A stretch of DNA of 64,000 nt, from the NCBI RefSeq assembly GCF_030815865.1, contig NZ_JAUSXI010000001.1, forward strand, positions 1,798,001-1,862,000, given 5' to 3'. Both the position numbers and the translations under genes were made by a program. The stretch comes from Arthrobacter globiformis (GTDB taxonomy: Bacteria > Actinomycetota > Actinomycetes > Actinomycetales > Micrococcaceae). Below the pieces are notes generated by a model that saw nothing but the letters and a program-made list of their open reading frames with translations, was not told where the DNA came from and did not search any database. This document shows, in pieces, positions 1 through 64,000 of the stretch (the stretch's first letter is position 1; every line of letters starts with the position of its first letter).

Positions 1-1422
1 GGCGGCACCGTTTGGCGTCCACGCGGGAAGATCGTTGACGAACTCGGTTTCAATCCAGCGCGTATGGACGCTAAACGGACCCTCGGCGGGCGCGAACGCA
101 GGGTTGCTGACCACGGCCAGGTCGAAGGGGATGACGGTGGGAATGCCTTCCACCACCATCTCCTCAAGGGCGCGGCGGGCCCGCTGCAGGGCCTGCGGGC
201 GGTTCGCTCCGGTGACGATCAGCTTGGACAGCATGGAGTCGAAGTTGCCGCTGATGACGTCGCCCTCTTCGATGCCGGAGTCAATGCGGATGCCGGGCCC
301 GGTGGGGTTCTTCAGGGTAGTCACGGTGCCCGGTGCGGGCATGAAGTTGCGGCCCGGATCCTCGCCAGTGATGCGGAACTCCAAGGAGTGGCCGCGCACC
401 TCGGGGTCGCCGTAGCCAAGCTCCTCGCCGCAGGCCAGACGGAACTGCTCGCGGACCAGGTCGATGCCGGTCACTTCCTCTGAGACGCAGTGCTCCACCT
501 GCAGGCGGGTGTTGACCTCGAGGAAGGAGATGGTGCCGTCCTGGCCGACAAGGAACTCGCAGGTTCCGGCGCCGAGGTAGCCGGCTTCCTTCAGGATGGC
601 CTTGGACGATTCGTAGAGGCGCCGGTTCTGCTCCTCCGTCAGGAAGGGGGCCGGGGCCTCCTCCACGAGCTTCTGGTTGCGGCGCTGGAGTGAGCAGTCG
701 CGGGTGGAGACCACCACCACGTTGCCGTGGGCGTCGGCGAGGCACTGTGTCTCTACGTGGCGGGGGGCGTCGAGGAACCGCTCAATGAAGCACTCACCGC
801 GGCCGAAGGCGGCCGTGGCCTCGCGGACGGCGGAATCGAAGAGTTCGGGGATTTCCTCGCGGGTGCGGGCCACCTTGATGCCGCGCCCGCCGCCGCCGAA
901 GGCAGCCTTGATGGCCACAGGCAGGCCGAACTTGTCCGCGAATTCCAGGATTTCCTCGGCGGACTCAACGGGGTCGGCGGTGCCGGGGACCTGCGGGGCG
1001 CCCACCTTCTCGGCGATGTGGCGGGCCCGGACCTTGTCGCCCAGGGCGGAAATGGCCTCCGGTGACGGGCCGATCCAGGTGATGCCGGCGTCGATGACCT
1101 TGGCTGCGAACTGGGCGTTCTCGGACAGGAAGCCGTAGCCGGGGTGGATGGCGTCAGCGCCGGACTGGCGGGCTATCTCGATCAGCTTGTCCATCACAAG
1201 GTAGGACTCAGCTGCCGTGTTACCGCCCAGGGCATATGCTTCGTCGGCGAGCCGGACGTGGAGGGCGTCCCGGTCAGGATCGGCGTAGACGGCGACGGAG
1301 GCGATGCCCTCGTCCCGGGCTGCGCGGATAACGCGGACTGCGATCTCACCGCGGTTCGCGATCAGAACCTTGGTGAGTTTTGAATGCACTGGACCTGCGG
1401 ACTGCTCCGGCTTTACTGACAA
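1..1422 (-). CDS. accA: Acyl-CoA carboxylase alpha chain, biotin carboxylase part (3' end outside window)
   Basis: ATP-dependent carboxylation of biotin, the first half-reaction of acetyl/propionyl-CoA carboxylase, supplying malonyl- or methylmalonyl-CoA for lipid synthesis. Seen: N-terminal biotin carboxylase signature [10 protein letters not shown] (about residues 22-31), the ATP-grasp glycine loop [14 protein letters not shown], the catalytic [10 protein letters not shown], and a C-terminal carboxylase region ending [10 protein letters not shown] at the window edge. About 474 codons are present. Actinobacterial alpha chains are usually near 590 residues, so the biotinyl (BCCP) domain should lie beyond base 1. 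The start is TTG at 1420-1422, chosen because AAGGAG precedes it by a normal spacing and no better ATG fits. It lies downstream of maf on the same strand, with a 17-bp palindrome in the gap. Its beta and epsilon partners lie about 9 kb away. Confidence 0.93.
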
Positions 1423-1513
1423 GGCGTCTCCTTCTTTCCTTCAGGGAGCCTAGCCTGATTTTGAGGATTCCGCCGATATTACTGGCGGAATCCGCGGGTA
1501 AGAGGCCCGGTCT

Positions 1514-1530
1514 TTGTAGGGAAGCTACAA
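1514..1530. promoter_or_regulatory. 17-bp palindrome upstream of accA, candidate operator
   Basis: TTGTAG-N5-CTACAA, perfect 6-bp arms, overlapping the stop codon of maf and about 92 bases upstream of the accA start. An almost identical element lies upstream of accB (12579-12595). Shared occurrence at two carboxylase genes suggests one regulator; its identity is unknown to me. It could also be a coincidence or a weak hairpin. Confidence 0.45.
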
Positions 1531-2184
1531 CTCCCCGGGAATTGCCGAGTCCGGCAGGTCCTGCCAGAACTCGGTGATGCTCACGTTCGCCTGGGCCAGC
1601 AGGGAGCGCAGGGTGGAAACCGACAATCCGACGACGGCGTGCGGGTCGCCGTCCACTTTCCGGATGAAGGCGCCGCCAAGGCCGTCGATGGTAAAGGAGC
1701 CGGCACAGTGCAGCGGCTCGCCGGTGGCAATGTAGGCGTCGATCTCCGCGAGCTCCATCTCCATGAAGTGCACCTCCGCGGAGGCGACGCTGCCCAGCGT
1801 GGCGCCGGAGCCGCCGTCGTCGTCCGTGTCGCGGCAGTCCACCAACCAGTGGCCGGTGTGCAGGACCCCGCTGCTGCCGCTCATCCGGAGCATCCGCTGC
1901 CGGGCAACGTCCACGGTGTACGGCTTGCCGTGTGACTCGCCGTCGAACTCGAACACGGAATCGCAGCCGAGCACCAGGGCGCCCTCGGCCTCCGGCAGCG
2001 ACGCGACGGCCTCCGCCTTGGCACGGGCCAGAAGCAGGGCGGTGTCCTGCGGATCGGTGACGCCGTAGCGTTCCTGCACGGCGTCCTCGTCGACGTCGGA
2101 GACGAGGACCTCGTGTTCGATGCCGGCCTCAGTCAGGAGTTTGGTGCGGGCGGGGGACTGGGAGGCAAGGATGAGGCGGGTCAC
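1525..2184 (-). CDS. maf: Maf-like nucleoside triphosphate pyrophosphatase
   Basis: House-cleaning pyrophosphatase family (Maf/HAM1-like) that hydrolyses non-canonical or modified NTPs in the cytoplasm; historically called septum formation inhibitor. Seen: N-terminal LILASQSPARTKLL (family signature S-x-SPRR-like), a central GALVLGCDSV substrate region, ATGEP and AGSFTIDGLG near the C-terminus, and 219 residues, the usual size. The start is GTG at 2182-2184, with GGAG a few bases upstream. The next gene downstream is accA, an order common in actinobacteria, so the two may share a transcript. A long palindrome ends 20 bases upstream of the start, leaving little room for a promoter outside it. 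Confidence 0.9.
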   Translation of the reverse strand: MTRLILASQSPARTKLLTEAGIEHEVLVSDVDEDAVQERYGVTDPQDTALLLARAKAEAVASLPEAEGALVLGCDSVFEFDGESHGKPYTVDVARQRMLRMSGSSGVLHTGHWLVDCRDTDDDGGSGATLGSVASAEVHFMEMELAEIDAYIATGEPLHCAGSFTIDGLGGAFIRKVDGDPHAVVGLSVSTLRSLLAQANVSITEFWQDLPDSAIPGEL

Positions 2185-2203
2185 GGCTCCAGCCTAATTC
2201 ATC

Positions 2204-2282
2204 CCAGCAAAGCAACGCGGGGGTCACACAGCGCCCATTCCTAGGGCTTTTGTGGGCGCTAAGTGACCCCGCGTTGCTTTGG
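2204..2282. terminator. Long intergenic palindrome between the MMPL gene and maf
   Basis: Outer arms around 2209-2227 and 2263-2280 (AAAGCAACGCGGGG core, one bulged base) enclose inner arms AGCGCCCA / TGGGCGCT (2230-2237, 2253-2260), giving a stem of roughly 27 bp with a loop of about 15. It sits just past the stop of the MMPL gene on the minus strand, so the likely role is transcription termination. One of several such palindromes in the window. Confidence 0.6.
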
Positions 2283-2294
2283 CGAGCGGCGACC

Positions 2295-4865
2295 TTAGCG
2301 CGCGGTGACCTCCGCGGGCTCGGCATCTGGCTCGGCATCTGGCTCGGCTTCCGGCTCGGCCGCCTTGGCGGCTGGTGCGTGCTTGCGAAGCTTTGCCCCT
2401 TCAACGTCCACGTCCGGCAGGATGCGGTCCAGCCAGCGCGGCAGCCACCACGCCTTCTCGCCGAGGAGGTACATGACTGCCGGAACGATCGTCATCCGCA
2501 CCACGAAGGCGTCAACCAGCACGCCGAATGCCATCGCGAAGCCGAGCGGCCGGACCATGAACAGGCTCGAGAAGATGAAGCCCGCGAAGACGCTGACCAT
2601 GATGATGGCGGCGGCGGTGACCACCGCGGATGCGTGGCTGAAACCGGAGCGGACGGCGTGCTTCGCGGACTCGCCGTGCATGAAGGACTCACGCATGCCC
2701 GAGGCGATGAACACCTGGTAGTCCATTGCCAGCCCGAACAGCACGCCGATCAGGATGATCGGCAGGAAGCTCAACACGGCGCCGGGGTTGTCGATGCCGA
2801 ACACCGCACCCAGCCAGCCCCACTGGTAGACCGCAACCACGGCGCCGAATGCGGCCGCAAGCGAGAGCAGGAAGCCGCCGGTCGCCAGCAGCGGCACCAC
2901 GATCGAGCGGAACACCAGCAGCAGCAGGATCAGCGAGAGCCCCACCACGATGGCCAGGTATGACGGCAAGGCGTCGCCCAGCTTCGTGGAAACGTCAATA
3001 TTGCCTGCCGTCTGGCCGGTCAGACCGATGCGGACTCCGGTGGAGTCCTCGATCCCGGCCTTTTCGGCGCGGATGTCGGACACCACGTTCACGGTGCTGG
3101 CGCTCGCCGGCCCTTCCTTCGGGATGACCTGAAACACCGCCGTCCCGCGGTCCTTACTCAGTGCCACCGGAATGACGGCGGTCACGTTCCCCGTCTTGCG
3201 CAGGATGTCCGCAACGTCCAACTGCTTGGCCTGTGCCTCGGTTACACTCAGGCCTTTCGGGAAATCACCCACCACGATGATCGGTCCCGTCATGCCTTCG
3301 CCGAAGCTGCGCTTGGTGGCGTCATATGCCTTGAAGGCCTGGGAATCGGCAGGTTCCGAGCCGCCGTCGGGCAGCGCGAGCCGCAGCTGGGCAGCGGGCA
3401 GCGCCACAATGCCCAGCGCCAGGACCCCGGCCAGCATGGCCAGAACAGGGTGTCTGGTGACAAGTCCGCCCCAGCCGTGGCTGCTGCGGTGTTCCTCCTT
3501 GGCGCGGTCCTCAGCTTCACGGTTGGGGTCGGCGTTGTGCTTCTCAGCCTTGGCCCAGGCCCGCCTGGAGATCAGCCTCCTGCCCACGAGGGAGAGGCTC
3601 GCCGGGGTCAGCGTCAGGGCAACGAGGACGGCTACCGCAACGGTCCCGGCCGCGGACACGCCCATGACCCCCAGGAACGGAAGCCCCGGAACGACCAGTG
3701 CCGCGAGGGCGATGATGACCGTCAGGCCGGCAAAGAGCACGGCATTGCCGGAGGTTCCCGTGGCACGCGCCACTGACTCTTCCGCGTCCATGCCTGCCAG
3801 CAGCTGCCCGCGGTGGCGGTTGACGATGAACAGCGAGTAGTCGATGCCGACGGCGAGGCCCAGCATGAGCGCGAGCATCGGGGAAATGGAACTCATGTCA
3901 ATGAGGCCGCTCAGTGCCATGGTGGCGCCGACGCCCACCGCCACGCCGATCACGGCCATCAGCAGCGGCAGCCCGGCGGCGACCAGTGTGCCGAGCATGA
4001 TGATCAGGACCAGTGCCGCCACGCCGATGCCGATGATCTCAGCCACGCCGAAGATTTCGGAGACGTCCTCGCTGATTTCCTTGCTGGGCAGCGCGGTAAC
4101 GCCGGCCGAGGAGACCTCCTGCACGATGTCCTGGACTTCCTGGCGCACGTTGGGGTCCAGTCCGTTGATGGAGGTCTTGAACTGGACCTGTGCAATAGCC
4201 GCCTTGCCGTCCTCCGAGACGAAACGCAACCCCTGAGAGGCTTCGACCTGGCGTTTGGCCAGCTCCAGCCTGGCGGCGCCGTCCTGCGCTTCCTTTGTGC
4301 CGGCGTCGAGCTTTTCCTGACCGGCGGCCAGGGCGGCCTTCTGCTGGCCCAGGTGGGCCTCGATGGCGGACGCCGGGAGTCCGGCAGCGGTCATCTGCGC
4401 CTCGGCCGCGGCCAGCTGTTCCTTGCCGGCGGCGAGTTCGGCCGCGGCCTTGTCCAGTGCGGCCTTGCCCGCGGCTGCCTGGGCTTCGCCGCTGGCGAGA
4501 TCCGCGGCGGCTTTGTCCAGCTGGGCCTGCGTGGCGAACGGGTCGACGGTTTCCCGGACGTCCGGGAGGGCCTCGAGCTTGGTCAGGGCAGCGGACACCG
4601 CGTCCTTGCCTGCCTGGCTGAACTGGGCGTCATGTGCCTGGAAGACAACCCCGGCCGAGCCGCCGGATGACGCCGGCAGCTCCTTTTGGAGCTTGTCGGC
4701 CATCTGCTGGGTTTCCGTGCCCGGAATCTGGAAGTTGTTGGACAGTGCGCCGTGAAAGGCTGCCGCTGCGCCGCCGACTGCCAGCAGGATTGCCAGCCAG
4801 AGCGAGACGACGAGCCATCTGTGACGGTAGGAAAACTTGCCGAGGCGGTACAGGAGAAGTGCCAT
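2295..4865 (-). CDS. MMPL (RND superfamily) transporter
   Basis: Proton-driven inner-membrane exporter of the MMPL family; substrates in actinobacteria are lipids, siderophores or drugs, and this one's substrate is unknown. 856 residues. N-terminal membrane helix (LWLAILLAVGGAAAAF), a long first extracytoplasmic loop rich in Ala/Lys/Glu that looks coiled-coil (about residues 110-195), then two six-helix bundles, each with the D-Y proton-relay motif (GIDYSLFI and AMDYQVFI). The C-terminus is acidic, with a repeated EPDA unit. An upstream in-frame extension exists, but ATG at 4863-4865 gives the normal MALLLYRLGKFSYRHRW start. That ATG begins one base after the stop of the TetR gene, so the pair is translationally coupled and the regulator very probably controls this exporter. 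Confidence 0.92.
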   Translation of the reverse strand: MALLLYRLGKFSYRHRWLVVSLWLAILLAVGGAAAAFHGALSNNFQIPGTETQQMADKLQKELPASSGGSAGVVFQAHDAQFSQAGKDAVSAALTKLEALPDVRETVDPFATQAQLDKAAADLASGEAQAAAGKAALDKAAAELAAGKEQLAAAEAQMTAAGLPASAIEAHLGQQKAALAAGQEKLDAGTKEAQDGAARLELAKRQVEASQGLRFVSEDGKAAIAQVQFKTSINGLDPNVRQEVQDIVQEVSSAGVTALPSKEISEDVSEIFGVAEIIGIGVAALVLIIMLGTLVAAGLPLLMAVIGVAVGVGATMALSGLIDMSSISPMLALMLGLAVGIDYSLFIVNRHRGQLLAGMDAEESVARATGTSGNAVLFAGLTVIIALAALVVPGLPFLGVMGVSAAGTVAVAVLVALTLTPASLSLVGRRLISRRAWAKAEKHNADPNREAEDRAKEEHRSSHGWGGLVTRHPVLAMLAGVLALGIVALPAAQLRLALPDGGSEPADSQAFKAYDATKRSFGEGMTGPIIVVGDFPKGLSVTEAQAKQLDVADILRKTGNVTAVIPVALSKDRGTAVFQVIPKEGPASASTVNVVSDIRAEKAGIEDSTGVRIGLTGQTAGNIDVSTKLGDALPSYLAIVVGLSLILLLLVFRSIVVPLLATGGFLLSLAAAFGAVVAVYQWGWLGAVFGIDNPGAVLSFLPIILIGVLFGLAMDYQVFIASGMRESFMHGESAKHAVRSGFSHASAVVTAAAIIMVSVFAGFIFSSLFMVRPLGFAMAFGVLVDAFVVRMTIVPAVMYLLGEKAWWLPRWLDRILPDVDVEGAKLRKHAPAAKAAEPEAEPDAEPDAEPAEVTAR

Positions 4866-4866
4866 G

Positions 4867-5643
4867 TCAGGACCGTTCTGCGTTGCGGGTGGAAGGTTTG
4901 GTGGAAGATTCATTCGTCGGAGGAACCGCTGCCGGCCCGGCGAAACCGGATCCGAGCAGGCCCATCGAATCGATGAGCAGCTGGCGGAGGATCGCCAGTG
5001 ATTCGGGGGAAAGGTCGGGGCCGCACCGGCGGAACCACACGTCCATGGCAGCCTTGCCGCAGGAGACGACCGAACCTGCGAGGGCCCGGACGTAGAGCTC
5101 GTCCTGTTCAGTCTCGGTGCCCTGCTCCGCGTCGGTGCCCTGTTCAGGCCGGGGGCCCTGCGGGGAGCGCTCGCGGGCCGCAGCAACAATCTGCTCGGTG
5201 CAGTGGTCCCAGGCCTCAAGCTCGGAACGCGCCATGAGCGGATTGCCCTGGGTCAGGCCGAACAGCTCGGCCAGCGGCGCCACCGTCATGGGATCCGCCA
5301 GTTCCACCAAAGCGGCGCGGGCGGATTCGAGGATGGGTTCGTCAGCGGGCCGCCGGCGGAGCTGTTCGAGGGCGCTGTCCAGGAAACCGTTGGTCACCGA
5401 CGCAATGGCGGCTTCGGTGCTGCTGAAGTAGTTGAAGAAGGTCCGGCGTGAGATGCCCGCCGCTTCTGCGATGTCCTCCACCGTGAAGTTGCCGGGGCCG
5501 TTCTTACGTAGAAGGGCAAGCGTGGAGTCGGTGATGGCCTGCCGGGTGGCGGCCTTGTTCAGCTCGCGCCGGGAAACAGGGCCGGCGGCGTCCGCCGGCG
5601 CGGACGCCGCTGACTGCTTCGAGGAAGAAGTGGAAGTGGACAC
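4867..5643 (-). CDS. TetR/AcrR-family transcriptional regulator
   Basis: Ligand-responsive repressor, 258 residues. The DNA-binding domain is at about residues 28-80, with the recognition region FTVEDIAEAAGISRRTFFNYFSST split by the usual helix-turn-helix. The C-terminal ligand domain contains an insert rich in Glu/Gln/Thr (EQGTDAEQGTETEQ). The start is GTG at 5641-5643. A nearby ATG is out of frame. The promoter has TTGCAC (-35) and TAGTGT (-10) on the minus strand; the -10 ends 6 bases before the GTG, so the mRNA is probably leaderless. Two palindromes overlap that promoter, which argues for autorepression together with the MMPL gene directly downstream. Confidence 0.92.
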   Translation of the reverse strand: MSTSTSSSKQSAASAPADAAGPVSRRELNKAATRQAITDSTLALLRKNGPGNFTVEDIAEAAGISRRTFFNYFSSTEAAIASVTNGFLDSALEQLRRRPADEPILESARAALVELADPMTVAPLAELFGLTQGNPLMARSELEAWDHCTEQIVAAARERSPQGPRPEQGTDAEQGTETEQDELYVRALAGSVVSCGKAAMDVWFRRCGPDLSPESLAILRQLLIDSMGLLGSGFAGPAAVPPTNESSTKPSTRNAERS

Positions 5644-5648
5644 CCATT

Positions 5649-5679
5649 TACACTACGTGCATCTTTGCACTATGTGCAA
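5649..5679 (-). promoter_or_regulatory. Promoter with two tandem TetR-type operators
   Basis: TTGCACTATGTGCAA at 5665-5679 is a perfect 15-bp palindrome. TACACTACGTGCA at 5649-5661 is an imperfect copy of the same TGCAC/GTGCA arms, centres 17 bp apart. They cover the -35 and -10 of the tetR promoter. Inferred binding site of the adjacent TetR protein; the divergent secreted-protein gene may also respond. Confidence 0.7.
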
Positions 5680-5832
5680 CGCGATGGCCGGTGATTCACA
5701 GCCTGGCGGAAATATTCACAGCCTCCTCACAGCCAGCCAAAAGCAGTTCTTGAGGACCAGGGTGCATCCTGTTGTCGTGGCCGGCACGGGGGGGCAATGG
5801 TGCCTCAAGGCCGGCGGAGCGAGGAGCGGACC

Positions 5833-6396
5833 ATGGAGCGTTCAAAGAAAGTGGCTCTCGGCCTGGGTGCGACTGCCTTGGCGCTGGGTGCCGGATTCGG
5901 TGTCACCGGGATGGCGACCGCAACAACAGCCACTCCCACGCCCACGCCAACATCAAGCAGCCCATTCAGCGGTCCCAATGACGGACCGCGTTTTGACGGC
6001 GACGGGCACGGGCGTGGACATGGGGGCGGCCACGGTGCCGTAAAAGCGGGCGCAGCGGCGCTCGCCGCCAAGCTGGGCGTTGACCAGGCGAAGGTGGAGG
6101 ATGCCCTGAGGGCATTCCGCGAGGCCAACCGTCCGCCCGGCCGCCGCGCCGACGGCACCAGGCCGGACAAGGCAGCCAAGGAAGCGGCACTGGCAGCCTC
6201 GCTGGCCAAATCACTGGGGATCGATGAGGCCAAGGTCAAGGCCGCACTTGAGGACCTCCGCACCCAGGCGCAGGCGGACCGGGCGGCTGCCCTGAAAAGC
6301 CGGCTGGACCAGGCGGTGAAGGACGGCACGCTCACCCAGGCCGAAGCCGACGCGGTCGCGAAGGCCGTGGAAAAGGGAGTGATCGGCGGCCACTAG
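5833..6396 (+). CDS. Small secreted protein with paired helical repeats
   Basis: Unrecognised family. 187 residues: a signal peptide with basic start (MERSKKVA), a hydrophobic Ala/Gly stretch and a likely cleavage site near residue 30, then a Thr/Pro/Ser linker, a Gly/His-rich patch (DGHGRGHGGGHG, possibly metal-binding), and two similar helical units, LGVDQAKVEDALRAF and LGIDEAKVKAALEDL, followed by an EADAVAKAVEKG-type helix. I chose ATG 5833 because GAGGAG lies 6 bases upstream; an earlier in-frame start exists but lacks this. It is divergent from tetR-MMPL. The function is not visible. Confidence 0.75.
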   Translation: MERSKKVALGLGATALALGAGFGVTGMATATTATPTPTPTSSSPFSGPNDGPRFDGDGHGRGHGGGHGAVKAGAAALAAKLGVDQAKVEDALRAFREANRPPGRRADGTRPDKAAKEAALAASLAKSLGIDEAKVKAALEDLRTQAQADRAAALKSRLDQAVKDGTLTQAEADAVAKAVEKGVIGGH

Positions 6397-6401
6397 CCGC
6401 C

Positions 6402-7142
6402 TTACTCACGGCCGCGGCGCCCGCAGGTGCCGCTTGTCAGGCTGTGCGCTCGACGGCGGCGAGGATTGCCGCTCCGAGCTCCGCGGGCTTGGTGAACTGG
6501 GGGCCAGTGCCCCGTGGGAAGGTCCACGAGTTCGACGTCGCGGATGCGGGCCAGCTCTTCGACGTAAGGGTGCCCGGCATCCATCCACTCCGTTAACAGG
6601 GAGGAGGGGAATTCGCAGGCGATCACCGTGGCAGGGACGTCGTACCGGCGCACGTCCTGAAGGTGCTGCTTGTCGCAGGCAACGCCCTTGGGTTGCGGAA
6701 TGGCGCGCTCGCGGAACGCGGCCCGCAGCCCGTCGTCAAGGTCGGTGAGGTCGGCGTCGTCGAAGACGTCCCACGAGGGCAGGGGGATCTCATCGCCTTC
6801 GGCAGGCAGCTCATCATTGATGACGCCGCCTTCCCCGAGCGGGCCGCTGTCCACGTAGACCGCCCGGACTACGCGGTCCGGGCGCTCGTCCACAGCGCCA
6901 TGGATGATGGCGCCTCCGCCGGAGTGGCCGACGAGGACCAACGGGCCCTCAATGCCGTCAATGGCTTCCACAACGGCGTTGATATGGTCGCGAAGCCCGA
7001 TGCCAGTCCGCTTGGCGTCCTTCGCCTCGAGCCCCGGGAGGGTCAGCGCATGGATCTGGTGGCCGGCCTCCACCAGCGGGGGAGTGACGCCGGACCAGGA
7101 TGAACCATCGAGCCAGAAGCCCGGAACGAGAATGATGTCCAT
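6402..7142 (-). CDS. Alpha/beta hydrolase with a C-terminal frameshift
   Basis: Serine hydrolase of the alpha/beta fold, substrate unknown. Seen: LVLVGHSGGG with nucleophile Ser74 and the catalytic-His motif PTGHWP (His212). Directly after that motif the frame changes. As written, the protein ends in an Arg-rich tail of about 33 residues closing at 6402. Removing one G from the five-G run at 6499-6503 (plus strand) restores the family-like ending HWPQFTKPAELGAAI and a stop at 6437-6439. The catalytic residues precede the break, so even the shifted product could be active. Either a real recent mutation or a homopolymer error in the assembly. The gene stands alone, with a hairpin terminator of the next gene upstream. 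Confidence 0.85.
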   Translation of the reverse strand: MDIILVPGFWLDGSSWSGVTPPLVEAGHQIHALTLPGLEAKDAKRTGIGLRDHINAVVEAIDGIEGPLVLVGHSGGGAIIHGAVDERPDRVVRAVYVDSGPLGEGGVINDELPAEGDEIPLPSWDVFDDADLTDLDDGLRAAFRERAIPQPKGVACDKQHLQDVRRYDVPATVIACEFPSSLLTEWMDAGHPYVEELARIRDVELVDLPTGHWPPVHQARGARSGNPRRRRAHSLTSGTCGRRGRE

Positions 7143-7201
7143 GCCGGTACCCTACCCTTGCTGCCTGCCGCCGGGGCCGATTGGGGCGGCCGGTCTTAAA
7201 T

Positions 7202-7234
7202 GAGTGTGCCCCGGGAAACCCCAGGGGCACACTC
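7202..7234 (-). terminator. Hairpin terminator after the symporter gene
   Basis: Perfect 11-bp stem GAGTGTGCCCC (7202-7212) / GGGGCACACTC (7224-7234) with an 11-base loop, starting 13 bases past the symporter stop on the minus strand and followed by a short T/A-rich stretch. Confidence 0.7.
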
Positions 7235-7246
7235 GTTCTGCGAAGG

Positions 7247-8650
7247 TCAGGCCTTCGACTCAGCCAGCTCACGCTCGACGGCGGCGGGTGTCTCTTCCTC
7301 GCGGAAGGCCTCCCCGGTGCGCGGTGCGTTGTAGAGGGTTTCATCGAGGATCCCCTGGCGCTTGGCAACGATGGTGGGCACGAGTGCCTGGCCGGCCACG
7401 TTGACCGCCGTGCGGCCCATGTCCAGGATGGGGTCGATGGCCAGCAGGAGTCCGACGCCGGCCAGCGGCAGTCCCAGGGTGGAGAGGGTCAGTGTCAGCA
7501 TGACGACGGCACCGGTGGTTCCAGCCGTCGCTGCGGACCCGAGGACGGAGACCAATGCGATCAGCAGGTACTGGCTGAAGTCGAGCTGGATTCCGAAGAA
7601 CTGGGCCACGAAGATTGCCGAGACGGCGGGGTATATTGCGGCGCAGCCGTCCATCTTGGTGGTGGCGCCCAGCGGAACGGCGAAGGAGGCGTAGCCCCGT
7701 GGAACACCGAGGTTGCGCTCGGTGACGCGCTGGGTCAGTGGCAGCGTACCGATGGAGGAGCGGGAAACGAAGGCCAGCTGGATGGCCGGCCACGCGCCGG
7801 AGAAGTACTGCTTGACCGACAGGCCGTGGGAGCGCACCAGGACCGGGTAGACGCCGAACAGCACCAGGGCGAGTCCGATGTAAATGGCAACAGTGAACTT
7901 GCCCAGCGAGCCGATGGTGTCCCAGCCGTAGACGGCCACCGCATTGCCGATCAGGCCCACGGTGCCCAGCGGTGCGATGCGGATGATCCACCACAGCACC
8001 TTCTGGATGACGGCCAGCGCAGAGGCGTTGAGGGCCAGGAACGGCTCGGCCTGCTTGCCCACCTTGAGGGCGGCAACGCCGACGGCGATGGCGATCACCA
8101 GGATCTGCAGGACGTTGAAGCTGACGGACGTGGTCACGGCGCCTGAGCCGGTGACCGTGGAGCTGGCACCAAGGCCCAGGAAGTTCTTGGGGAACAGTCC
8201 GATGAGGAATGCCCACCAGTCGCCCTGCTTGCCGTCGTACTCCGCGTCGCCGGAGATGCCCGTGTTAGCGCCCGGCTGCAGGAACACGCCCAGGCCGATG
8301 CCGATCAACACGGAGACCAGCGACGTGATGGCGAACCACAGCAGAGTGTTCCAGGCAAGCCGCGCCGCGTTGGAGACTTCACGCAGGTTGGAAATGGAGC
8401 TCACCACGGCGGTGAAGATCAGCGGCACGACGGCGGTCTGCAGCAGCGACACATAGCTGGAGCCGATGGTCTGCAGCGTGGCGCCCAGACCGTTGGGACT
8501 GGTCTTGGTGCTGCCCGTGTACTTGGCCAGCAGGCCGAGGCCCAGTCCGACGATCAGGGCGGCGATGATCTGGAAGCCGAAGGAGCCTGCCCACCGGGGC
8601 AGCTGGAAGCCGGAACGCCCGGCCGTCGATGAAGTGGTTTGATTGCTCAC
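7247..8650 (-). CDS. Dicarboxylate/amino acid:cation symporter (DAACS family)
   Basis: Membrane importer of glutamate/aspartate or C4-dicarboxylates coupled to sodium or protons (GltP/DctA/SstT superfamily). 467 residues. Family landmarks seen in order: the Ser-rich re-entrant loop region SRSSIGTLPLTQ, TKMDGCAAIYP (corresponding to the NMDGT cation/substrate motif), the Gly/Thr-rich second hairpin TAGTTGAVVML, and the helix-8 motif DPILDMGRTAVNVAGQ. Substrate choice cannot be decided from this. I chose GTG at 8648-8650 since the extra upstream residues are not membrane-like. There is no clear ribosome site, so it may be leaderless. Confidence 0.9.
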   Translation of the reverse strand: MSNQTTSSTAGRSGFQLPRWAGSFGFQIIAALIVGLGLGLLAKYTGSTKTSPNGLGATLQTIGSSYVSLLQTAVVPLIFTAVVSSISNLREVSNAARLAWNTLLWFAITSLVSVLIGIGLGVFLQPGANTGISGDAEYDGKQGDWWAFLIGLFPKNFLGLGASSTVTGSGAVTTSVSFNVLQILVIAIAVGVAALKVGKQAEPFLALNASALAVIQKVLWWIIRIAPLGTVGLIGNAVAVYGWDTIGSLGKFTVAIYIGLALVLFGVYPVLVRSHGLSVKQYFSGAWPAIQLAFVSRSSIGTLPLTQRVTERNLGVPRGYASFAVPLGATTKMDGCAAIYPAVSAIFVAQFFGIQLDFSQYLLIALVSVLGSAATAGTTGAVVMLTLTLSTLGLPLAGVGLLLAIDPILDMGRTAVNVAGQALVPTIVAKRQGILDETLYNAPRTGEAFREEETPAAVERELAESKA

Positions 8651-8871
8651 CACAACAAGGTATGGCGCGCAAAATACAGCTTCCAGCAGACATTGAGAAA
8701 TATTACGACCGCGAGGGCGCAAACCGTCGCCGCAATGCCCGGAAAATCGGCACCAGGTCAGTCTTTTGTGAAGTTATTCCCCCCGCACATGTGGCAAACA
8801 TCTCCCAGCGCGCCGGGATTCCGACAGGCTCAATCAGCGGACAGTCGAGTCCGGCTCGATGGGGGATGTGC

Positions 8872-10557
8872 CTAGTCGAGCATGGCGCGTTTGAGGGTGT
8901 CGAGGCCTACGGAGCCGATGTTGAGAGCCTTGGTGTGGAAGGCCTTGAGGTCGAAACCCGGCCGGGCTTCGAGTTCCGCGCGGATCTCCTCCCACAGGCG
9001 CTGGCCCACCTTGTAGGACGGGGCCTGGCCCGGCCAGCCGAGGTAGCGTGCGAACTCGAACTGCAGGTTGCCCTCGCTGATGTCCAGGTTGGCCTTGAGG
9101 AAGTCGAAGCCCTTCTCCGGCGTCCAGGTGCCCGTTCCCCAGCGTGCGGGCACGTCAAGTTCCAGGTGCACCCCGATGTCGAAGACCACCCGGGCGGCCC
9201 GCATGCGCTGCATGTCCAGCATGCCCATGTGGTCGCCCGGATCCTTCAGGTAGCCGAGTTCCTCCATGAGCTTCTCGGCATACAGGGCCCAGCCCTCGCC
9301 GTGCCCCGAGGTCCAGCAGACGTTGCGCCGCCAGCTGTTGAGCAGTTCGCGCCGGAGAACGGCAGTGGCGATCTGCAGATGGTGGCCGGGCACGCCCTCA
9401 TGGAACACCGTGGTGGTTTCTGCCCAGGTGGTGAACGTGTCCTCGCCCGCGGGCACGGACCACCACATGCGCCCGGGCCGGCTGAAGTCGTCCGACGGCC
9501 CCGTGTAATAGATGCCGCCCTCGTCGGTCGGCGCGATCCGGCATTCAAGTGTCTTCATGACGTCGGGAATCTCGAAGTGGATGCCGGCAAGGTCGGATAC
9601 GGCACGGTCGGACAGCTCCTGCATCCACGCCGTCAGGGCTTCCGTTCCCACAAGCCGGCGGGCTGGATCGCTGTTGAGGATCTCCTTGGCCTCCGCTATG
9701 GAGGCGCCCGGCTTGATCTGCCCAGCCACCTGTTCCTGCGCGGCAATGATTCGCTCGAGCTCCTCAACGCCCCAGGCGTAGGTTTCTTCGAGGTCGACGG
9801 CGGCGCCGAGGAACACCCGCGAGGCGAGGGCGTAGCGCTCCCGGCCCACGGCGTCCTGCTCCGGGGCGACGGGCAGCAGCTCGTCCTGCAGGAATGCGGC
9901 CAGTCCGGCGTACGCCGCCCGGGCGGCGGCAGCACCGGCGTCGAGCTTCTCCTGCAGTTCCGCCGGGAGCGGGCCGTCCGCCGTTTTGGCGTCGGCGGCG
10001 AGCTTCGCGAAGAAGCCGTCCGCCGCGGCGTATTTGTTGGTTTGCTCGATCACGATCGACACCTGACGCCGGGCCGAGACCTTGCCGCTGTCCCTGGCCG
10101 TACGCAGGGACTCGATGTAGCCGGTGACAGCCGCCGGCACACTGTGCGTGCGGCCCGCGATGTTCGCCCAGTGCTCCTCGATGTCCGTGGGCATGAGATC
10201 GAAGATCGACCGGATGTTCTGCGCCGGGGAGTCGATGTTGTTCAGTTCGGCGAGGCTCCAGCCCGAGTCGTGGATCTCAAGCTGGAGTCCGAGGCGTTCG
10301 CGCAGGGCATCGAGGGTGACGGCGTCGACGTCGTCAACGGGTTCCAGCCCATCGAGGGCCTCCAGGGTCTTTCGTTCCGCCGCGGCGAACCTGCTAAGTC
10401 CGGCAGGGGAAAAGTCCTGGAACTCAGTGTCGTGCCCGGGGATGCCGAGCGTGGTGGCCAGGCTCGGATCCAGGGCGAGAAGCGTTTCGGTGTGGGCGTC
10501 GGCGACGGCGTCGATGGCGGTCCGGGGGCGCGCTGGGGCGGCAGATTCAGTAGTCAC
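8872..10557 (-). CDS. DUF885 family metalloprotein, probable hydrolase
   Basis: 561 residues, member of the DUF885 family, whose conserved HExxxxH-like motif is seen here as HEGVPGHHLQ, followed by GHGEGWALYAEKL. Together these resemble the zinc site of gluzincin-like peptidases, so a zinc-dependent hydrolase is inferred; the reaction is unknown. No signal peptide; probably cytoplasmic. The start at 10555-10557 gives MTTESAAPARPRTAID. It lies 52 bases downstream of accE on the same strand, but nothing links the two functionally. Confidence 0.87.
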   Translation of the reverse strand: MTTESAAPARPRTAIDAVADAHTETLLALDPSLATTLGIPGHDTEFQDFSPAGLSRFAAAERKTLEALDGLEPVDDVDAVTLDALRERLGLQLEIHDSGWSLAELNNIDSPAQNIRSIFDLMPTDIEEHWANIAGRTHSVPAAVTGYIESLRTARDSGKVSARRQVSIVIEQTNKYAAADGFFAKLAADAKTADGPLPAELQEKLDAGAAAARAAYAGLAAFLQDELLPVAPEQDAVGRERYALASRVFLGAAVDLEETYAWGVEELERIIAAQEQVAGQIKPGASIAEAKEILNSDPARRLVGTEALTAWMQELSDRAVSDLAGIHFEIPDVMKTLECRIAPTDEGGIYYTGPSDDFSRPGRMWWSVPAGEDTFTTWAETTTVFHEGVPGHHLQIATAVLRRELLNSWRRNVCWTSGHGEGWALYAEKLMEELGYLKDPGDHMGMLDMQRMRAARVVFDIGVHLELDVPARWGTGTWTPEKGFDFLKANLDISEGNLQFEFARYLGWPGQAPSYKVGQRLWEEIRAELEARPGFDLKAFHTKALNIGSVGLDTLKRAMLD

Positions 10558-10609
10558 CCCACGAGACTAACCGCGGGGTTCCGGTTATGAAAGACTTACT
10601 GAATTTTAG

Positions 10610-10855
10610 TCAGCCCCGGCTTCGCTTCCAGGCGCCCGGACCCGGCGTCGGCGCCAGCCGCAGCTGCTGGCGCCGCACCCAGTGGCGCGTGCTGGGCTTC
10701 TCCGGGCCGGCTGTTTCGCCCGGCTCCAGGGAAAGTACGACGGCGGTAAGCGCCGCCAGCTCCTCGGGCGTCGGTTCGCCCTTGGTGACGGAGAACAGGG
10801 CCGCGGCCGGCCCAACGGACTGGGCGGGGTCAACCGCCGGATTCTGGGCGCTCAC
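10610..10855 (-). CDS. accE: Acyl-CoA carboxylase epsilon subunit
   Basis: Small accessory subunit that stabilises the alpha-beta complex of actinobacterial acyl-CoA carboxylases (ACC_epsilon family). 81 residues. The core [13 protein letters not shown] and a conserved Trp region (RHWVRRQQL) followed by a basic, Pro-rich tail fit that family. The GTG start at 10853-10855 overlaps the stop of the beta-chain gene by three bases, so the two are co-translated. It carries no catalytic residues of its own. Confidence 0.85.
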
Positions 10856-12435
10856 AGCGGGATGTTTCCGTGCTTCTTCGTGGGCAGGCTGGCACGCTTG
10901 TCGCGCAGCGCCCGCAGTCCCTTGATGATCTGCAGCCGCGTGTCCGATGGCGCGATGACGGCGTCAACATAGCCCAGCTCCGCGGCCTGGTACGGGTTGA
11001 GCAGCTCTTCCTCATACTGCCGGATCACGTCGGCGCGCTTGGCCTCGACGTCGCCCCCGGACTCGGCAACGGCGGCGAGATCGCGCCGGTAGAGGATGTT
11101 GACGGCTCCCTGCGCGCCCATCACGCCGATCTGGGCCGTGGGCCATGCGAGGTTCAGGTCGGCCCCGAGCTTCTTGGATCCCATCACGATGTACGCGCCG
11201 CCGTAGGCCTTCCGGGTGATCACGGTCAGCTTGGGCACGGTGGCTTCGGCATAGGCGTAGAGAAGCTTGGCGCCGCGGCGGATGATGCCCTGGAACTCCT
11301 GGTCCTTGCCGGGCAGGAAGCCCGGGACATCGACGAGGGTGATGATCGGAATGTTGAACGCGTCGCAGTGGCGGACGAAGCGGGCCGCCTTTTCGGAGGC
11401 CGAGATGTCCAGCGTGCCGGCGAACTGCAGCGGCTGGTTGGCCACGATGCCGACCGTGTGGCCTTCGACCCGGCCGTAGCCGATCATCACGTTCGGTGCG
11501 TACAGCGACTGCATTTCAAGGAAGTGCGCGTCGTCGACGATTTGCTCGATGACCTTGCGCATGTCGTAGGGCTGGTTCGCGGAGTCCGGGACCAGCGTGT
11601 CGAGGGTGAGGTCGTCGTCGTCGAGCTCGAGCTCCTGCTGGTGCTCCTGCACCGGCGCCTCGGAAAGGTTGTTGGAGGGCAGGAAGTCCAGCAGTTCCCG
11701 GACGAACTCGATGGCGTCGGCCTCGTCGGAGGCCAGATAGGTGGAGGTGCCGGTGGTGGCGTTGTGCTGCCGGGCGCCGCCGAGGGTCTCCATGTCCACG
11801 TCCTCGCCGGTGACGGTCTTGATGACATCAGGGCCGGTGATGAACATGTGGGAGGTCTTGTCCACCATGACCACGTAGTCGGTCAGGGCGGGGGAGTAGG
11901 CTGCGCCGCCGGCGCACGGGCCCATGATGAGGGAGATCTGGGGCACCACGCCGGAGGCGTGCACGTTGTTGCGGAAGATGTCCGCAAACATGGCCAGCGA
12001 GGCGACACCCTCCTGGATCCGGGCTCCGCCGCCGTCGTTGATGCCCACCATCGGGCAGCCGTTGCGCAGCGCAAACTCCTGGACCTTCACGATCTTTTCG
12101 CCGTTGACCTGGCTCAGGGAGCCGCCGTAGACGCTGAAGTCCTGGCTGTAGAGGGCCACGAGCCGGCCGTCCACGGTTCCGTAACCCGACACGACGCCGT
12201 CGCCGAGCGGCTTCTTCTTCTCCATGCCGAAGGCGGTGGAGCGGTGGACCGCCAGGGCGTCGAACTCCACGAAGGAGCCTTCGTCCACGAGCAGGTCGAT
12301 GCGCTCGCGGGCGGTGTTCTTGCCGCGCGCATGCTGCTTCTCGATGGCTTCAGGGCCGGACGGCTGCTCAGCACGGGCCTGGCGGTCGCGGAAATCGGCA
12401 ATCTTTCCCGCCGTCGTGGTCAGATCGTGGCTCAT
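10852..12435 (-). CDS. accB: Acyl-CoA carboxylase beta chain (carboxyltransferase)
   Basis: Transfers the carboxyl group from carboxybiotin to acetyl- or propionyl-CoA; acts in a complex with the alpha chain at 1-1422 and with AccE. 527 residues, normal for the family. Seen: N-terminal [18 protein letters not shown], the oxyanion regions [13 protein letters not shown] and [13 protein letters not shown] in the first crotonase-like half, and [10 protein letters not shown] and [14 protein letters not shown] in the second half. A long upstream in-frame extension is possible on paper. ATG 12433-12435 is preceded by GGAGA at good spacing and gives the usual [13 protein letters not shown] palindrome shared with accA lies about 145 bases upstream. 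Confidence 0.95.
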
Positions 12436-12578
12436 GAAGTGTCTCCGGCTCTGTAGCTGTTGTGCTGTGGCTGTTCTGCTGCGGCAGCGTGACGCGGGCC
12501 CTGGTTGCCGGTTTAAGTAGCATCCGTACAAATCCAAAGCCCTGATGGCTAGTCTAGTGACGCCAATTTCCGGGACCG

Positions 12579-12595
12579 CTGTAGGGTTCCTACAA
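12579..12595. promoter_or_regulatory. 17-bp palindrome upstream of accB, candidate operator
   Basis: Read on the minus strand it is TTGTAG-GAACC-CTACAG, matching the accA-side element (TTGTAG-N5-CTACAA) in both arms but one base. It lies in the divergent region between accB and the SDR gene. Likely bound by a common regulator of the carboxylase genes. Confidence 0.5.
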
Positions 12596-12627
12596 TTTTC
12601 GTCCGTGGCGCCGACGGAAACGCCGAT

Positions 12628-12659
12628 GTTACTCGCGGGTAACAAAGTGCGGCTAGAGT
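12628..12659 (+). promoter_or_regulatory. SDR promoter with inverted repeat
   Basis: GTTAC-N6-GTAAC (12628-12643) is followed by a -10 box TAGAGT (12654-12659) that ends 6 bases before the ATG of the SDR gene. The spacing fits leaderless transcription; the repeat covers the -35 region and may be an operator. Confidence 0.5.
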
Positions 12660-12665
12660 GTCCCT

Positions 12666-13568
12666 ATGACTTCGAGCAGCGACGCTTACCCTGTTCCGTC
12701 CACGCCTTACAGGGCCACCGGCAGCCTTCAGGGCCGGACCATCCTGATGTCCGGAGGAAGCCGCGGCATCGGCTTGGCCATCGCCCGGCGGGCAGCGCGC
12801 GACGGTGCCAACGTGGTGCTGCTCGCCAAGACCGGAGAGCCCCATGCGAAGCTCGAGGGCACTGTCTACAGCGCCGCCGAAGAACTGGAGGCCGCCGGCG
12901 GCAGTGCCCTGCCTCTGGTGGGGGACGTCCGGAACGACGACGACGTCGCGCGCGCCGTGGACGCCGCCGTCGGCCGTTTCGGGGGAATCGACGTCGTCAT
13001 CAACAACGCCTCCGCGATCGATCTTTCGCCGACGGACACGGTGGACATGAAGCGCTACGACCTCATGCAGGACGTCAACGTCCGCGGCACCTTCCTGCTT
13101 TCCAAGCTGGCGCTCCCCGCACTGCGCAAATCCTCCGGCGGCCACATCCTCACGCTCTCGCCGCCCCTGAATCTCGACCCTAAGTGGGCTGGCCGGCACC
13201 TGGCATACACCATCGCCAAGTACGGCATGAGCCTGACCACCCTGGGCCTTGCCGAGGAGCTCAGGAACGACGGCATCTGCGTCAACTCGCTGTGGCCGCG
13301 GACGCTGATCGATACGGCCGCCATCCGGAACATGGCCGGCGGTGAGTTGATGGTCCGGGCTGCCCGCGGACCAGAAATCATGGCCGACGCAGCCCATGCC
13401 GTGCTCACCGGTACTGCGGACCGTACCGGCAACATCACTGCCGGCACCATCAACACGGGCAACTTCTATACGGACGAGCAGGTCCTGGCCGCCGCCGGCG
13501 TCACGGATTTCAGGCACTACAGCCTGGGGGCCGCCGAAGCGGACCTGGTCCCTGACATCTTCCTATGA
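12666..13568 (+). CDS. SDR family oxidoreductase, HSDL2-like
   Basis: NAD(P)-dependent short-chain dehydrogenase/reductase, cytoplasmic, substrate unknown. 300 residues. Cofactor loop SGGSRGIGLAIA, then INNAS, and the active-site YTIAKYG (Tyr-x3-Lys). The longer spacing after the first strand, the TLSPPLNLDP segment before the catalytic Tyr and the SLWPRTLIDTAAI segment resemble the hydroxysteroid-dehydrogenase-like 2 branch. ATG 12666 is supported by a leaderless -10 box. Gene neighbours (carboxylase, birA) hint at lipid or acyl-CoA metabolism only loosely. Confidence 0.88.
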   Translation: MTSSSDAYPVPSTPYRATGSLQGRTILMSGGSRGIGLAIARRAARDGANVVLLAKTGEPHAKLEGTVYSAAEELEAAGGSALPLVGDVRNDDDVARAVDAAVGRFGGIDVVINNASAIDLSPTDTVDMKRYDLMQDVNVRGTFLLSKLALPALRKSSGGHILTLSPPLNLDPKWAGRHLAYTIAKYGMSLTTLGLAEELRNDGICVNSLWPRTLIDTAAIRNMAGGELMVRAARGPEIMADAAHAVLTGTADRTGNITAGTINTGNFYTDEQVLAAAGVTDFRHYSLGAAEADLVPDIFL

Positions 13569-13635
13569 GCCGGCATCTTCCTATGCGCCGGCTTCTGACC
13601 ACGGGCCTTCCCGGCCGTGCGGCCCGGCGAGTCGC

Positions 13636-13641
13636 TAGGAT
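13636..13641 (+). promoter_or_regulatory. -10 box of birA (leaderless)
   Basis: TAGGAT ends 6 bases before the birA ATG, leaving no room for a ribosome binding site; none is seen. Confidence 0.5.
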
Positions 13642-13647
13642 TCAACT

Positions 13648-14664
13648 ATGGATGCCGCACGCCCTGACGATAGCCGTGGACCGCAGGAAAACCTGACCGG
13701 AGCGAGGGGCCTGCCCGAGCGGCCCGCCCTGGACCGGGAAGCCCTGTCCGACGCCAACTTCCTCGCCGCCACCGGCATCGCGCAGCTGACGGTTGTGGAG
13801 ACAACCGGGTCCACCAACACCGACCTTTTGCAGGCCGTGACCGCGGATCCCAAGGCCTGCCCCGATCTGGCAGTCCTGACGGCGGAGCATCAAACTGCGG
13901 CCCGTGGCCGGCTGGACCGCGCCTGGGAAGCGCCCGCCCGCAGCTCCGTCCTGGTCTCGCTGGTGCTGCGGCCCGTTAATGCTGACGGCCGCCCCCTGCC
14001 CACCCAGACCTACTCATGGCTGTCGCTCCTGGCCGCCGTCGCGCTGCGCGATGCACTGGACGAGACGGCGGGAATTCCGGCTGAGCTGAAATGGCCGAAT
14101 GATGTCCTGGTGCGCGGCGGAAAAATCGCCGGCATCCTCGCCCAGCTCGGCCCCCTGGGCGACGGATCGGTGCCGCCCGTCATTCTGGGCACCGGGCTGA
14201 ACGTCACGCTCACCGAGGACGAGCTGCCGGTGCCCACTGCCACGTCCGTCCAGCTGCAGGGTGCCGGAACAGTGGACCGCACGGCGCTCCTGAAAAGCTA
14301 TCTCTCCCGTTTTTGCACGCTTTACCGCAGCTTCTGCAACGCCGACGGCGATGCCACGGCCGGCTTGGCCGGCGGCCCGTCGCTGCACAAGCGCGTCGAA
14401 ACGGCGATGGTCACCCTCGGCCAGCAGGTCCGCGCCCAGCTTCCCGGCGACCACGAAATCATCGGCCACGCCTCCCGGCTTGATGACTCAGGCTCCCTGC
14501 TGGTGGTGGATGCCTCTTCCCACGAGCATGTAGTAACTGCGGGGGATGTGGTCCACCTGCGGCCGTGGTCCCCGCAGGGCCCTGAGAAGCATGGGGCTGC
14601 CAAGCGCAGCTCTGAGAAGCACAGCTCTTACCAGCAGGGGTCCGGCGAAAGCGGTTATGCGTAA
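13648..14664 (+). CDS. birA: Biotin--[acetyl-CoA-carboxylase] ligase
   Basis: Attaches biotin to the carrier domain of the acyl-CoA carboxylase alpha chain via biotinyl-AMP. 338 residues. Seen: ETTGSTNTDLLQ, the biotin loop AARGRLDRAW, KWPNDVLVRGGKIAGIL (catalytic Lys region), and a small C-terminal domain. It has no N-terminal winged helix, so this is the single-function (group I) ligase and not a repressor. A low-complexity Ser/Lys/His/Gly tail of about 25 residues follows. It lies in a fitting context about 1.2 kb from accB on the other strand. The last 8 bases overlap the next gene. Confidence 0.94.
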   Translation: MDAARPDDSRGPQENLTGARGLPERPALDREALSDANFLAATGIAQLTVVETTGSTNTDLLQAVTADPKACPDLAVLTAEHQTAARGRLDRAWEAPARSSVLVSLVLRPVNADGRPLPTQTYSWLSLLAAVALRDALDETAGIPAELKWPNDVLVRGGKIAGILAQLGPLGDGSVPPVILGTGLNVTLTEDELPVPTATSVQLQGAGTVDRTALLKSYLSRFCTLYRSFCNADGDATAGLAGGPSLHKRVETAMVTLGQQVRAQLPGDHEIIGHASRLDDSGSLLVVDASSHEHVVTAGDVVHLRPWSPQGPEKHGAAKRSSEKHSSYQQGSGESGYA

Positions 14665-15256
14665 AGAACTCCTCCCGGGCGAGCAGGTCATCGTGGTGAC
14701 CCGCCCGCAGCCCAGGGTGCTGTTCCTTCCGGCGGTGGTTTTCGTTGTGGTGCCCGCCCTGGCGGCATTCGCAAGCGCGTGGATTATCCGCGGCGGCCTG
14801 TCCGCGCTTGCCCCGGCCATCACCGGGGAATGGACGTTCTGGGCGGTGGCCGGCTGTGTGCTGGCCGGCCTGTGGATCCTCCTGGGGTACTGCCTGCCCC
14901 GGCTGCTGCGGTGGCAGGCGACCAGGTATTTCCTGACCAGCCAGCGGGTCCTGGCGCGGTACGGCATGCTCCGGCGCCGGAACCGGCAGGTTTTCCTGGC
15001 CTCGGTGCGTAATGTCACAATCAGCCAGTCGATGCTCCAGCGGATGTTGCGTTCGGGGAATATATCCTTGGATGCCGGGCACCATTTCGGCAACGTGCTG
15101 AAGGATGTGCCGGAAGTTGCCACCTTCCACAGGTTCTTGCTGGACGCCCTTGATGAGCTTCCGGACGACGAACCATTTGGATTTGGTCAGGCGCCGGATG
15201 AGCCCGGCGCCCGGTTTCCGCGGGATGTGAGAGAAGGTGGAAGAGATGAACGATGA
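14657..15256 (+). CDS. PH domain-containing membrane protein
   Basis: 199 residues with two predicted membrane helices near the N-terminus (FLPAVVFVVVPALAAFASAW and the stretch around WAVAGCVLAGLWILLGYCLP) and a cytoplasmic bacterial PH-like (bPH_2/YdbT) domain. Its signature is seen as TRYFLTSQRVLARYGMLRRR and VRNVTISQSMLQRML. Role unknown; such proteins are often of envelope or transport accessory type. ATG at 14657 overlaps the end of birA; an earlier in-frame start would lie within birA. Followed by an overlapping nucleotidyl cyclase, so the three genes probably form an operon. Confidence 0.8.
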   Translation: MRKELLPGEQVIVVTRPQPRVLFLPAVVFVVVPALAAFASAWIIRGGLSALAPAITGEWTFWAVAGCVLAGLWILLGYCLPRLLRWQATRYFLTSQRVLARYGMLRRRNRQVFLASVRNVTISQSMLQRMLRSGNISLDAGHHFGNVLKDVPEVATFHRFLLDALDELPDDEPFGFGQAPDEPGARFPRDVREGGRDER

Positions 15257-16451
15257 GGATCAGCGCGGCGCCCAGGAGACAGGCACCCACGAGGCCGGCA
15301 CAGACGGGTTTGGCACAGACGGGTCTGGCACAGACGAGTCAGGCGCGCAGGACACCGGTCACCGGGAGGTGACGGACGCCGTCGTCGAAAATCCGGCCAC
15401 CGGTACCCTGTCCGCGGAGCGCATAGCGGCAAAGAGTCTCGAATCAAGGCTTCTCGGCGGGGAACGCAAGCTGCGCCGCCGCGAGGTGGCGGGCGGTGTG
15501 GGCCTGTCGCTGCTCTCGGCGCGCAAACTGTGGCGGGCACTGGGCTTCCCGAACTTCGGTGACGACGACGTCGCCTTTACGGAACGCGACCAGGCGGCCC
15601 TGTCCACGGCTGTGGGCATGGTCCGGAACGGAAAGCTCACCGAGGAGGCAGCCATCTCGGTCACCCGTGCCATCGGGCAGATGACGGACCGCATGGTGGT
15701 GTGGCAGATCGAGGCCCTGGTTGAGGACATGGTCCACGAACAGGGGCTTACCGACGCCCAGGCCCGCAAGCGGCTGGTCCACGAACTGCCTGCCTTGGTG
15801 GATCCCCTCGAGGAGATGCTTGTCTACTCTTGGCGGCGTCAGCTTAACGCCGGTGTGCAGCGGCTGGCTGTCCGGGCGGAAGCCGGCCTGCAGGCCAGCG
15901 AGGAGGGCCGCGAAGGCGACGAGGACGATGCGCCGCTTCCGCTGGCGCGCGCCGTTGGCTTCGCCGACCTGGTGTCCTACACGAGCCTTTCAAGGCGGAT
16001 GAACGAGAAGACGCTCGCCAAGCTGGTGCAGCGGTTCGAGAACAAGTGCGCGGAGATCATCTCGGTGGGCGGTGGCCGGCTGGTGAAGACCGTGGGCGAT
16101 GAAGTCCTCTACATCGCCGAGACACCGGCTGCGGGCGCCGAAATATCGCTTGCCCTGGCCGAAGCCTTCACCCGGGACGAGATCCTGCCCGAGGCACGGG
16201 TTGCCATGGTCTGGGGGCGGATCCTTTCCCGTCTGGGCGACATTTACGGGCCCACCGTCAACCTTGCTGCCCGCCTCACCACGCTGGCCGATCCGGGGAC
16301 CGTGCTGGTCGACTCGATGACGGCGGCGGCACTGGACCAGGACGAGCGGTTCGTGCTTATTCCCCAGGACGTGGAGAACGTCCGGGGATTCGGGGAGATC
16401 CAGCCGGTCACCCTGGCGCGGGGACAGGGCAAGGGCCTGGTCCTGGACTAA
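15246..16451 (+). CDS. Class III adenylate/guanylate cyclase with N-terminal regulatory domain
   Basis: Predicted to make cAMP from ATP in the cytoplasm. 401 residues. A Thr/Gly/Asp-rich start is followed by a helical regulatory domain (about 60-200) resembling the autoinhibitory pH-sensing domain of mycobacterial Rv1264. The catalytic domain (about 235-395) has both metal-binding Asp residues (FADLV, Asp241; TVGDEVL, Asp285) and the transition-state pair NLAAR (Asn339, Arg343), so it should be active. Substrate specificity is not certain. The start at ATG 15246 overlaps the preceding gene by 11 bases. A GTG three codons upstream is the alternative. Confidence 0.88.
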   Translation: MNDEDQRGAQETGTHEAGTDGFGTDGSGTDESGAQDTGHREVTDAVVENPATGTLSAERIAAKSLESRLLGGERKLRRREVAGGVGLSLLSARKLWRALGFPNFGDDDVAFTERDQAALSTAVGMVRNGKLTEEAAISVTRAIGQMTDRMVVWQIEALVEDMVHEQGLTDAQARKRLVHELPALVDPLEEMLVYSWRRQLNAGVQRLAVRAEAGLQASEEGREGDEDDAPLPLARAVGFADLVSYTSLSRRMNEKTLAKLVQRFENKCAEIISVGGGRLVKTVGDEVLYIAETPAAGAEISLALAEAFTRDEILPEARVAMVWGRILSRLGDIYGPTVNLAARLTTLADPGTVLVDSMTAAALDQDERFVLIPQDVENVRGFGEIQPVTLARGQGKGLVLD

Positions 16452-16535
16452 GGCAGCGTGGGGAGTCCTCCCCATCGCCGGGACAGGACTGCGCGGGTAG
16501 GCTGGCAGGGTAACGGACGGCCCCGGCGGCTGTTC

Positions 16536-16564
16536 TTGGACAAGCCGCCGCGCCCATGTAATAG
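16536..16564 (+). promoter_or_regulatory. Candidate promoter of the Ig/FN3-kinase-FtsK cluster
   Basis: TTGGAC (16536-16541), 17-base spacer, TAATAG (16559-16564). This is the best sigma-70-like match in the 237-base gap before the 2034-residue protein. It would leave a leader of about 115 bases containing a small hairpin, AGCCGC/GCGGCT, near 16642-16661. The -35 overlaps another inverted repeat (GGCGGCT...AGCCGCC). Confidence 0.5.
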
Positions 16565-16688
16565 TCGAGGCTCAGAATTGTTCCGGCGTCTCTACGGGGG
16601 AGTGGCGGAATGTCACCGGCCCGTGATGAACATCAGGGGCTAGCAAGCCGCGCTCAGGCGGCTGTGATTTCAGGGGAATAATAACGCT

Positions 16689-19600
16689 GTGTCAACTTTG
16701 TTCGGCAAGCTGGGGCTGAGGAACCGCCGCAACAAGATCGTCACCGGAACCGTCTTTTCCGCTGCTGCTGCGGCGCTGGTGGCCGGTGCCGTGATCTACC
16801 CGGGGTTCAAGACAACCGAGGTTGACCTTAACGACGGCGGCGTCTGGGTGGTCAGCAAGGCCCGGAACGCCGTCGGGCGCCTCAACTACCCCTCGCGGGT
16901 CCTTGACGGTGCGGTGACCCCGGCCAGCACCACGTTCGATGTCCTGCAGAACGCCGGAAAGGTATTCGTCGACGACGAATCCGGTTCCACCCTGAACCAG
17001 GTGTCCGCCGCCAACTTGAGGCTCGGCGGAGACAAACAGCTTCCCGGCTCAGCCCAGGTGAGCTTCGGCGCCGACACCATCTCGGTCACCGACCCTGCCG
17101 CCGGGAAGATGTGGGCGATGTCCCCGTCGACGGTCAACGCCTTCGATGAGGAGTCCAGTGAGCCCGCCGTGGCGGGTTCCCAAGGGCTGGTGTCCGCCGT
17201 CGGCTCCAATGACCGGATCTATTCGGCGGATCCGAAGACGGGGCAGGTGACAGTGACCACCGTGGACGCCGCCGGGGCAGCCACCGACACCGAGTCCAGC
17301 ACGTGGGACGGGATGAAGGGCGCCGGGGACCTCCAGATCGCCGTCGTGGGGGACCAGGCTGTGGTCCTGGATGCAGCCGCCGGAAAACTCTTCCTGCCCG
17401 GCGGACGCGAGGTGCCGCTGGCTGACGCGCGGGAGGCGAAGCTCCAGCAGTCGGGCCCGGCGTCCGACTCCGTAGCCGTGGCCACCGGCAAGGCACTCCT
17501 CAGGCAGCCGCTGAACGGTGCCGCCGCGAAGGCCGTGACCTTCGGCGGCCAGGGGGTACCCGCGGCGCCGGTGCAGCTGGGCGGCTGCGTTCACGCCGCA
17601 TGGTCCGGAGCCAACAAGTATGTCCGGGACTGCGCGAATAGCGCGGACAACAAGAACGTGGCCGTGCCCAAAGCCAGCGCCTCGCCCAGCTACGTTTTCC
17701 GGGTCAACCGGGACCTCGTGGTCCTGAACGACGTGAACTCGGGAAACGTGTGGCTGGTCAACCAGAACATGCAGCTGGTCAACAACTGGGACGACGTTGT
17801 CCCGCCCAAGAATCAGGCTGACGACCCTGACGAGGAGTCGGCAGACGACAACACCGTCAACGTCCTGCCCGACCGCACCAAGCCGAACCGTCCCCCCGAA
17901 ACGAAACCCGACGTCGTCGGCGTCCGGCCCGGCCGCACCACTGTCCTCAGCGTCCTCGACAACGACTCCGACCCCGACGGCGACGTCCTGACCGCCTCGC
18001 TCGGCGCAGAAGGGCCGCGGGCCGGCAGCATCGAAAGCATCTATGGCGGGTCCGCCTTCCAGATCACGGTGCCGGCCGATGCCGCGCCCGGAACCGAGAC
18101 CTTCGACTACACCGCGGCGGACGGCCGCGGGCTCTCGGCCGGCGGCAAGGTCAACCTGAGCGTCGTGGGCCCGGACGAGAACAGGCCCCCGGCCTTCAAA
18201 CGCGGAGACCCCACCACACTCCTCGTGGAGCAGGGCAAGACCGTCAGCCAGAACATCCTCACCGACTGGGCCGATCCCGACGGCGACGACCTCGTCCTGA
18301 TGTCAGCCACCGCCGACAATGAGCGGGACCAGGTCAAGGTCCGCCGCGACGGCCTGCTCACCTTCCAGGACTCCGGCGCCTCGGCCGGCAGGAAAAGCGT
18401 CACCGTGTCCGTCTGGGACGGCCGCGCCACCACCACAGGCAAGGTGGTGGTCAACGTCCAGCCGCCGGGCGCACTCGCTCCCGTGGTCAACGCCGACCAC
18501 GTCACCGCGGTGGTGGGCCAGGACCTGGTCATCGCGCCGCTAAAGAACGACGTCGACCCCAACGGCGGAGCGCTGCGCCTCGCCCAGGTGGAAGCCAGCG
18601 GAGCCGCAGAGCTGGGCCCGGTCACCGACGGCGGCACCTTCACCTTCCGAAGCCGCACGCCGGGGCCGGTGTACCTGACATACCTGGCCAGCAACGGACC
18701 GCAAAGCAGCCAGGGCCTCATTCGGGTTGATGTGGAATCCGGCAAGGACTCAGGAAATCCCGTCGCCGTCCACGACGTGGCTCTCCTTCCGGTGGGCGGC
18801 AGCGTCCTGCTGGACCCGCTGGCCAACGACTCGGACCCGTCCGGGGGCGTCCTGGTACTGCAGTCCGTTGCGGTGCCGGAGAACGCCACGGCGTCGGTAA
18901 GCGTGATCGACCACAGCGTCCTGCGGATCACCGACGTCGCTGGCACCAAGGACCCCTTCCTGTTCCGCTACACGATGTCCAACGGCAAATCCTCCGCCAC
19001 GGGAAGCGTCTCGGTGGTGCCCGTTCCCGCCCCGGCTGTGGTGGAGGCGCCGCAGCCCAAGCCTGACGAAGTCAACGTCCGCGTCAACGACGTAGTGACC
19101 ATCCCCGTCCTGGACAACGACACGCACCCGCAGGGCGAAAAGCTGACGGTTGATTCGGTCCTGCCGCAGGCCGTCCCGGCGGAGGACGGCAAGAGCTTCG
19201 TCTCCGAGAACACACTCCGGTTTATCGCCGGCAGCCAGCCCAAGACCGTGCGCGCCATCTACAACGCCGTTGACCCGCAGGGCCAGAAGAGCGCCGCCGC
19301 CGTCACCATCCACATCCTGCCGCTGGAGGGTGCCGAAAACTCCCGGCCGCAGCCCAAGAACCTGACCGCCCGGGTGGTGGCTGGCGGAACGGTGCGCATT
19401 CCGGTGCCGCTGGACGGCATTGACCCCGACGGCGACTCCGTCCAACTGACGGGCATCGACAGCACGCCCGGCATGGGCAGCGCGACGGCGGGCAGCAGCT
19501 TCATCGACTTCGTCGCGGCCGGCAACGGTGCCGGGACCGATACGTTCCGCTACAAGGTAGTCGACCGGCAGGGAGCCGTGAACACCGGCACCGTCACCGT

Positions 19601-22600
19601 CGGCATCGCGCCGCGCAGCGACACCAACCAGAAGCCCACGCCGGTCGACGACCAGGTCAAGGTCCGGCCCGGGCGGCAGATCGCCGTCGATGCAGCCGGC
19701 AACGACACCGATCCGGACGGGGACCTGATCAGGATCGTCAGCGACGGCATCGAAGCCGATGCCGCGCTGAAGGCCACTGTCAGCAAGCAAAGCGGCCGCA
19801 TCCTGCTGCTGGCACCGGCCGCCGAAGGCACCGTCAACGTCCGCTACACAGTGGCCGACGAACGCGGCGCCTCCGCACAGGCGGCCATCCGGATGGTGGT
19901 GGACAGCAACGTCCCGCTCCAGGCACCGGTCGCCCGGGATGACCGCGTGACCTCCGCGCAGACGCTTGGCAAGACCGCCGTGGACGTCCCCGTCCTCAAG
20001 AACGACGAGGACCCTGACGGCGTCGGCGAGAACCTGAAGATCAGCAGCGCCGCCGAGACCGCCCGCCCAGGGCCGGAGGGCAACATGATCGTCGAACTGA
20101 CCGGCCAGCCGCAGCTGGTGCCCTACACGGTTGAGGACGTCGACGGCCAGAAGTCGACGGCGATCATCTGGGTGCCGGGCCTGGGCCAGCAGGTTCCCAC
20201 CCTTGCCAAGGACGAGGTCCTCGAGGTGGTCGCGGGCCAGTCCGTGACTGCGAACCTCGCCGAATGGGTCAAGGTGCGGGACGGGCGTTCGCCCCGGCTG
20301 ACCCAGACCGACCGGATCAAGCTCATCGGTGCGGACGGCAGCAACCCGGTGGCCGGCAACGGCACAGCCGTCAGGTACACCGCGGACAAGGACTACGTGG
20401 GCCCCGGGTCCATCACCTTCGAGGTGACGGACGGTTCCGGCCCGGACGACCCCGCCGGACTCAAATCCACGCTGAGCATTCGCACCAGGGTGTTGCCCGA
20501 CCCCAACCGGAACAACCCGCCGGTGCTGCTCGGCGGTGCGGTGGATGTTCCGCTGGATGACCCCGCCGCCGCAGACCTGGCCAGACTGACCACCGACCCG
20601 GATGGCGACGACGCCGCCAACATGAAGTACGAGATCGCCGGTGCGGTTCCCCAGGGCTTCAACGTGGCCATCGACGGAGCGTCCCTGAACGTCTCCGCGA
20701 AGGACGGGCTGCGGCCTGGCGACGGGGGCGCCGTGCAGGTGAAGGCGAAGGACCCGCGCGGCCTTGACTCCACCGCCACGTTCCGGCTCGCCGTTACGGC
20801 GACCAACCGGGCCAAGCCGGTGGCCAATGACGACGTGCAGGCAAACGCCGCGGCGGGCAAGCCGGTGACTGTGAACGTACTGGCAAATGATGCCAACCCG
20901 TTCCCGGATACCCCGCTGAAGATCATCGGCGTCGCCACGGAAACGGGCCAGGGCACGGCCGCCATCCACGGCGACTCGGTGACGGTCACGCCGTCGGCCG
21001 GGTTCTCCGGCACCCTGATTGTGTCCTACACCGTCGGGGACAAGACCGAGGACTCGTCCCGGTACGCCACCGCCCGCATCCGGCTAACGGTCAAGGACAA
21101 GCCGCTCGCACCCACCACGCCGCAGGCCCAGAGCGTCGCCGACCGCACCGCGCTGCTGAACTGGACGGCCCCCGCGGACCGGGGCTCGCCAATCACCAAG
21201 TACACCGTGTACGGCGAAGGCGGATACAAGCAGGACTGTCCCGCCAACTCATGCACCCTGAACAACCTGGTGAACAACACGAAATACCACTTCCAGGTGA
21301 CGGCGACGAACGAGTTTGGTGAGTCCGAACGCTCACCGGCGTCGGCTGAGGTCCGGCCGGACGTCAAGCCCGAGATGCCGCTGGCGCCGTCGCTGAAGTT
21401 CGGCGACAAGCAGCTCTCCATTGCCTGGAAGGCACCGGCCAGCAAGGGCTCGCCGATCAAGTCCTACGATCTGGAAATCTCACCGGCACCCAGCGGCCAG
21501 AACGCCCAGATCCAAAACCTGACGTCCACCAGTTACGTCTGGAAGGGACTCACCAACGGCGTGGCCTACAAGGTACGCGTCCTCGCCCGGAACGACGCGA
21601 AGGACCCCTCGGAGTGGAGCACCTACTCCGCGGCCGAGGTGCCGGCCGGCGTGCCGGTGACGCCGGCAGCCCCGAGCGTCTCGGACGTCGCGCCGGTCGG
21701 GGACCAGAGCCAGCTGCAGGTGAACTGGACTGCTCCGAACAACAACGGGGATGCCGTTTCCGCCTACACACTCACCACGCTGCACGGAGGGGCAGTGGTT
21801 AAGAGCCAGCAGGTGGCCTCCGGCACCTCCCTGAACGTCACCGTGAACAACTCCGAGGCCGACTATGCGTTCACGGTTTCCGCCACGAACAAGGCCGGCA
21901 CGTCCGGAACCAGCGCCCAGTCCGATCCCATCCGGGCCGCGGGAAAACCCGGTTCGGTTAGCAGCGGTACTGTTCACGCCCCGGGAAACACCGGCCAGCT
22001 GAAAGTCACCTTCACCCCGCTGACCCAGGCCCAGCGAAATGGATCGCAGGCATCGGAGATTGGCTACCGCTGGTCCACTGCCTACGGCTCCGGCCCCATC
22101 AATGCACCCGGCGGCACCATCTACGGGCAGCCGAACGGCAAGGACATCACGGTGAACATCATTGCCTTCTCCACCAAGAACAACGTTTCAGGTGATGCCA
22201 AGGCCATTGGCTCTGCAGTTCCCTACGGTGCGCCCGCAACTCCTGCGGTTACCGGCGAGACGTCAGCCAAGGGGGACCCGCGGGTTCACTGGACCTGGAA
22301 CGAGCCATACGACAACGGCCGGGTCATCAACCGCTACGAGGTCAGCTTTGACGGCGGCGGGTTTACGTCGGTGGGGCTGAACCGCCAGTACAACCGTGAC
22401 GGCGGAGGCTGGAACCAAAACCATAGACTTCAGGTCCGTGCCTGCAACGGCACCGACGGCGACAAGGACTGCGGACAGCCGGGCTCTGCCGGTGCCACGT
22501 CAGGTGCTGATCCGACCCCGCCCCTGACCCAGGTCCGGGTCAAGCGGTCCGACAACAACAGCTGCCCCGGTAAACCCGGCGTCCCGGACCGGTACAACGC

Positions 22601-22793
22601 CGCCACGCGCAGCTGCGGCGGCAGCGACCCCAACTGGGTGTCCTATTCCGACGGCTGGATTCCCACCACCTGCTGGTCCGACATCTACAACAACGGAAGC
22701 CGCTGGTATCTGATGGACGGCGGGCCGCACAGCGGCTGGTACGTCAAGGGCGTCACGGTGGACATCCGGGGACCGGGCGTGGGGCAGTGCTGA
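16689..22793 (+). CDS. Giant membrane-anchored Ig-like/FN3 repeat protein
   Basis: 2034 residues. Short cytoplasmic basic start, one signal-anchor helix (about 18-40), then a beta-rich region (about 45-370) with a propeller look. Next come about ten Ig/cadherin-like repeats spaced 90-105 residues, each marked by a calcium-loop-like NDxDPDGD variant (near 423, 526, 618, 711, 807, 909, 1003, 1104, 1301, 1398). Three clear fibronectin III domains (about 1474-1755) and two weaker ones to 1945 follow, then a Cys-containing C-terminal piece (about 1950-2034). GTG start with AGGGGAA 11 bases upstream. First gene of the cluster; the product should project through the cell wall. FN3 proteins at this position in bifidobacterial PFNA clusters are described as surface proteins. 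No sortase signal is seen. Confidence 0.9.
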   Translation: MSTLFGKLGLRNRRNKIVTGTVFSAAAAALVAGAVIYPGFKTTEVDLNDGGVWVVSKARNAVGRLNYPSRVLDGAVTPASTTFDVLQNAGKVFVDDESGSTLNQVSAANLRLGGDKQLPGSAQVSFGADTISVTDPAAGKMWAMSPSTVNAFDEESSEPAVAGSQGLVSAVGSNDRIYSADPKTGQVTVTTVDAAGAATDTESSTWDGMKGAGDLQIAVVGDQAVVLDAAAGKLFLPGGREVPLADAREAKLQQSGPASDSVAVATGKALLRQPLNGAAAKAVTFGGQGVPAAPVQLGGCVHAAWSGANKYVRDCANSADNKNVAVPKASASPSYVFRVNRDLVVLNDVNSGNVWLVNQNMQLVNNWDDVVPPKNQADDPDEESADDNTVNVLPDRTKPNRPPETKPDVVGVRPGRTTVLSVLDNDSDPDGDVLTASLGAEGPRAGSIESIYGGSAFQITVPADAAPGTETFDYTAADGRGLSAGGKVNLSVVGPDENRPPAFKRGDPTTLLVEQGKTVSQNILTDWADPDGDDLVLMSATADNERDQVKVRRDGLLTFQDSGASAGRKSVTVSVWDGRATTTGKVVVNVQPPGALAPVVNADHVTAVVGQDLVIAPLKNDVDPNGGALRLAQVEASGAAELGPVTDGGTFTFRSRTPGPVYLTYLASNGPQSSQGLIRVDVESGKDSGNPVAVHDVALLPVGGSVLLDPLANDSDPSGGVLVLQSVAVPENATASVSVIDHSVLRITDVAGTKDPFLFRYTMSNGKSSATGSVSVVPVPAPAVVEAPQPKPDEVNVRVNDVVTIPVLDNDTHPQGEKLTVDSVLPQAVPAEDGKSFVSENTLRFIAGSQPKTVRAIYNAVDPQGQKSAAAVTIHILPLEGAENSRPQPKNLTARVVAGGTVRIPVPLDGIDPDGDSVQLTGIDSTPGMGSATAGSSFIDFVAAGNGAGTDTFRYKVVDRQGAVNTGTVTVGIAPRSDTNQKPTPVDDQVKVRPGRQIAVDAAGNDTDPDGDLIRIVSDGIEADAALKATVSKQSGRILLLAPAAEGTVNVRYTVADERGASAQAAIRMVVDSNVPLQAPVARDDRVTSAQTLGKTAVDVPVLKNDEDPDGVGENLKISSAAETARPGPEGNMIVELTGQPQLVPYTVEDVDGQKSTAIIWVPGLGQQVPTLAKDEVLEVVAGQSVTANLAEWVKVRDGRSPRLTQTDRIKLIGADGSNPVAGNGTAVRYTADKDYVGPGSITFEVTDGSGPDDPAGLKSTLSIRTRVLPDPNRNNPPVLLGGAVDVPLDDPAAADLARLTTDPDGDDAANMKYEIAGAVPQGFNVAIDGASLNVSAKDGLRPGDGGAVQVKAKDPRGLDSTATFRLAVTATNRAKPVANDDVQANAAAGKPVTVNVLANDANPFPDTPLKIIGVATETGQGTAAIHGDSVTVTPSAGFSGTLIVSYTVGDKTEDSSRYATARIRLTVKDKPLAPTTPQAQSVADRTALLNWTAPADRGSPITKYTVYGEGGYKQDCPANSCTLNNLVNNTKYHFQVTATNEFGESERSPASAEVRPDVKPEMPLAPSLKFGDKQLSIAWKAPASKGSPIKSYDLEISPAPSGQNAQIQNLTSTSYVWKGLTNGVAYKVRVLARNDAKDPSEWSTYSAAEVPAGVPVTPAAPSVSDVAPVGDQSQLQVNWTAPNNNGDAVSAYTLTTLHGGAVVKSQQVASGTSLNVTVNNSEADYAFTVSATNKAGTSGTSAQSDPIRAAGKPGSVSSGTVHAPGNTGQLKVTFTPLTQAQRNGSQASEIGYRWSTAYGSGPINAPGGTIYGQPNGKDITVNIIAFSTKNNVSGDAKAIGSAVPYGAPATPAVTGETSAKGDPRVHWTWNEPYDNGRVINRYEVSFDGGGFTSVGLNRQYNRDGGGWNQNHRLQVRACNGTDGDKDCGQPGSAGATSGADPTPPLTQVRVKRSDNNSCPGKPGVPDRYNAATRSCGGSDPNWVSYSDGWIPTTCWSDIYNNGSRWYLMDGGPHSGWYVKGVTVDIRGPGVGQC

Positions 22794-22874
22794 CCATTCC
22801 GCCCCCACCGCTTTTTTCACGCCGCCGCCTGCTGAAAACGAATATGCCTGCAATGACACAGAAGAGGAACAAAC

Positions 22875-23846
22875 ATGACAATGACTAGCGAGCAGGCCGC
22901 ATGGTTTGCAGGGACGTTCGAGAAGCTCGTCGCCAATGTGGGCCAGGCCGTCCTGGGCAAGGCGCACGTCATCCGCCTGACCTTCACCGCGATGCTTGCC
23001 GAGGGCCATGTCCTCTTTGAAGATGCACCCGGTACCGGCAAGACCTCGCTCGCCCGGGCCCTCGCCGCCACTGTCCAGGGGTCCAACAGCCGCATCCAGT
23101 TCACTCCGGACCTCCTGCCCTCCGACGTCACCGGCGTGACCATTTACGACCAGAAGACCCAGAAGTTCGAATTCCACAAGGGACCGATCTTCAGCAACAT
23201 CGTGCTCGCCGACGAAATCAACCGCGCCTCGCCCAAAACGCAGTCGGCTCTGCTGGAAGTCATGGAGGAGTCCCGGGTCACTGTGGACGGCACCACCTAC
23301 GAAGCCGGGCGGCCGTTCATGGTGCTGGCCACCCAGAACCCGATCGAGCAGGCCGGCACTTACCGGCTGCCCGAGGCCCAGCTGGACCGCTTCCTCCTTA
23401 AGACCTCCATCGGCTATCCGGACCACGCCTCCACCGTCCAGCTCCTGGGCGGATCCAACCTCAAGGACCGGTCCCGGGACCTGCAGCCCCTCATCACCAC
23501 GCAGGCCGTGGCTGACATGGCGGACCTTGCCGCCACCACGCACGTTGATACCGCGGTGCTGGAGTACATCTCCCGGCTGTGCGAGGAAACCCGCAACGCT
23601 CCGGAGAGCCGCCTGGGTGTGTCGGTCCGTGGCGCCCTCGCCATGGTCCGGGCGGCCAAGGTCTGGGCCGCGAGCCAGGGGCGCAACTTCGTCCTGCCGG
23701 ACGACATCAAGGACCTCGCCGCCGTCGTTTGGACCCACCGTTTCGTGATGGACCCAGAGGCAGAGTTCTCCGGAGCCACGGCGGAAGCCGTTCTGGGACG
23801 TGTCCTGGCTGATGTCGCAGCGCCGCAGCAGCGCGCCTCCGTCTAG
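22875..23846 (+). CDS. moxR: MoxR-type AAA+ ATPase
   Basis: Cytoplasmic AAA+ chaperone-like ATPase; MoxR proteins typically act with DUF58/VWA proteins to mature or insert complexes. 323 residues. Walker A EDAPGTGKTS (Lys56), Walker B ADEINRA (Asp113-Glu114), sensor 1 ATQNPIEQAGTYRLPEAQLDRF, and a C-terminal AAA lid. ATG 22875 is preceded by GAGGAAC. It follows the giant surface protein by 81 bases and is followed by DUF58 and transglutaminase-like genes. This trio is a widespread membrane module in bacteria. Confidence 0.94.
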   Translation: MTMTSEQAAWFAGTFEKLVANVGQAVLGKAHVIRLTFTAMLAEGHVLFEDAPGTGKTSLARALAATVQGSNSRIQFTPDLLPSDVTGVTIYDQKTQKFEFHKGPIFSNIVLADEINRASPKTQSALLEVMEESRVTVDGTTYEAGRPFMVLATQNPIEQAGTYRLPEAQLDRFLLKTSIGYPDHASTVQLLGGSNLKDRSRDLQPLITTQAVADMADLAATTHVDTAVLEYISRLCEETRNAPESRLGVSVRGALAMVRAAKVWAASQGRNFVLPDDIKDLAAVVWTHRFVMDPEAEFSGATAEAVLGRVLADVAAPQQRASV

Positions 23847-25173
23847 CGTGCAGCGCTTTAGGGTGCGGCTGTCTGGCGTGCGGCGGCCCGGGCTGCAGCT
23901 GCCCAAGGTGCAGCACCAAATCCGCCCGGCCAGGGTGTGGTCCGAGGTCAGCAGCATCGCGCGGCTCGCGCTGGGCCCCGCCTGGCGGATGGCCGACGGC
24001 GTGTGGGCCCGCCGCGTCCGGCCTGTCCTGTCCGTGGTCAGCGTCCTGGGCTGGTCCGTGCTGGCCGGTGCAATTCTCCTGTGGGCGGCCGGGAACGCCT
24101 ACGGCTGGCAGGAGGCCAAGGCTGCCGCCATTGCGGCGATGGTTCTCTTCGTCATCGCCGGTGGCTTCATCCTGGGCAGGTCCTCCTATGGGGTCCTGCT
24201 TGACCTCGCGCGGACCAGGGTGGCGGTGGGGGACAGCGCCGTGGGAAGCATTGCGGTGTCCAACACGTCCGCCCGGCCGCTCCTGCCGGCTGACCTCGAA
24301 CTGCCCGTCGGGGCAGCCACCGCCGTCTTCCACCTCCCGCGGATGAAGCCGCAACAGGTGCACGAGGATCTTTTCACCATCCCGACGGCGCGCAGGGCCG
24401 TCATCGTGGTGGGCCCTGTGCGTTCGGTCCGTGCGGATCCGCTGCACCTGCTCCGCCGGCAGGTGCTCTGGACGGAACCGCAGGACTTGTACGTGCATCC
24501 CCGGACCGTGGCTCTGGCCGGTTCCGCCGCGGGGTTCATCCGCGACCTGGAAGGCATGCCCACCACGGAGTTGTCCAGCGCTGATGTTTCCTTCCACGCC
24601 CTGCGCGACTACGTCCCGGGGGACGACCGGCGGCACATCCACTGGAAAACCACGGCCCGGACCAACAAGCTCATGGTCCGCCAGTTCGAGGAAACCCGCC
24701 GCGCCCACCTGGCCATTTCGCTGTCCATCAATACCGACGAATACGCCTCGGAAGAGGAGTTCGAGCTGGCTATCTCGGCAGCCGCGTCGATCGGACGCCA
24801 GGCCATCCGCGAGCAGCGCGAGCTGGACGTCCTGACCCAGACGGGTCCGCTGCGCTGCGAGACCGGCCGCAACATGCTGGACGACATGACCCGGGTCGTC
24901 GGCACCCCGCTGCGGAAGACCGCCGTCGACCTAGCCCGCACGCTTGCCGACACGGTACCCAACGCCTCCGTGGTTTTCTTCGTGGTGGGCAGCCAGGTGA
25001 CGCCCACCCAGCTGCGCTCGGCCGCCGCCTCGGTGCCCCCCGGCGTCCGAAGCCTCGCTGTGCTCGTCGACCTGGGCGCCGACCCTGCCCGCGCCAACAT
25101 CGGCGACCTCACAGTCCTCACCGTGGGTGACCTCTCCGACCTTCCCTCCGTCCTGCGAAAGGCTGCAGCATGA
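23812..25173 (+). CDS. DUF58 family membrane protein
   Basis: Partner protein of MoxR ATPases. About 453 residues from ATG 23812, which overlaps moxR by 35 bases. GTG at 23848, one base after the moxR stop, is a serious alternative and would remove 12 residues; neither has a strong ribosome site. Two adjacent membrane helices (about residues 72-125), a beta domain, then the family signature LRDYVPGDDRRHIHWKTTAR, followed by a VWA-like C-terminal half. Probably couples the ATPase to the membrane protein encoded next. The end overlaps the next start by 4 bases. Confidence 0.88.
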   Translation: MSQRRSSAPPSSVQRFRVRLSGVRRPGLQLPKVQHQIRPARVWSEVSSIARLALGPAWRMADGVWARRVRPVLSVVSVLGWSVLAGAILLWAAGNAYGWQEAKAAAIAAMVLFVIAGGFILGRSSYGVLLDLARTRVAVGDSAVGSIAVSNTSARPLLPADLELPVGAATAVFHLPRMKPQQVHEDLFTIPTARRAVIVVGPVRSVRADPLHLLRRQVLWTEPQDLYVHPRTVALAGSAAGFIRDLEGMPTTELSSADVSFHALRDYVPGDDRRHIHWKTTARTNKLMVRQFEETRRAHLAISLSINTDEYASEEEFELAISAAASIGRQAIREQRELDVLTQTGPLRCETGRNMLDDMTRVVGTPLRKTAVDLARTLADTVPNASVVFFVVGSQVTPTQLRSAAASVPPGVRSLAVLVDLGADPARANIGDLTVLTVGDLSDLPSVLRKAAA

Positions 25174-27593
25174 GTGAGGCCACAGGTCTCCGCCCCCGCC
25201 GTTCAAACCGGACCGGCCTCCCGGTCACGCCGGCCGTTCAGTCCGCCTTCGCCGACGGCCGGCCGCTGTGGCATTTTGTGCTCGACTGCGCTGCCCTCAC
25301 CGTTCTGCTCGGGCTGGGTGTCCTCGGGTTCAGCCTCAGCTTCGGCGGCGACCCGTATTATCTGATTGCCGGTTTTGGCGGGACTATCCTGGGCCTGGCC
25401 ATCGCTGCCTGCAACGCCCATTTCCGGCTGGGGCTGGTGATCACCACGGCTGCGGCCTTTGGCGGTTACCTAGTGCTGGGGACAGTCCTCGCCGTTCCTG
25501 ATGCCGCGCTGGCGGGATTCCTCCCCAGCCTGGAATCCCTGCGGACGCTGTTGCTCGGCGTCGTCTTCTCGTGGAAGGACATGCTGACCGTCGGAGTGCC
25601 CGTGGGCACCGCTGGCGGGGTGCTGATCGTTCCGTTCCTGAGCTCACTCATCACGGCCGTGGCGGCCGGTGTCCTGACCTGGCGGATCCGGAGCCCTTAC
25701 TGGCCGCTGCTGCCGGTCCTCGTCCTGTTTGTCACGGGCATCGCCTTCAGCACCAACGCCGGGTTCCTGACCGTGCAAAGGGGCATCGCGCTGACGGTGG
25801 TGGGTATCGCCTGGGCTACTTTCCGGCGGGAAGCCCTGCGCCAGCGCGACACCCGCAAGGTCTCGGTGAACCCTCCCCAGTACGACGCCGGCACCGCCGG
25901 GAAGGCACGCATGCGCCGCCTGGCGGCTGGAGCCGCGGTCCTGGCGGCAACGGTGGGAATTACCGCGGCCGTGTCGCCGCTCATCGCCGCCGGTGACGAG
26001 CGGCGCGTCCTCCGCAACGTCGTCGTTCCACCCTTTGATCCCAAGGACTACGTTACGCCGCTGGCGAGCTTCCGAAACTTCGTCAAGGACAAGAAGGACG
26101 ACGCCCTGTTCACGGTCAAGGGACTGCCGAAGGACGCCCGGGTCCGGCTCGGGGCACTCGATTCCTTCAACGGCACCAACTACACGATGGATCCGAACGG
26201 CTCCGGCAGCTTCAGCAAGGTCGGTGATGCGAAATCGATCAACACGCTTGCCGACTCCACGGACACGGTCCCGACGAATGACTACAGCCTGGCCATCACC
26301 ATAGATGACTACCAGGGCTACTTCGTTCCTGGCGGTCGGAAGACCACCGGACTCAGCTTCGGCCAGGGCTCGTCCGGCGCTGCTTCAGGGCTGTACTTCA
26401 ACTCCGGAACCGACACCGCGGTGACCACCCAGGGCCTGTCCCAGGGTGACTCCTACACTGTCCAGGTGTCGGACCCGGTGAAGCTGGAGCACGGGCAGCT
26501 GACGCAATACGATTTCGCCAGGATCAGCCTGCCTGACACCAGCGACGTGCCGCCGGTGGTGGGCGCCCAGGCCATCGACCTGGCCGCAGACGCCCCCACC
26601 GCTGTGGACCAGGTCCGGCAGATCGAGGCCCATTTCCAGAAGAAGGGGGCCTTCAGCAACGGGCTCATTGCCGACGGGCAGCTTCCCAGCGTCTCCGGGC
26701 ACGGTGCGGGGCGCATCCGCGACCTGCTGACCGCCAAGCAGATGCTGGGCGACGATGAGCAGTATGCCGTGGCGATGTCCCTGATGCTGCGGCACCTGGG
26801 CATTCCCTCGCGCGTGGTCATGGGGTTCTACCCCGATCCTAAGAGCCCGGAGAACGGAGCCGGCGAAATCAAGATCATGGGCAAGGACGTCCACGCCTGG
26901 GTGGAGGTGGCGTTCGACCGGGTGGGCTGGGTGGCCTTCGACCCCACACCGCCCAAGGACAACATTCCCATCCCGCCCGACCCGGAAAACAAGTCCAAGC
27001 CAAAGCCCCAGGTCCTGCAGCCGCCGCCACCGCCGCAGGAACCCGCCGACCTGCCGCCGGACTCCTCTCCCGACGCGCTCGACGCCGACGAGAAGAAGAA
27101 CAATCCCTGGCTTCTGTGGGGTCCCATCCTCACGGCCATCGGCATCGCCATGATTCCCATAGGCATCCTCGCCCTGCCGCTGCTGCTCATCGCCCTGCTG
27201 AAGTCCCGGCGCCGGAAGGCCCGCTTTACCGGCGGCAATCCGGCCCAGCGCGTCGGCGGCGGCTGGAACGAGGTCCTCAGCCTGGCAACGGACATGGGCG
27301 CCGCCGTGGACAGCCGTGCAACCAGGCGGGAAACCGCGGCGGTAGTTGCCGAGGCGTTCCCCGCCACCGGCGCCACCACCACCGTGCTGGCGCACCGGGC
27401 TGACGCCTCCATTTTCGGGGCGGGCCAGCCGAGTGAGGATGAGGTCCGGGAGTATTGGAACGTGGTGGATGGCTCGCTCAAGGAGATGACCGGGACGGTC
27501 GGCTTCTGGCGGCGCCAGCGGGCGCGGTTCTCGCCCCGGTCGCTGCTGGCCGAGGCCCGCACCGCCCTGGCCGCGCGGGGGTTCCGGCGGTGA
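25170..27593 (+). CDS. TgpA-like transglutaminase-fold membrane protein lacking the catalytic Cys
   Basis: 807 residues. N-terminal block of about six membrane helices (about 35-240), a large extracytoplasmic region with a transglutaminase-like core, a Pro-rich linker (PQVLQPPPPPQEP), one more helix (about 650-675) and a cytoplasmic tail. In active enzymes the core reads G-x-C-E-Q-[FY]. Here it is GDDEQYA, with Asp529 where the nucleophile Cys is expected. The His (DVHAWVEV, His575) and Asp (AFDPTP, Asp591) are kept. So this is probably a pseudoenzyme: a binding or scaffold role is inferred. ATG 25170 overlaps the DUF58 stop (ATGA). Confidence 0.88.
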   Translation: MSEATGLRPRRSNRTGLPVTPAVQSAFADGRPLWHFVLDCAALTVLLGLGVLGFSLSFGGDPYYLIAGFGGTILGLAIAACNAHFRLGLVITTAAAFGGYLVLGTVLAVPDAALAGFLPSLESLRTLLLGVVFSWKDMLTVGVPVGTAGGVLIVPFLSSLITAVAAGVLTWRIRSPYWPLLPVLVLFVTGIAFSTNAGFLTVQRGIALTVVGIAWATFRREALRQRDTRKVSVNPPQYDAGTAGKARMRRLAAGAAVLAATVGITAAVSPLIAAGDERRVLRNVVVPPFDPKDYVTPLASFRNFVKDKKDDALFTVKGLPKDARVRLGALDSFNGTNYTMDPNGSGSFSKVGDAKSINTLADSTDTVPTNDYSLAITIDDYQGYFVPGGRKTTGLSFGQGSSGAASGLYFNSGTDTAVTTQGLSQGDSYTVQVSDPVKLEHGQLTQYDFARISLPDTSDVPPVVGAQAIDLAADAPTAVDQVRQIEAHFQKKGAFSNGLIADGQLPSVSGHGAGRIRDLLTAKQMLGDDEQYAVAMSLMLRHLGIPSRVVMGFYPDPKSPENGAGEIKIMGKDVHAWVEVAFDRVGWVAFDPTPPKDNIPIPPDPENKSKPKPQVLQPPPPPQEPADLPPDSSPDALDADEKKNNPWLLWGPILTAIGIAMIPIGILALPLLLIALLKSRRRKARFTGGNPAQRVGGGWNEVLSLATDMGAAVDSRATRRETAAVVAEAFPATGATTTVLAHRADASIFGAGQPSEDEVREYWNVVDGSLKEMTGTVGFWRRQRARFSPRSLLAEARTALAARGFRR

Positions 27594-28987
27594 ACGGTTC
27601 GCCTGTCATCGGTGGGGGACCTGCGGCTGCCGGGGGACCTGTAGCCGCCGGGGGAAGCGGGCCGTGCCCGCGCTGCGGGCAGCCTGTCCGCGCCGGGGCT
27701 AGCTTTTGCGGTGCGTGCGGGACGCCCCTGCCTAACCGGGGACCCCGGCTCGATCGGGGAGCCACGCGCAATCCGGGAGTCCCGCCCGACCTGGGCGGGA
27801 GGCAAGCGGCTCGGATTCCCGGTAGCATCCCGGTAGGGCTGGGGGAAGGAACGGATATGTCAGGCACGCTCACGCTGGTTCCAGCGGCGCCGGGCAAGCG
27901 TCTCGGCGCCGCCGTCCTCGACTGGCTGGCCCCGGTGGCCATCCTGACGGTCCTGCTGTCCTTTGGGTTCGCTGGCATCACCAGCACGCGGAGCGCCGGG
28001 CTCATCATCTACGACACAAGCCTGCTGGCCATCCTGGCGGGCGTCGGCGCCGGACTGGCGCTGGTCTACGCGTTCGCCGTCGCAAGTGTCGAGGGCCGTT
28101 CCGGCAACACCATCGGCAACCAGTTCATGGGCATCCGCAGTGCTGACAAGGACGGTTACGCCCCTGGCCTCGGTGCTGTGTTCCTGCGGGGCATCGTGAC
28201 CGGAGCCGGCATCCTGCTGGCCGTCCTTGCCGCAGTTCTGGTGGCTGTCTTCAGGTGGTTCGACGCCGCCCTGCTCATCCTGGGGCCGTTGCTGCTCCTT
28301 GGGACGGCGTGGGCTGTGGTGGTGGTGCTCTCCAGCGCCTGGGACCGGAATGGCAGGCTCCGCGGATGGCATGACCGCGCGGCCAAAACCCTCGTGTTCG
28401 ACGTCGTTCGGGGCCGCAACCCCGTGGCTACCGGCGGCATTGAAGGCCCGTACAGTTTCGCGCCCCTGGACCTGCCCCCGGTGCAGCAGGTGGCCTCCCC
28501 GGTTGCCTCCCGCACCCCGGTTGCTTCCAACACCACCGTCGAGCCGGCACCGCTTGCAGCCCCGGACGCCACCGGTCATCCAGTCAACGCCGTTCACCCG
28601 GATGACGCCATGGACCGCACCCAGGTGCGCGCCGGGGCGCGCCAGGACGCCCCCGAGGCGGTGCTGAGAATAAGGCTCGACGACGGCCGCGACTTCCGCC
28701 TGGAGCGGACCGTCCTGATCGGCCGGAACCCTGCCCCCGCTGCTGGAGAATCGCAGGCCCAGTTGTTGCCGGTCCCGGACCCGGGCAGGACCATTTCCAA
28801 GACCCACCTCCACCTGCTCACGGACGGCGCCGGCGTCTGGATAACCGACCGCCACTCGACCAACGGCAGCGCCGTCACCACACCCGACGGCATGCGCACG
28901 GCGTTGCAGCCGGGCGTACCCGCATTTGTCAGCCCCGGAACCACAGTTCACTTCGGGGACCGCACCTTCAACGTAGGACACGCATGA
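27590..28987 (+). CDS. Zinc-ribbon, RDD membrane domain and FHA domain protein
   Basis: 465 residues. A double-CxxC zinc ribbon (CPRCGQ ... CGACG) lies near residues 25-45. An RDD domain with about four hydrophobic helices (about 98-280) starts with PGKRLGAAVLDWL. Then come a linker and a C-terminal FHA domain (about 360-460), with phosphothreonine-pocket motifs VLIGRNP, SKTHLHL and DRHSTNGS. The FHA domain should read phosphothreonine, presumably made by the kinase encoded 3 kb downstream. GTG start overlaps the previous stop by 4 bases; the end overlaps the phosphatase start in the same way. Confidence 0.9.
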   Translation: MNGSPVIGGGPAAAGGPVAAGGSGPCPRCGQPVRAGASFCGACGTPLPNRGPRLDRGATRNPGVPPDLGGRQAARIPGSIPVGLGEGTDMSGTLTLVPAAPGKRLGAAVLDWLAPVAILTVLLSFGFAGITSTRSAGLIIYDTSLLAILAGVGAGLALVYAFAVASVEGRSGNTIGNQFMGIRSADKDGYAPGLGAVFLRGIVTGAGILLAVLAAVLVAVFRWFDAALLILGPLLLLGTAWAVVVVLSSAWDRNGRLRGWHDRAAKTLVFDVVRGRNPVATGGIEGPYSFAPLDLPPVQQVASPVASRTPVASNTTVEPAPLAAPDATGHPVNAVHPDDAMDRTQVRAGARQDAPEAVLRIRLDDGRDFRLERTVLIGRNPAPAAGESQAQLLPVPDPGRTISKTHLHLLTDGAGVWITDRHSTNGSAVTTPDGMRTALQPGVPAFVSPGTTVHFGDRTFNVGHA

Positions 28988-29862
28988 ATTCACAGCAGGC
29001 GGCCGGAACCTCAGGGACCGGCAGCGAGCCCGGCCTCAAGCTGAGCTATGGCTACGGAACGGACCGTGGCCTTCGCCGCGAGCTCAATGAGGACTCCTAC
29101 ATTGCCTCCGATCCTGTGTTCGCCGTCGCAGACGGCATGGGCGGCCATGAAGCCGGCGAGGTGGCCAGCGGCATGTGCGTGCGGGCACTGGCACAGCTGC
29201 CACAGCTGGCCACGGGGGAACGGACAGCCACCGCGGGAGTGGTGCAGCAGTACCTGGCCATTGCCGACGAATCGATCCGTTCCGCCACCGGCTCGCGGGC
29301 AGGAACCACGCTCAGCGGTGTGGTGGTGGTGGAACAGATGGGTGTTCCCTACTGGCTGGTCATGAACATCGGGGATTCCCGGACATACCGGCTGAACCAG
29401 GGCCGGCTCAGCCAAGTCAGTGTGGACCACTCCGAGGTCCAGGAGCTCGTCGAGAGCGGCGAGATCACCGCCGAGGAGGCTGCAGTGCATCCCCGCCGGC
29501 ACGTCGTGACGCGCGCGCTGGGCGCGGGTGCCGAGACCGAGGCCGACTACTGGCTCCTGCCCATAGAGGAAGGCGACCGGGTGATGGTGTGCTCCGACGG
29601 GCTCAACGGGGAACTGACGGACGGACAGATGCTGGACGTCCTCAGCACCGTCGAGGACCCGCAGGAGGCGGTGGACGCCTTGATCCAGGCAGCATTGCGG
29701 CGCGGAGGCCGGGACAACATCACGGTGATCGTCGTCGATGCCAGGAACGTGCTCAACGATGCCGGTGTGGCCACGACCGCACCCCGGACTGCCGCCGACG
29801 CGGAAGAGGAGGACACGCTGCCGCGTGCCGGAAGCGAGGACGCTGTCAATGGCCGCAGCTAG
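28984..29862 (+). CDS. PP2C-family Ser/Thr protein phosphatase
   Basis: Metal-dependent cytoplasmic phosphatase, probable counterpart of the kinase at 31694. 292 residues. All PP2C motifs are present: RELNEDSY, ADGMGGHEAGEVAS, NIGDSRTYRL, VCSDGLNGELTD and GGRDNITVIVVD, so it should be active. No membrane helix, unlike PstP-type phosphatases. A short acidic tail follows the domain. ATG 28984 overlaps the upstream stop by 4 bases, and its own end overlaps the next gene by 14 bases. Confidence 0.95.
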   Translation: MNSQQAAGTSGTGSEPGLKLSYGYGTDRGLRRELNEDSYIASDPVFAVADGMGGHEAGEVASGMCVRALAQLPQLATGERTATAGVVQQYLAIADESIRSATGSRAGTTLSGVVVVEQMGVPYWLVMNIGDSRTYRLNQGRLSQVSVDHSEVQELVESGEITAEEAAVHPRRHVVTRALGAGAETEADYWLLPIEEGDRVMVCSDGLNGELTDGQMLDVLSTVEDPQEAVDALIQAALRRGGRDNITVIVVDARNVLNDAGVATTAPRTAADAEEEDTLPRAGSEDAVNGRS

Positions 29863-31697
29863 CTATGTCCCCGGCGGATGGGTAGGCCTCATCCGCTCGA
29901 GAACTGCGGTGATCCTCGACCCCGCCACTCCGGCCCCGCTGGTCAGCACCGTGTGGGATTTGCTGGAAAAAAGCCCGGATGCAGCCGAGGTTTTGCACGC
30001 CGTGACGGGAGGGTTCGGTGCACCGCTGTCCGCCAGCCCGTGGTTCGGGATCATCGGTTTCAGCGACTCGCTGCGGGTATTCCTGCGCGGCGACATCGAC
30101 CTGACGGTCCAGCTTCCGTCGGGTCCCGTGAACCTCGACGGCCGGAACGTCACCACCTGGACCGAGCGGTGGCTGGACGCCCCCGAGTGGTTCAGCGTTT
30201 CGGCGCCGGCAGGGGCGGCATCCCGGCTGTCAGAGCTGCCTGTAGTGGAAGGGGCCGTCCTCCTGCAGTCACTGCGGGTCAGTCTTGCCGGATCATTCGG
30301 TGCCCTGCCGGACGGTGCCCTGCCTGCCGGCACCCATACTGCCGGCACGCAGACTGCCGCCGCCCTTTCCGCCGAGCCGGAGGCTGAGGCCGCCTACTCT
30401 GAAGTGTCGGCTGAGACCATGGTGGGCCTCACCGAGGATGCTTCCGTCGAGGCGGAGGAACCGGAGGCTGCCGTGCCTGCGAACGAGGCGCCGGCCCAAG
30501 GGGGATGAGCACGAGCCCGCCGAGCTCACCGGTTCTGCCTCCGAATTCACCAGCTCGTACGACCATCTTTGGGACAAGACCGTGGTGCGTAGCATTGAGG
30601 ACGCTGCCGTGCGGACCGGCGAGGAGGACGACGGCGGCACTCCGTCCACCGGGGAGACGGCGGTTCCGGACATGGCAGTTCCGGAGACGGTGGACCAGGA
30701 GACAGCAGATCAGGAAACAGGGGCTCAGCAGGCGCCAGTTCCGGAGACGGTGGACCAGGAGACAGCAGACCAGGAAACAAAGGATCAGGACGCCGAATCT
30801 CCGGAAGCCCGCCAGCCAGTCATTGCCCGTGCAGCAGCGGCCCCGGCGCCCCCGTCAGCCCCTTCACAGGCAGGACTGATCGACTCGGTGCCGTGGGCGA
30901 CCAGAGGAGATCGTGCCCCGGGACCGGAGGCGCCGCCGCCGTTCTCAGCACCGGAGGTCCCGCCGTCGTTCTCAGCACCGGAGGTCCCGCCGTCGTTCGC
31001 CGGGCCCCAGGTCCCGCCCTCATTCTCAGCGTCCGACGTCCCGTCGTCGCCGTTCGCCGGCCCCCAGGTCCCGCCGTCGTTCATCTCCATGCCCGCCTCC
31101 CGTGAGGCGGCGGAAGGGGACCACGACGGTCAGACCATCCTCAAGAGCGATCTCCCCGCCTCCGGAGCGCAGCAGGCAGGACAGGGACCGGAAGCTGGCC
31201 AGGGCACAGAACCCGGGCAGAGCGGGGTGGCAGGCAACGGCCCACTCGTGCTCGCCCGGGTGTGCCCCGGCGGCCATGCGAACCCTCCCACGAGCGGCCA
31301 ATGCTTCACCTGCGGGATGCAGTTGCCGGACGTGGCCGTGCAGGTGCCGCGCCCAAGGCTCGGCCGCCTGCGGCTGTCCACGGGAGAGCTGATCGACCTG
31401 GACGAATCCATTGTGATCGGGCGGCAGCCGTCCGTGTCGCGGGTTCAGGGCGGCACCATGCCCCGGCTGGTCCAGGTGGCCAGCCCCGGCGGCGACATTT
31501 CGAGGTCGCACGTGGAGGTCCGGCTGGAGGGCTGGCACGTGATGCTGTGTGACCTGAAAGCTACCAACGGCACCGTGCTGGCCCGTGAAGGGCAGCCGCC
31601 GCGGCGCCTTGCCCAGAATGAAATGGCCATTGTCTTGGACGGCGACATCGCAGAACTCGGTGATGATGTTTCCTTGCGCTTTGAGGAGATCCTGTGA
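29849..31697 (+). CDS. Second zinc-ribbon/FHA protein, split by a one-base frameshift
   Basis: As written, the frame from ATG 29849 stops at 30508 after 219 residues (N-terminal globular domain starting MAAASYVPGGWVGLIRSRT). The reading continues in another frame with no start codon of its own until 31697. Dropping one G from the five-G run 30500-30504 joins them as APAQGDEHEPAELTG, giving about 615 residues. Layout: unknown N-terminal domain, acidic/Pro-rich repeats, a zinc-ribbon-like CPGGHAN ... CFTCG, and a C-terminal FHA domain (IVIGRQPSVS, DISRSHVEV, DLKATNGT). The FHA half overlaps the kinase start by 4 bases. Real frameshift or homopolymer error; co-translation with the neighbours argues the gene is meant to be whole. 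Confidence 0.8.
30676..30780 (+). repeat. Two-copy direct repeat with 60-base period inside the FHA gene
   Basis: Copies begin at 30676 and 30736. About 45 bases are nearly identical, encoding VPETVDQETADQET twice. The whole-codon period lets copy number change without breaking the frame. Confidence 0.8.
30940..31090 (+). repeat. Pro/Ser-rich minisatellite in the FHA gene
   Basis: Repeated units encoding variants of FSAPEVPPS and FAGPQVPPS form a flexible linker before the zinc-ribbon/FHA part. Confidence 0.7.
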
Positions 31698-33346
31698 GTT
31701 CCAAGCGGCCGGCGGCCCCACCGCCCCGCATCCCCGGTTTCAGCTATGTGAGCCTGCTCGGCTCGGGTGGCTTCTCTGACGTCTACCTCTACGAGCAGGA
31801 CCGGCCGCGCCGCAAGGTTGCGGTTAAAGTGCTGCTGTCCGGCCTCAAGACGGAGGGCGCGCGGCGCCGGTTTGAGTCCGAGGCCAACCTGATGGCCCAG
31901 CTGTCCTCGCACCCCTTCATCGTCACCATCTTCGAGGCCGAGGTGACTGGGGACGGGCATTCGTACCTCGCCATGGAGTACTGCTCGCGGCCCAGCCTGG
32001 ACGTCCGGTACCGCCGGCAGCGCTTCAGCGTCGACGAGGTCCTGGCCGTCGGCATCCAGGTGGCCTCCGCCGTCGAGACAGCGCACCGGGCCGGCATTGC
32101 CCACCGGGACATCAAGCCTGCCAACATCCTGGTCACGGACTACAACCGCCCGGCACTCACCGACTTCGGCATCTCCGGCACGCTGGCCGGCGACGTTGAT
32201 GAGGATGCGGGGATGTCCATCCCGTGGTCCCCGCCGGAACAGTTCCGCGACGGCAACGTCGACGGCGTGATGGTGGACGTATGGGCCCTCGGCGCCACGC
32301 TGTACACACTGCTTGCCGGACGGTCGCCCTTCGTGCTGCCAGGGGCCGACAACTCCCAGCGCGAGCTCATTTCGCGCATCACCAGCATGCCCGTCCCGCG
32401 ACTGGGCCGCGCCGACGTGCCGGAATCCCTTGAACTGGCCCTGGCCACGGCAATGGCCAAGTCGCCGGCCTCACGCTATTCGTCGGCTCACGCTTTCGCC
32501 CTTGCGCTGCAGCGGATCCAGGCCGAGCTCAACCTGTCCGTTACGCCGTTCGAGGTGCTCGAGGAACGCCATCAGGAGGACGTGGACCTGGACGACGGCG
32601 TCGAGGAGACGCGCGTCCGCAATGTCGCCTCCATCGACCCGGACCGGACCGGAAGCGCCCCGACGTTCCCGGCCCGCACCAAGCCGCTGGACGGGGGAGG
32701 TGCTGCCCCGGGCACCCCGCCGGGGCCTGCTGCACCAACGCCTGGGCCGGTCCGCTTGGCGCCCCAAGCCACCTTTTCGACGGCGGGTACCGCGCCGGCC
32801 CGGGAGCCTTCGGGGGTGGTTACGCCTGCGGACGACTGGGCAGGTGCCACGGTCCTGCGAAGGAACCAGCCCAAGGCTGCGGAGGACGATGCAGCCGGCC
32901 AGGCGGGGGACCAGCCGGCCGATCATGGGAAGCGCAACCTGTGGCTCGCCATCTCCGGCGGAACGCTCCTGGTGCTGGCGGTCATCGTGGGCATTGTGGT
33001 GGCATCGGCTGCGCCGCAGCCGCAGGCCCGGCCCACCGAAACGGTCAGCAAGCCGCCCGCCGACGCCATCGACGACGGGTCCGTGCCCGACGTCGCCAAG
33101 CTGGCGGGCAGCGCAGGCGCCCAGGGAAAGGTCCGCTTCACCTGGACCAACCCGCGGCCGAAGCCGGGGGACATCTACAAATGGCGGATCAAAACGGTCA
33201 AAGGCGGCGGAAGCTATCTGTCGACGTCGGCAACCCGGGTGGAGGTCACCGCGAATCCGGCGGAACCCACCTGCCTCCAGGTGATCCTTGTCCGCAGCGA
33301 CGGAACCGCATCACCGGCGGGCGAGGATTCCATCGCCTGCCTGTAG
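31694..33346 (+). CDS. Transmembrane Ser/Thr protein kinase with FN3-like outer domain
   Basis: Hanks-type kinase, 550 residues. Gly loop LGSGGFSDVYL (21-31), ATP-anchoring Lys45 (VAVKVL), catalytic HRDIKPAN (Asp139), DFG (157-159), APE-like SPPEQF; predicted active. A Pro/Ala-rich juxtamembrane linker, one membrane helix (about 417-440) and a C-terminal extracellular domain of about 90 residues (KVRFTWTNP... with two Cys near the end) follow. The outer domain looks like a fibronectin III fold, not the PASTA repeats of PknB. Presumably phosphorylates the FHA partners around it. The GTG start overlaps the FHA gene by 4 bases. Resembles Pkb2 of the bifidobacterial PFNA cluster. Confidence 0.93.
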   Translation: MSSKRPAAPPPRIPGFSYVSLLGSGGFSDVYLYEQDRPRRKVAVKVLLSGLKTEGARRRFESEANLMAQLSSHPFIVTIFEAEVTGDGHSYLAMEYCSRPSLDVRYRRQRFSVDEVLAVGIQVASAVETAHRAGIAHRDIKPANILVTDYNRPALTDFGISGTLAGDVDEDAGMSIPWSPPEQFRDGNVDGVMVDVWALGATLYTLLAGRSPFVLPGADNSQRELISRITSMPVPRLGRADVPESLELALATAMAKSPASRYSSAHAFALALQRIQAELNLSVTPFEVLEERHQEDVDLDDGVEETRVRNVASIDPDRTGSAPTFPARTKPLDGGGAAPGTPPGPAAPTPGPVRLAPQATFSTAGTAPAREPSGVVTPADDWAGATVLRRNQPKAAEDDAAGQAGDQPADHGKRNLWLAISGGTLLVLAVIVGIVVASAAPQPQARPTETVSKPPADAIDDGSVPDVAKLAGSAGAQGKVRFTWTNPRPKPGDIYKWRIKTVKGGGSYLSTSATRVEVTANPAEPTCLQVILVRSDGTASPAGEDSIACL

Positions 33347-33436
33347 CCCGGCAGCTTTAACACCCGGCAGCGGGAGACGCGTAAGGCGTCAACAGCTCCC
33401 CAGCAACAAACAGCACCGACGACAAGACAGGGAAAC

Positions 33437-34141
33437 ATGGGAGATCTGGCCATAGATTTCTGCGGCGAGTGGTACGAGCCGACCGATGAGGACATCTTCA
33501 GCATCGGCCGCGAGGGCGACCTGGAAGTGGACGACAACCCTTACCTGCACCGACGCTTCCTACAGATCGCCAGGTATGACGGCATCTGGTGGCTCAGCAA
33601 TGTGGGCAGCCGCCTCTCCGCCACGGTGGCCGACGGATCCGGCGGCATGCAGGCCTGGCTCTCGCCCGGCGCCCGGCTGCCGCTCGTCTTCAGCCACACC
33701 AGCATCATCTTCACGGCCGGACCCACTACCTATGAATTCGCCGTCCACCTGAAAACGCCGTCGTTCCGGCAAGAAACCAGCAGCGAAACCAGCGGCGGTG
33801 ACACCACCATCGGCCCGGTGGTCTTCACGGACTCGCAGAAAGCCCTCATCGTGGCGCTTGCCGAACCCATGCTCCGGCGCGAAGGCACCGGATTCAGCGC
33901 CATTCCCTCCTCCGCGGAGGCGGCCCGGACCCTGGGCTGGGCCCTCACCCGGTTCAACCGGAAGCTCGACAACGTGTGCGACAAACTGGACCGTGCCGGA
34001 GTGGGGGGCCTCCGGGGAGGCGGCGGGAAGCTGGCCACCAACCGCCGGGCACGCCTCGTCGAGCATGCAGTCACCTCGCACCTGGTCACCGCCAGTGACC
34101 TTCACCTCCTGGAAAAGATGCGCGGGGACAGCGAAGCATGA
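33437..34141 (+). CDS. FHA-like plus winged-helix protein
   Basis: 234 residues, no assigned family. The N-terminal half (about 1-115) is beta-rich and FHA-like (FSIGREGDLEVDDNPYLHRRFL, then a WWLSNVG core) but lacks the classic S-x-x-H and N-G residues in clear form. The C-terminal half (about 130-230) reads like a winged helix: SQKALIVALAEPMLRREG, then a helix-rich segment SSAEAARTLGWALTRFNRKL and a basic end. A DNA- or protein-binding adaptor is inferred. ATG 33437 has AGGGAAAC upstream; a 90-base gap separates it from the kinase, and its stop overlaps the ATPase start (ATGA). Confidence 0.75.
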   Translation: MGDLAIDFCGEWYEPTDEDIFSIGREGDLEVDDNPYLHRRFLQIARYDGIWWLSNVGSRLSATVADGSGGMQAWLSPGARLPLVFSHTSIIFTAGPTTYEFAVHLKTPSFRQETSSETSGGDTTIGPVVFTDSQKALIVALAEPMLRREGTGFSAIPSSAEAARTLGWALTRFNRKLDNVCDKLDRAGVGGLRGGGGKLATNRRARLVEHAVTSHLVTASDLHLLEKMRGDSEA

Positions 34142-37100
34142 GGATCCGACTGACCCTGCGCCGGGACCCCGCCGAGGCCAAGGACCTGGCCGTCACCGTG
34201 GACGGCCGCGCCACCGTCGCGGACATCGCCACCGAGCTGTGGACGGCCGACCCCGCCCGACGCCAGCAGCCTGCTCCGCCGAACCTCTCGCTCCGGATCG
34301 ACGAGGCATTCGTTGCCGGCGGCATGCGCGGCATCGTCCTGGACCGGGCGGACAACCTCCTCGAGTCGGGGCTGCGGCCCGGGTCGGTCGTTTCGCTCAC
34401 CCAGGTCAGCGACCAGTTCGGGAACCCGAACGACGCCGGCCCGGCCGCAGACCGCGGCCCCGCCGCGGCGACGCTGCGCATAGTCTCCGGGCCCGACGTC
34501 GGACGGGAATTTTCCCTGCCCTCCGGCACCAGCTACATCGGACGGGACCGGGGCGTGGACGTCCGGCTCACCGACCCCCTGACGTCGAAGCGGCACGCCC
34601 GCATCACAGTGGGGGAGAGCATCGAAATCGTCGACACGAACTCCGCCAACGGCCTCCAGATGGACGGACTGCCGGTCACCCGTGCCACGCTGAACTCCTC
34701 GGACACCGTGACGCTGGGAGACACCGAGCTCACCGTGGTGCCGCTGGCGCGCAGCGGCGCGGCAGCTCCGACGTCGCCCCTGGTGGACTTCAACCGCTCC
34801 CCGCGGGTGATCCCCCGGTTCGCCCCGGCCAAGCGCGTGCCCCCGGCCGGACCCAAGCGGCAGGACCACCATCCCTTCCCCTACATCATGCTGATCGCCC
34901 CGCTGATGATGGGCGCGGTGCTGTTCGCGGTGACCCAGAGCCTGGTGTCAATACTGTTCATGCTGATGATGCCGCTGTTCATTGTGGGCCACTACGTGGA
35001 CCAGAAGCTGCAAAGCCAGCGCGAGCGCAAGGAACAGCTGAAGCAGTTCCGGGCGGCCATGGCCGCCTTCCGGCAGGACACCACCGAGCTGCAGCGCGTT
35101 GAGCGGGCCGTCCGGCTCCAGGAGGCGCCGTCCGTCAGTGACACCGTCGGCTCCATCTACAAACTGGGTCCGCTGCTCTGGACCCACCGGCCGGAGCACT
35201 CCGGGTTCCTGACGCTCCGGTTCGGGCTCGGCACAGTGCCGTCCAGGATTCCGTTCGAAGAGCCGAATTCCGCGGAAACCGAGACAGAGTACCGGCGCGA
35301 AATTGAGGGCTGCCTGGACCAGTTCCGGCTGATCGAGGGCGTGCCGGTGGTTTCACAGCTGCGGACCGCCGGCTCGTTCGGCCTCGCCGGGCCGCGCGGA
35401 CTCGTGGATGACGTGGCGCGGGGAGTGGTGCTCCAGCTCGTGGGCCTGCATTCCCCGGCGGAAGTAGCGGTTGCCGCCATCACCTCGGCCCGGTCCCGGG
35501 AACGCTGGAACTGGCTGCAGTGGCTGCCGCACGTCGGCTCGAGCCACAGCCCGGTCAGCGGCGACCACCTTGCTGCCGGCTCGGCAGGCGGCACCAGCCT
35601 GCTGTCCCGGCTCGAGGACCTCGTGGAACTCCGGGAGGCCGCCCTGCGGTCGCAGGGTCCCGCGCACCGGCCGGGCATCCCCGATGAAACCGCGGATGTT
35701 CCGCCGCCGGTGCTGCCGTCCGTGCTGGTAATCGTCGAGGACGACGCGCCGGTGGACCGCGGCCGGCTGACCCGGCTCGTGGAGCGCGGACCCGACACCG
35801 GTGTCCACGTCCTGTGGGTGGCTGCCGGAGTTGAATCCCTTCCGGCCGCCTGCCGTGACTTCATGGCCGTGGACGGCGAGCACGGCAACACCACCGGCCA
35901 GGTCCGGCTGGGACGCCACACCTACCCCGTGAGCTGTGAAAGCCTCGACGCCGAACTGGCAGGCCAGCTGGCCCGCATGCTCTCGCCCGTGGTCGACGCC
36001 GGTAAACCGGTGGAGGACGACTCGAACCTGCCCCGCGCCGTGTCTTATGCGACTCTTATCGGCAAGGACTTCCTGGAAAATCCGCAGGCCGTGGCCGAAC
36101 GCTGGCAGGAGAACAACTCCGTCCGCTCCACCGCCGTCGCCAACCGCAAGGACAACGGCTCGCTGCGTGCCCTTGTGGGTTCCAAGGGCGTGGAACCTCT
36201 CCACCTCGACCTCAAGAACGAGGGGCCGCACGCGCTGGTGGGCGGCACCACCGGCGCCGGCAAGTCCGAGTTCCTGCAGTCGTGGGTGATGGGCATGGCT
36301 ACTGCGTACAGCCCGGACCGCGTCAGCTTCCTGTTCGTGGACTACAAGGGCGGCGCCGCGTTTGCTGACTGCGTCCACCTGCCGCACACCGTGGGCCTGG
36401 TCACCGACCTCTCGCCGCACCTGGTGCGCCGCGCCCTGACGTCCCTGCGGGCTGAGCTCCACTACAGGGAACACCTGCTCAACAGGAAAAAGGCCAAGGA
36501 CTTGCTCTCGCTCCAGCGCGAGGCGGATCCCGAGGCCCCGCCCTACCTGGTGATCGTGGTGGACGAATTCGCTGCCCTGGCCACCGAGGTGCCCGAGTTC
36601 GTGGACGGCGTCGTCGACGTCGCCGCCCGCGGCCGGTCCCTCGGGCTGCACCTGATCCTCGCCACCCAGCGCCCCGCCGGCGTCATCAAGGAAAGCCTGC
36701 GCGCCAACACGAACCTTCGGGTGGCGCTGCGGATGGCCGACGAGGACGACGCCACGGACATCCTGGGCGTGCCGGACGCCGCGTACTTCGACCCCTCCAT
36801 CCCGGGCCGCGCCGCGGCGAAGACCGGTCCGGGCCGCATCCAGGGTTTCCAGACCGGCTACGCCGGCGGCTGGACCACCGAACGCCCGCAGGGTCCGCAG
36901 ATCGACATCGTGGAAATGGCCTTCGGGTCCGGTCCTGCCTGGGAAACGCCGGCCCCCGACACTGCGGTGCAGGACGAACCGGCCGGGCCCAACGACATCG
37001 CAAGGATGACCGCCAACGTCATCGCCGCGGCGGACCTGCTGGCCATCGAACCGCCGCGGAAGCCGTGGCTGAACGAACTGGCCACCACCTACGACTTCTC

Positions 37101-38598
37101 GCTGCTGCCCAACCCACGCACCGATGAACGGCTCCTGCTGGGCGTTGCGGACGACCCCGCCCGCCAGGACCAGCCCACCGTCTTCTACGAACCGGACAGA
37201 GACGGCAACATGGCCATCTACGGCACGGGCGGCTCAGGCAAGTCCGCGGCCCTGCGGGGCATCGCCATCGCCGCTGCCGTCACCCCGCGCGGGGGCCCCG
37301 TCCACGTCTATGGAATCGACTGCGGCTCCGCCGGGCTCAAAATGCTCGAAGAACTTCCGCACGTGGGCGGGATCATCAACGGCGACGACGTGGAACGCGT
37401 GGGCAGGCTGCTGCGCTGGCTCAGCGACCTCGCCGAGGACCGGGCAGCCCGTTTCGCCGAGGTCCGCGCCTCCACCATCGGGGAGTACCGCAAGCTTGCC
37501 GGCCTGCCGGATGAAAAGCGCATCTTCGTGCTGGTCGACGGCATGTCGGCCTTCCGTGAGGCCTATGAGTACAGCAAGCTCTCCGGCCTCTGGGACCTCT
37601 TCCTGCAGCTGGCGACCGACGGCCGTCCCCTGGGCATCCACCTCGTTGTTACCGGCGACCGCCCCAACTCCGTCCCGGCGTCGTTGCTTGCCTCCATCCA
37701 GCGAAGGCTGGTACTCCGGCTGTCCGCCGAGGACGACTACCTGACCATGGACGTGCCAAAGGACGTCCTGGGCCAGGCCTCGCCTCCGGGCCGGGGGCTG
37801 CTGGGCGGCCACGAGGTGCAGCTCGCCGTCCTGGGCGGCAACTCCAACTTGGCGCTGCAGGCGCGCGAAGTCCACAAGCTCAGCGAGGCTATGCTCCGCC
37901 AGGGTGTGGAAAGGGCTCCGCGCATCGAGCGGCTGCCCGAGCAGATCGACCTGGACATCCTGCCTGCCGGGCTGCCGGATCTGCCCGTGGTCGGCGTGGA
38001 CGACGAAACGCTGCAGCCCGCCACACTCATGGCCAAGGGCCCGCTGCTGCTCGCCGGCCCACCCGGCTCCGGCCGGACCGTGGCCCTGGTGACCATGGCC
38101 TACGCGCTGCGCCGGTCCAACCCCGGCACCGAACTGGTTTACCTTGCCGCCAGGAAGTCCGCCGTGGCGTCCCTGCCGGTCTGGGATCGCTCGCTGGTGG
38201 GAGCCGACGACGTCGAGGAGGCGGTGGAAGCGCTCACGGACCACGCCTCGGCCAATCCGGGCAAGGTGGCCATCTTCATCGAGGGGCTCACGGAGTTTAC
38301 GGACACCCTGGCCGAGTCCGGCATCGGAAGGCTCGTGGCGGCGTCCATCAAGGCCGACCAGTGGGTGGTCGGGGAATCCGAAACGTCCACCTGGTCATCG
38401 GCCTGGTCGCTCGCGCAGCCGTTCAAGTCGGGCAGGAGGGGGCTGCTGATCAACCCGGGCGACATCGACGGCGACAACCTCCTCAATACGTCACTCGGAC
38501 GGGTCGGCGCCGGCTTCATTCCGGGCCGCGGCTACATCGTCGGGCGGGGCAAGGTGCGCAAGCTCCAGATCGCGCTGCCGCCGGAAAACCGACAGTAG
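34138..38598 (+). CDS. FHA-containing FtsK/SpoIIIE ATPase of EssC/EccC type
   Basis: 1486 residues. Ubiquitin-like (YukD-like) N-terminus (about 1-96), FHA domain (about 112-205: SYIGRDRGVDVRL, SKRHARI, NSANGL), two adjacent membrane helices (about 249-287), then three RecA-like ATPase modules. Module 1 has canonical GTTGAGKS (about 703-710) with Walker B VIVVDEFAAL. Module 2 has GTGGSGKS (about 1029-1036) with VLVDGMSAF. Module 3 has GPPGSGRT (about 1307), with Lys replaced by Arg. FHA-TM-three ATPase is the plan of type VII secretion motors (EssC with two FHA, EccC with none), so a protein-export motor is inferred over a DNA pump. No gamma DNA-reading domain is seen. Confidence 0.92.
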   Translation: MRIRLTLRRDPAEAKDLAVTVDGRATVADIATELWTADPARRQQPAPPNLSLRIDEAFVAGGMRGIVLDRADNLLESGLRPGSVVSLTQVSDQFGNPNDAGPAADRGPAAATLRIVSGPDVGREFSLPSGTSYIGRDRGVDVRLTDPLTSKRHARITVGESIEIVDTNSANGLQMDGLPVTRATLNSSDTVTLGDTELTVVPLARSGAAAPTSPLVDFNRSPRVIPRFAPAKRVPPAGPKRQDHHPFPYIMLIAPLMMGAVLFAVTQSLVSILFMLMMPLFIVGHYVDQKLQSQRERKEQLKQFRAAMAAFRQDTTELQRVERAVRLQEAPSVSDTVGSIYKLGPLLWTHRPEHSGFLTLRFGLGTVPSRIPFEEPNSAETETEYRREIEGCLDQFRLIEGVPVVSQLRTAGSFGLAGPRGLVDDVARGVVLQLVGLHSPAEVAVAAITSARSRERWNWLQWLPHVGSSHSPVSGDHLAAGSAGGTSLLSRLEDLVELREAALRSQGPAHRPGIPDETADVPPPVLPSVLVIVEDDAPVDRGRLTRLVERGPDTGVHVLWVAAGVESLPAACRDFMAVDGEHGNTTGQVRLGRHTYPVSCESLDAELAGQLARMLSPVVDAGKPVEDDSNLPRAVSYATLIGKDFLENPQAVAERWQENNSVRSTAVANRKDNGSLRALVGSKGVEPLHLDLKNEGPHALVGGTTGAGKSEFLQSWVMGMATAYSPDRVSFLFVDYKGGAAFADCVHLPHTVGLVTDLSPHLVRRALTSLRAELHYREHLLNRKKAKDLLSLQREADPEAPPYLVIVVDEFAALATEVPEFVDGVVDVAARGRSLGLHLILATQRPAGVIKESLRANTNLRVALRMADEDDATDILGVPDAAYFDPSIPGRAAAKTGPGRIQGFQTGYAGGWTTERPQGPQIDIVEMAFGSGPAWETPAPDTAVQDEPAGPNDIARMTANVIAAADLLAIEPPRKPWLNELATTYDFSLLPNPRTDERLLLGVADDPARQDQPTVFYEPDRDGNMAIYGTGGSGKSAALRGIAIAAAVTPRGGPVHVYGIDCGSAGLKMLEELPHVGGIINGDDVERVGRLLRWLSDLAEDRAARFAEVRASTIGEYRKLAGLPDEKRIFVLVDGMSAFREAYEYSKLSGLWDLFLQLATDGRPLGIHLVVTGDRPNSVPASLLASIQRRLVLRLSAEDDYLTMDVPKDVLGQASPPGRGLLGGHEVQLAVLGGNSNLALQAREVHKLSEAMLRQGVERAPRIERLPEQIDLDILPAGLPDLPVVGVDDETLQPATLMAKGPLLLAGPPGSGRTVALVTMAYALRRSNPGTELVYLAARKSAVASLPVWDRSLVGADDVEEAVEALTDHASANPGKVAIFIEGLTEFTDTLAESGIGRLVAASIKADQWVVGESETSTWSSAWSLAQPFKSGRRGLLINPGDIDGDNLLNTSLGRVGAGFIPGRGYIVGRGKVRKLQIALPPENRQ

Positions 38599-38650
38599 TC
38601 AATTTGGCGCGCCGGGCGGGACTGTAGGAAGATACCCGGGACAAGACTCG

Positions 38651-38669
38651 GCGCGGGAGGGTCCCGCGC
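38651..38669 (+). terminator. Hairpin between the ATPase gene and the anchored Pro-rich protein gene
   Basis: Perfect stem GCGCGGGA-GGG-TCCCGCGC. No T-run follows. Could be a terminator or processing/attenuation hairpin ahead of the next gene. Confidence 0.45.
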
Positions 38670-38686
38670 GGCTGCAAAGGTACTCC

Positions 38687-39346
38687 ATGATCCGTCTTCC
38701 TCTTCTGCGCGGCGCGCTCGTGCCCGGAACTGCCGCTGCCATGCTGGCCTTCACGGTTGTGACCGGCGCCGCCGGAGCTGCGCAGGCGGCCTGCCTGCCG
38801 GAGGGGCCGTGTTCGGAGTCACCCACGCCTGTCGCTCCGCCGTCGTCCGGTTCCCCGGCGCCGCCCACGACGCCAACCGCCTCCGCGCCGGCGCCGCCGC
38901 CGGCCCAGAAAGCGCCGGCACCTTCGCCGGCTCCGGCTCCTGCACAGCCGGTGCGACCAGTAGCGCCTGCGGCGCCTGCGGCGCCGGTGCGGCCGGTGGC
39001 GCCCGAGACCCGCATGGCTCCTGCACCGGTCATACCGGCCGCCGCTCCCGCCGTCGTTCCGGCAGCGAATAACGGGATTGTGGCCGCGGTCCCCGCTGCA
39101 ACACGGCCGGTGACCACCGCCTCCGCCAGCCCGGACCCGTCGTCGTCCGTGTTTTCTGCCGAGTCCAGCTGGACCAAACCGATCGCCACCCCCGCCGCCA
39201 GCCAAGCCGCCGCCGTCGTAGTTGCGGACAAGGAGTCCGGCCTCGGCATTTTCGGCCTGTTCGCCGTCATGGGCGGCGTCCTCCTGGTGGGTCTGGGCGG
39301 GCTGGCCTTCGCCCTGTGGAGCCGGAACCGCCCCGGTCACTGGTAG
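38687..39346 (+). CDS. Secreted Pro/Ala-rich protein with C-terminal membrane anchor
   Basis: 219 residues. Signal peptide (MIRLPLLRGALVPGTAAAML..., cleavage near AQA, residue 34), a short Cys-containing segment (ACLPEGPCSE), a long low-complexity Pro/Ala/Val region likely spanning the peptidoglycan, and a C-terminal helix (about 192-212) with a short basic cytoplasmic tail (WSRNRPGHW). No LPxTG motif. ATG 38687 follows AAAGG at proper spacing. It lies 88 bases after the ATPase and may be the last gene of the cluster, as a wall-spanning component or substrate; this is an inference from position. Confidence 0.75.
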   Translation: MIRLPLLRGALVPGTAAAMLAFTVVTGAAGAAQAACLPEGPCSESPTPVAPPSSGSPAPPTTPTASAPAPPPAQKAPAPSPAPAPAQPVRPVAPAAPAAPVRPVAPETRMAPAPVIPAAAPAVVPAANNGIVAAVPAATRPVTTASASPDPSSSVFSAESSWTKPIATPAASQAAAVVVADKESGLGIFGLFAVMGGVLLVGLGGLAFALWSRNRPGHW

Positions 39347-39393
39347 GGGCATTCGCCGGCGGCGGTTCTGACCGGCACCCGACATTCCCGTGA

Positions 39394-42605
<3,212 letters not shown>

Positions 42606-42737
42606 GTCACACGCGCTTCACATACGCGGTTGTGACAAAGCAGAGGCATCCCGCATCTGTCACGCATACCTGATAGATCAGTCACGGAAACAGCTGTTTC
42701 GCGGGGCGCATCGGTCTGCCGGCACTACCATTGACGG

Positions 42738-43250
42738 GTGCAGCCGCAGATCACCGTCCGTCCCGCAACCCCAGCCGACTATGCGGCCATCGCCCGCATC
42801 ACCAGGGACGCCTATCTGGCGGCGGGATACTTCGAGAACGCGGACCACCCGTACATGAAGCAGATCCAGGACGTGGCTACCCGCGCAGGCCGTGCCACCA
42901 TCTGGGTGGCAGAGCGCGCCGGCGCGATCGTCGGTTCGGTGACGCTGGCGCTGGCCGGCGAGAAGTATGCCGATATCGCGCTGGACGACGAGCTTGAGTT
43001 CCGCATGCTGGTGGTGGATCCGGCCGTGCAGCGCAGCGGCGCCGGCCAGGCCATGGTGGAAGCGATTATTGCGCACGCCAAATCGCTGGACGGGATACGT
43101 GCCGTCGCACTGACCACCGGCGGGAACTGGGAGAGCGCCCACGGGCTGTACCGGAAAACAGGCTTCCGACGGGTACCGGAGCGCGACTGGTATGTGCCCG
43201 GCACCGACATAAAGCTGCTGGTTTTCAGGCTCGACGTCCACCCCGCCTAG
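42738..43250 (+). CDS. GNAT family N-acetyltransferase
   Basis: 170 residues, acetyl-CoA-dependent transferase of unknown substrate. The acetyl-CoA loop is seen as VDPAVQRSGAGQAMVEA, with the preceding strand ELEFRMLVV and the later GLYRKTGFRRV. GTG 42738 fits a leaderless start (TACCAT ends 6 bases upstream). Single gene; followed after 40 bases by RidA. Confidence 0.9.
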   Translation: MQPQITVRPATPADYAAIARITRDAYLAAGYFENADHPYMKQIQDVATRAGRATIWVAERAGAIVGSVTLALAGEKYADIALDDELEFRMLVVDPAVQRSGAGQAMVEAIIAHAKSLDGIRAVALTTGGNWESAHGLYRKTGFRRVPERDWYVPGTDIKLLVFRLDVHPA

Positions 43251-43290
43251 AGTGGAGCCGAGTTTTTAAACCCCTAGTGAAAGGCGCAGC

Positions 43291-43674
43291 ATGCGCAAGA
43301 CGTTCGGCACCGGCTCGGTCTGGGAACAGAAGCTCGGCTACTCCCGCGCGGTCCAGGTGGACAACACGCTCTACATCTCGGCCACCTCGGCCAGCGGCGA
43401 GAACGGCATCGTCGGCAGTGACTTCTATGAGCAGACCCAGTTCATCCTGCAGAAGCTGGAGACCGTCCTGGCCGACGCCGGATTCGCGCTCGCCGACGTC
43501 GTGCAGTCGAAGCTGTACCTGACGGACATCAGCAAGTGGGAGGACGCCGGCCGTGCGCACGGCGAGGTTTTCGGCGAGATCCGTCCCACGCTGTCGCTGG
43601 TCCACGTGCTGCCGTTCCTGGACCCTGAAATGCTCGTGGAGATCGAGCTCGTCGCACAGAAGAGTGCCAGCTAG
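43291..43674 (+). CDS. RidA/YER057c/UK114 family protein
   Basis: 127 residues, trimeric imine/enamine deaminase family that hydrolyses reactive 2-aminoacrylate-type intermediates. The C-terminal ELVA follows EMLVEIELVA, near the family EVEAIA ending. The usual RPARATV Arg motif appears as RPTLSLVHV: the Arg before Pro (IRPTLS) is present but the surrounding residues differ, suggesting a subfamily other than canonical RidA. ATG has GAAAGG upstream. Confidence 0.87.
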   Translation: MRKTFGTGSVWEQKLGYSRAVQVDNTLYISATSASGENGIVGSDFYEQTQFILQKLETVLADAGFALADVVQSKLYLTDISKWEDAGRAHGEVFGEIRPTLSLVHVLPFLDPEMLVEIELVAQKSAS

Positions 43675-43693
43675 AACGTCCCCACCCAAGCGT

Positions 43694-43749
43694 GAATTGG
43701 CAGCTGACGCCCCGCATCCACGAGGTTTGCGGGCATTAGCTGCCAATTC
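43694..43749. terminator. Long palindrome after the RidA gene
   Basis: GAATTGGCAGCT-type arms of 19 bases (43694-43712 and 43731-43749) pair with two G-T wobbles and an 18-base loop. It starts 20 bases past the RidA stop; likely terminator. Confidence 0.6.
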
Positions 43750-43818
43750 GGTTTTAAGCCTGATTTCCCGCAGGCCAGCGCCCGTTTAATTGTCAGTGGC
43801 CCGTGAAAGGCTGCGGGT

Positions 43819-45339
43819 ATGGAAAGCAGTGCAGCTGTCGAGACGATGGCGGCGATCGACGCCTCCACTCCGGTGCTGGCTGCTTTTGTCCGCCGCGGGA
43901 CGGGCGGCCTTGCGTTCCAAGGATCAGATAGCCCGGCGTCGGACGGGGGTGATCTGTTGCGGGAGCAGGCGGATGCGTGCCTGGACGCGCTGGCTGAGCT
44001 GGCCCGGATGGAGGCCCGGATGGCGGCTTTGAAGGTGCAGCTCGTCGCCGGGTATGCCGGTGCTGAGGAGGCCATGGCGTCGCCGGCCGAGTCCCCGCAG
44101 GACCGCACCGTCAGGGGGATGGCCGTGACCTCGGAGATCGCGTGCGTGCTGACCATCAGCGAACGCGCCGCCGGCGCCCTGCTGTTCGACGCCCTTGAAC
44201 TGACCAGCGCCCGGCCGCTGACGCTGTCCGCGCTACAGGCAGGGGCCATGTCGTGGCAGCACGCCCGGATCATGGTCGACGAAAGCGCGAACCTCGATCC
44301 GGCCGGTGCCGCGGCGTTGGAGGCGCATTTCCTGGATCCGGACGCGCCGGACCCTGCGCGGGGTTGCCCGGCCGGGGAGCTCGTCCCGTGCCGGTTCCGT
44401 GCGAAGGTCCGGACCTGGCGGGAACGGCACCATCCGGTCGGCATCGAAACCCGCCACGCCCGCTCCGCGGCGGACCGGCGGGTGGAATACGCCCCGGACC
44501 GGGACGGGATGGCCTGGCTCTCGGCCTATCTGCCCGCGGCCCAGGCCGCCGGGATCTGGGAGCGCACCACCGCCGCCGCCCGGGCCATGCAAGGACCGGC
44601 CGAATCCAGGACCCTCACCCAGCTCCGCGCCGACGTCGCCTCGACCTGGCTCCTCACCGCAGGCCTTGAACAGTCACCGGCCGCCACCACTGACGGGACA
44701 TCGCAGACCGAAATAACCGACGGGGTAGCGCAGGGCCCGGAGGGCGCCGGCGGCGTACCCTCACCCGTGGCGCAGGTCCTGGTCACGGTTCCGGCTCTTT
44801 CACTGCTCGGGCTGACCGAGGAACCGGCCATGCTTGACGGCTACGGGCCGATCCCGCCCTCCATGGCCCGTGCACTCGTCGCCGATGGGGCCCAGTCGTT
44901 CCGCAGGGTGCTCATCGACCCCCACGACGGCGCACCGTTGGAGATCGGACGGACCAGCTACCGCATCCCGAAGCCGATGCGCCAATGGCTGCGGCTCAGG
45001 GACGCCAGATGCACGTTCCCGGCTTGCAACAACCACTCCCTGGACAACGAGGCCGACCACCTCCTTGCATGGGCCCGCGGCGGGCCCACCGGGATCAGCA
45101 ATCTCGGCCAACCATGTCCTAAACATCACCGGCTCAAACACAACTCGGCCTGGACACCCACTGCCGCCAGCGCCAACGACCCACCGGGGTGGACCTCACC
45201 CGCCGGACGCCATTACCCCAGCGAACAACCCGCTTGGGAACCACCACACTGGCCACCTCAGATCCAAGCCATACTCGATGACCGGACCATGCCCACTGGC
45301 CTTGACCCCGGCACGCCCGAACAGCCTGAAGCGGCTTAA
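43819..45339 (+). CDS. DUF222 and HNH endonuclease domain protein (13E12-like family)
   Basis: 506 residues. The N-terminal DUF222 helical region (about 60-330) is followed by a C-terminal HNH nuclease motif (TFPACNNHSLDNEADHLLAW ... CPKHHRLKH) with the zinc-binding Cys/His set. A large paralogous family in actinobacteria, present in many copies in genomes of this group, of unknown purpose. No inverted repeats or transposase nearby support mobility. ATG 43819 is used. Confidence 0.9.
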   Translation: MESSAAVETMAAIDASTPVLAAFVRRGTGGLAFQGSDSPASDGGDLLREQADACLDALAELARMEARMAALKVQLVAGYAGAEEAMASPAESPQDRTVRGMAVTSEIACVLTISERAAGALLFDALELTSARPLTLSALQAGAMSWQHARIMVDESANLDPAGAAALEAHFLDPDAPDPARGCPAGELVPCRFRAKVRTWRERHHPVGIETRHARSAADRRVEYAPDRDGMAWLSAYLPAAQAAGIWERTTAAARAMQGPAESRTLTQLRADVASTWLLTAGLEQSPAATTDGTSQTEITDGVAQGPEGAGGVPSPVAQVLVTVPALSLLGLTEEPAMLDGYGPIPPSMARALVADGAQSFRRVLIDPHDGAPLEIGRTSYRIPKPMRQWLRLRDARCTFPACNNHSLDNEADHLLAWARGGPTGISNLGQPCPKHHRLKHNSAWTPTAASANDPPGWTSPAGRHYPSEQPAWEPPHWPPQIQAILDDRTMPTGLDPGTPEQPEAA

Positions 45340-45462
45340 GCACGTGGGCTACGGGTTGAGCGACCGACGATCAGTGACTGTCTCTTGGTGGTTCACTGGG
45401 AGTCGGCGGTTGTCCGCCTCAGCCGTGGCCGATTGAGGCTAGACCGGCACAGCGATAGCAGC

Positions 45463-45530
45463 AGAGCGCGAACGTACAGTTGAGGCCCGCGAACCCGCCG
45501 GGTCAGGGGCCTCAACTGTACGTTCGCTCT
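45463..45530. terminator. Long palindrome between convergent genes
   Basis: Arms 45463-45488 and 45507-45530 (GAACGTACAGTTGAGGCCC core) pair over about 24 bp with a two-base bulge. It lies between the HNH gene (plus) and the response regulator (minus, stop codon inside the right arm), so probably terminates both. Confidence 0.65.
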
Positions 45531-46191
45531 ATGAAGCCGTGAGGCCGTAACGGTGTTCGGGCCGGCCGGTTGTGCCGTAGCGGAGCTGGATCTCGACGGC
45601 CCCGTCGTCCGCGAGCGAGGACAGGTACCGCTGCGCGGTGGCCCGGGACACGCCCACCCGCTGGGCGACGTCGGCCGCCGAGTACTGCTCGCCGGGCACC
45701 AGCGATTCGAGCACCGCCGCCTCCGTCGCGGATCTCGGCTTGGCCGACGGCGAGACGTCACCCGGAATGAGCGCCCGCTTCGCCCGCTCCACGGTGTCCT
45801 GGTCCAGGGAACCGGGCTGGCCGAGGATCCGCCGGTACCGGGCATAGGAGCGGAGTTGCTGCGACAGGGATTCGGCCGTGAAGGGCTTGAGCAAGTACCC
45901 GAGGGCGCCGCGCCGGAACGCCGTCCGCAGCGATGCGGCGTCCGACGCCGCACTGAGAATCATCGTGTCCACGTCCAGCTGATGCAGGAGGTCAAGGCCC
46001 GAGGCGTCCGGCAGGTACACGTCCAGCAGCACCAGGTCCGGGCGCAGGCTATGGATGGACTGCAGCGCCAGCGACGCCGAACCCGCCGGGGGCAGCGCCA
46101 GGAACCCCGCCACCGAATCAACATAGGCGGCGTGGAGCTTGGCGACGTGGAAGTCGTCATCCACGATCAGCACCCTGAAATCCTCAGACAT
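45529..46191 (-). CDS. Response regulator, CitB/DctR type
   Basis: 220 residues. Receiver domain with acidic triad DDD (11-13), phospho-acceptor Asp57 (LLDVYLPD) and Lys102 (LLKPF). The C-terminal winged helix-turn-helix (YSAADVAQRVGVSRATAQRY) is of the kind used by citrate and C4-dicarboxylate regulators. ATG 46189-46191 with GGGAGG upstream; a long in-frame upstream extension overlaps the kinase and is not real. Encoded 40 bases after its sensor kinase. Target: presumably the divergent CitMHS transporter. Confidence 0.93.
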   Translation of the reverse strand: MSEDFRVLIVDDDFHVAKLHAAYVDSVAGFLALPPAGSASLALQSIHSLRPDLVLLDVYLPDASGLDLLHQLDVDTMILSAASDAASLRTAFRRGALGYLLKPFTAESLSQQLRSYARYRRILGQPGSLDQDTVERAKRALIPGDVSPSAKPRSATEAAVLESLVPGEQYSAADVAQRVGVSRATAQRYLSSLADDGAVEIQLRYGTTGRPEHRYGLTAS

Positions 46192-46231
46192 CCTCGTCCT
46201 CCCGTACGGTATCCATAGTCTTTGCGCGCAA

Positions 46232-47953
46232 TCAGTCTTTCCGCGCCGTGGTGGTGCCCGGCAGCGTGGCCATGAACACGGCGCCGGGTCCGCCGGCGTT
46301 GCCGGGTTCAAGCACCGTGACGTCGCCCCCGCGCCGCCGCGCCAGCTGCCGCGCCAACGCCAGGCCCAGACCCTGGCCGCCGGCGCGGGCCTGTCCCCCG
46401 CCGGCGCGGCCCTGTCCCTGGAGAACACTGCCGCCCGCCGTCGTAAACCCCTCGGCGAACACCGCCTCGGGGTTGCCGCCGTCCGGCAGCCCGTCGCCGG
46501 AATCGGCGACGACGACGTGCAGGGTGCCGCCGCCGTCGCCCTCCTCATCCAGCAGCTCAAGCTCCACCCAGCGCTCGGCGGCCGTGCCGGCCACCGCCGC
46601 GTTGACCGCGTTGTCGATCAGGTTTCCGAGCACCGTGGTGACGTCCTGCGGCTCCGTTACCTGGCCCCGCACCAGGGTTTCCGGCCCGATCCGCAAGGAT
46701 ACCCCCCGCTCTTCGGCCTCCACGCCCTTGGCCCCGATGAAGGCCTGCAAGTAGGGGTCCTGCAGCAGTTCGGCCTGGTCCACGGGGAACTTCAGCGGGC
46801 CTGTGGCGGCGATCCGCTCAAGGTAATTGCGCGCCTGCTGGTGCTGGCCGATGCTCATGAACCCCGCGATCGTGTGCAGCTGGTTGGCGAACTCGTGCCG
46901 CTGCGCCCGGAGGGCGGTGGACATGGTTCCGACGGCGTCGAGCTGCCGGGTCAGGTGCTGGAGTTCGGTGCGGTCACGGAGCATGACCACCCAGCCCAGA
47001 TCTTCGCGGCGGTGCAGTGCCTTCCGGGCGCTGGCCACGAGGACCCGTTCCCCGGCCACCAGTTCCACGGCCTCGCCCTCACGGGCGTCGGGCAGAGTGA
47101 GGGCCTTGAGCCGGGCCGGTACCGGGGCGTCCTGCCAGAGCTGGCCGGAAAGGTCGGGCTGGCCAAGGAGACGTTGGGCCGCGGCGTTGAACACACTGAT
47201 CCGGCCGTCGGCGGAGATGCCCACCACCCCCTCGTCTACCCCTTCCAGGACCGCCACCTGGTCGTGCACCAGCGCGCCGATTTCCTCCGGTTCCAAGCCG
47301 AGCGTGAGCCGCTGCAGCCGGCGCCGGAGCAGGAATGACGCGAGGACCCCGGCGGCCAGTGAGCCGGCCGCTGTCAGCACGATCGGCACGATGTCCCGGG
47401 CCAGGCTCTGCCCGATGGACTCGGTGGAATAGCCGACGCTCACCTCGCCCACCACGGTCCGGGAACCCGAACCCGGTGCGAATACAGGAACCTTCGCGCC
47501 GGCCGACGGGCCCAGCGTGCCGGTGTTGCGGGTGGTCACCTCGCGGCCCGCCAGCGCTTCGGACGGGTCCGTACTTACGCGCTCGCCCAGCCGGTCGGCG
47601 TCGGGATGGGCCAGCCGCAGCCCCGTTTCGTCCGTGATCACCACGAACAGGGCGCCGGTGCTGGCCCGGGCGCCCTCGGCCACCGCCATGAGCGGCCCGG
47701 CCTTCAGTTCCGCGGGCGGGGGAGTGCCCGCCTGCCGGCTGATGGCCTGCACGTTGGCGCGGACCGAGGGGTCCGAGGCCACGGTTCGGGCCAGGGTCAG
47801 GGCCTGGTTTTCAGCCTCGCGGCCCAGCCGTTCGAACGTTAGCCACGCATGCACCGCGCCGCTGAGGAGCACGACGAGGAGCACGACGCCCAGCTGCAGG
47901 AGCAACGTCTGGGTGGAGAACCTGAGCGGAAGCCTCCCGGCGGGGCTCATCAT
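46232..47953 (-). CDS. Sensor histidine kinase, CitA/DcuS type
   Basis: 573 residues. First membrane helix (about 15-38), extracytoplasmic Cache/PASC-like sensor (about 40-180), second helix (about 185-208), PAS domain (DQVAVLEGVDEGVVGISADG), phospho-acceptor RAQRHEFANQLH (His353), N box NLIDNAVNAA, and G boxes in a loop enlarged by Gly/Ala/Gln repeats. Senses a di- or tricarboxylate, by family. ATG 47951-47953 (or the adjacent ATG 47948) has AAGGAG upstream. Divergent from the transporter gene. Confidence 0.93.
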   Translation of the reverse strand: MMSPAGRLPLRFSTQTLLLQLGVVLLVVLLSGAVHAWLTFERLGREAENQALTLARTVASDPSVRANVQAISRQAGTPPPAELKAGPLMAVAEGARASTGALFVVITDETGLRLAHPDADRLGERVSTDPSEALAGREVTTRNTGTLGPSAGAKVPVFAPGSGSRTVVGEVSVGYSTESIGQSLARDIVPIVLTAAGSLAAGVLASFLLRRRLQRLTLGLEPEEIGALVHDQVAVLEGVDEGVVGISADGRISVFNAAAQRLLGQPDLSGQLWQDAPVPARLKALTLPDAREGEAVELVAGERVLVASARKALHRREDLGWVVMLRDRTELQHLTRQLDAVGTMSTALRAQRHEFANQLHTIAGFMSIGQHQQARNYLERIAATGPLKFPVDQAELLQDPYLQAFIGAKGVEAEERGVSLRIGPETLVRGQVTEPQDVTTVLGNLIDNAVNAAVAGTAAERWVELELLDEEGDGGGTLHVVVADSGDGLPDGGNPEAVFAEGFTTAGGSVLQGQGRAGGGQARAGGQGLGLALARQLARRRGGDVTVLEPGNAGGPGAVFMATLPGTTTARKD

Positions 47954-48010
47954 GGCACTCCTTCGTGGGTCGGGCGGGCTGCAGGGCGGTTTGGGCTGGC
48001 AGCGGGCGCT

Positions 48011-48033
48011 TGAGCAAAATGAGCAAAATGCTC
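48011..48033. promoter_or_regulatory. Repeat cluster in the kinase-transporter divergent region
   Basis: TGAGCAAAA occurs twice in tandem (48011, 48020), the second copy forming the palindrome GAGCA-AAA-TGCTC (48021-48033). Candidate binding site of the response regulator; it lies about 58 bases upstream of the kinase start and about 117 bases upstream of the transporter start. Confidence 0.4.
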
Positions 48034-48149
48034 CCAATAAGCAGTATGCCAATCAATTGAGCCAAAGGCACTGCCGTGATCGGGGCCACTCTAACGTCTG
48101 TAGTACGCATCACACCGGGGTGGTGCTGTTCACTTAGAAGGAGCCGGCT

Positions 48150-49640
48150 GTGCTGGTATTACTTGGATTCGCCATGATCGCGGTTTTCATGGTGCTGATC
48201 ATGACGAAGAAGTTGACGCCAGTGCTGGCGCTGATCATCGTCCCCACCATTTTCGGTCTGTTCGCAGGTGCCGGACTCGGCATCGGCGACATGGTTATGG
48301 ACTCGATGAAGTCCATGACCTCCACCGCCGCGTTGCTGATGTTTGCCATCATCTACTTCGGCCTGATGATCGACGTCGGACTCTTCGATCCGCTGGTCCG
48401 GTTCATTCTCCGCAAGCTCGGCAATGACCCCGCCAAGGTGGTCCTGGGCACCGCGCTCCTGGCTGCTGCCGTGTCGCTCGACGGCGACGGCTCCACCACC
48501 TTCATCCTCACCACCGCCGCCATGCTGCCGATCTACCTCCGCCTGAAGATGAGCCCTGTGGTCCTCACCTGTGTGGCCGGCTTGGCCAACGGCACCATGA
48601 ACATCGTGCCCTGGGGCGGCCCCACCGCCCGCGCCGCCAGCGCCCTGAAGATCGACGTCAATGACGTCTTCGTCCCGATGATCCCGTCGCTGATCGCCGG
48701 CCTCGCCGTCGTCCTGGTCTTCGCCTGGGTGCTGGGCCTGCAGGAGCGCAACCGCCTCCGCACCACGCAGCCGGAAATCTGGAGCGTGCCGGAAACCGCT
48801 GAAGGGTTCGACGGCGGAGCTCCCGCCGGCGGCGGCCGCACCGGTTCCGGCCGCGGTGGTTCGGGCCGGGGAACCGCACCTGTTCCCGCAACCAACGGCC
48901 CCGCCGTCGGCGGTTCCTCCGGCGGTTCGTCGGTGGCAGTCCTGGAACGCACCGAGCTCCTGGTCGACGACAGCGACACCGCCATGGCGGACACCGCCCT
49001 GGACCCCAACCGCAAGACCCTGCGCCCCAAGCTGCAGTGGTTCAACCTGGCCCTCACCGTCGCCGTCATGGGCATGCTCATCGCCGACCTCGTGCCGCTG
49101 CCGTACGTCTTCATGGTTGGCTCCGCCATCGCCCTGCTTGTGAACTTCCCGCACGTCAAGGACCAGGGCGCTCAGCTCGTGGCCCACGCACCGTCGATCG
49201 TCGCCGTCGTCAGCATGGTCATGGCCGCCGCAGTCCTCACCGGCGTCCTGACCGGAACCGGCATGGTCGAGGCAATGTCCGCCTGGCTGGTCCAGATCAT
49301 CCCGTCCAGCATGGGTCCGCTCATGGCAGTCATCACCGGCGTCCTCAGCATCCCCATGACGTTCTTTATGAGCAACGATGCCTTCTACTTCGGCGTACTG
49401 CCCGTCCTGAGTGAGACGGCCGCCCACTACGGCATCAGCGCCGCCGAGATGGCCCGTGCCTCCATCACCGGCCAGCCGTTCCACATGCAGAGCCCGCTGG
49501 TTCCCGCCATCCTGCTCCTGGTCTCCCTGGCGAAGGTGGACCTGGGCGACCACCACAAGAAGGTCCTCTGGAGGAGCGCAGTAGTAGCCCTCGTCATGCT
49601 GGCAGTAGCAGTCCTGACCGGAGCCATCGGCATCGGCTAG
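48150..49640 (+). CDS. CitMHS family citrate:metal/proton symporter
   Basis: Membrane importer of metal-citrate complexes. 496 residues, about 12 helices in two halves. Seen: LDGDGSTTFILTTAAMLPIYLRL and GTMNIVPWGGPTARAA (family core), and SNDAFYFGVLPVL in the second half. The central cytoplasmic loop (about 205-285) is enlarged with Gly/Ser/Pro-rich sequence. GTG 48150 has AAGGAG 6 bases upstream. Likely induced by the adjacent divergent two-component system when citrate is present. Confidence 0.93.
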   Translation: MLVLLGFAMIAVFMVLIMTKKLTPVLALIIVPTIFGLFAGAGLGIGDMVMDSMKSMTSTAALLMFAIIYFGLMIDVGLFDPLVRFILRKLGNDPAKVVLGTALLAAAVSLDGDGSTTFILTTAAMLPIYLRLKMSPVVLTCVAGLANGTMNIVPWGGPTARAASALKIDVNDVFVPMIPSLIAGLAVVLVFAWVLGLQERNRLRTTQPEIWSVPETAEGFDGGAPAGGGRTGSGRGGSGRGTAPVPATNGPAVGGSSGGSSVAVLERTELLVDDSDTAMADTALDPNRKTLRPKLQWFNLALTVAVMGMLIADLVPLPYVFMVGSAIALLVNFPHVKDQGAQLVAHAPSIVAVVSMVMAAAVLTGVLTGTGMVEAMSAWLVQIIPSSMGPLMAVITGVLSIPMTFFMSNDAFYFGVLPVLSETAAHYGISAAEMARASITGQPFHMQSPLVPAILLLVSLAKVDLGDHHKKVLWRSAVVALVMLAVAVLTGAIGIG

Positions 49641-49671
49641 AGACGCAGGAACGCCACTAGTACCAAAACAA

Positions 49672-49712
49672 AAGGAAGCAGAGTGCGGAAGATTTCCGCA
49701 CTCTGCTTCCTT
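49672..49712 (+). terminator. Terminator of the citrate transporter gene
   Basis: Perfect 19-bp stem with a three-base loop (GAT, 49691-49693): GGAAGCAGAGTGCGGAA and its complement. Strong rho-independent hairpin, 31 bases past the stop. Confidence 0.85.
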
Positions 49713-49981
49713 ACTGTCTGTAACCGTCACGAACGGGAAAAGGGGCACGACGGCCTCGGGACGGGCATCCGGAAGCGTGCGTCTAAGCGAGTGCCCCGCC
49801 GTCGGGGTTCCCTGCCCGAGCTTGCGAGGGAAGGGGGACGGCGGGGTGTGCGAGCGAGCACGCGGAGGATCGTCCGGCCCGGGGCCGGAAGGTGACCAGA
49901 ACTGCCGCCAGGAGTGCGGAGACACAACAGCAAGCCACGTAGACTAGTCCGGAAACCCATTCCGAACTTGCAGGGAGATCC
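49713..49981. other. Intergenic region before gatC
   Basis: No credible gene. Contains the gatC promoter region: TAGACT (49940-49945) is a plausible -10, and AGGGAG (49972-49976 region) is a good ribosome site 5 bases before the ATG. Nothing else recognised. Confidence 0.5.
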
Positions 49982-50278
49982 ATGGCTGCGATCAACCGTG
50001 ACGACGTCGCGCACCTAGCGCGGCTCGCGCACATTGAGATGAGTGCTGAAGAGCTGGACAGGATGGCCGGCGAACTTGCCGTCATCGTAGACGCGGTGAA
50101 ATCCGTGAGTGAGGCCGCAGGTGACGGTGTTCCCGCAACTTCGCACCCGATTCCGCTGAGCAACGTGTTCCGCGAGGACGAGGTGGGCCACACCTTCACC
50201 GCCGAGCAGGCACTCTCCGGCGCTCCGGACTCGGACGCAGACCGTTTCAAGGTCCCGGCAATCCTGGATGAGGACTAG
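49982..50278 (+). CDS. gatC: Asp/Glu-tRNA amidotransferase subunit C
   Basis: Small subunit stabilising the GatA-GatB complex that converts Glu-tRNA(Gln) or Asp-tRNA(Asn) into the amidated form. 98 residues; DDVAHLARLAHIEMSAEELDRM and a conserved C-terminal LREDE-like FREDEVG region are typical. First gene of gatCAB; three bases separate it from gatA. Confidence 0.95.
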   Translation: MAAINRDDVAHLARLAHIEMSAEELDRMAGELAVIVDAVKSVSEAAGDGVPATSHPIPLSNVFREDEVGHTFTAEQALSGAPDSDADRFKVPAILDED

Positions 50279-50281
50279 AAC

Positions 50282-51844
50282 ATGACTGAAACCAACAGCA
50301 CGGAACTCATCCGTCTTTCCGCTGCCCAGCTGGCCGCGAAGCTCGCCGCCCGCGAGGTAACCGCCGTCGAGGTCACCCAGGCGCACCTGGACCGCATCGC
50401 CGCCGTCGACGGGGGAGAACGCGGCGTCAACGCGTTCCTGCACGTCAACACGGAGGAAGCACTCGCCGTCGCCGCCGAGGTGGACGCTATCCGCGCCGCG
50501 GGCGGGCAGGCCGCAGAGGAACTGCACGAGCTCGCCGGCGTTCCGATCGCCGTCAAGGACCTCATCGTCACCATCGGCCAGCCCACCACGGCCGGCTCCA
50601 AGATCCTCGAAGGCTGGTACAGCCCGTACGACGCCACCGTCGTCAAGAAGCTGCGCGCCGCGAAGATGCCGATCCTAGGCAAGACCAACCTGGACGAGTT
50701 CGCCATGGGCTCCTCCACCGAGCACTCGGCCTTCGGCCCCACCCGCAACCCGTGGGACCTGGACCGCATCCCCGGCGGTTCGGGCGGCGGCTCGGCAGCC
50801 GCCGTCGCAGCCTTTGAAGCGCCGCTGGCCCTGGGCACGGACACCGGCGGATCCATCCGCCAGCCCGGCGCCGTCACCGGCACCGTGGGCGTCAAGCCCA
50901 CCTATGGCGGCGTCTCCCGCTACGGGGCCATCGCCATGGCGTCCTCCCTGGACCAGATCGGCCCGGTGTCACGCACCGTCCTGGACTCGGCTTTGCTGCA
51001 GCAGGTCATCGGCGGCCACGACCCGCACGACTCCACCTCCCTGCCGGACCCGCTGGGCGACCTTGTGGCGGCTGCGCGTCTCGGCAACGTGGACGGCATG
51101 AAGATCGGCATCATCAAGGAACTCCACGGCGAGGGCTACCAGGCCGGCGTCGAAAACCGCTTTAACGAATCGCTTGAGCTGCTCAAAGAGGCGGGTGCGG
51201 AGATCGTTGAGGTGTCCTGCCCCAACTTCCAGTACGCGCTGGGCGCCTACTACCTGATCATGCCCTCCGAGGCCTCCTCCAACCTGGCCAAGTTCGACGG
51301 CGTCCGCTACGGCCTGCGCGTGCTCCCCGAGGAGCCGCCGCTGACCATCGAGCGTGTCATGGGCGCCACCCGCGCCGCCGGGTTCGGCGACGAGGTCAAG
51401 CGCCGGATCATCCTGGGCACGTACGCGCTGTCCGCCGGCTACTACGACGCCTACTACGGCTCCGCCCAGAAGGTCCGCACGCTCATCCAGCGCGACTTCG
51501 AGGCTGCCTTCGCCAAGGCCGACGTCCTGATTTCCCCCACGGCGCCCACCACGGCCTTCAAGCTGGGCGAGAAGCTGGATGACCCGCTGGCGATGTACCT
51601 CAACGACGTCGCCACCATCCCCGCCAACATGGCCGGCGTCCCCGGCCTGTCCCTGCCCGGCGGCCTGGCCGACGAGGACGGGCTGCCTGTCGGCATCCAG
51701 CTGCTGGCACCTGCCCGCGAGGACGCCCGCCTCTACCGGGTTGGTGCTGTCCTGGAATCCCTGCTGGAAGCGAAATGGGGCGGTCCGCTGCTGGACAAGG
51801 CCCCGTCGTTGGCTGAGCTTGTCGAAACCCAGGAGGCAAAATAA
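50282..51844 (+). CDS. gatA: Asp/Glu-tRNA amidotransferase subunit A
   Basis: Glutaminase/amidase subunit supplying ammonia. 520 residues. Amidase signature with catalytic Lys (IAVKDLI) and the Ser cis/nucleophile stretch ([13 protein letters not shown], then [11 protein letters not shown]). Complete and normal. Overlaps gatB by one base (TAATG). Confidence 0.97.
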
Positions 51845-53352
51845 TGAGCACTGACGCAACCCTGAGCTTCGAAGAAGCCATGGAGAAGTACGACCCCGTA
51901 CTGGGGTTCGAGGTCCACGTTGAACTCAACACGAAGACCAAGATGTTCTCCTCCGCGCCCAACGTTTTCGGCGACGAGCCCAACACGAACGTCAACGAGG
52001 TGGACCTGGGCATGCCCGGCGTCCTGCCGGTGGTGAACAAGACCGCTGTGGAGTCCTCCATCAAGATCGGCCTCGCGCTGAACTGCAAGATCGCAGAATC
52101 CTGCCGCTTCGCCCGCAAGAACTACTTCTACCCGGACACCCCCAAGAACTTCCAGACGTCCCAGTACGACGAGCCGATCGCATACGACGGCTACCTGGAC
52201 ATCGAGCTCGAGGACGGCACCGTGTTCCGCGTCGAGATCGAGCGTGCCCACATGGAGGAGGACGCCGGCAAGCTGACCCACCTGGGCGGGTCGGCCGGAC
52301 GCATCCAGGGCGCCGAATACTCGCTGGTGGACTACAACCGTGCCGGTGTTCCGCTCGTGGAGATCGTCACCAAGCCGATCGAAGGCGCCGGTTCCCGCGC
52401 CCCCGAGCTCGCCAAGGCCTACGTAGCCGCCGTGCGGGAAATCGTCAAGAACCTCGGCGTCTCGGACGCCAAGATGGAGCGCGGCAACGTCCGCTGCGAC
52501 GCCAACGTCTCCCTGCGCCCCCACGGCCGGGAACGCTTCGGCATCCGCTCCGAGACGAAGAACGTGAACTCGCTGCGCGCCGTCGAACACGCCGTCCGTT
52601 ACGAGATCCAGCGCCACGCCGCTGTCCTGGACTCCGGTGAGCCGGTAATCCAGGAAACGCGCCACTGGCACGAGGACACGCGCACGACGACGTCGGGCCG
52701 GGCAAAGTCCGACGCCGACGACTACCGCTACTTCCCGGAGCCGGACCTGGTTCCCGTGGTTCCCTCCCGGGAATGGGTGGAGGAGATCCGCCAGACGCTG
52801 CCCGAGCCGCCGGCCGAGCGCCGCAAGCGGCTGAAGCAGGACTGGGGCTACTCGGACCTTGAGTTCCGTGACGTCGTCAACGCCGGCGTGCTGGACGAGA
52901 TCGAGGAAACCATCACCGCCGGCGCCAGCGCTTCCGTGGCCCGCAAGTGGTGGATGGGCGAGATCGTTGGCCGCGCCAAGAACGCCGACGTCGACCCCGG
53001 CCAGCTGGGCGTCACGCCAGCCACCATCGTCGAGCTGAGCCGCATGGTGGAAGCGGGCAAGATCAACAACAAGATGGCCTCCTCGGTGCTGGACGGCGTC
53101 CTCGCCGGCGAAGGCACCCCCGCCGAGGTCGTCGAGAAGCGCGGCCTCGCCGTGGTGTCCGACGACGGCCCGCTCCTGGAAGCGATCGACGCAGCCCTGG
53201 CCGCGCAGCCCGACGTCGCGGAGAAGATCCGCGGCGGCAAGGTGCAGGCCATCGGCGCCATCGTCGGCGGCGTTATGAAGGCCACCCGCGGCCAGGCCGA
53301 CGCCGGCCGCGTGCGCGAGCTGATCCTGGAGAAGCTCGGCGTCACCGTTTAA
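51844..53352 (+). CDS. gatB: Asp/Glu-tRNA amidotransferase subunit B
   Basis: Kinase/transamidase subunit that activates the misacylated tRNA. 502 residues. Seen: [36 protein letters not shown], and [12 protein letters not shown], followed by the helical and tail domain (YqeY-like) ending KLGVTV. Last gene of the operon; a bidirectional terminator follows. Confidence 0.97.
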
Positions 53353-53361
53353 CCGTTGGCC

Positions 53362-53431
53362 AACCCAACTGGGTCGCAGTTGCGGGGGTTTTGAGCGCTC
53401 AGACCCCCCTGTGCTGCGACCCAGTTGGGTT
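53362..53431. terminator. Bidirectional terminator palindrome between gatB and the LysR gene
   Basis: Perfect 18-bp arms (AACCCAACTGGGTCGCAG and complement; 53362-53379, 53414-53431) plus an inner GGGGGT/ACCCCC stem. It sits exactly between two convergent stops. Confidence 0.75.
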
Positions 53432-53445
53432 TAAACCAGGTGAAC

Positions 53446-54363
53446 TCAAGCGTGGCTGAGCCGGGCCATGATGTCCTGCAGCGCCTCGCACACCACCCGG
53501 ACCGACGCGCGCTTCAGGTTTTCTGGGCGCGCCAAAATATCGATGCGGCGCCGGGTGCTGATCCCGTGCAGCGGCCGCAGCACAATGTCGGGATTCAGCA
53601 CAGGGCGCGCCGTATGCCGCGGCAGCAGGCCGATCACGCTTCCGGAGGCCACCAGCGCCGCCACCGTGGAGTAGTCGTTGATCCGGTGCACGATGTTCAG
53701 CTCCCGGCTGGACACGGCGGCGACGGCGGACAGCACGTCCGCGGGGGAGTAGCCGGCGCGGCTGGTCACCCAGGGTTCGCCGACGACGTCGGACACGGTC
53801 AGCGCCGCCTGGCCGGCCAGGCGGTGGCCGGCCGGCAGCGCCACGTCCAGCGGCTCATGCGCCAGCGGTATCACCGCCACCCTTTCCTCCGGCCACTTGG
53901 GGCTGTGGTCCATCCGGTGCGCCAGCACGAGGTCGTACCGCGCCGTCAGCGCGGGAAAATCCTGCTGGGCCACGTCCTCGTCGGAGAGCAGCACTCTCGG
54001 CTTGTCCGGCCCGTCCAGCAACCCTGCCAGCGGCGCAAACAGCGCCTGCCCCGCACTGTGGAAACCGCTCACCGTTACCGGAGCCACCGTGGAGCTGTGG
54101 TACGCGCCGATCGCCATCCGCGCGTCGGCCATCGCGCTGACGACGGCGGCACCGGCGTCCGCGAGCACCTGGCCGGCCTCTGTCAGGACCAGGTTCCGGC
54201 CCTCCTTGCGGGTCAGCGGCACCTCGACGCTTTTCTGCAGCTGGGCGAGCTGCTGGGACACGGCGGACGGCGTGACGAGCAGGGTATCGGCGACGGCCTT
54301 GACGCTTCCGAGCGCGCCCAGCTCCCGCAGCATTTCGAGCTGGTGGATCTCCATGCGCTCCAT
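53446..54363 (-). CDS. LysR-family transcriptional regulator
   Basis: 305 residues. N-terminal winged helix (LEMLRELGALGSVKAVADTL ... PSAVSQQLAQLQ), then a two-lobed effector domain. Divergent from tdh, so it probably regulates threonine breakdown, sensing threonine or a related amino acid; inference from position. ATG 54361-54363 has AAGG 7 bases upstream; ATG 54352-54354 is an alternative with a closer GGAG. Confidence 0.9.
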   Translation of the reverse strand: MERMEIHQLEMLRELGALGSVKAVADTLLVTPSAVSQQLAQLQKSVEVPLTRKEGRNLVLTEAGQVLADAGAAVVSAMADARMAIGAYHSSTVAPVTVSGFHSAGQALFAPLAGLLDGPDKPRVLLSDEDVAQQDFPALTARYDLVLAHRMDHSPKWPEERVAVIPLAHEPLDVALPAGHRLAGQAALTVSDVVGEPWVTSRAGYSPADVLSAVAAVSSRELNIVHRINDYSTVAALVASGSVIGLLPRHTARPVLNPDIVLRPLHGISTRRRIDILARPENLKRASVRVVCEALQDIMARLSHA

Positions 54364-54384
54364 CCTATTCCTTAGCAATTACTT

Positions 54385-54395
54385 AATCGTCGATT
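54385..54395. promoter_or_regulatory. Candidate LysR operator
   Basis: AATCG-T-CGATT palindrome in an AT-rich part of the 124-base divergent region between the LysR gene and tdh. Compatible with a LysR recognition box; not decisive. Confidence 0.35.
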
Positions 54396-54487
54396 GAGAA
54401 AATTCCCCTTGTGCTAATGGGTCGAAGGTGGCTCTAATGAAGGGAGAATTCCCCGCATGCCACCGCATGCCGAACGTAAGGAAGCCA

Positions 54488-55534
54488 ATGAAGGCCCTCT
54501 ACAAGGCCGGCGCACATGCCGGGTTTGAACTGACCGACCGCCCGGAACCCGAGGCGGGACCCGGCGAGGTCAAGATCCGGGTGCTGACCACCGGCATCTG
54601 CGGCACGGACCTGCACATCCAGTCGTGGGACGCCTGGGCTCAGGGCATCATCGAGGCCCCGCTGATCGCCGGCCACGAGTTCTTCGGCGAGGTGGTGGCC
54701 ACCGGCGAGGACGTGCGCTACGTCAAATTGGGAGACCGCGTTTCGGGCGAAGGCCACATCGTCTGCGGGATCTGCCGCAACTGCCGGGCCGGCCGCCGGC
54801 AGATGTGCATCCACACGGTCAGCGTTGGCGTGCAGCGGGACGGGGCGTTCGCCGAATACGTCGTCATCCCGGAGACCAACGTCTGGGTGCACCAGGATCC
54901 GTCCGTCACCCCGGAACTCGGTGCCATCTTCGACCCCTTCGGCAACGCCGTGCACACCGCCCTGAGTTTCCCGCTGGTGGGGGAGGACGTGCTGATCACC
55001 GGAGCCGGGCCGATCGGCCTCATGGCTATCGCCGTGGCCCGCCATGCCGGCGCCCGCAAGATCGCCATCACCGACGTCTCGGCCCCGCGCCTTGAGCTGG
55101 CCCGCCAGCTCGGCGTGGACCTGGCCATCGACGTCTCCAGGACGCGGGTCCGGGAGGCGCAGCGCGAGCTGGGCATGCGCGAGGGCTTCGACATCGGACT
55201 GGAAATGTCCGGCCATCCCACGGCGTTGCCGGAGATGATCGACAACATGAACCACGGCGGACGCATCGCCATGCTCGGCCTGCCCAGCCAGTCCATTGAT
55301 ATCGACTGGGCCAAGGTGGTCACGCACATGCTGACCCTGAAGGGCATCTACGGCCGCGAAATGTTCGAGACCTGGTACGCCATGAGTGCGATGCTCTCCT
55401 CCAACCCGGCGGTGCACGCCAGCATCTCCGCCGTGGTCACGGACGTGCTGCCGGCCACCCAGTGGGAGAAGGGCTTCGAAATCGCGAAGGCCGGCGTCGG
55501 CGGCAAGGTGGTGCTCGACTGGTCGGAAATCTGA
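54488..55534 (+). CDS. tdh: L-threonine 3-dehydrogenase
   Basis: Oxidises L-threonine to 2-amino-3-ketobutyrate with NAD. 348 residues, zinc-type medium-chain dehydrogenase. Catalytic zinc residues CGTDLHI and GHEFFGEV, structural zinc Cys set [15 protein letters not shown], and cofactor motif [16 protein letters not shown] 54488 (MKALYKAG) is preceded by AAGGAAG; an earlier in-frame ATG lacks a site and adds 20 untypical residues. In an operon with kbl. Confidence 0.95.
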
Positions 55535-55598
55535 CCTGAAATCCGGCCCCCTGCCATCCACACCTTTCTGACAGTTTCCCAGCCGAGGAGAACCCGCC

Positions 55599-56795
55599 AT
55601 GTACTCAGCCATCAAGAACCAGCTCCGCGCCGAGCTGGACGACATCCGCACCGCAGGCCTCTACAAGACCGAGCGCCACATCGACTCCGCCCAGGCCAGC
55701 CACATCACCGCCGGGCAGATCGGTGAAACCGGCTCGCCCGTCCTGAACTTTTGCGCCAACAACTACCTGGGCCTGGCCGACCACCCCGAGATCATCGCCG
55801 CGGCCAAGTCCGCCATGGACGATCGTGGATTCGGCATGGCCAGTGTCCGGTTCATCTGCGGCACCCAGGACCTCCACCTCGAACTCGAAGCCAGGGTCTC
55901 AAAGTTCCTGGGCACGGAGGACACCATCCTGTTCTCCAGCTGCTTCGACGCGAACGGCGGCGTTTTCGAATCGCTCTTCGGCCCCGAGGACGCCATCATC
56001 TCCGACGCCCTGAACCACGCGTCCATCATCGACGGCATCCGGCTCTGCAAGGCGCAGCGTTTCCGGTACGCCAACCAGGACATGGCTGACCTGGAGGCCA
56101 AGCTCGTCGAGGCGAAGGATGCCCGGCGGAAGATCATCGTCACCGACGGCGTCTTCTCCATGGACGGCTACCTTGCCCCGCTGGAGGCCATCTGCGACCT
56201 GGCCGAGAAGCACGACGCCCTGGTGATGGTGGACGACTCCCACGCCGTCGGGTTCATGGGAGCCACCGGAGCCGGGACTCCCGAGCACGCCGGCGTCTCC
56301 CACCGTGTGGACATCTTCACGGGCACCTTCGGGAAGGCGCTGGGCGGCGCCTCGGGCGGCTACGTGTCCGGCCGCAGCGAAGTGGTGGCGATGCTGCGGC
56401 AGAAGGCCCGCCCCTACCTCTTCTCGAACTCCCTCGCGCCGGCCATCGTGGCGGCGACCATTAAGGCCCTGGAGCTCGTGCAGACCTCTGGCGAGCTGCG
56501 GGACACGCTGTTCCGCAATGCGGAGCTGTTCCGCCGCCGGATGACGGAGGAAGGCTTCGAACTGCTCGACGGCGAACACGCCATTGTGCCGGTCATGTTC
56601 GGCGACGCTGTGCTGGCAGCGAAGGTGGCCGACCAGATGCTCCAGCACGGGGTCTACGTGACCGCCTTCAGCTTCCCCGTGGTGCCGCGCGGTGCCGCCC
56701 GGATCCGCGTCCAGCTGTCAGCCGCGCACAGCGCTGACGACGTCGAAACCTGCGTCCAGGCGTTCGTCAAGAGCCGGGACGCCGTGGCTGCGTAG
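55599..56795 (+). CDS. kbl: Glycine C-acetyltransferase (2-amino-3-ketobutyrate CoA ligase)
   Basis: PLP enzyme that splits 2-amino-3-ketobutyrate with CoA into glycine and acetyl-CoA, completing threonine breakdown started by Tdh. 398 residues. PLP-binding Lys246 in [14 protein letters not shown], the [10 protein letters not shown] loop, and the N-terminal [21 protein letters not shown] lies upstream of the ATG. 64 bases after tdh. Confidence 0.96.
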
Positions 56796-56840
56796 GCTCC
56801 GGTCACCTGTAACGTCCGGCCATCTGTAAAGATTGAGCCC

Positions 56841-57959
56841 ATGGCATCAACGTATGACGTAGTCATTGTGGGCGGCGGGGTTGCCGGGCTGTCCCTGGCC
56901 TCCGCGCTGGCCGGCAAATGCACCGTGGCCCTCGTGGAGGCGGAGCAGCAGTTGGCGTACCACACGTCGTCGCGCTCGGCCCGGCAGCTCATCCCCAGCT
57001 ACGGTCCGCCCGTAGTGCAGGAACTTACCGTCCGCACCCTCGAACTGATTGCGGCCGAGGATGCCCAACGTCCTGAGCCCGTGCTCTCCCCGCGGAGCTT
57101 TCTGCTGATCGGGGACGAAGAATCCGTCCGGGCCGAGGCCAGCGGGCAAATGCGCCGGGTCAGCCACGGTGAAGCGCTTGGACTCTGCCCGGCCCTGAAA
57201 CCGGAGTCCTTCTCCGCCGCCGGCCTGGACACCGGGTCCTTCGGCTGCAATGCCCCGGTGCTTCTGGAAGGACACAGGGCGCGTGCCGAGGCTGCCGGCG
57301 TGGACATCATCACCGGCGCCCGCGTCCACTCAGCGCAGCGGCTGGGATCCGGCTGGGAGATCGGCGCCGGGCAGGAAGGCTTCTCCGCCGGCGTTCTGGT
57401 CAACGCGGCCGGCGCCTGGGCGGACGAGCTGGCGGTGCTGAGCGGTGTCGAGAAGATCGGCCTGCAGCCGTACCGGCGCACGGCGGCGATTGTCGGCGTC
57501 GACCATCCGCTGCCGGAAGGCAGCCCCATGGTGGCCGCCGCCGACGACTCCTTCTACTTCCGCAAGGAAGGCAGCGACGTGCTGATCTCGCCGTCGGAAC
57601 ACGTGGCCAGCCCGGCGGAGGACGCACGTCCCCGTCCCGGGGACGTGGAGCGGCTTATCTCCCGGCTCAATACCCTGACGACGCTGGGGATCGGACCCGT
57701 CCGGACGGCGTGGACCGGCCTGCGCACTGAGGCGGCCGACGGCGTTCCGGTCGTGGGGTTCGACGCCGAGGCCCGCGGGTTCTTCTGGCTCGCCGGCCAG
57801 GGCGGCTACGGGTTCCAGACGTCGTCCGGAATCGCGGAACTGGCCGCTGCCCAGATCCTGGCGGGGCAGGACGCCGGTGCCGGGCAGGGCGCCGGCGTTG
57901 GTCCGGTATCCCGGACGGAGGATGCGCTGGCTGCGACGCGCTGGTCCATCCGGCGCTGA
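56841..57959 (+). CDS. FAD-dependent amine/D-amino-acid oxidoreductase (DAO family)
   Basis: 372 residues. N-terminal FAD-binding DVVIVGGGVAGLSLASAL, SARQLIPSYGPP substrate-side segment, VNAAGAWADELA and the C-terminal FAD motif FFWLAGQGGYGFQTS. Oxidises an amino acid or N-methyl amine; substrate unknown. The context of threonine and glycine breakdown suggests an amino-acid catabolic role. A -10-like AAAGAT ends 7 bases before the ATG, so possibly leaderless. Confidence 0.88.
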   Translation: MASTYDVVIVGGGVAGLSLASALAGKCTVALVEAEQQLAYHTSSRSARQLIPSYGPPVVQELTVRTLELIAAEDAQRPEPVLSPRSFLLIGDEESVRAEASGQMRRVSHGEALGLCPALKPESFSAAGLDTGSFGCNAPVLLEGHRARAEAAGVDIITGARVHSAQRLGSGWEIGAGQEGFSAGVLVNAAGAWADELAVLSGVEKIGLQPYRRTAAIVGVDHPLPEGSPMVAAADDSFYFRKEGSDVLISPSEHVASPAEDARPRPGDVERLISRLNTLTTLGIGPVRTAWTGLRTEAADGVPVVGFDAEARGFFWLAGQGGYGFQTSSGIAELAAAQILAGQDAGAGQGAGVGPVSRTEDALAATRWSIRR

Positions 57960-57970
57960 AGAATGGAACC

Positions 57971-59182
57971 ATGAGCACCCTGATCACCAATATCGCCGAA
58001 CTGATGACCCAGGACGCGGAACACCGTGTCCTCAAGGATGCGGCAGTGGTGATCGAGGCTGAACGCATCTCCTGGATTGGCCAGGCGTCCGCCGCCCCGG
58101 CTGCCGACGACGCCGTGGACGCGGGCGGGCGCGCCGTGCTGCCCGGCTGGGTAGACTCACACACGCACCTCATTTTCGCGGGCGACCGTACGGCGGAGTT
58201 CGAGGCCCGGATGGCAGGGGAGGAGTACAGCGCCGGCGGCATCGCCGTCACCACTGAAGCCACCCGGAACACCGGGGACTACGACCTCACGCGGCTGGCC
58301 CAGGGCCGCGCCGCCGAAGCAGTATCGCAGGGCACCACGTACCTGGAGACGAAAACCGGCTACGGCCTGGACGTCGAGCAGGAGGCCAGGAGTGCGCGGA
58401 TCGCCTCGACAGTAGCGGACGAGGTCACCTATCTGGGCGCCCACCTGGTGCCGGCCGGGATTGATGCGGATGAGTACACGAAACTTGTCTGCGGTCCGAT
58501 GCTGGACGCGGCCCGCCCCTATGTAACGTGGGCCGACGTGTTCTGCGAACGGGGCGCCTTTTCGGCGGAGCAGTCCCGTGCCGTGCTGCAGGCCTGCCGC
58601 GACGCCGGCCTGGGGCTGCGGGTGCACGGCAACCAGCTGGGGCACGGCCCCGGTGTCCGCCTCGCGGTGGAGTTCGGCGCGGCGAGCGTGGACCACGTCA
58701 ACTATCTTTCGGAGCCGGACATCGCAGATCTCGCCGCCGGCTGGTCGGGCTGGGATGCCGCCGCAGGAACGGGCGGGCGGGGAACGGTGGCCACCTGCCT
58801 GCCGGCCTGCGACCTCTCCACCCGCCAGCCGCTGGCGCCCGGCCGGAAGCTCCTGGACGCCGGCGTGCCCGTGGCGCTCGCGTCCAACTGCAACCCCGGC
58901 ACGTCCTACACGAGTTCCATGGCGTTCTGCGTCACCACCGCGGTCCTGCAGATGGGACTGAGTGTCCATGAGGCCGTCCGGGCGGCGACGTACGGCGGCG
59001 CCCTGGCGCTCCAGCGCGAGTCCGGTAACGACGTCGACGGCGAACGCGCGGTGGGCTCCATCGCCGTCGGACACCGGGCAGACCTGCACGTCCTCAACGC
59101 CCCGTCCGCCACCCACCTCGCCTACCGCCCCGGCATGCCGCTGACCCACGCGGTTTGGCGTGCAGGGGTGCGGGCGCGGTAA
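57971..59182 (+). CDS. hutI: Imidazolonepropionase
   Basis: Third step of histidine breakdown: hydrolyses imidazolone-5-propionate to N-formimino-glutamate. 403 residues of the amidohydrolase superfamily. Metal motif DSHTHLIFAGDR, then EYSAGGI, TYLETKTGYGL, LRVHGNQLGHGPG and SNCNPGTSYTSSM, all typical of HutI. No hutH, hutU or other hut gene lies next to it in this window, so it is either separated from its pathway or part of a scattered hut set. 11 bases after the FAD gene, so probably co-transcribed with it. Confidence 0.92.
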   Translation: MSTLITNIAELMTQDAEHRVLKDAAVVIEAERISWIGQASAAPAADDAVDAGGRAVLPGWVDSHTHLIFAGDRTAEFEARMAGEEYSAGGIAVTTEATRNTGDYDLTRLAQGRAAEAVSQGTTYLETKTGYGLDVEQEARSARIASTVADEVTYLGAHLVPAGIDADEYTKLVCGPMLDAARPYVTWADVFCERGAFSAEQSRAVLQACRDAGLGLRVHGNQLGHGPGVRLAVEFGAASVDHVNYLSEPDIADLAAGWSGWDAAAGTGGRGTVATCLPACDLSTRQPLAPGRKLLDAGVPVALASNCNPGTSYTSSMAFCVTTAVLQMGLSVHEAVRAATYGGALALQRESGNDVDGERAVGSIAVGHRADLHVLNAPSATHLAYRPGMPLTHAVWRAGVRAR

Positions 59183-59239
59183 TGTCAGGCGGTGCCGTTA
59201 CTCGCCGGTGATGACGCAAGATGATCGTTAGGGGTCTGA

Positions 59240-59270
59240 TATAATCAAGAAACGTCATTTTCGTGACGTT
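59240..59270 (+). promoter_or_regulatory. Promoter and operator of the DeoR gene
   Basis: A perfect -10 TATAAT (59240-59245) is followed by the inverted repeat AACGTCA-N6-TGACGTT (59251-59270), overlapping the expected start of transcription. Fits autorepression by the DeoR protein. Confidence 0.65.
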
Positions 59271-59291
59271 TTGGATCTTGAAAGGCCCTGC

Positions 59292-60080
59292 ATGACCCGC
59301 ACCGACCGACTGACGGCCATCCTTGATCTCCTTGCCGGGACCGGCCAGGTGGAAGTCGAGGAGATCGTCACCCGGCTCGGCGTGTCACCGGCAACCGCCC
59401 GGCGTGACCTGGACAGCCTGGCCAAGCGGCGGCTGCTGACGCGGACCCGCGGCGGCGCCACCACCGGCGCCCTGGCCTATGACCTTCCCGGCAGGTACAA
59501 CCGGGACGACCACGCCGTGGCCAAGCAGGAGATCGCCCTGGCCGCCTCGGCGCTCATCGCCCCGGGCATGGTCATCGGCCTGTGCGGCGGCACCACGAGC
59601 ACCGCCCTGGCGCAGATCCTGGCCACCCGCGAGGACCTCAACTCGCCGTCGAACCAGCCCACCCTGACCGTGGTCACCAACGCCATCAACATCGCCTCGC
59701 AGCTTGCCGTCCGGCCCAACATCAAGGTGATGGTGACCGGCGGCATCCTCAACACGCGGTCCTATGAACTCGTGGGGCCGTACACTGACATCATCATGCA
59801 GAAGGTGGTGCTGGACATCGCCTTCATCGGGGTCAACGGCGTCGACGCCGAGGTAGGGCCCACCAACACCGGCGAGGCGGAGGCAACGGTCAACGCCTTG
59901 CTGGCCAGCCGCGCCAGTGAGTCCTATGTCATCGCGGACTCCTCGAAGGTGGGCCGCCGGGCGTTCGCCACCATGGACGGCTACAAGTTCACCCGGCTCA
60001 TCACCGACTCGGGCATCTCCGCGGCGGACAAGGCCGCGTTCGAAGCCCGCGGCACCGAAGTGCTGGTGGCCGGCGCCTAG
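59292..60080 (+). CDS. DeoR/GlpR-family transcriptional regulator
   Basis: 262 residues. N-terminal helix-turn-helix (RLTAILDLLAGTGQVEVEEI ... SPATARRDLDSLAKRRLL) followed by RTRGGA and a sugar-phosphate-binding domain (VTGGILNTRSYELVGPYTD, DIAFIGVNGVD). ATG 59292 is preferred over an upstream in-frame start because GAAAGG precedes it and the operator lies outside. No sugar operon is adjacent; its stop overlaps the convergent phosphatase gene by 4 bases. Confidence 0.9.
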   Translation: MTRTDRLTAILDLLAGTGQVEVEEIVTRLGVSPATARRDLDSLAKRRLLTRTRGGATTGALAYDLPGRYNRDDHAVAKQEIALAASALIAPGMVIGLCGGTTSTALAQILATREDLNSPSNQPTLTVVTNAINIASQLAVRPNIKVMVTGGILNTRSYELVGPYTDIIMQKVVLDIAFIGVNGVDAEVGPTNTGEAEATVNALLASRASESYVIADSSKVGRRAFATMDGYKFTRLITDSGISAADKAAFEARGTEVLVAGA

Positions 60081-60757
60081 AAGATCACCGGGGGGGCGTC
60101 CAGCACCGTTTCGTCCACCCTCCGGTCCACCCACTGCGTGAACGGTGTGTCGAGTTCGTACTTGCCCAAACCGTTGCGCACCAGCATGCGGACCTCGGCG
60201 TTTTCGGGGTTGTTCAGCGACTCGAAGTATTCCACGGACCAGTGGAACCAGCGCATGCAGAACAGGCGCATGGTCAGCCCGTGCGTGACCAGCAGGGCGT
60301 TGGGGGAGTAGTCCGGCTTGGACCAGTGCCGGTACAGGGTCTCCATGAACGAGGAGATCCGGTCGTAGACGTCGGAGCCGGACTCGCCCTCCCGGAAGCG
60401 GTAAAAGAAGTGGCCGTAGGCGTTGCGGAGTTCCTTTTGGTCCTCGATGTCGCCGGAGATCTGGAAGTTGGCCCAGTCCTGTTCGCGCAGCCGCGGCTCC
60501 TCGATCACCCGCTCCGTCAGGGGGCCTAGATTCAGCGCCTCGAGGGTCTGGTGGGCGCGCAGGTACGGTGAGACGTAGACGCTTACCTGCCGCCCGTCCA
60601 GCTCGCGCCGGATGCGTTCCCCGGCGGCCTTCGCCTGCTCCAGTCCAAGCTCCGTCAGCGGAATCCGGTAGTCGGGCACCCTGTTGTAGATGGAGGTATC
60701 CGCGTTGGCCGCCGACTGGCCGTGCCGGATCATGATGATTTTCCCGGGAGCGCTCAT
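60077..60757 (-). CDS. Histidine phosphatase (phosphoglycerate mutase-like) family protein
   Basis: 226 residues. Catalytic IIMIRHGQS (His12), a second Arg in SPYLRAHQT and the second His in LLVTHGLTMR. The broad-specificity phosphatase branch is likelier than glycolytic mutase because the mutase-specific segments are absent. ATG 60755-60757; an upstream extension is not convincing. Convergent with the DeoR gene. Confidence 0.9.
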   Translation of the reverse strand: MSAPGKIIMIRHGQSAANADTSIYNRVPDYRIPLTELGLEQAKAAGERIRRELDGRQVSVYVSPYLRAHQTLEALNLGPLTERVIEEPRLREQDWANFQISGDIEDQKELRNAYGHFFYRFREGESGSDVYDRISSFMETLYRHWSKPDYSPNALLVTHGLTMRLFCMRWFHWSVEYFESLNNPENAEVRMLVRNGLGKYELDTPFTQWVDRRVDETVLDAPPVIF

Positions 60758-60844
60758 AGTTTCCCAGCATAGGGTCAGCCCGCGATCGGACAGGAATCGA
60801 CTGGCTGACAGGAAAGTACCAGCAGGTGCAGGCAAGATAGGAAC

Positions 60845-61624
60845 ATGTTGGTTCCCTCCCGCCGTCGGCTGCGGTTCGAAGTCTGGATTGTCCTTGGTCT
60901 CTCGCTCGGCCAGTCCGCCGTCTACTCCGTGGTGCAGCTGCTGGACAAAATGAGCCGGGCACCGCTGGCACAGGGGACCTCCACGCTGAACAGGTCGCAA
61001 AGCACCCGCGAGTACTTCGACCTGACCTACCAGCTGCTGGACATCATCTTTGCCCTGGTGCCGGTCCTGCTGGTGATCTTCTTCCTGACCGACCAGCGCC
61101 AGGCGAAACCGGGGTCAGGGCACGACGCCGGTTCCGCGTTCCGGAAGCTGGGATTCAACTTTGCCCGGCCGGGCAAGGACCTGCTGCAGGGGCTCGGGCT
61201 GGCCGCCCTGATCGGGATCCCCTCGCTCGGCCTCTACGCCGCCGGACGTGCCCTGGGCATCACGACCGCGATCATCCCCAGCGGTCTGGACGCCTACTGG
61301 TGGACGGTGCCAGTGCTGATACTGTCCGCCCTGCGCCACGCGATCGTGGAGGAAGTCATTGTGGTGGGCTACCTTCTAGACCGGTTCGGCAAATTCGGCT
61401 GGTCCGTGCCCCTGGCGATCTTTGTGTCCTCAATGCTCCGTGGCAGCTACCACCTGTACCAGGGCTTCGGACCCTTCATCGGAAACGCCATCATGGGCGT
61501 GGTCTTCGCCTGGATCTACACCAGGACCCGCCGGGTGATGCCGCTCGTCATTGCGCACGCCCTGCTGGACATCGTCGCGTTCGTCGGGTTCAGCCTGTTC
61601 GGCAAAGCGGTCGGCCTGGGGTAG
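60845..61624 (+). CDS. CPBP family intramembrane glutamic protease
   Basis: 259 residues with about seven membrane helices. The Abi/CAAX-protease motifs are present: ALRHAIVEEVIVVGYLLDRF (Glu-Glu...), SSMLRGSYHLYQG (Arg...His) and VIAHALLDI (His). Substrate unknown; family members include prenyl-protein proteases and bacteriocin-immunity proteins. Probably leaderless (CAAGAT -10, 6 bases before the ATG). Confidence 0.9.
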   Translation: MLVPSRRRLRFEVWIVLGLSLGQSAVYSVVQLLDKMSRAPLAQGTSTLNRSQSTREYFDLTYQLLDIIFALVPVLLVIFFLTDQRQAKPGSGHDAGSAFRKLGFNFARPGKDLLQGLGLAALIGIPSLGLYAAGRALGITTAIIPSGLDAYWWTVPVLILSALRHAIVEEVIVVGYLLDRFGKFGWSVPLAIFVSSMLRGSYHLYQGFGPFIGNAIMGVVFAWIYTRTRRVMPLVIAHALLDIVAFVGFSLFGKAVGLG

Positions 61625-61694
61625 TCGGCCTGGGGTAGGGATCAGCCATTCGGCAAGGCCGATGTGCCGGGCCAGCGCCGGCCCTTAAAAGTGA

Positions 61695-61746
61695 TTCGGC
61701 CGCCATCGGCGGGTGACGTCATTGGCACCCGCTGATGGCGGCCGAA
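61695..61746. terminator. Bidirectional terminator palindrome
   Basis: 21-bp arms (TTCGGCCGCCATC core; 61695-61715 and 61726-61746) with one G-T pair and a 10-base loop, between the convergent CPBP and VOC genes. Confidence 0.75.
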
Positions 61747-61765
61747 GTGAAGGGCAGAAAGTGCG

Positions 61766-62398
61766 TCAGATGGTGACGGCGCCCGCTGCGGTTTCGAACG
61801 TGACCGAGAGGATGCCCGGGGTTCCGTGCGGGGCGACCCAGTTCACGGCGACGTCCTCCAGCGGCCTTTCGACGGGCTCGCCGAGCCACTCGGTCACGCG
61901 CTCGGCAGAGCCCGCGATCGTGAGGCTGGACATCTTCACATTGCTGTCATAGGCGTTGGACGGGTGCAGTTCCGCATCACCCTCCCACTTCAGCATGTAG
62001 GGGACCTGCGGGTCCGCGATCAGGCCCAGGATGCCGATCTGCTTCCAGACAAGCTCCCGGCCGTCGGGGAACTTGCGGTTGCCGTTGACTGCGGAGCGGC
62101 CCAGGCGTTCCTCGAAGGGGGCTAGGTCATCAACTTCGACGCACCAGCCCATCCAGCCGCCGCCCGCCGCGGACCGGGCCCGGACGGCCTGGCCAAACGG
62201 CGCCTTGTCCGACGCCGGGTGGTCCAGGACCTCAACGACCTCAAGGTATTTGTGTCCGGCCAAGGGAATAATCATGTTCCGGGTCCCAAACCGGGGGTGC
62301 ACTCCGCCCTTTACGGCTTCGACGCCGAGGGCAGAGGAGATACGTTCGGTGGTGGCCGCGAGGCCATCGTGTTCACAGGCGTAAGAGACGTGATCCAT
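61766..62398 (-). CDS. VOC/glyoxalase-like domain protein
   Basis: 210 residues of the vicinal-oxygen-chelate fold (Glyoxalase_3-like): MDHVSYACEHDGLAATTERI with first metal-ligand His, GTRNMIIPLAGHKYLEVVEV, and later LKWEGDAELHP. Reaction unknown. ATG at 62396-62398 has GAGGG at a better distance than ATG 62402-62404 two codons earlier. A much longer upstream frame crosses the riboswitch and is not real. Confidence 0.85.
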   Translation of the reverse strand: MDHVSYACEHDGLAATTERISSALGVEAVKGGVHPRFGTRNMIIPLAGHKYLEVVEVLDHPASDKAPFGQAVRARSAAGGGWMGWCVEVDDLAPFEERLGRSAVNGNRKFPDGRELVWKQIGILGLIADPQVPYMLKWEGDAELHPSNAYDSNVKMSSLTIAGSAERVTEWLGEPVERPLEDVAVNWVAPHGTPGILSVTFETAAGAVTI

Positions 62399-62419
62399 GC
62401 GCATGCCCTCATCTTGGCA

Positions 62420-62495
62420 CTTTGTGACGGGGCTCTCAGCTAAGGGTTGCCTAACCTCGCGAAAAGCCCATACTTTGAAGAAGTTCGTCACAAAG
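62420..62495. repeat. Separated inverted repeat upstream of riboswitch 1
   Basis: CTTTGTGACG (62420-62429) and CGTCACAAAG (62486-62495), perfect 10-bp arms 56 bases apart, in the divergent region between the VOC gene and the metY leader. May be two binding sites of one regulator in opposite orientation. Otherwise nothing is recognised here. Confidence 0.4.
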
Positions 62496-62530
62496 CTGTG
62501 CGCGTAACAGTCCCATTCCTGCGCTGATCG

Positions 62531-62610
62531 CAGGTCATGAGTGCCAACGAACAAAGCCCCGGCTCGCTGGCCGCAACCCTTCAACCGCGGTGGGGTGCCC
62601 CGGGTGAAGA
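62531..62610 (+). ncRNA. SAM-IV riboswitch, 3' side of P1 lost (orphan leader of metY remnant)
   Basis: Matches the SAM-IV aptamer in order: CAGGTCATGAGTGCCAACG, GCCCCGGCTCGCTGG, CCGCGGTGGGGTGCCCCGG, GGTGAAGA. The 5' P1 strand CAGGTC is intact, but where GACCTG should follow, the sequence reads AAACGCACG. The closing helix is therefore missing, exactly where the metY scrap begins. S-adenosylmethionine sensing is known for the family; this copy is probably non-functional. Confidence 0.85.
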
Positions 62611-62624
62611 AACGCACGCCATCA

Positions 62625-62809
62625 CACATTGGCGACGTCCGCTCCCTGGTCATCCACCCGGCGTCGACCACGCACAGCCAGCTCACGCCGGAGCAGCCGG
62701 ACGTGGCCGGGTTTGCCCCGGCCACGTCCGGCTGTCTGTGGGCCCGGAGCACATCAATGACATCCTGGCCGACCACGACGCCGGCTCCCGCGCGGCAAAA
62801 GGCGCATGA
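62625..62809 (+). pseudogene. metY: C-terminal remnant of metY (O-acetylhomoserine sulfhydrylase)
   Basis: About 60 codons of a MetY C-terminus. One frame reads HIGDVRSLVIHPASTTHSQL, then after a one-base loss near the GGG at 62709-62711 the match continues in the next frame as PGHVRLSVGPEHINDILAD, to a stop at 62807-62809. The N-terminal about 85% of the gene, the ribosome site and the riboswitch P1 3' strand are missing, as expected from one deletion joining about 62610 to the metY 3' end, plus later decay. Intact MetY would use the O-acetylhomoserine made by the downstream MetX. Confidence 0.85.
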
Positions 62810-62825
62810 CTTTCCCGCGCTACCG

Positions 62826-62863
62826 GTGTGACTCCCGTCCCGTGAGGGGGCCGGGAGTCACAC
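62826..62863 (+). terminator. Terminator hairpin after the metY remnant
   Basis: Perfect 12-bp stem GTGTGACTCCCG / CGGGAGTCACAC with a 14-base loop, 17 bases past the remnant's stop; probably the original metY terminator. The metX riboswitch follows. Confidence 0.65.
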
Positions 62864-62912
62864 AGCCGTCACATTCTTCGCGCAGCCGTCCGACTATTTC
62901 GTAAACTTGCAA

Positions 62913-62994
62913 CAGGTCATGAGTGCCAGCGACAGCCCCGGCTTGCTGGCCGGCAACCCTCCTTCCGCGGTGGGGTGCCCCGGGTGAGGACCTG
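62913..62994 (+). ncRNA. SAM-IV riboswitch controlling metX
   Basis: Complete aptamer: P1 CAGGTC (62913-62918) pairs with GACCTG (62989-62994); between them ATGAGTGCCAGCGA, GCCCCGGCTTGCTGG, CCGCGGTGGGGTGCCCCGG. A 9-bp hairpin (62995-63019) directly follows and precedes the AGAAGAGG ribosome site by about 10 bases; no T-run, so control of translation is more likely than termination. Expected to lower metX expression when SAM is abundant. Confidence 0.92.
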
Positions 62995-63042
62995 GCCTGC
63001 CGGACAGCTGCCGGCGGGCAAGCGCGTAGAAGAGGTTTACCT

Positions 63043-64000
63043 ATGACGATTTCTGTCAGCACCGACGTTCCGGCCAGCAAGGCTCCGCAAGGCACGGCTG
63101 CGGGCGGCACCGTTTCGGACGGCACTGTTCCCGACGGCCGTATCCCCGATGGCCGAGTTCCCGACGGCTCTGTCCAGCACCTCAACATCGGCAGCCTGGA
63201 ACTTGAGGCCGGGGGATTCCTGCCGGACGTGACCCTGGCCTACGAAACCTGGGGAACGCTCAACGAGGACGGCTCCAACGCCATCCTCGTTCAGCATGCC
63301 CTCACCGGGGACACGCACGTGACCCGGGGCGGCGCGGGGACTGAAGAAGGCTGGTGGGAACAGCTCGCCGGGCCGGGTGCGCCGGCGGACACCGACAGGT
63401 TCTTCGTCATCTCCATCAACATCCTGGGCGGCTGCTACGGGTCCACCGGGCCGTCGTCGGCCGCTCCGGACGGCAAGCCCTGGGGTTCACGCTTTCCGCT
63501 GGTGACGCTGAGGGACTCCACCGTGGCCGAGGCGCGGCTGGCTGACCGGGTCGGCATCAGCAGCTGGCACGCCGTGGTGGGCGGCTCCATGGGCGGGGCA
63601 CGCGCCCTCGAATGGGCAGTCACTTTCCCGGAGCGGGTGCGCCGCTGCGGTGTCATCTCCGTCGGCGCCAGGAGCACGGCCGAACAAATCGCCTTCGCCC
63701 AGGCGCAGACGCTTGCCATCCGGCAGGACCGCCACTTCAACGGCGGTGACTACTACGGCGGACCGGAGCCCGCGGATGGCCTGGCGCTCGCACGGCGGAT
63801 TGCACACATCACCTACAGGTCTGCCTATGAACTCGATTTCCGTTTCGGCAGGAACGCCCAGGCCGCTGAAGAGCCGCTGCAGGCTGATGCCCTGGCGGGC
63901 CGCGGCCGCTACCAGGTGGAGAGCTACCTCGACCACCAGGGCAACAAGCTGGTCCGGCGCTTCGACGCCAACAGCTACATCGCCCTGACGGAAGCACTCA
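63043..64000 (+). CDS. metX: Homoserine O-acetyltransferase (3' end outside window)
   Basis: Activates homoserine with acetyl-CoA for methionine synthesis. 319 codons present of about 370-390. Alpha/beta-hydrolase fold: substrate loop QHALTGDTHV, NILGGCYGSTGPSS, nucleophile elbow VVGGSMGGARALEW (Ser182). The catalytic Asp/His lie beyond the edge. ATG 63043 has AGAAGAGG 7 bases upstream. The N-terminus carries an extra stretch of about 45 residues containing four DG-x-[VI]-[PS]-like repeats before the normal domain start near LEAGGFLPDVTLAYETWG. Riboswitch-controlled. Its usual partner metY is only a remnant here. Confidence 0.95.
   Translation, partial: MTISVSTDVPASKAPQGTAAGGTVSDGTVPDGRIPDGRVPDGSVQHLNIGSLELEAGGFLPDVTLAYETWGTLNEDGSNAILVQHALTGDTHVTRGGAGTEEGWWEQLAGPGAPADTDRFFVISINILGGCYGSTGPSSAAPDGKPWGSRFPLVTLRDSTVAEARLADRVGISSWHAVVGGSMGGARALEWAVTFPERVRRCGVISVGARSTAEQIAFAQAQTLAIRQDRHFNGGDYYGGPEPADGLALARRIAHITYRSAYELDFRFGRNAQAAEEPLQADALAGRGRYQVESYLDHQGNKLVRRFDANSYIALTEAL
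63109..63168 (+). repeat. Four 15-base tandem repeats in the metX N-terminus
   Basis: Units near ACTGTTCCCGACGGC, encoding TVSDG-TVPDG-RIPDG-RVPDG. In frame and partly degenerate; lies in a probably disordered leader of the protein. Confidence 0.8.

Follow-up and report, generated by a model that had tools for sequence, protein, structure and literature searches.

According to the accessible sections of Garrett et al. 2024 (PMC11217815), the actinobacterial type VII secretion system T7SSd consists of five components, namely an EssC-like motor (TsdC) whose FHA domain is competent for phosphothreonine (pThr) binding, the Ser/Thr kinase TsdD, a WXG100 protein, the large Ig-like protein TsdI with a signal peptide and a C-terminal transmembrane (TM) helix, and TsdH, which has a single TM helix and a short cytoplasmic part. 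The same sections note a ubiquitin-like component as missing from T7SSd and describe the FHA domains of T7SSb as devoid of a pThr site. For the PFNA cluster of Bifidobacterium, a review gives, in its accessible part, the order pkb2-fn3-aaa-duf58-tgm with the kinase first (PMC8430577). The mycobacterial moxR operon resembles PFNA, and the available portion of the respective paper does not name a link to type VII secretion (PMC12067865); in that of a further paper, nothing bearing on the present cluster was found (PMC7159879). No open-access paper was found in which PFNA and type VII secretion appear together, subscription papers and preprints lying outside this search.

In the window, that is, the whole 64,000-nucleotide stretch analysed from the soil actinobacterium Arthrobacter globiformis, genes reminiscent of both systems follow each other in a single operon-like cluster (Table 1). 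From 5′ to 3′, it comprises genes for a giant Ig/FN3 protein, MoxR, DUF58, transglutaminase-like and RDD-FHA proteins, a PP2C phosphatase, a Zn-ribbon/FHA protein, a Ser/Thr kinase, an FHA-plus-helical (FHA-HTH) protein, an EssC-like motor and a Pro/Ala-rich membrane protein, followed by ligA. We consider it fairly probable that these genes specify an Esx-type (type VII) secretion machine, belonging to a branch that none of the papers found describes, along with a PFNA module probably serving as its control and scaffold.

Table 1. Features of the cluster (positions within the window).
Feature	Position	Strand	Basis
Giant surface protein, 2034 aa, FN3/Big_9	16689..22793	+	Pfam: Big_9 10 stretches, fn3 3 stretches
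MoxR-type AAA+ ATPase, 323 aa	22875..23846	+	Pfam AAA_3 211 bits, AAA_lid_2
DUF58 protein, start uncertain (GTG 23800)	23800..25173	+	Pfam DUF58 50.1 bits
Multi-TM transglutaminase-like protein	25170..27593	+	Pfam Transglut_core
Zinc ribbon-RDD membrane domain-FHA protein	27590..28987	+	Pfam RDD, zinc ribbon
PP2C Ser/Thr phosphatase	28984..29862	+	Pfam PP2C_2; Stp1_PP2C 207.7 bits (cut-off 230)
Zn-ribbon/FHA gene, 5′ part, separate ORF here	29846..30508	+	Comparison with seven relatives
Zn-ribbon/FHA gene, 3′ part	30509..31697	+	Pfam C-terminal FHA 21.4 bits
Transmembrane Ser/Thr kinase, short extracellular C-terminal domain	31694..33346	+	Pfam Pkinase 135.6 bits
FHA-fold protein, C-terminal helical (HTH-like) domain	33437..34141	+	
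EssC-like motor	34138..38598	+	Pfam FHA, FtsK_SpoIIIE; three FtsK/SpoIIIE-type ATPase domains
Pro/Ala-rich protein, signal sequence and C-terminal TM (by eye)	38687..39346	+	Sequence

An earlier sequence-only reading had proposed a cluster of eleven same-strand genes starting at 16536 and mostly joined by 4-base overlaps. The existence of the cluster and the named domains are borne out, each domain having been found by Pfam or NCBIfam searches. The common strand is also correct, while the gene count is 11 if the frame-changed pair is taken as one gene and 12 if taken as two; the first ORF starts at 16689 instead, and 4-base overlaps occur at five junctions (25170/25173, 27590/27593, 28984/28987, 31694/31697 and 34138/34141), the remaining ones being gaps or longer overlaps. 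The frame-changed pair corresponds to a single ORF in seven same-genus relatives, so that the FHA-like ORF was rejected as a gene of its own, the window differing by a frame change near 30.5 kb; an ATGA overlap at 30505 lies in the wrong frame. The 5′ part, searched as a longer ORF from 29738, had no Pfam match, and the 3′ part carries a zinc-ribbon-like Cys motif (by eye).

By homology, the motor is a membrane-bound EccC/EssC-type ATPase as expected of type VII secretion. The pThr motif of its FHA domain is intact, as are P-loops 1 and 2, and two TM helices are visible by eye. Its score of 525.6 bits against the EssC model TIGR03928 (cut-off 778.4) makes it EssC-like, under the curated threshold, and the EccC models TIGR03924 and TIGR03925 yield 334.3 and 274.5 bits with cut-offs of 509.15 and 346.55, so that the cut-off of no known subtype is reached. 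In a quick tree of 45 rows, the window motor falls into a clade of 23 rows (SH-aLRT 100), which, with the limit of 830 bits placed at a score gap from 830.9 to 627.8, is represented in 88 of the 297 genomes of the order. Directly downstream of the motor, a WXG100 gene was found in 68 of 89 loci and missed in 21 (among named motor loci, it was missed in 26 of 70). Given the supported clade and the adjoining WXG100 genes, type VII secretion is the best interpretation of the motor's role. Its residues 1-90 are predicted to form a ubiquitin-like domain, based on an AlphaFold2 model with the succession strand-strand-helix-strand-strand-strand (mostly pLDDT >90) and on weak profile matches: a profile of the motor N-terminus found a redesigned ubiquitin as best match among PDB sequences (E 0.006), and the N-termini of 34 relatives gave one match to YukD (E 0.024) and three to TmoB, plus unrelated families. 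Pfam searches with the N-terminal 92 or 104 residues of the window motor returned no match, the hits of both fold comparisons were taken up by FHA domains, and three T7SSd-like motors that were examined showed no fused ubiquitin-like domain.

Upstream of the motor, the PFNA genes recur. At the 83 motor loci with at least 11.9 kb of upstream sequence (a set excluding G183 and G371), the transglutaminase-like gene is found at 58, the kinase at 55, both at 51 and neither at 21; these and the other genome and locus counts are raw, with kin genomes each counted, the local profiles were built from the same loci on which the counts were made, and the counts for DUF58, MoxR and FN3 are lower bounds because the upstream stretches mostly measure about 12.9 kb. 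The proposed linkage of an FHA-bearing EssC-like motor to MoxR-DUF58-transglutaminase-kinase genes thus holds beyond the window, and a motor gene lying mostly apart from the others, which had been named as the outcome that would count against it, is not what the survey found. The resemblance of the core to PFNA likewise stands, with all five core genes (kinase, FN3, MoxR, DUF58 and transglutaminase-like) recovered by Pfam. Most of the gene order is shared from Arthrobacter to Dietzia and Propionibacteriaceae, and partially in Nocardioides, a recurrence that points to an arrangement beyond chance.

It is conceivable, albeit unlikely, that two independent operons, one for PFNA envelope and signalling functions and one for type VII secretion, merely lie side by side, co-regulated at most, and that the motor's FHA domain responds to another kinase. 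The 21 loci with neither kinase nor transglutaminase-like gene, from which it follows that the PFNA module is not obligatory, would fit such an arrangement, as would the frequent occurrence of the FN3 protein without the motor and the separation of PFNA and a T7SSd-like locus in probable Bifidobacteriaceae, a family assignment that rests on motor relatives (59% identity to Bifidobacterium sp. LC6, 51-52% to Alloscardovia and 56% to an Actinomyces) and PFNA gene order. However, the gene order is kept over many families, and the FHA-HTH gene, which in the window shares 4 bases with the motor gene, accompanies the motor at 47 of the 83 loci. Moreover, of 11 motors belonging to other types, 5 likewise have MoxR-DUF58-transglutaminase-like genes beside them, and the FN3 protein occurs in 79 of the 88 motor genomes vs 86 of the 209 genomes without a motor of the window clade.

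In the giant FN3 protein, a signal anchor is predicted near the N-terminus at residues ~18-38 (read from sequence); the protein further has an N-terminal region of about 390 aa without Pfam match, Ig/cadherin-like repeats and three fn3 domains; no C-terminal TM helix was seen in its sequence. In the sequence-only reading, the motor exports or assembles this protein under phosphorylation control, which we regard as improbable. While the high share of FN3 carriers among motor genomes and the location of both genes within 45 kb in 43 of the 67 genomes with both positions among the matches listed (in 13 of the other 24, they are on different contigs) would agree with this idea, the protein brings its own anchor, and in most relatives the gene after the motor codes for WXG100, the kind of protein that usually serves as substrate. 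In addition, the FN3-bearing genomes without the window-clade motor, some of which have other EssC/EccC-like motors, include, among the matches listed, four of the same family. Because of its own anchor and its presence in these 86 genomes, a role of the FN3 protein in the envelope is more likely than one as cargo; the same genomes indicate that PFNA is able to work without that motor.

In the genus of the window, the WXG100 gene beside the motor is lost in 7 of 8 loci, and it is also missing in 12 named Arthrobacter-group loci; the one next to the G355 motor exists in two identical copies (contigs C5 and C6) and may reflect an assembly join at a repeat. A PF06013 search found no WXG100 in the window itself and, in the whole genome, only an orphan EsxA-like gene (C1:1200384) and a weak match (C1:4144301). 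The notion that the genome has no motor-type WXG100 is ruled out by A1, a profile built from motor-linked WXG100, which matches a short gene at C1:173261, 1.66 Mb from the motor locus. All eight genus genomes encode such a short motor-type WXG100 (in G329 within a longer open frame of uncertain start) and at least one longer WXG-domain protein, and in the seven without a neighbouring copy the relocated gene occupies one conserved place. Within the family, a WXG100 of this kind occurs in 12 of 12 motor-bearing genomes examined and in none of 14 motor-less ones. With most neighbouring copies lost and a distant one retained, the genome search shows the system to be split across the chromosome. 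At 1e-6, A1 matches nothing in 38 of the 88 motor genomes, many of which carry a different type of WXG100 next to the motor gene, and it matches 25 genomes outside the motor clade. The slot held by WXG100 in most relatives is taken in the window by the Pro/Ala-rich gene, whose product has no Pfam match and whose profile matches in this slot at 8 of 80 named loci, all from Arthrobacter, Pseudarthrobacter or Paenarthrobacter. That the genus motor is a leftover or re-used for other cargo, with this protein replacing the local WXG100, would account for the missing neighbour and the occupied slot, but is highly improbable in view of the retained WXG proteins, the conserved place of the relocated gene and a motor that is 80-97% identical within the genus with P-loops 1 and 2 intact.

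The kinase has HRD and DFG motifs and a TM helix (read from sequence) and reaches 176 of 450 bits against PknB_PASTA. The FHA domain of the RDD-FHA protein scores 20.1 bits, slightly below the Pfam cut-off of 20.7, and the pThr-binding residues of the FHA-HTH protein are partly degenerate (by eye); for the latter, testing covered residues 1-107, a PDB sequence search gave no match, and the C-terminal helical domain is putative. The transglutaminase-like protein has D at the G-x-C position that we take to be the catalytic Cys site. Cys is absent from this column in 58 of 58 transglutaminase-like sequences and likewise in all 62 of another set, which overlaps the first and includes three probable Bifidobacteriaceae. 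The protein is hence probably a pseudo-enzyme, and it is probably a mistake to label the PFNA tgm product as an active enzyme, be it transglutaminase or cysteine protease.

For the favoured reading of a PFNA-associated type VII secretion machine, the following course can be envisaged. The motor, presumably hexameric, would export dimers of WXG100 as well as proteins that begin with a WXG domain, as the genome context suggests, and in the genus of the window would work with the distant WXG100 copy. Judging from intact motifs, the transmembrane kinase may detect an outside cue and phosphorylate Thr on a partner, the motor FHA, RDD-FHA and Zn-FHA proteins could read this mark, leading to assembly or opening, and PP2C would reset it; phosphorylation gating of the motor is thus plausible. 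The N-terminally anchored Ig/FN3 giant would most likely be a wall-spanning envelope component with a role comparable to EsaA/TsdI, and MoxR, DUF58 and the pseudo-transglutaminase may serve as assembly/adaptor set. Several observations weigh against this reading, namely the 21 motor loci with neither kinase nor transglutaminase-like gene, the 86 FN3-bearing genomes that lack the clade motor, the 24 of 67 genomes whose FN3 and motor genes were not located within 45 kb of each other, the lack of WXG100 in the window, and the A1 profile, with its misses among motor genomes and its matches outside the clade.

More tentatively, PFNA in many other actinobacteria may be an arm that provides phospho-signalling and envelope functions to a subtype of type VII secretion not described so far, in which a motor with fused ubiquitin-like domain and pThr-reading FHA is gated by kinase and PP2C, and the wall-spanning part is formed by the Ig/FN3 giant, MoxR, DUF58 and the pseudo-transglutaminase. 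Bifidobacteria and other FN3 genomes without the clade motor would then operate this arm without that motor. If so, PFNA, hitherto treated as an immune-sensing operon of bifidobacteria and studied mainly in those of the gut, would gain a new meaning and a concrete, testable function, and type VII secretion, possibly under phosphorylation control, would reach Arthrobacter, Brachybacterium, Microbacterium, Cellulosimicrobium, Nocardioides and others. The ubiquitin-like component missing from T7SSd may, in window-clade motors, be fused to the motor.

Compared with known systems, the motor shares EccC-type ATPase domains with T7SSa/ESX, staying below the EccCa and EccCb cut-offs; EccC is not known to carry an FHA domain. 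With EssC of the T7SSb (Bacillota), it shares FHA, two TM helices and three ATPase domains. The N-terminus of EssC has two FHA domains, whereas the first domain of the window motor is predicted to be ubiquitin-like. As far as the accessible text on T7SSd goes, both systems have an EssC-like motor with pThr-competent FHA, a Ser/Thr kinase, WXG100 and a large Ig-like envelope protein, yet the five T7SSd components do not include the MoxR, DUF58, transglutaminase-like, PP2C, RDD-FHA and FHA-HTH genes, and where TsdI is described with a signal peptide and a C-terminal TM helix, the Ig/FN3 giant has a predicted N-terminal anchor and shows no C-terminal TM helix in its sequence; the nearest candidate for TsdH, by description only, is the Pro/Ala-rich protein. 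Membership in T7SSd was rejected, as the 45-row tree separates the window clade from three motors of probable Bifidobacteriaceae that stand in for TsdC, their locus being consistent with all five T7SSd components. The 1797-aa Ig protein of this T7SSd-like locus gives no match to the FN3 N-terminal profile, and the cluster kinase profile gives 120 bits for the kinase of T7SSd-like loci vs 354-412 for PFNA kinases of the same family. Loci of these probable Bifidobacteriaceae match the same PFNA profiles as the window genes, and, on the accessible part of the review, Bifidobacterium PFNA shares kinase, FN3, MoxR, DUF58, transglutaminase-like, PP2C and FHA genes with the window. Its kinase precedes the FN3-MoxR-DUF58-transglutaminase run, while that of the window follows it. 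The term "ftsk" is absent from the text of PMC8430577, and the probable Bifidobacteriaceae keep PFNA and T7SSd-like locus apart, whereas in the window a type VII motor is attached to the PFNA genes.

The motor (1486 aa) matches the EssC, EccCa and EccCb models, each below the curated cut-off, and solved YukB/EccC chains in a sequence-profile search. The motor search covered 196 genomes at class level and 297 at order level; 88 of the latter hold a motor at ≥830 bits, the next score being 627.8. In a quick tree of 45 rows, the window motor falls into a clade of 23 rows (SH-aLRT 100). Outside this clade stand three motors from probable Bifidobacteriaceae and a further 19. Named clade members belong to the Dermabacteraceae, Promicromonosporaceae, Microbacteriaceae, Propionibacteriaceae, Dietziaceae, Nocardiaceae, Mycobacteriaceae, Nocardioidaceae, Geodermatophilaceae and Micromonosporaceae. 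For residues 1 to ~90 of the motor, modelling predicts a ubiquitin-like topology, for which profile support is weak. Among 44 sequences searched (E≤1e-3), a profile of this N-terminus weakly matched 17 of 19 other-type motors and none of the three from the probable Bifidobacteriaceae.

Ninety motor loci were read, including the window. A WXG100 gene lies ≤2.5 kb downstream of the motor in 68 of the 89 loci having at least 1 kb downstream, a pairing with which PF06013 searches independently agree among the matches listed. In the overlapping set of named loci (n=80), WXG100 stands beside the motor in 44 of 70, and 12 of the 26 misses fall in the Arthrobacter group. The window and six loci of its genus account for seven of the 21 motor loci that lack the partner. 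The window genome encodes a short motor-type WXG100 elsewhere, close to genes for an EamA-like transporter and a heavy-metal-ATPase-like protein (gene names by eye), and this gene occupies the same place in the six other genomes of the genus without the copy beside the motor. G355 carries the gene twice in identical form: ligA comes after one copy and that same transporter after the other. Within the family of the window, motor-type WXG100 occurs in 12/12 motor genomes versus 0/14 motor-less ones. A candidate cargo in the window genome is a protein of 370 aa whose N-terminal WXG domain scores 17.7 bits against PF06013, below cut-off. At the fetched locus L009, a 370-aa WXG-domain protein precedes a 217-aa protein without a Pfam match, possibly an effector-immunity-like pair.

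The cluster is encoded on a single strand, and Pfam and NCBIfam recovered all domains named in the sequence-only reading. PFNA-type genes usually accompany the EssC-like gene: at 83 motor loci with ≥11.9 kb upstream, a transglutaminase-like gene was found in 58, a kinase in 55, both in 51 and neither in 21 (57, 46, 45 and 8, respectively, among the 66 named loci whose upstream stretch reached 9 kb). The FN3 N-terminus matched in 165/297 genomes, 79/88 with the motor and 86/209 without this motor type, and lies ≤45 kb from the motor in 43 of the 67 genomes with both positions listed. MoxR, DUF58 and transglutaminase-like genes also occur near non-clade motors in 5/11 fetched loci (G162, G076, G137, G128, G142), where kinase genes were seen as well. 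Loci of Mycobacterium (L215) and Mycolicibacter (L217) combine this motor type with WXG100 genes, and no PFNA genes were found within 7.9 and 9.9 kb upstream, respectively.

A second, solitary FN3 giant (2020 aa, N-terminus 48% identical) is encoded in G000, with no other cluster genes in the 19.9 kb read, and two FN3 copies lie 6-8 kb apart in G264, G376, G343, G226 and G436. In G157 (L051/L052), the homologous ORF spans just 419 aa, comprising anchor and N-terminal region without Ig repeats, which suggests that the N-terminal region is the conserved core.

Coordinates of the cluster, its flanks and related features (window positions unless prefixed)
Feature	Coordinates	Remark
Three consecutive ORFs	8629-12456	653, 112, 528 aa; upstream of biotin ligase gene; no Pfam match
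Cyclase-like gene	15237-16451	flank
FN3 protein	16689-22793	2034 aa
Zn-FHA gene	29846-31697	split in window
Motor	34138-38598
ligA	39475-41769	flank
WXG100, motor-type	C1:173261-173521	window genome
WXG-domain protein	C1:4144286	370 aa
WXG-domain protein	L009:7248-8360	370 aa
Following protein	L009:8370-9023	217 aa
Solitary FN3 giant	G000:C1:3181600 (L176:5574-11636)	2020 aa

Two earlier gene calls were revised. The first ORF starts at 16689 instead of 16536, and the FHA-like ORF is not a separate gene, as 29846-30508 and 30509-31697 are two ends of one gene that forms a single ORF in seven compared same-genus relatives. The frame change near 30.5 kb is either a genuine mutation or an assembly error. 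By eye, kinase and PP2C carry the motifs of active enzymes, and canonical FHA domains number three (motor, RDD-FHA, Zn-FHA). A structure model and fold comparison support an FHA fold in the 234-aa protein of the cluster, whose binding residues appear partly degenerate. The pThr motif of the motor FHA is intact in 16/16 aligned sequences. In every transglutaminase-like protein examined, D, E, S, Q or A replaces the catalytic Cys (0/58 with Cys; 0/62 in a second, overlapping set including three probable Bifidobacteriaceae).

Sequence comparison establishes the homology of the motor, its pairing with WXG100, the linkage to PFNA genes and the intact pThr motif of its FHA domain. The cluster probably represents a form of type VII secretion that is apparently undescribed. 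Plausibly, the kinase phosphorylates a partner, the FHA proteins read this mark and PP2C resets it, while the FN3 giant would span the wall and the MoxR-DUF58-pseudo-transglutaminase module may aid assembly.

In the open-access papers searched, no single paper contains both 'PFNA' and 'type VII secretion', and no work joining the two was found; the text of the PFNA review PMC8430577 has no match for FtsK. Family f39 is probably the Bifidobacteriaceae, since its named motor relatives are Bifidobacterium sp. LC6 and Alloscardovia, with Actinomyces also among them. In four f39 genomes, the 19.9 kb examined contain a kinase-FN3-MoxR-DUF58 run, in three also with the transglutaminase-like gene, but no motor. 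Two others have a locus of WXG100, kinase, small TM protein, 1797-aa Ig protein and motor, with no FN3, MoxR, DUF58 or transglutaminase-like match in 32 kb; both have an FN3 match elsewhere. This locus fits the five described components of T7SSd. Garrett et al. 2024 (PMC11217815) describe type VII subtypes c to j, among which T7SSd is the nearest to the window system.
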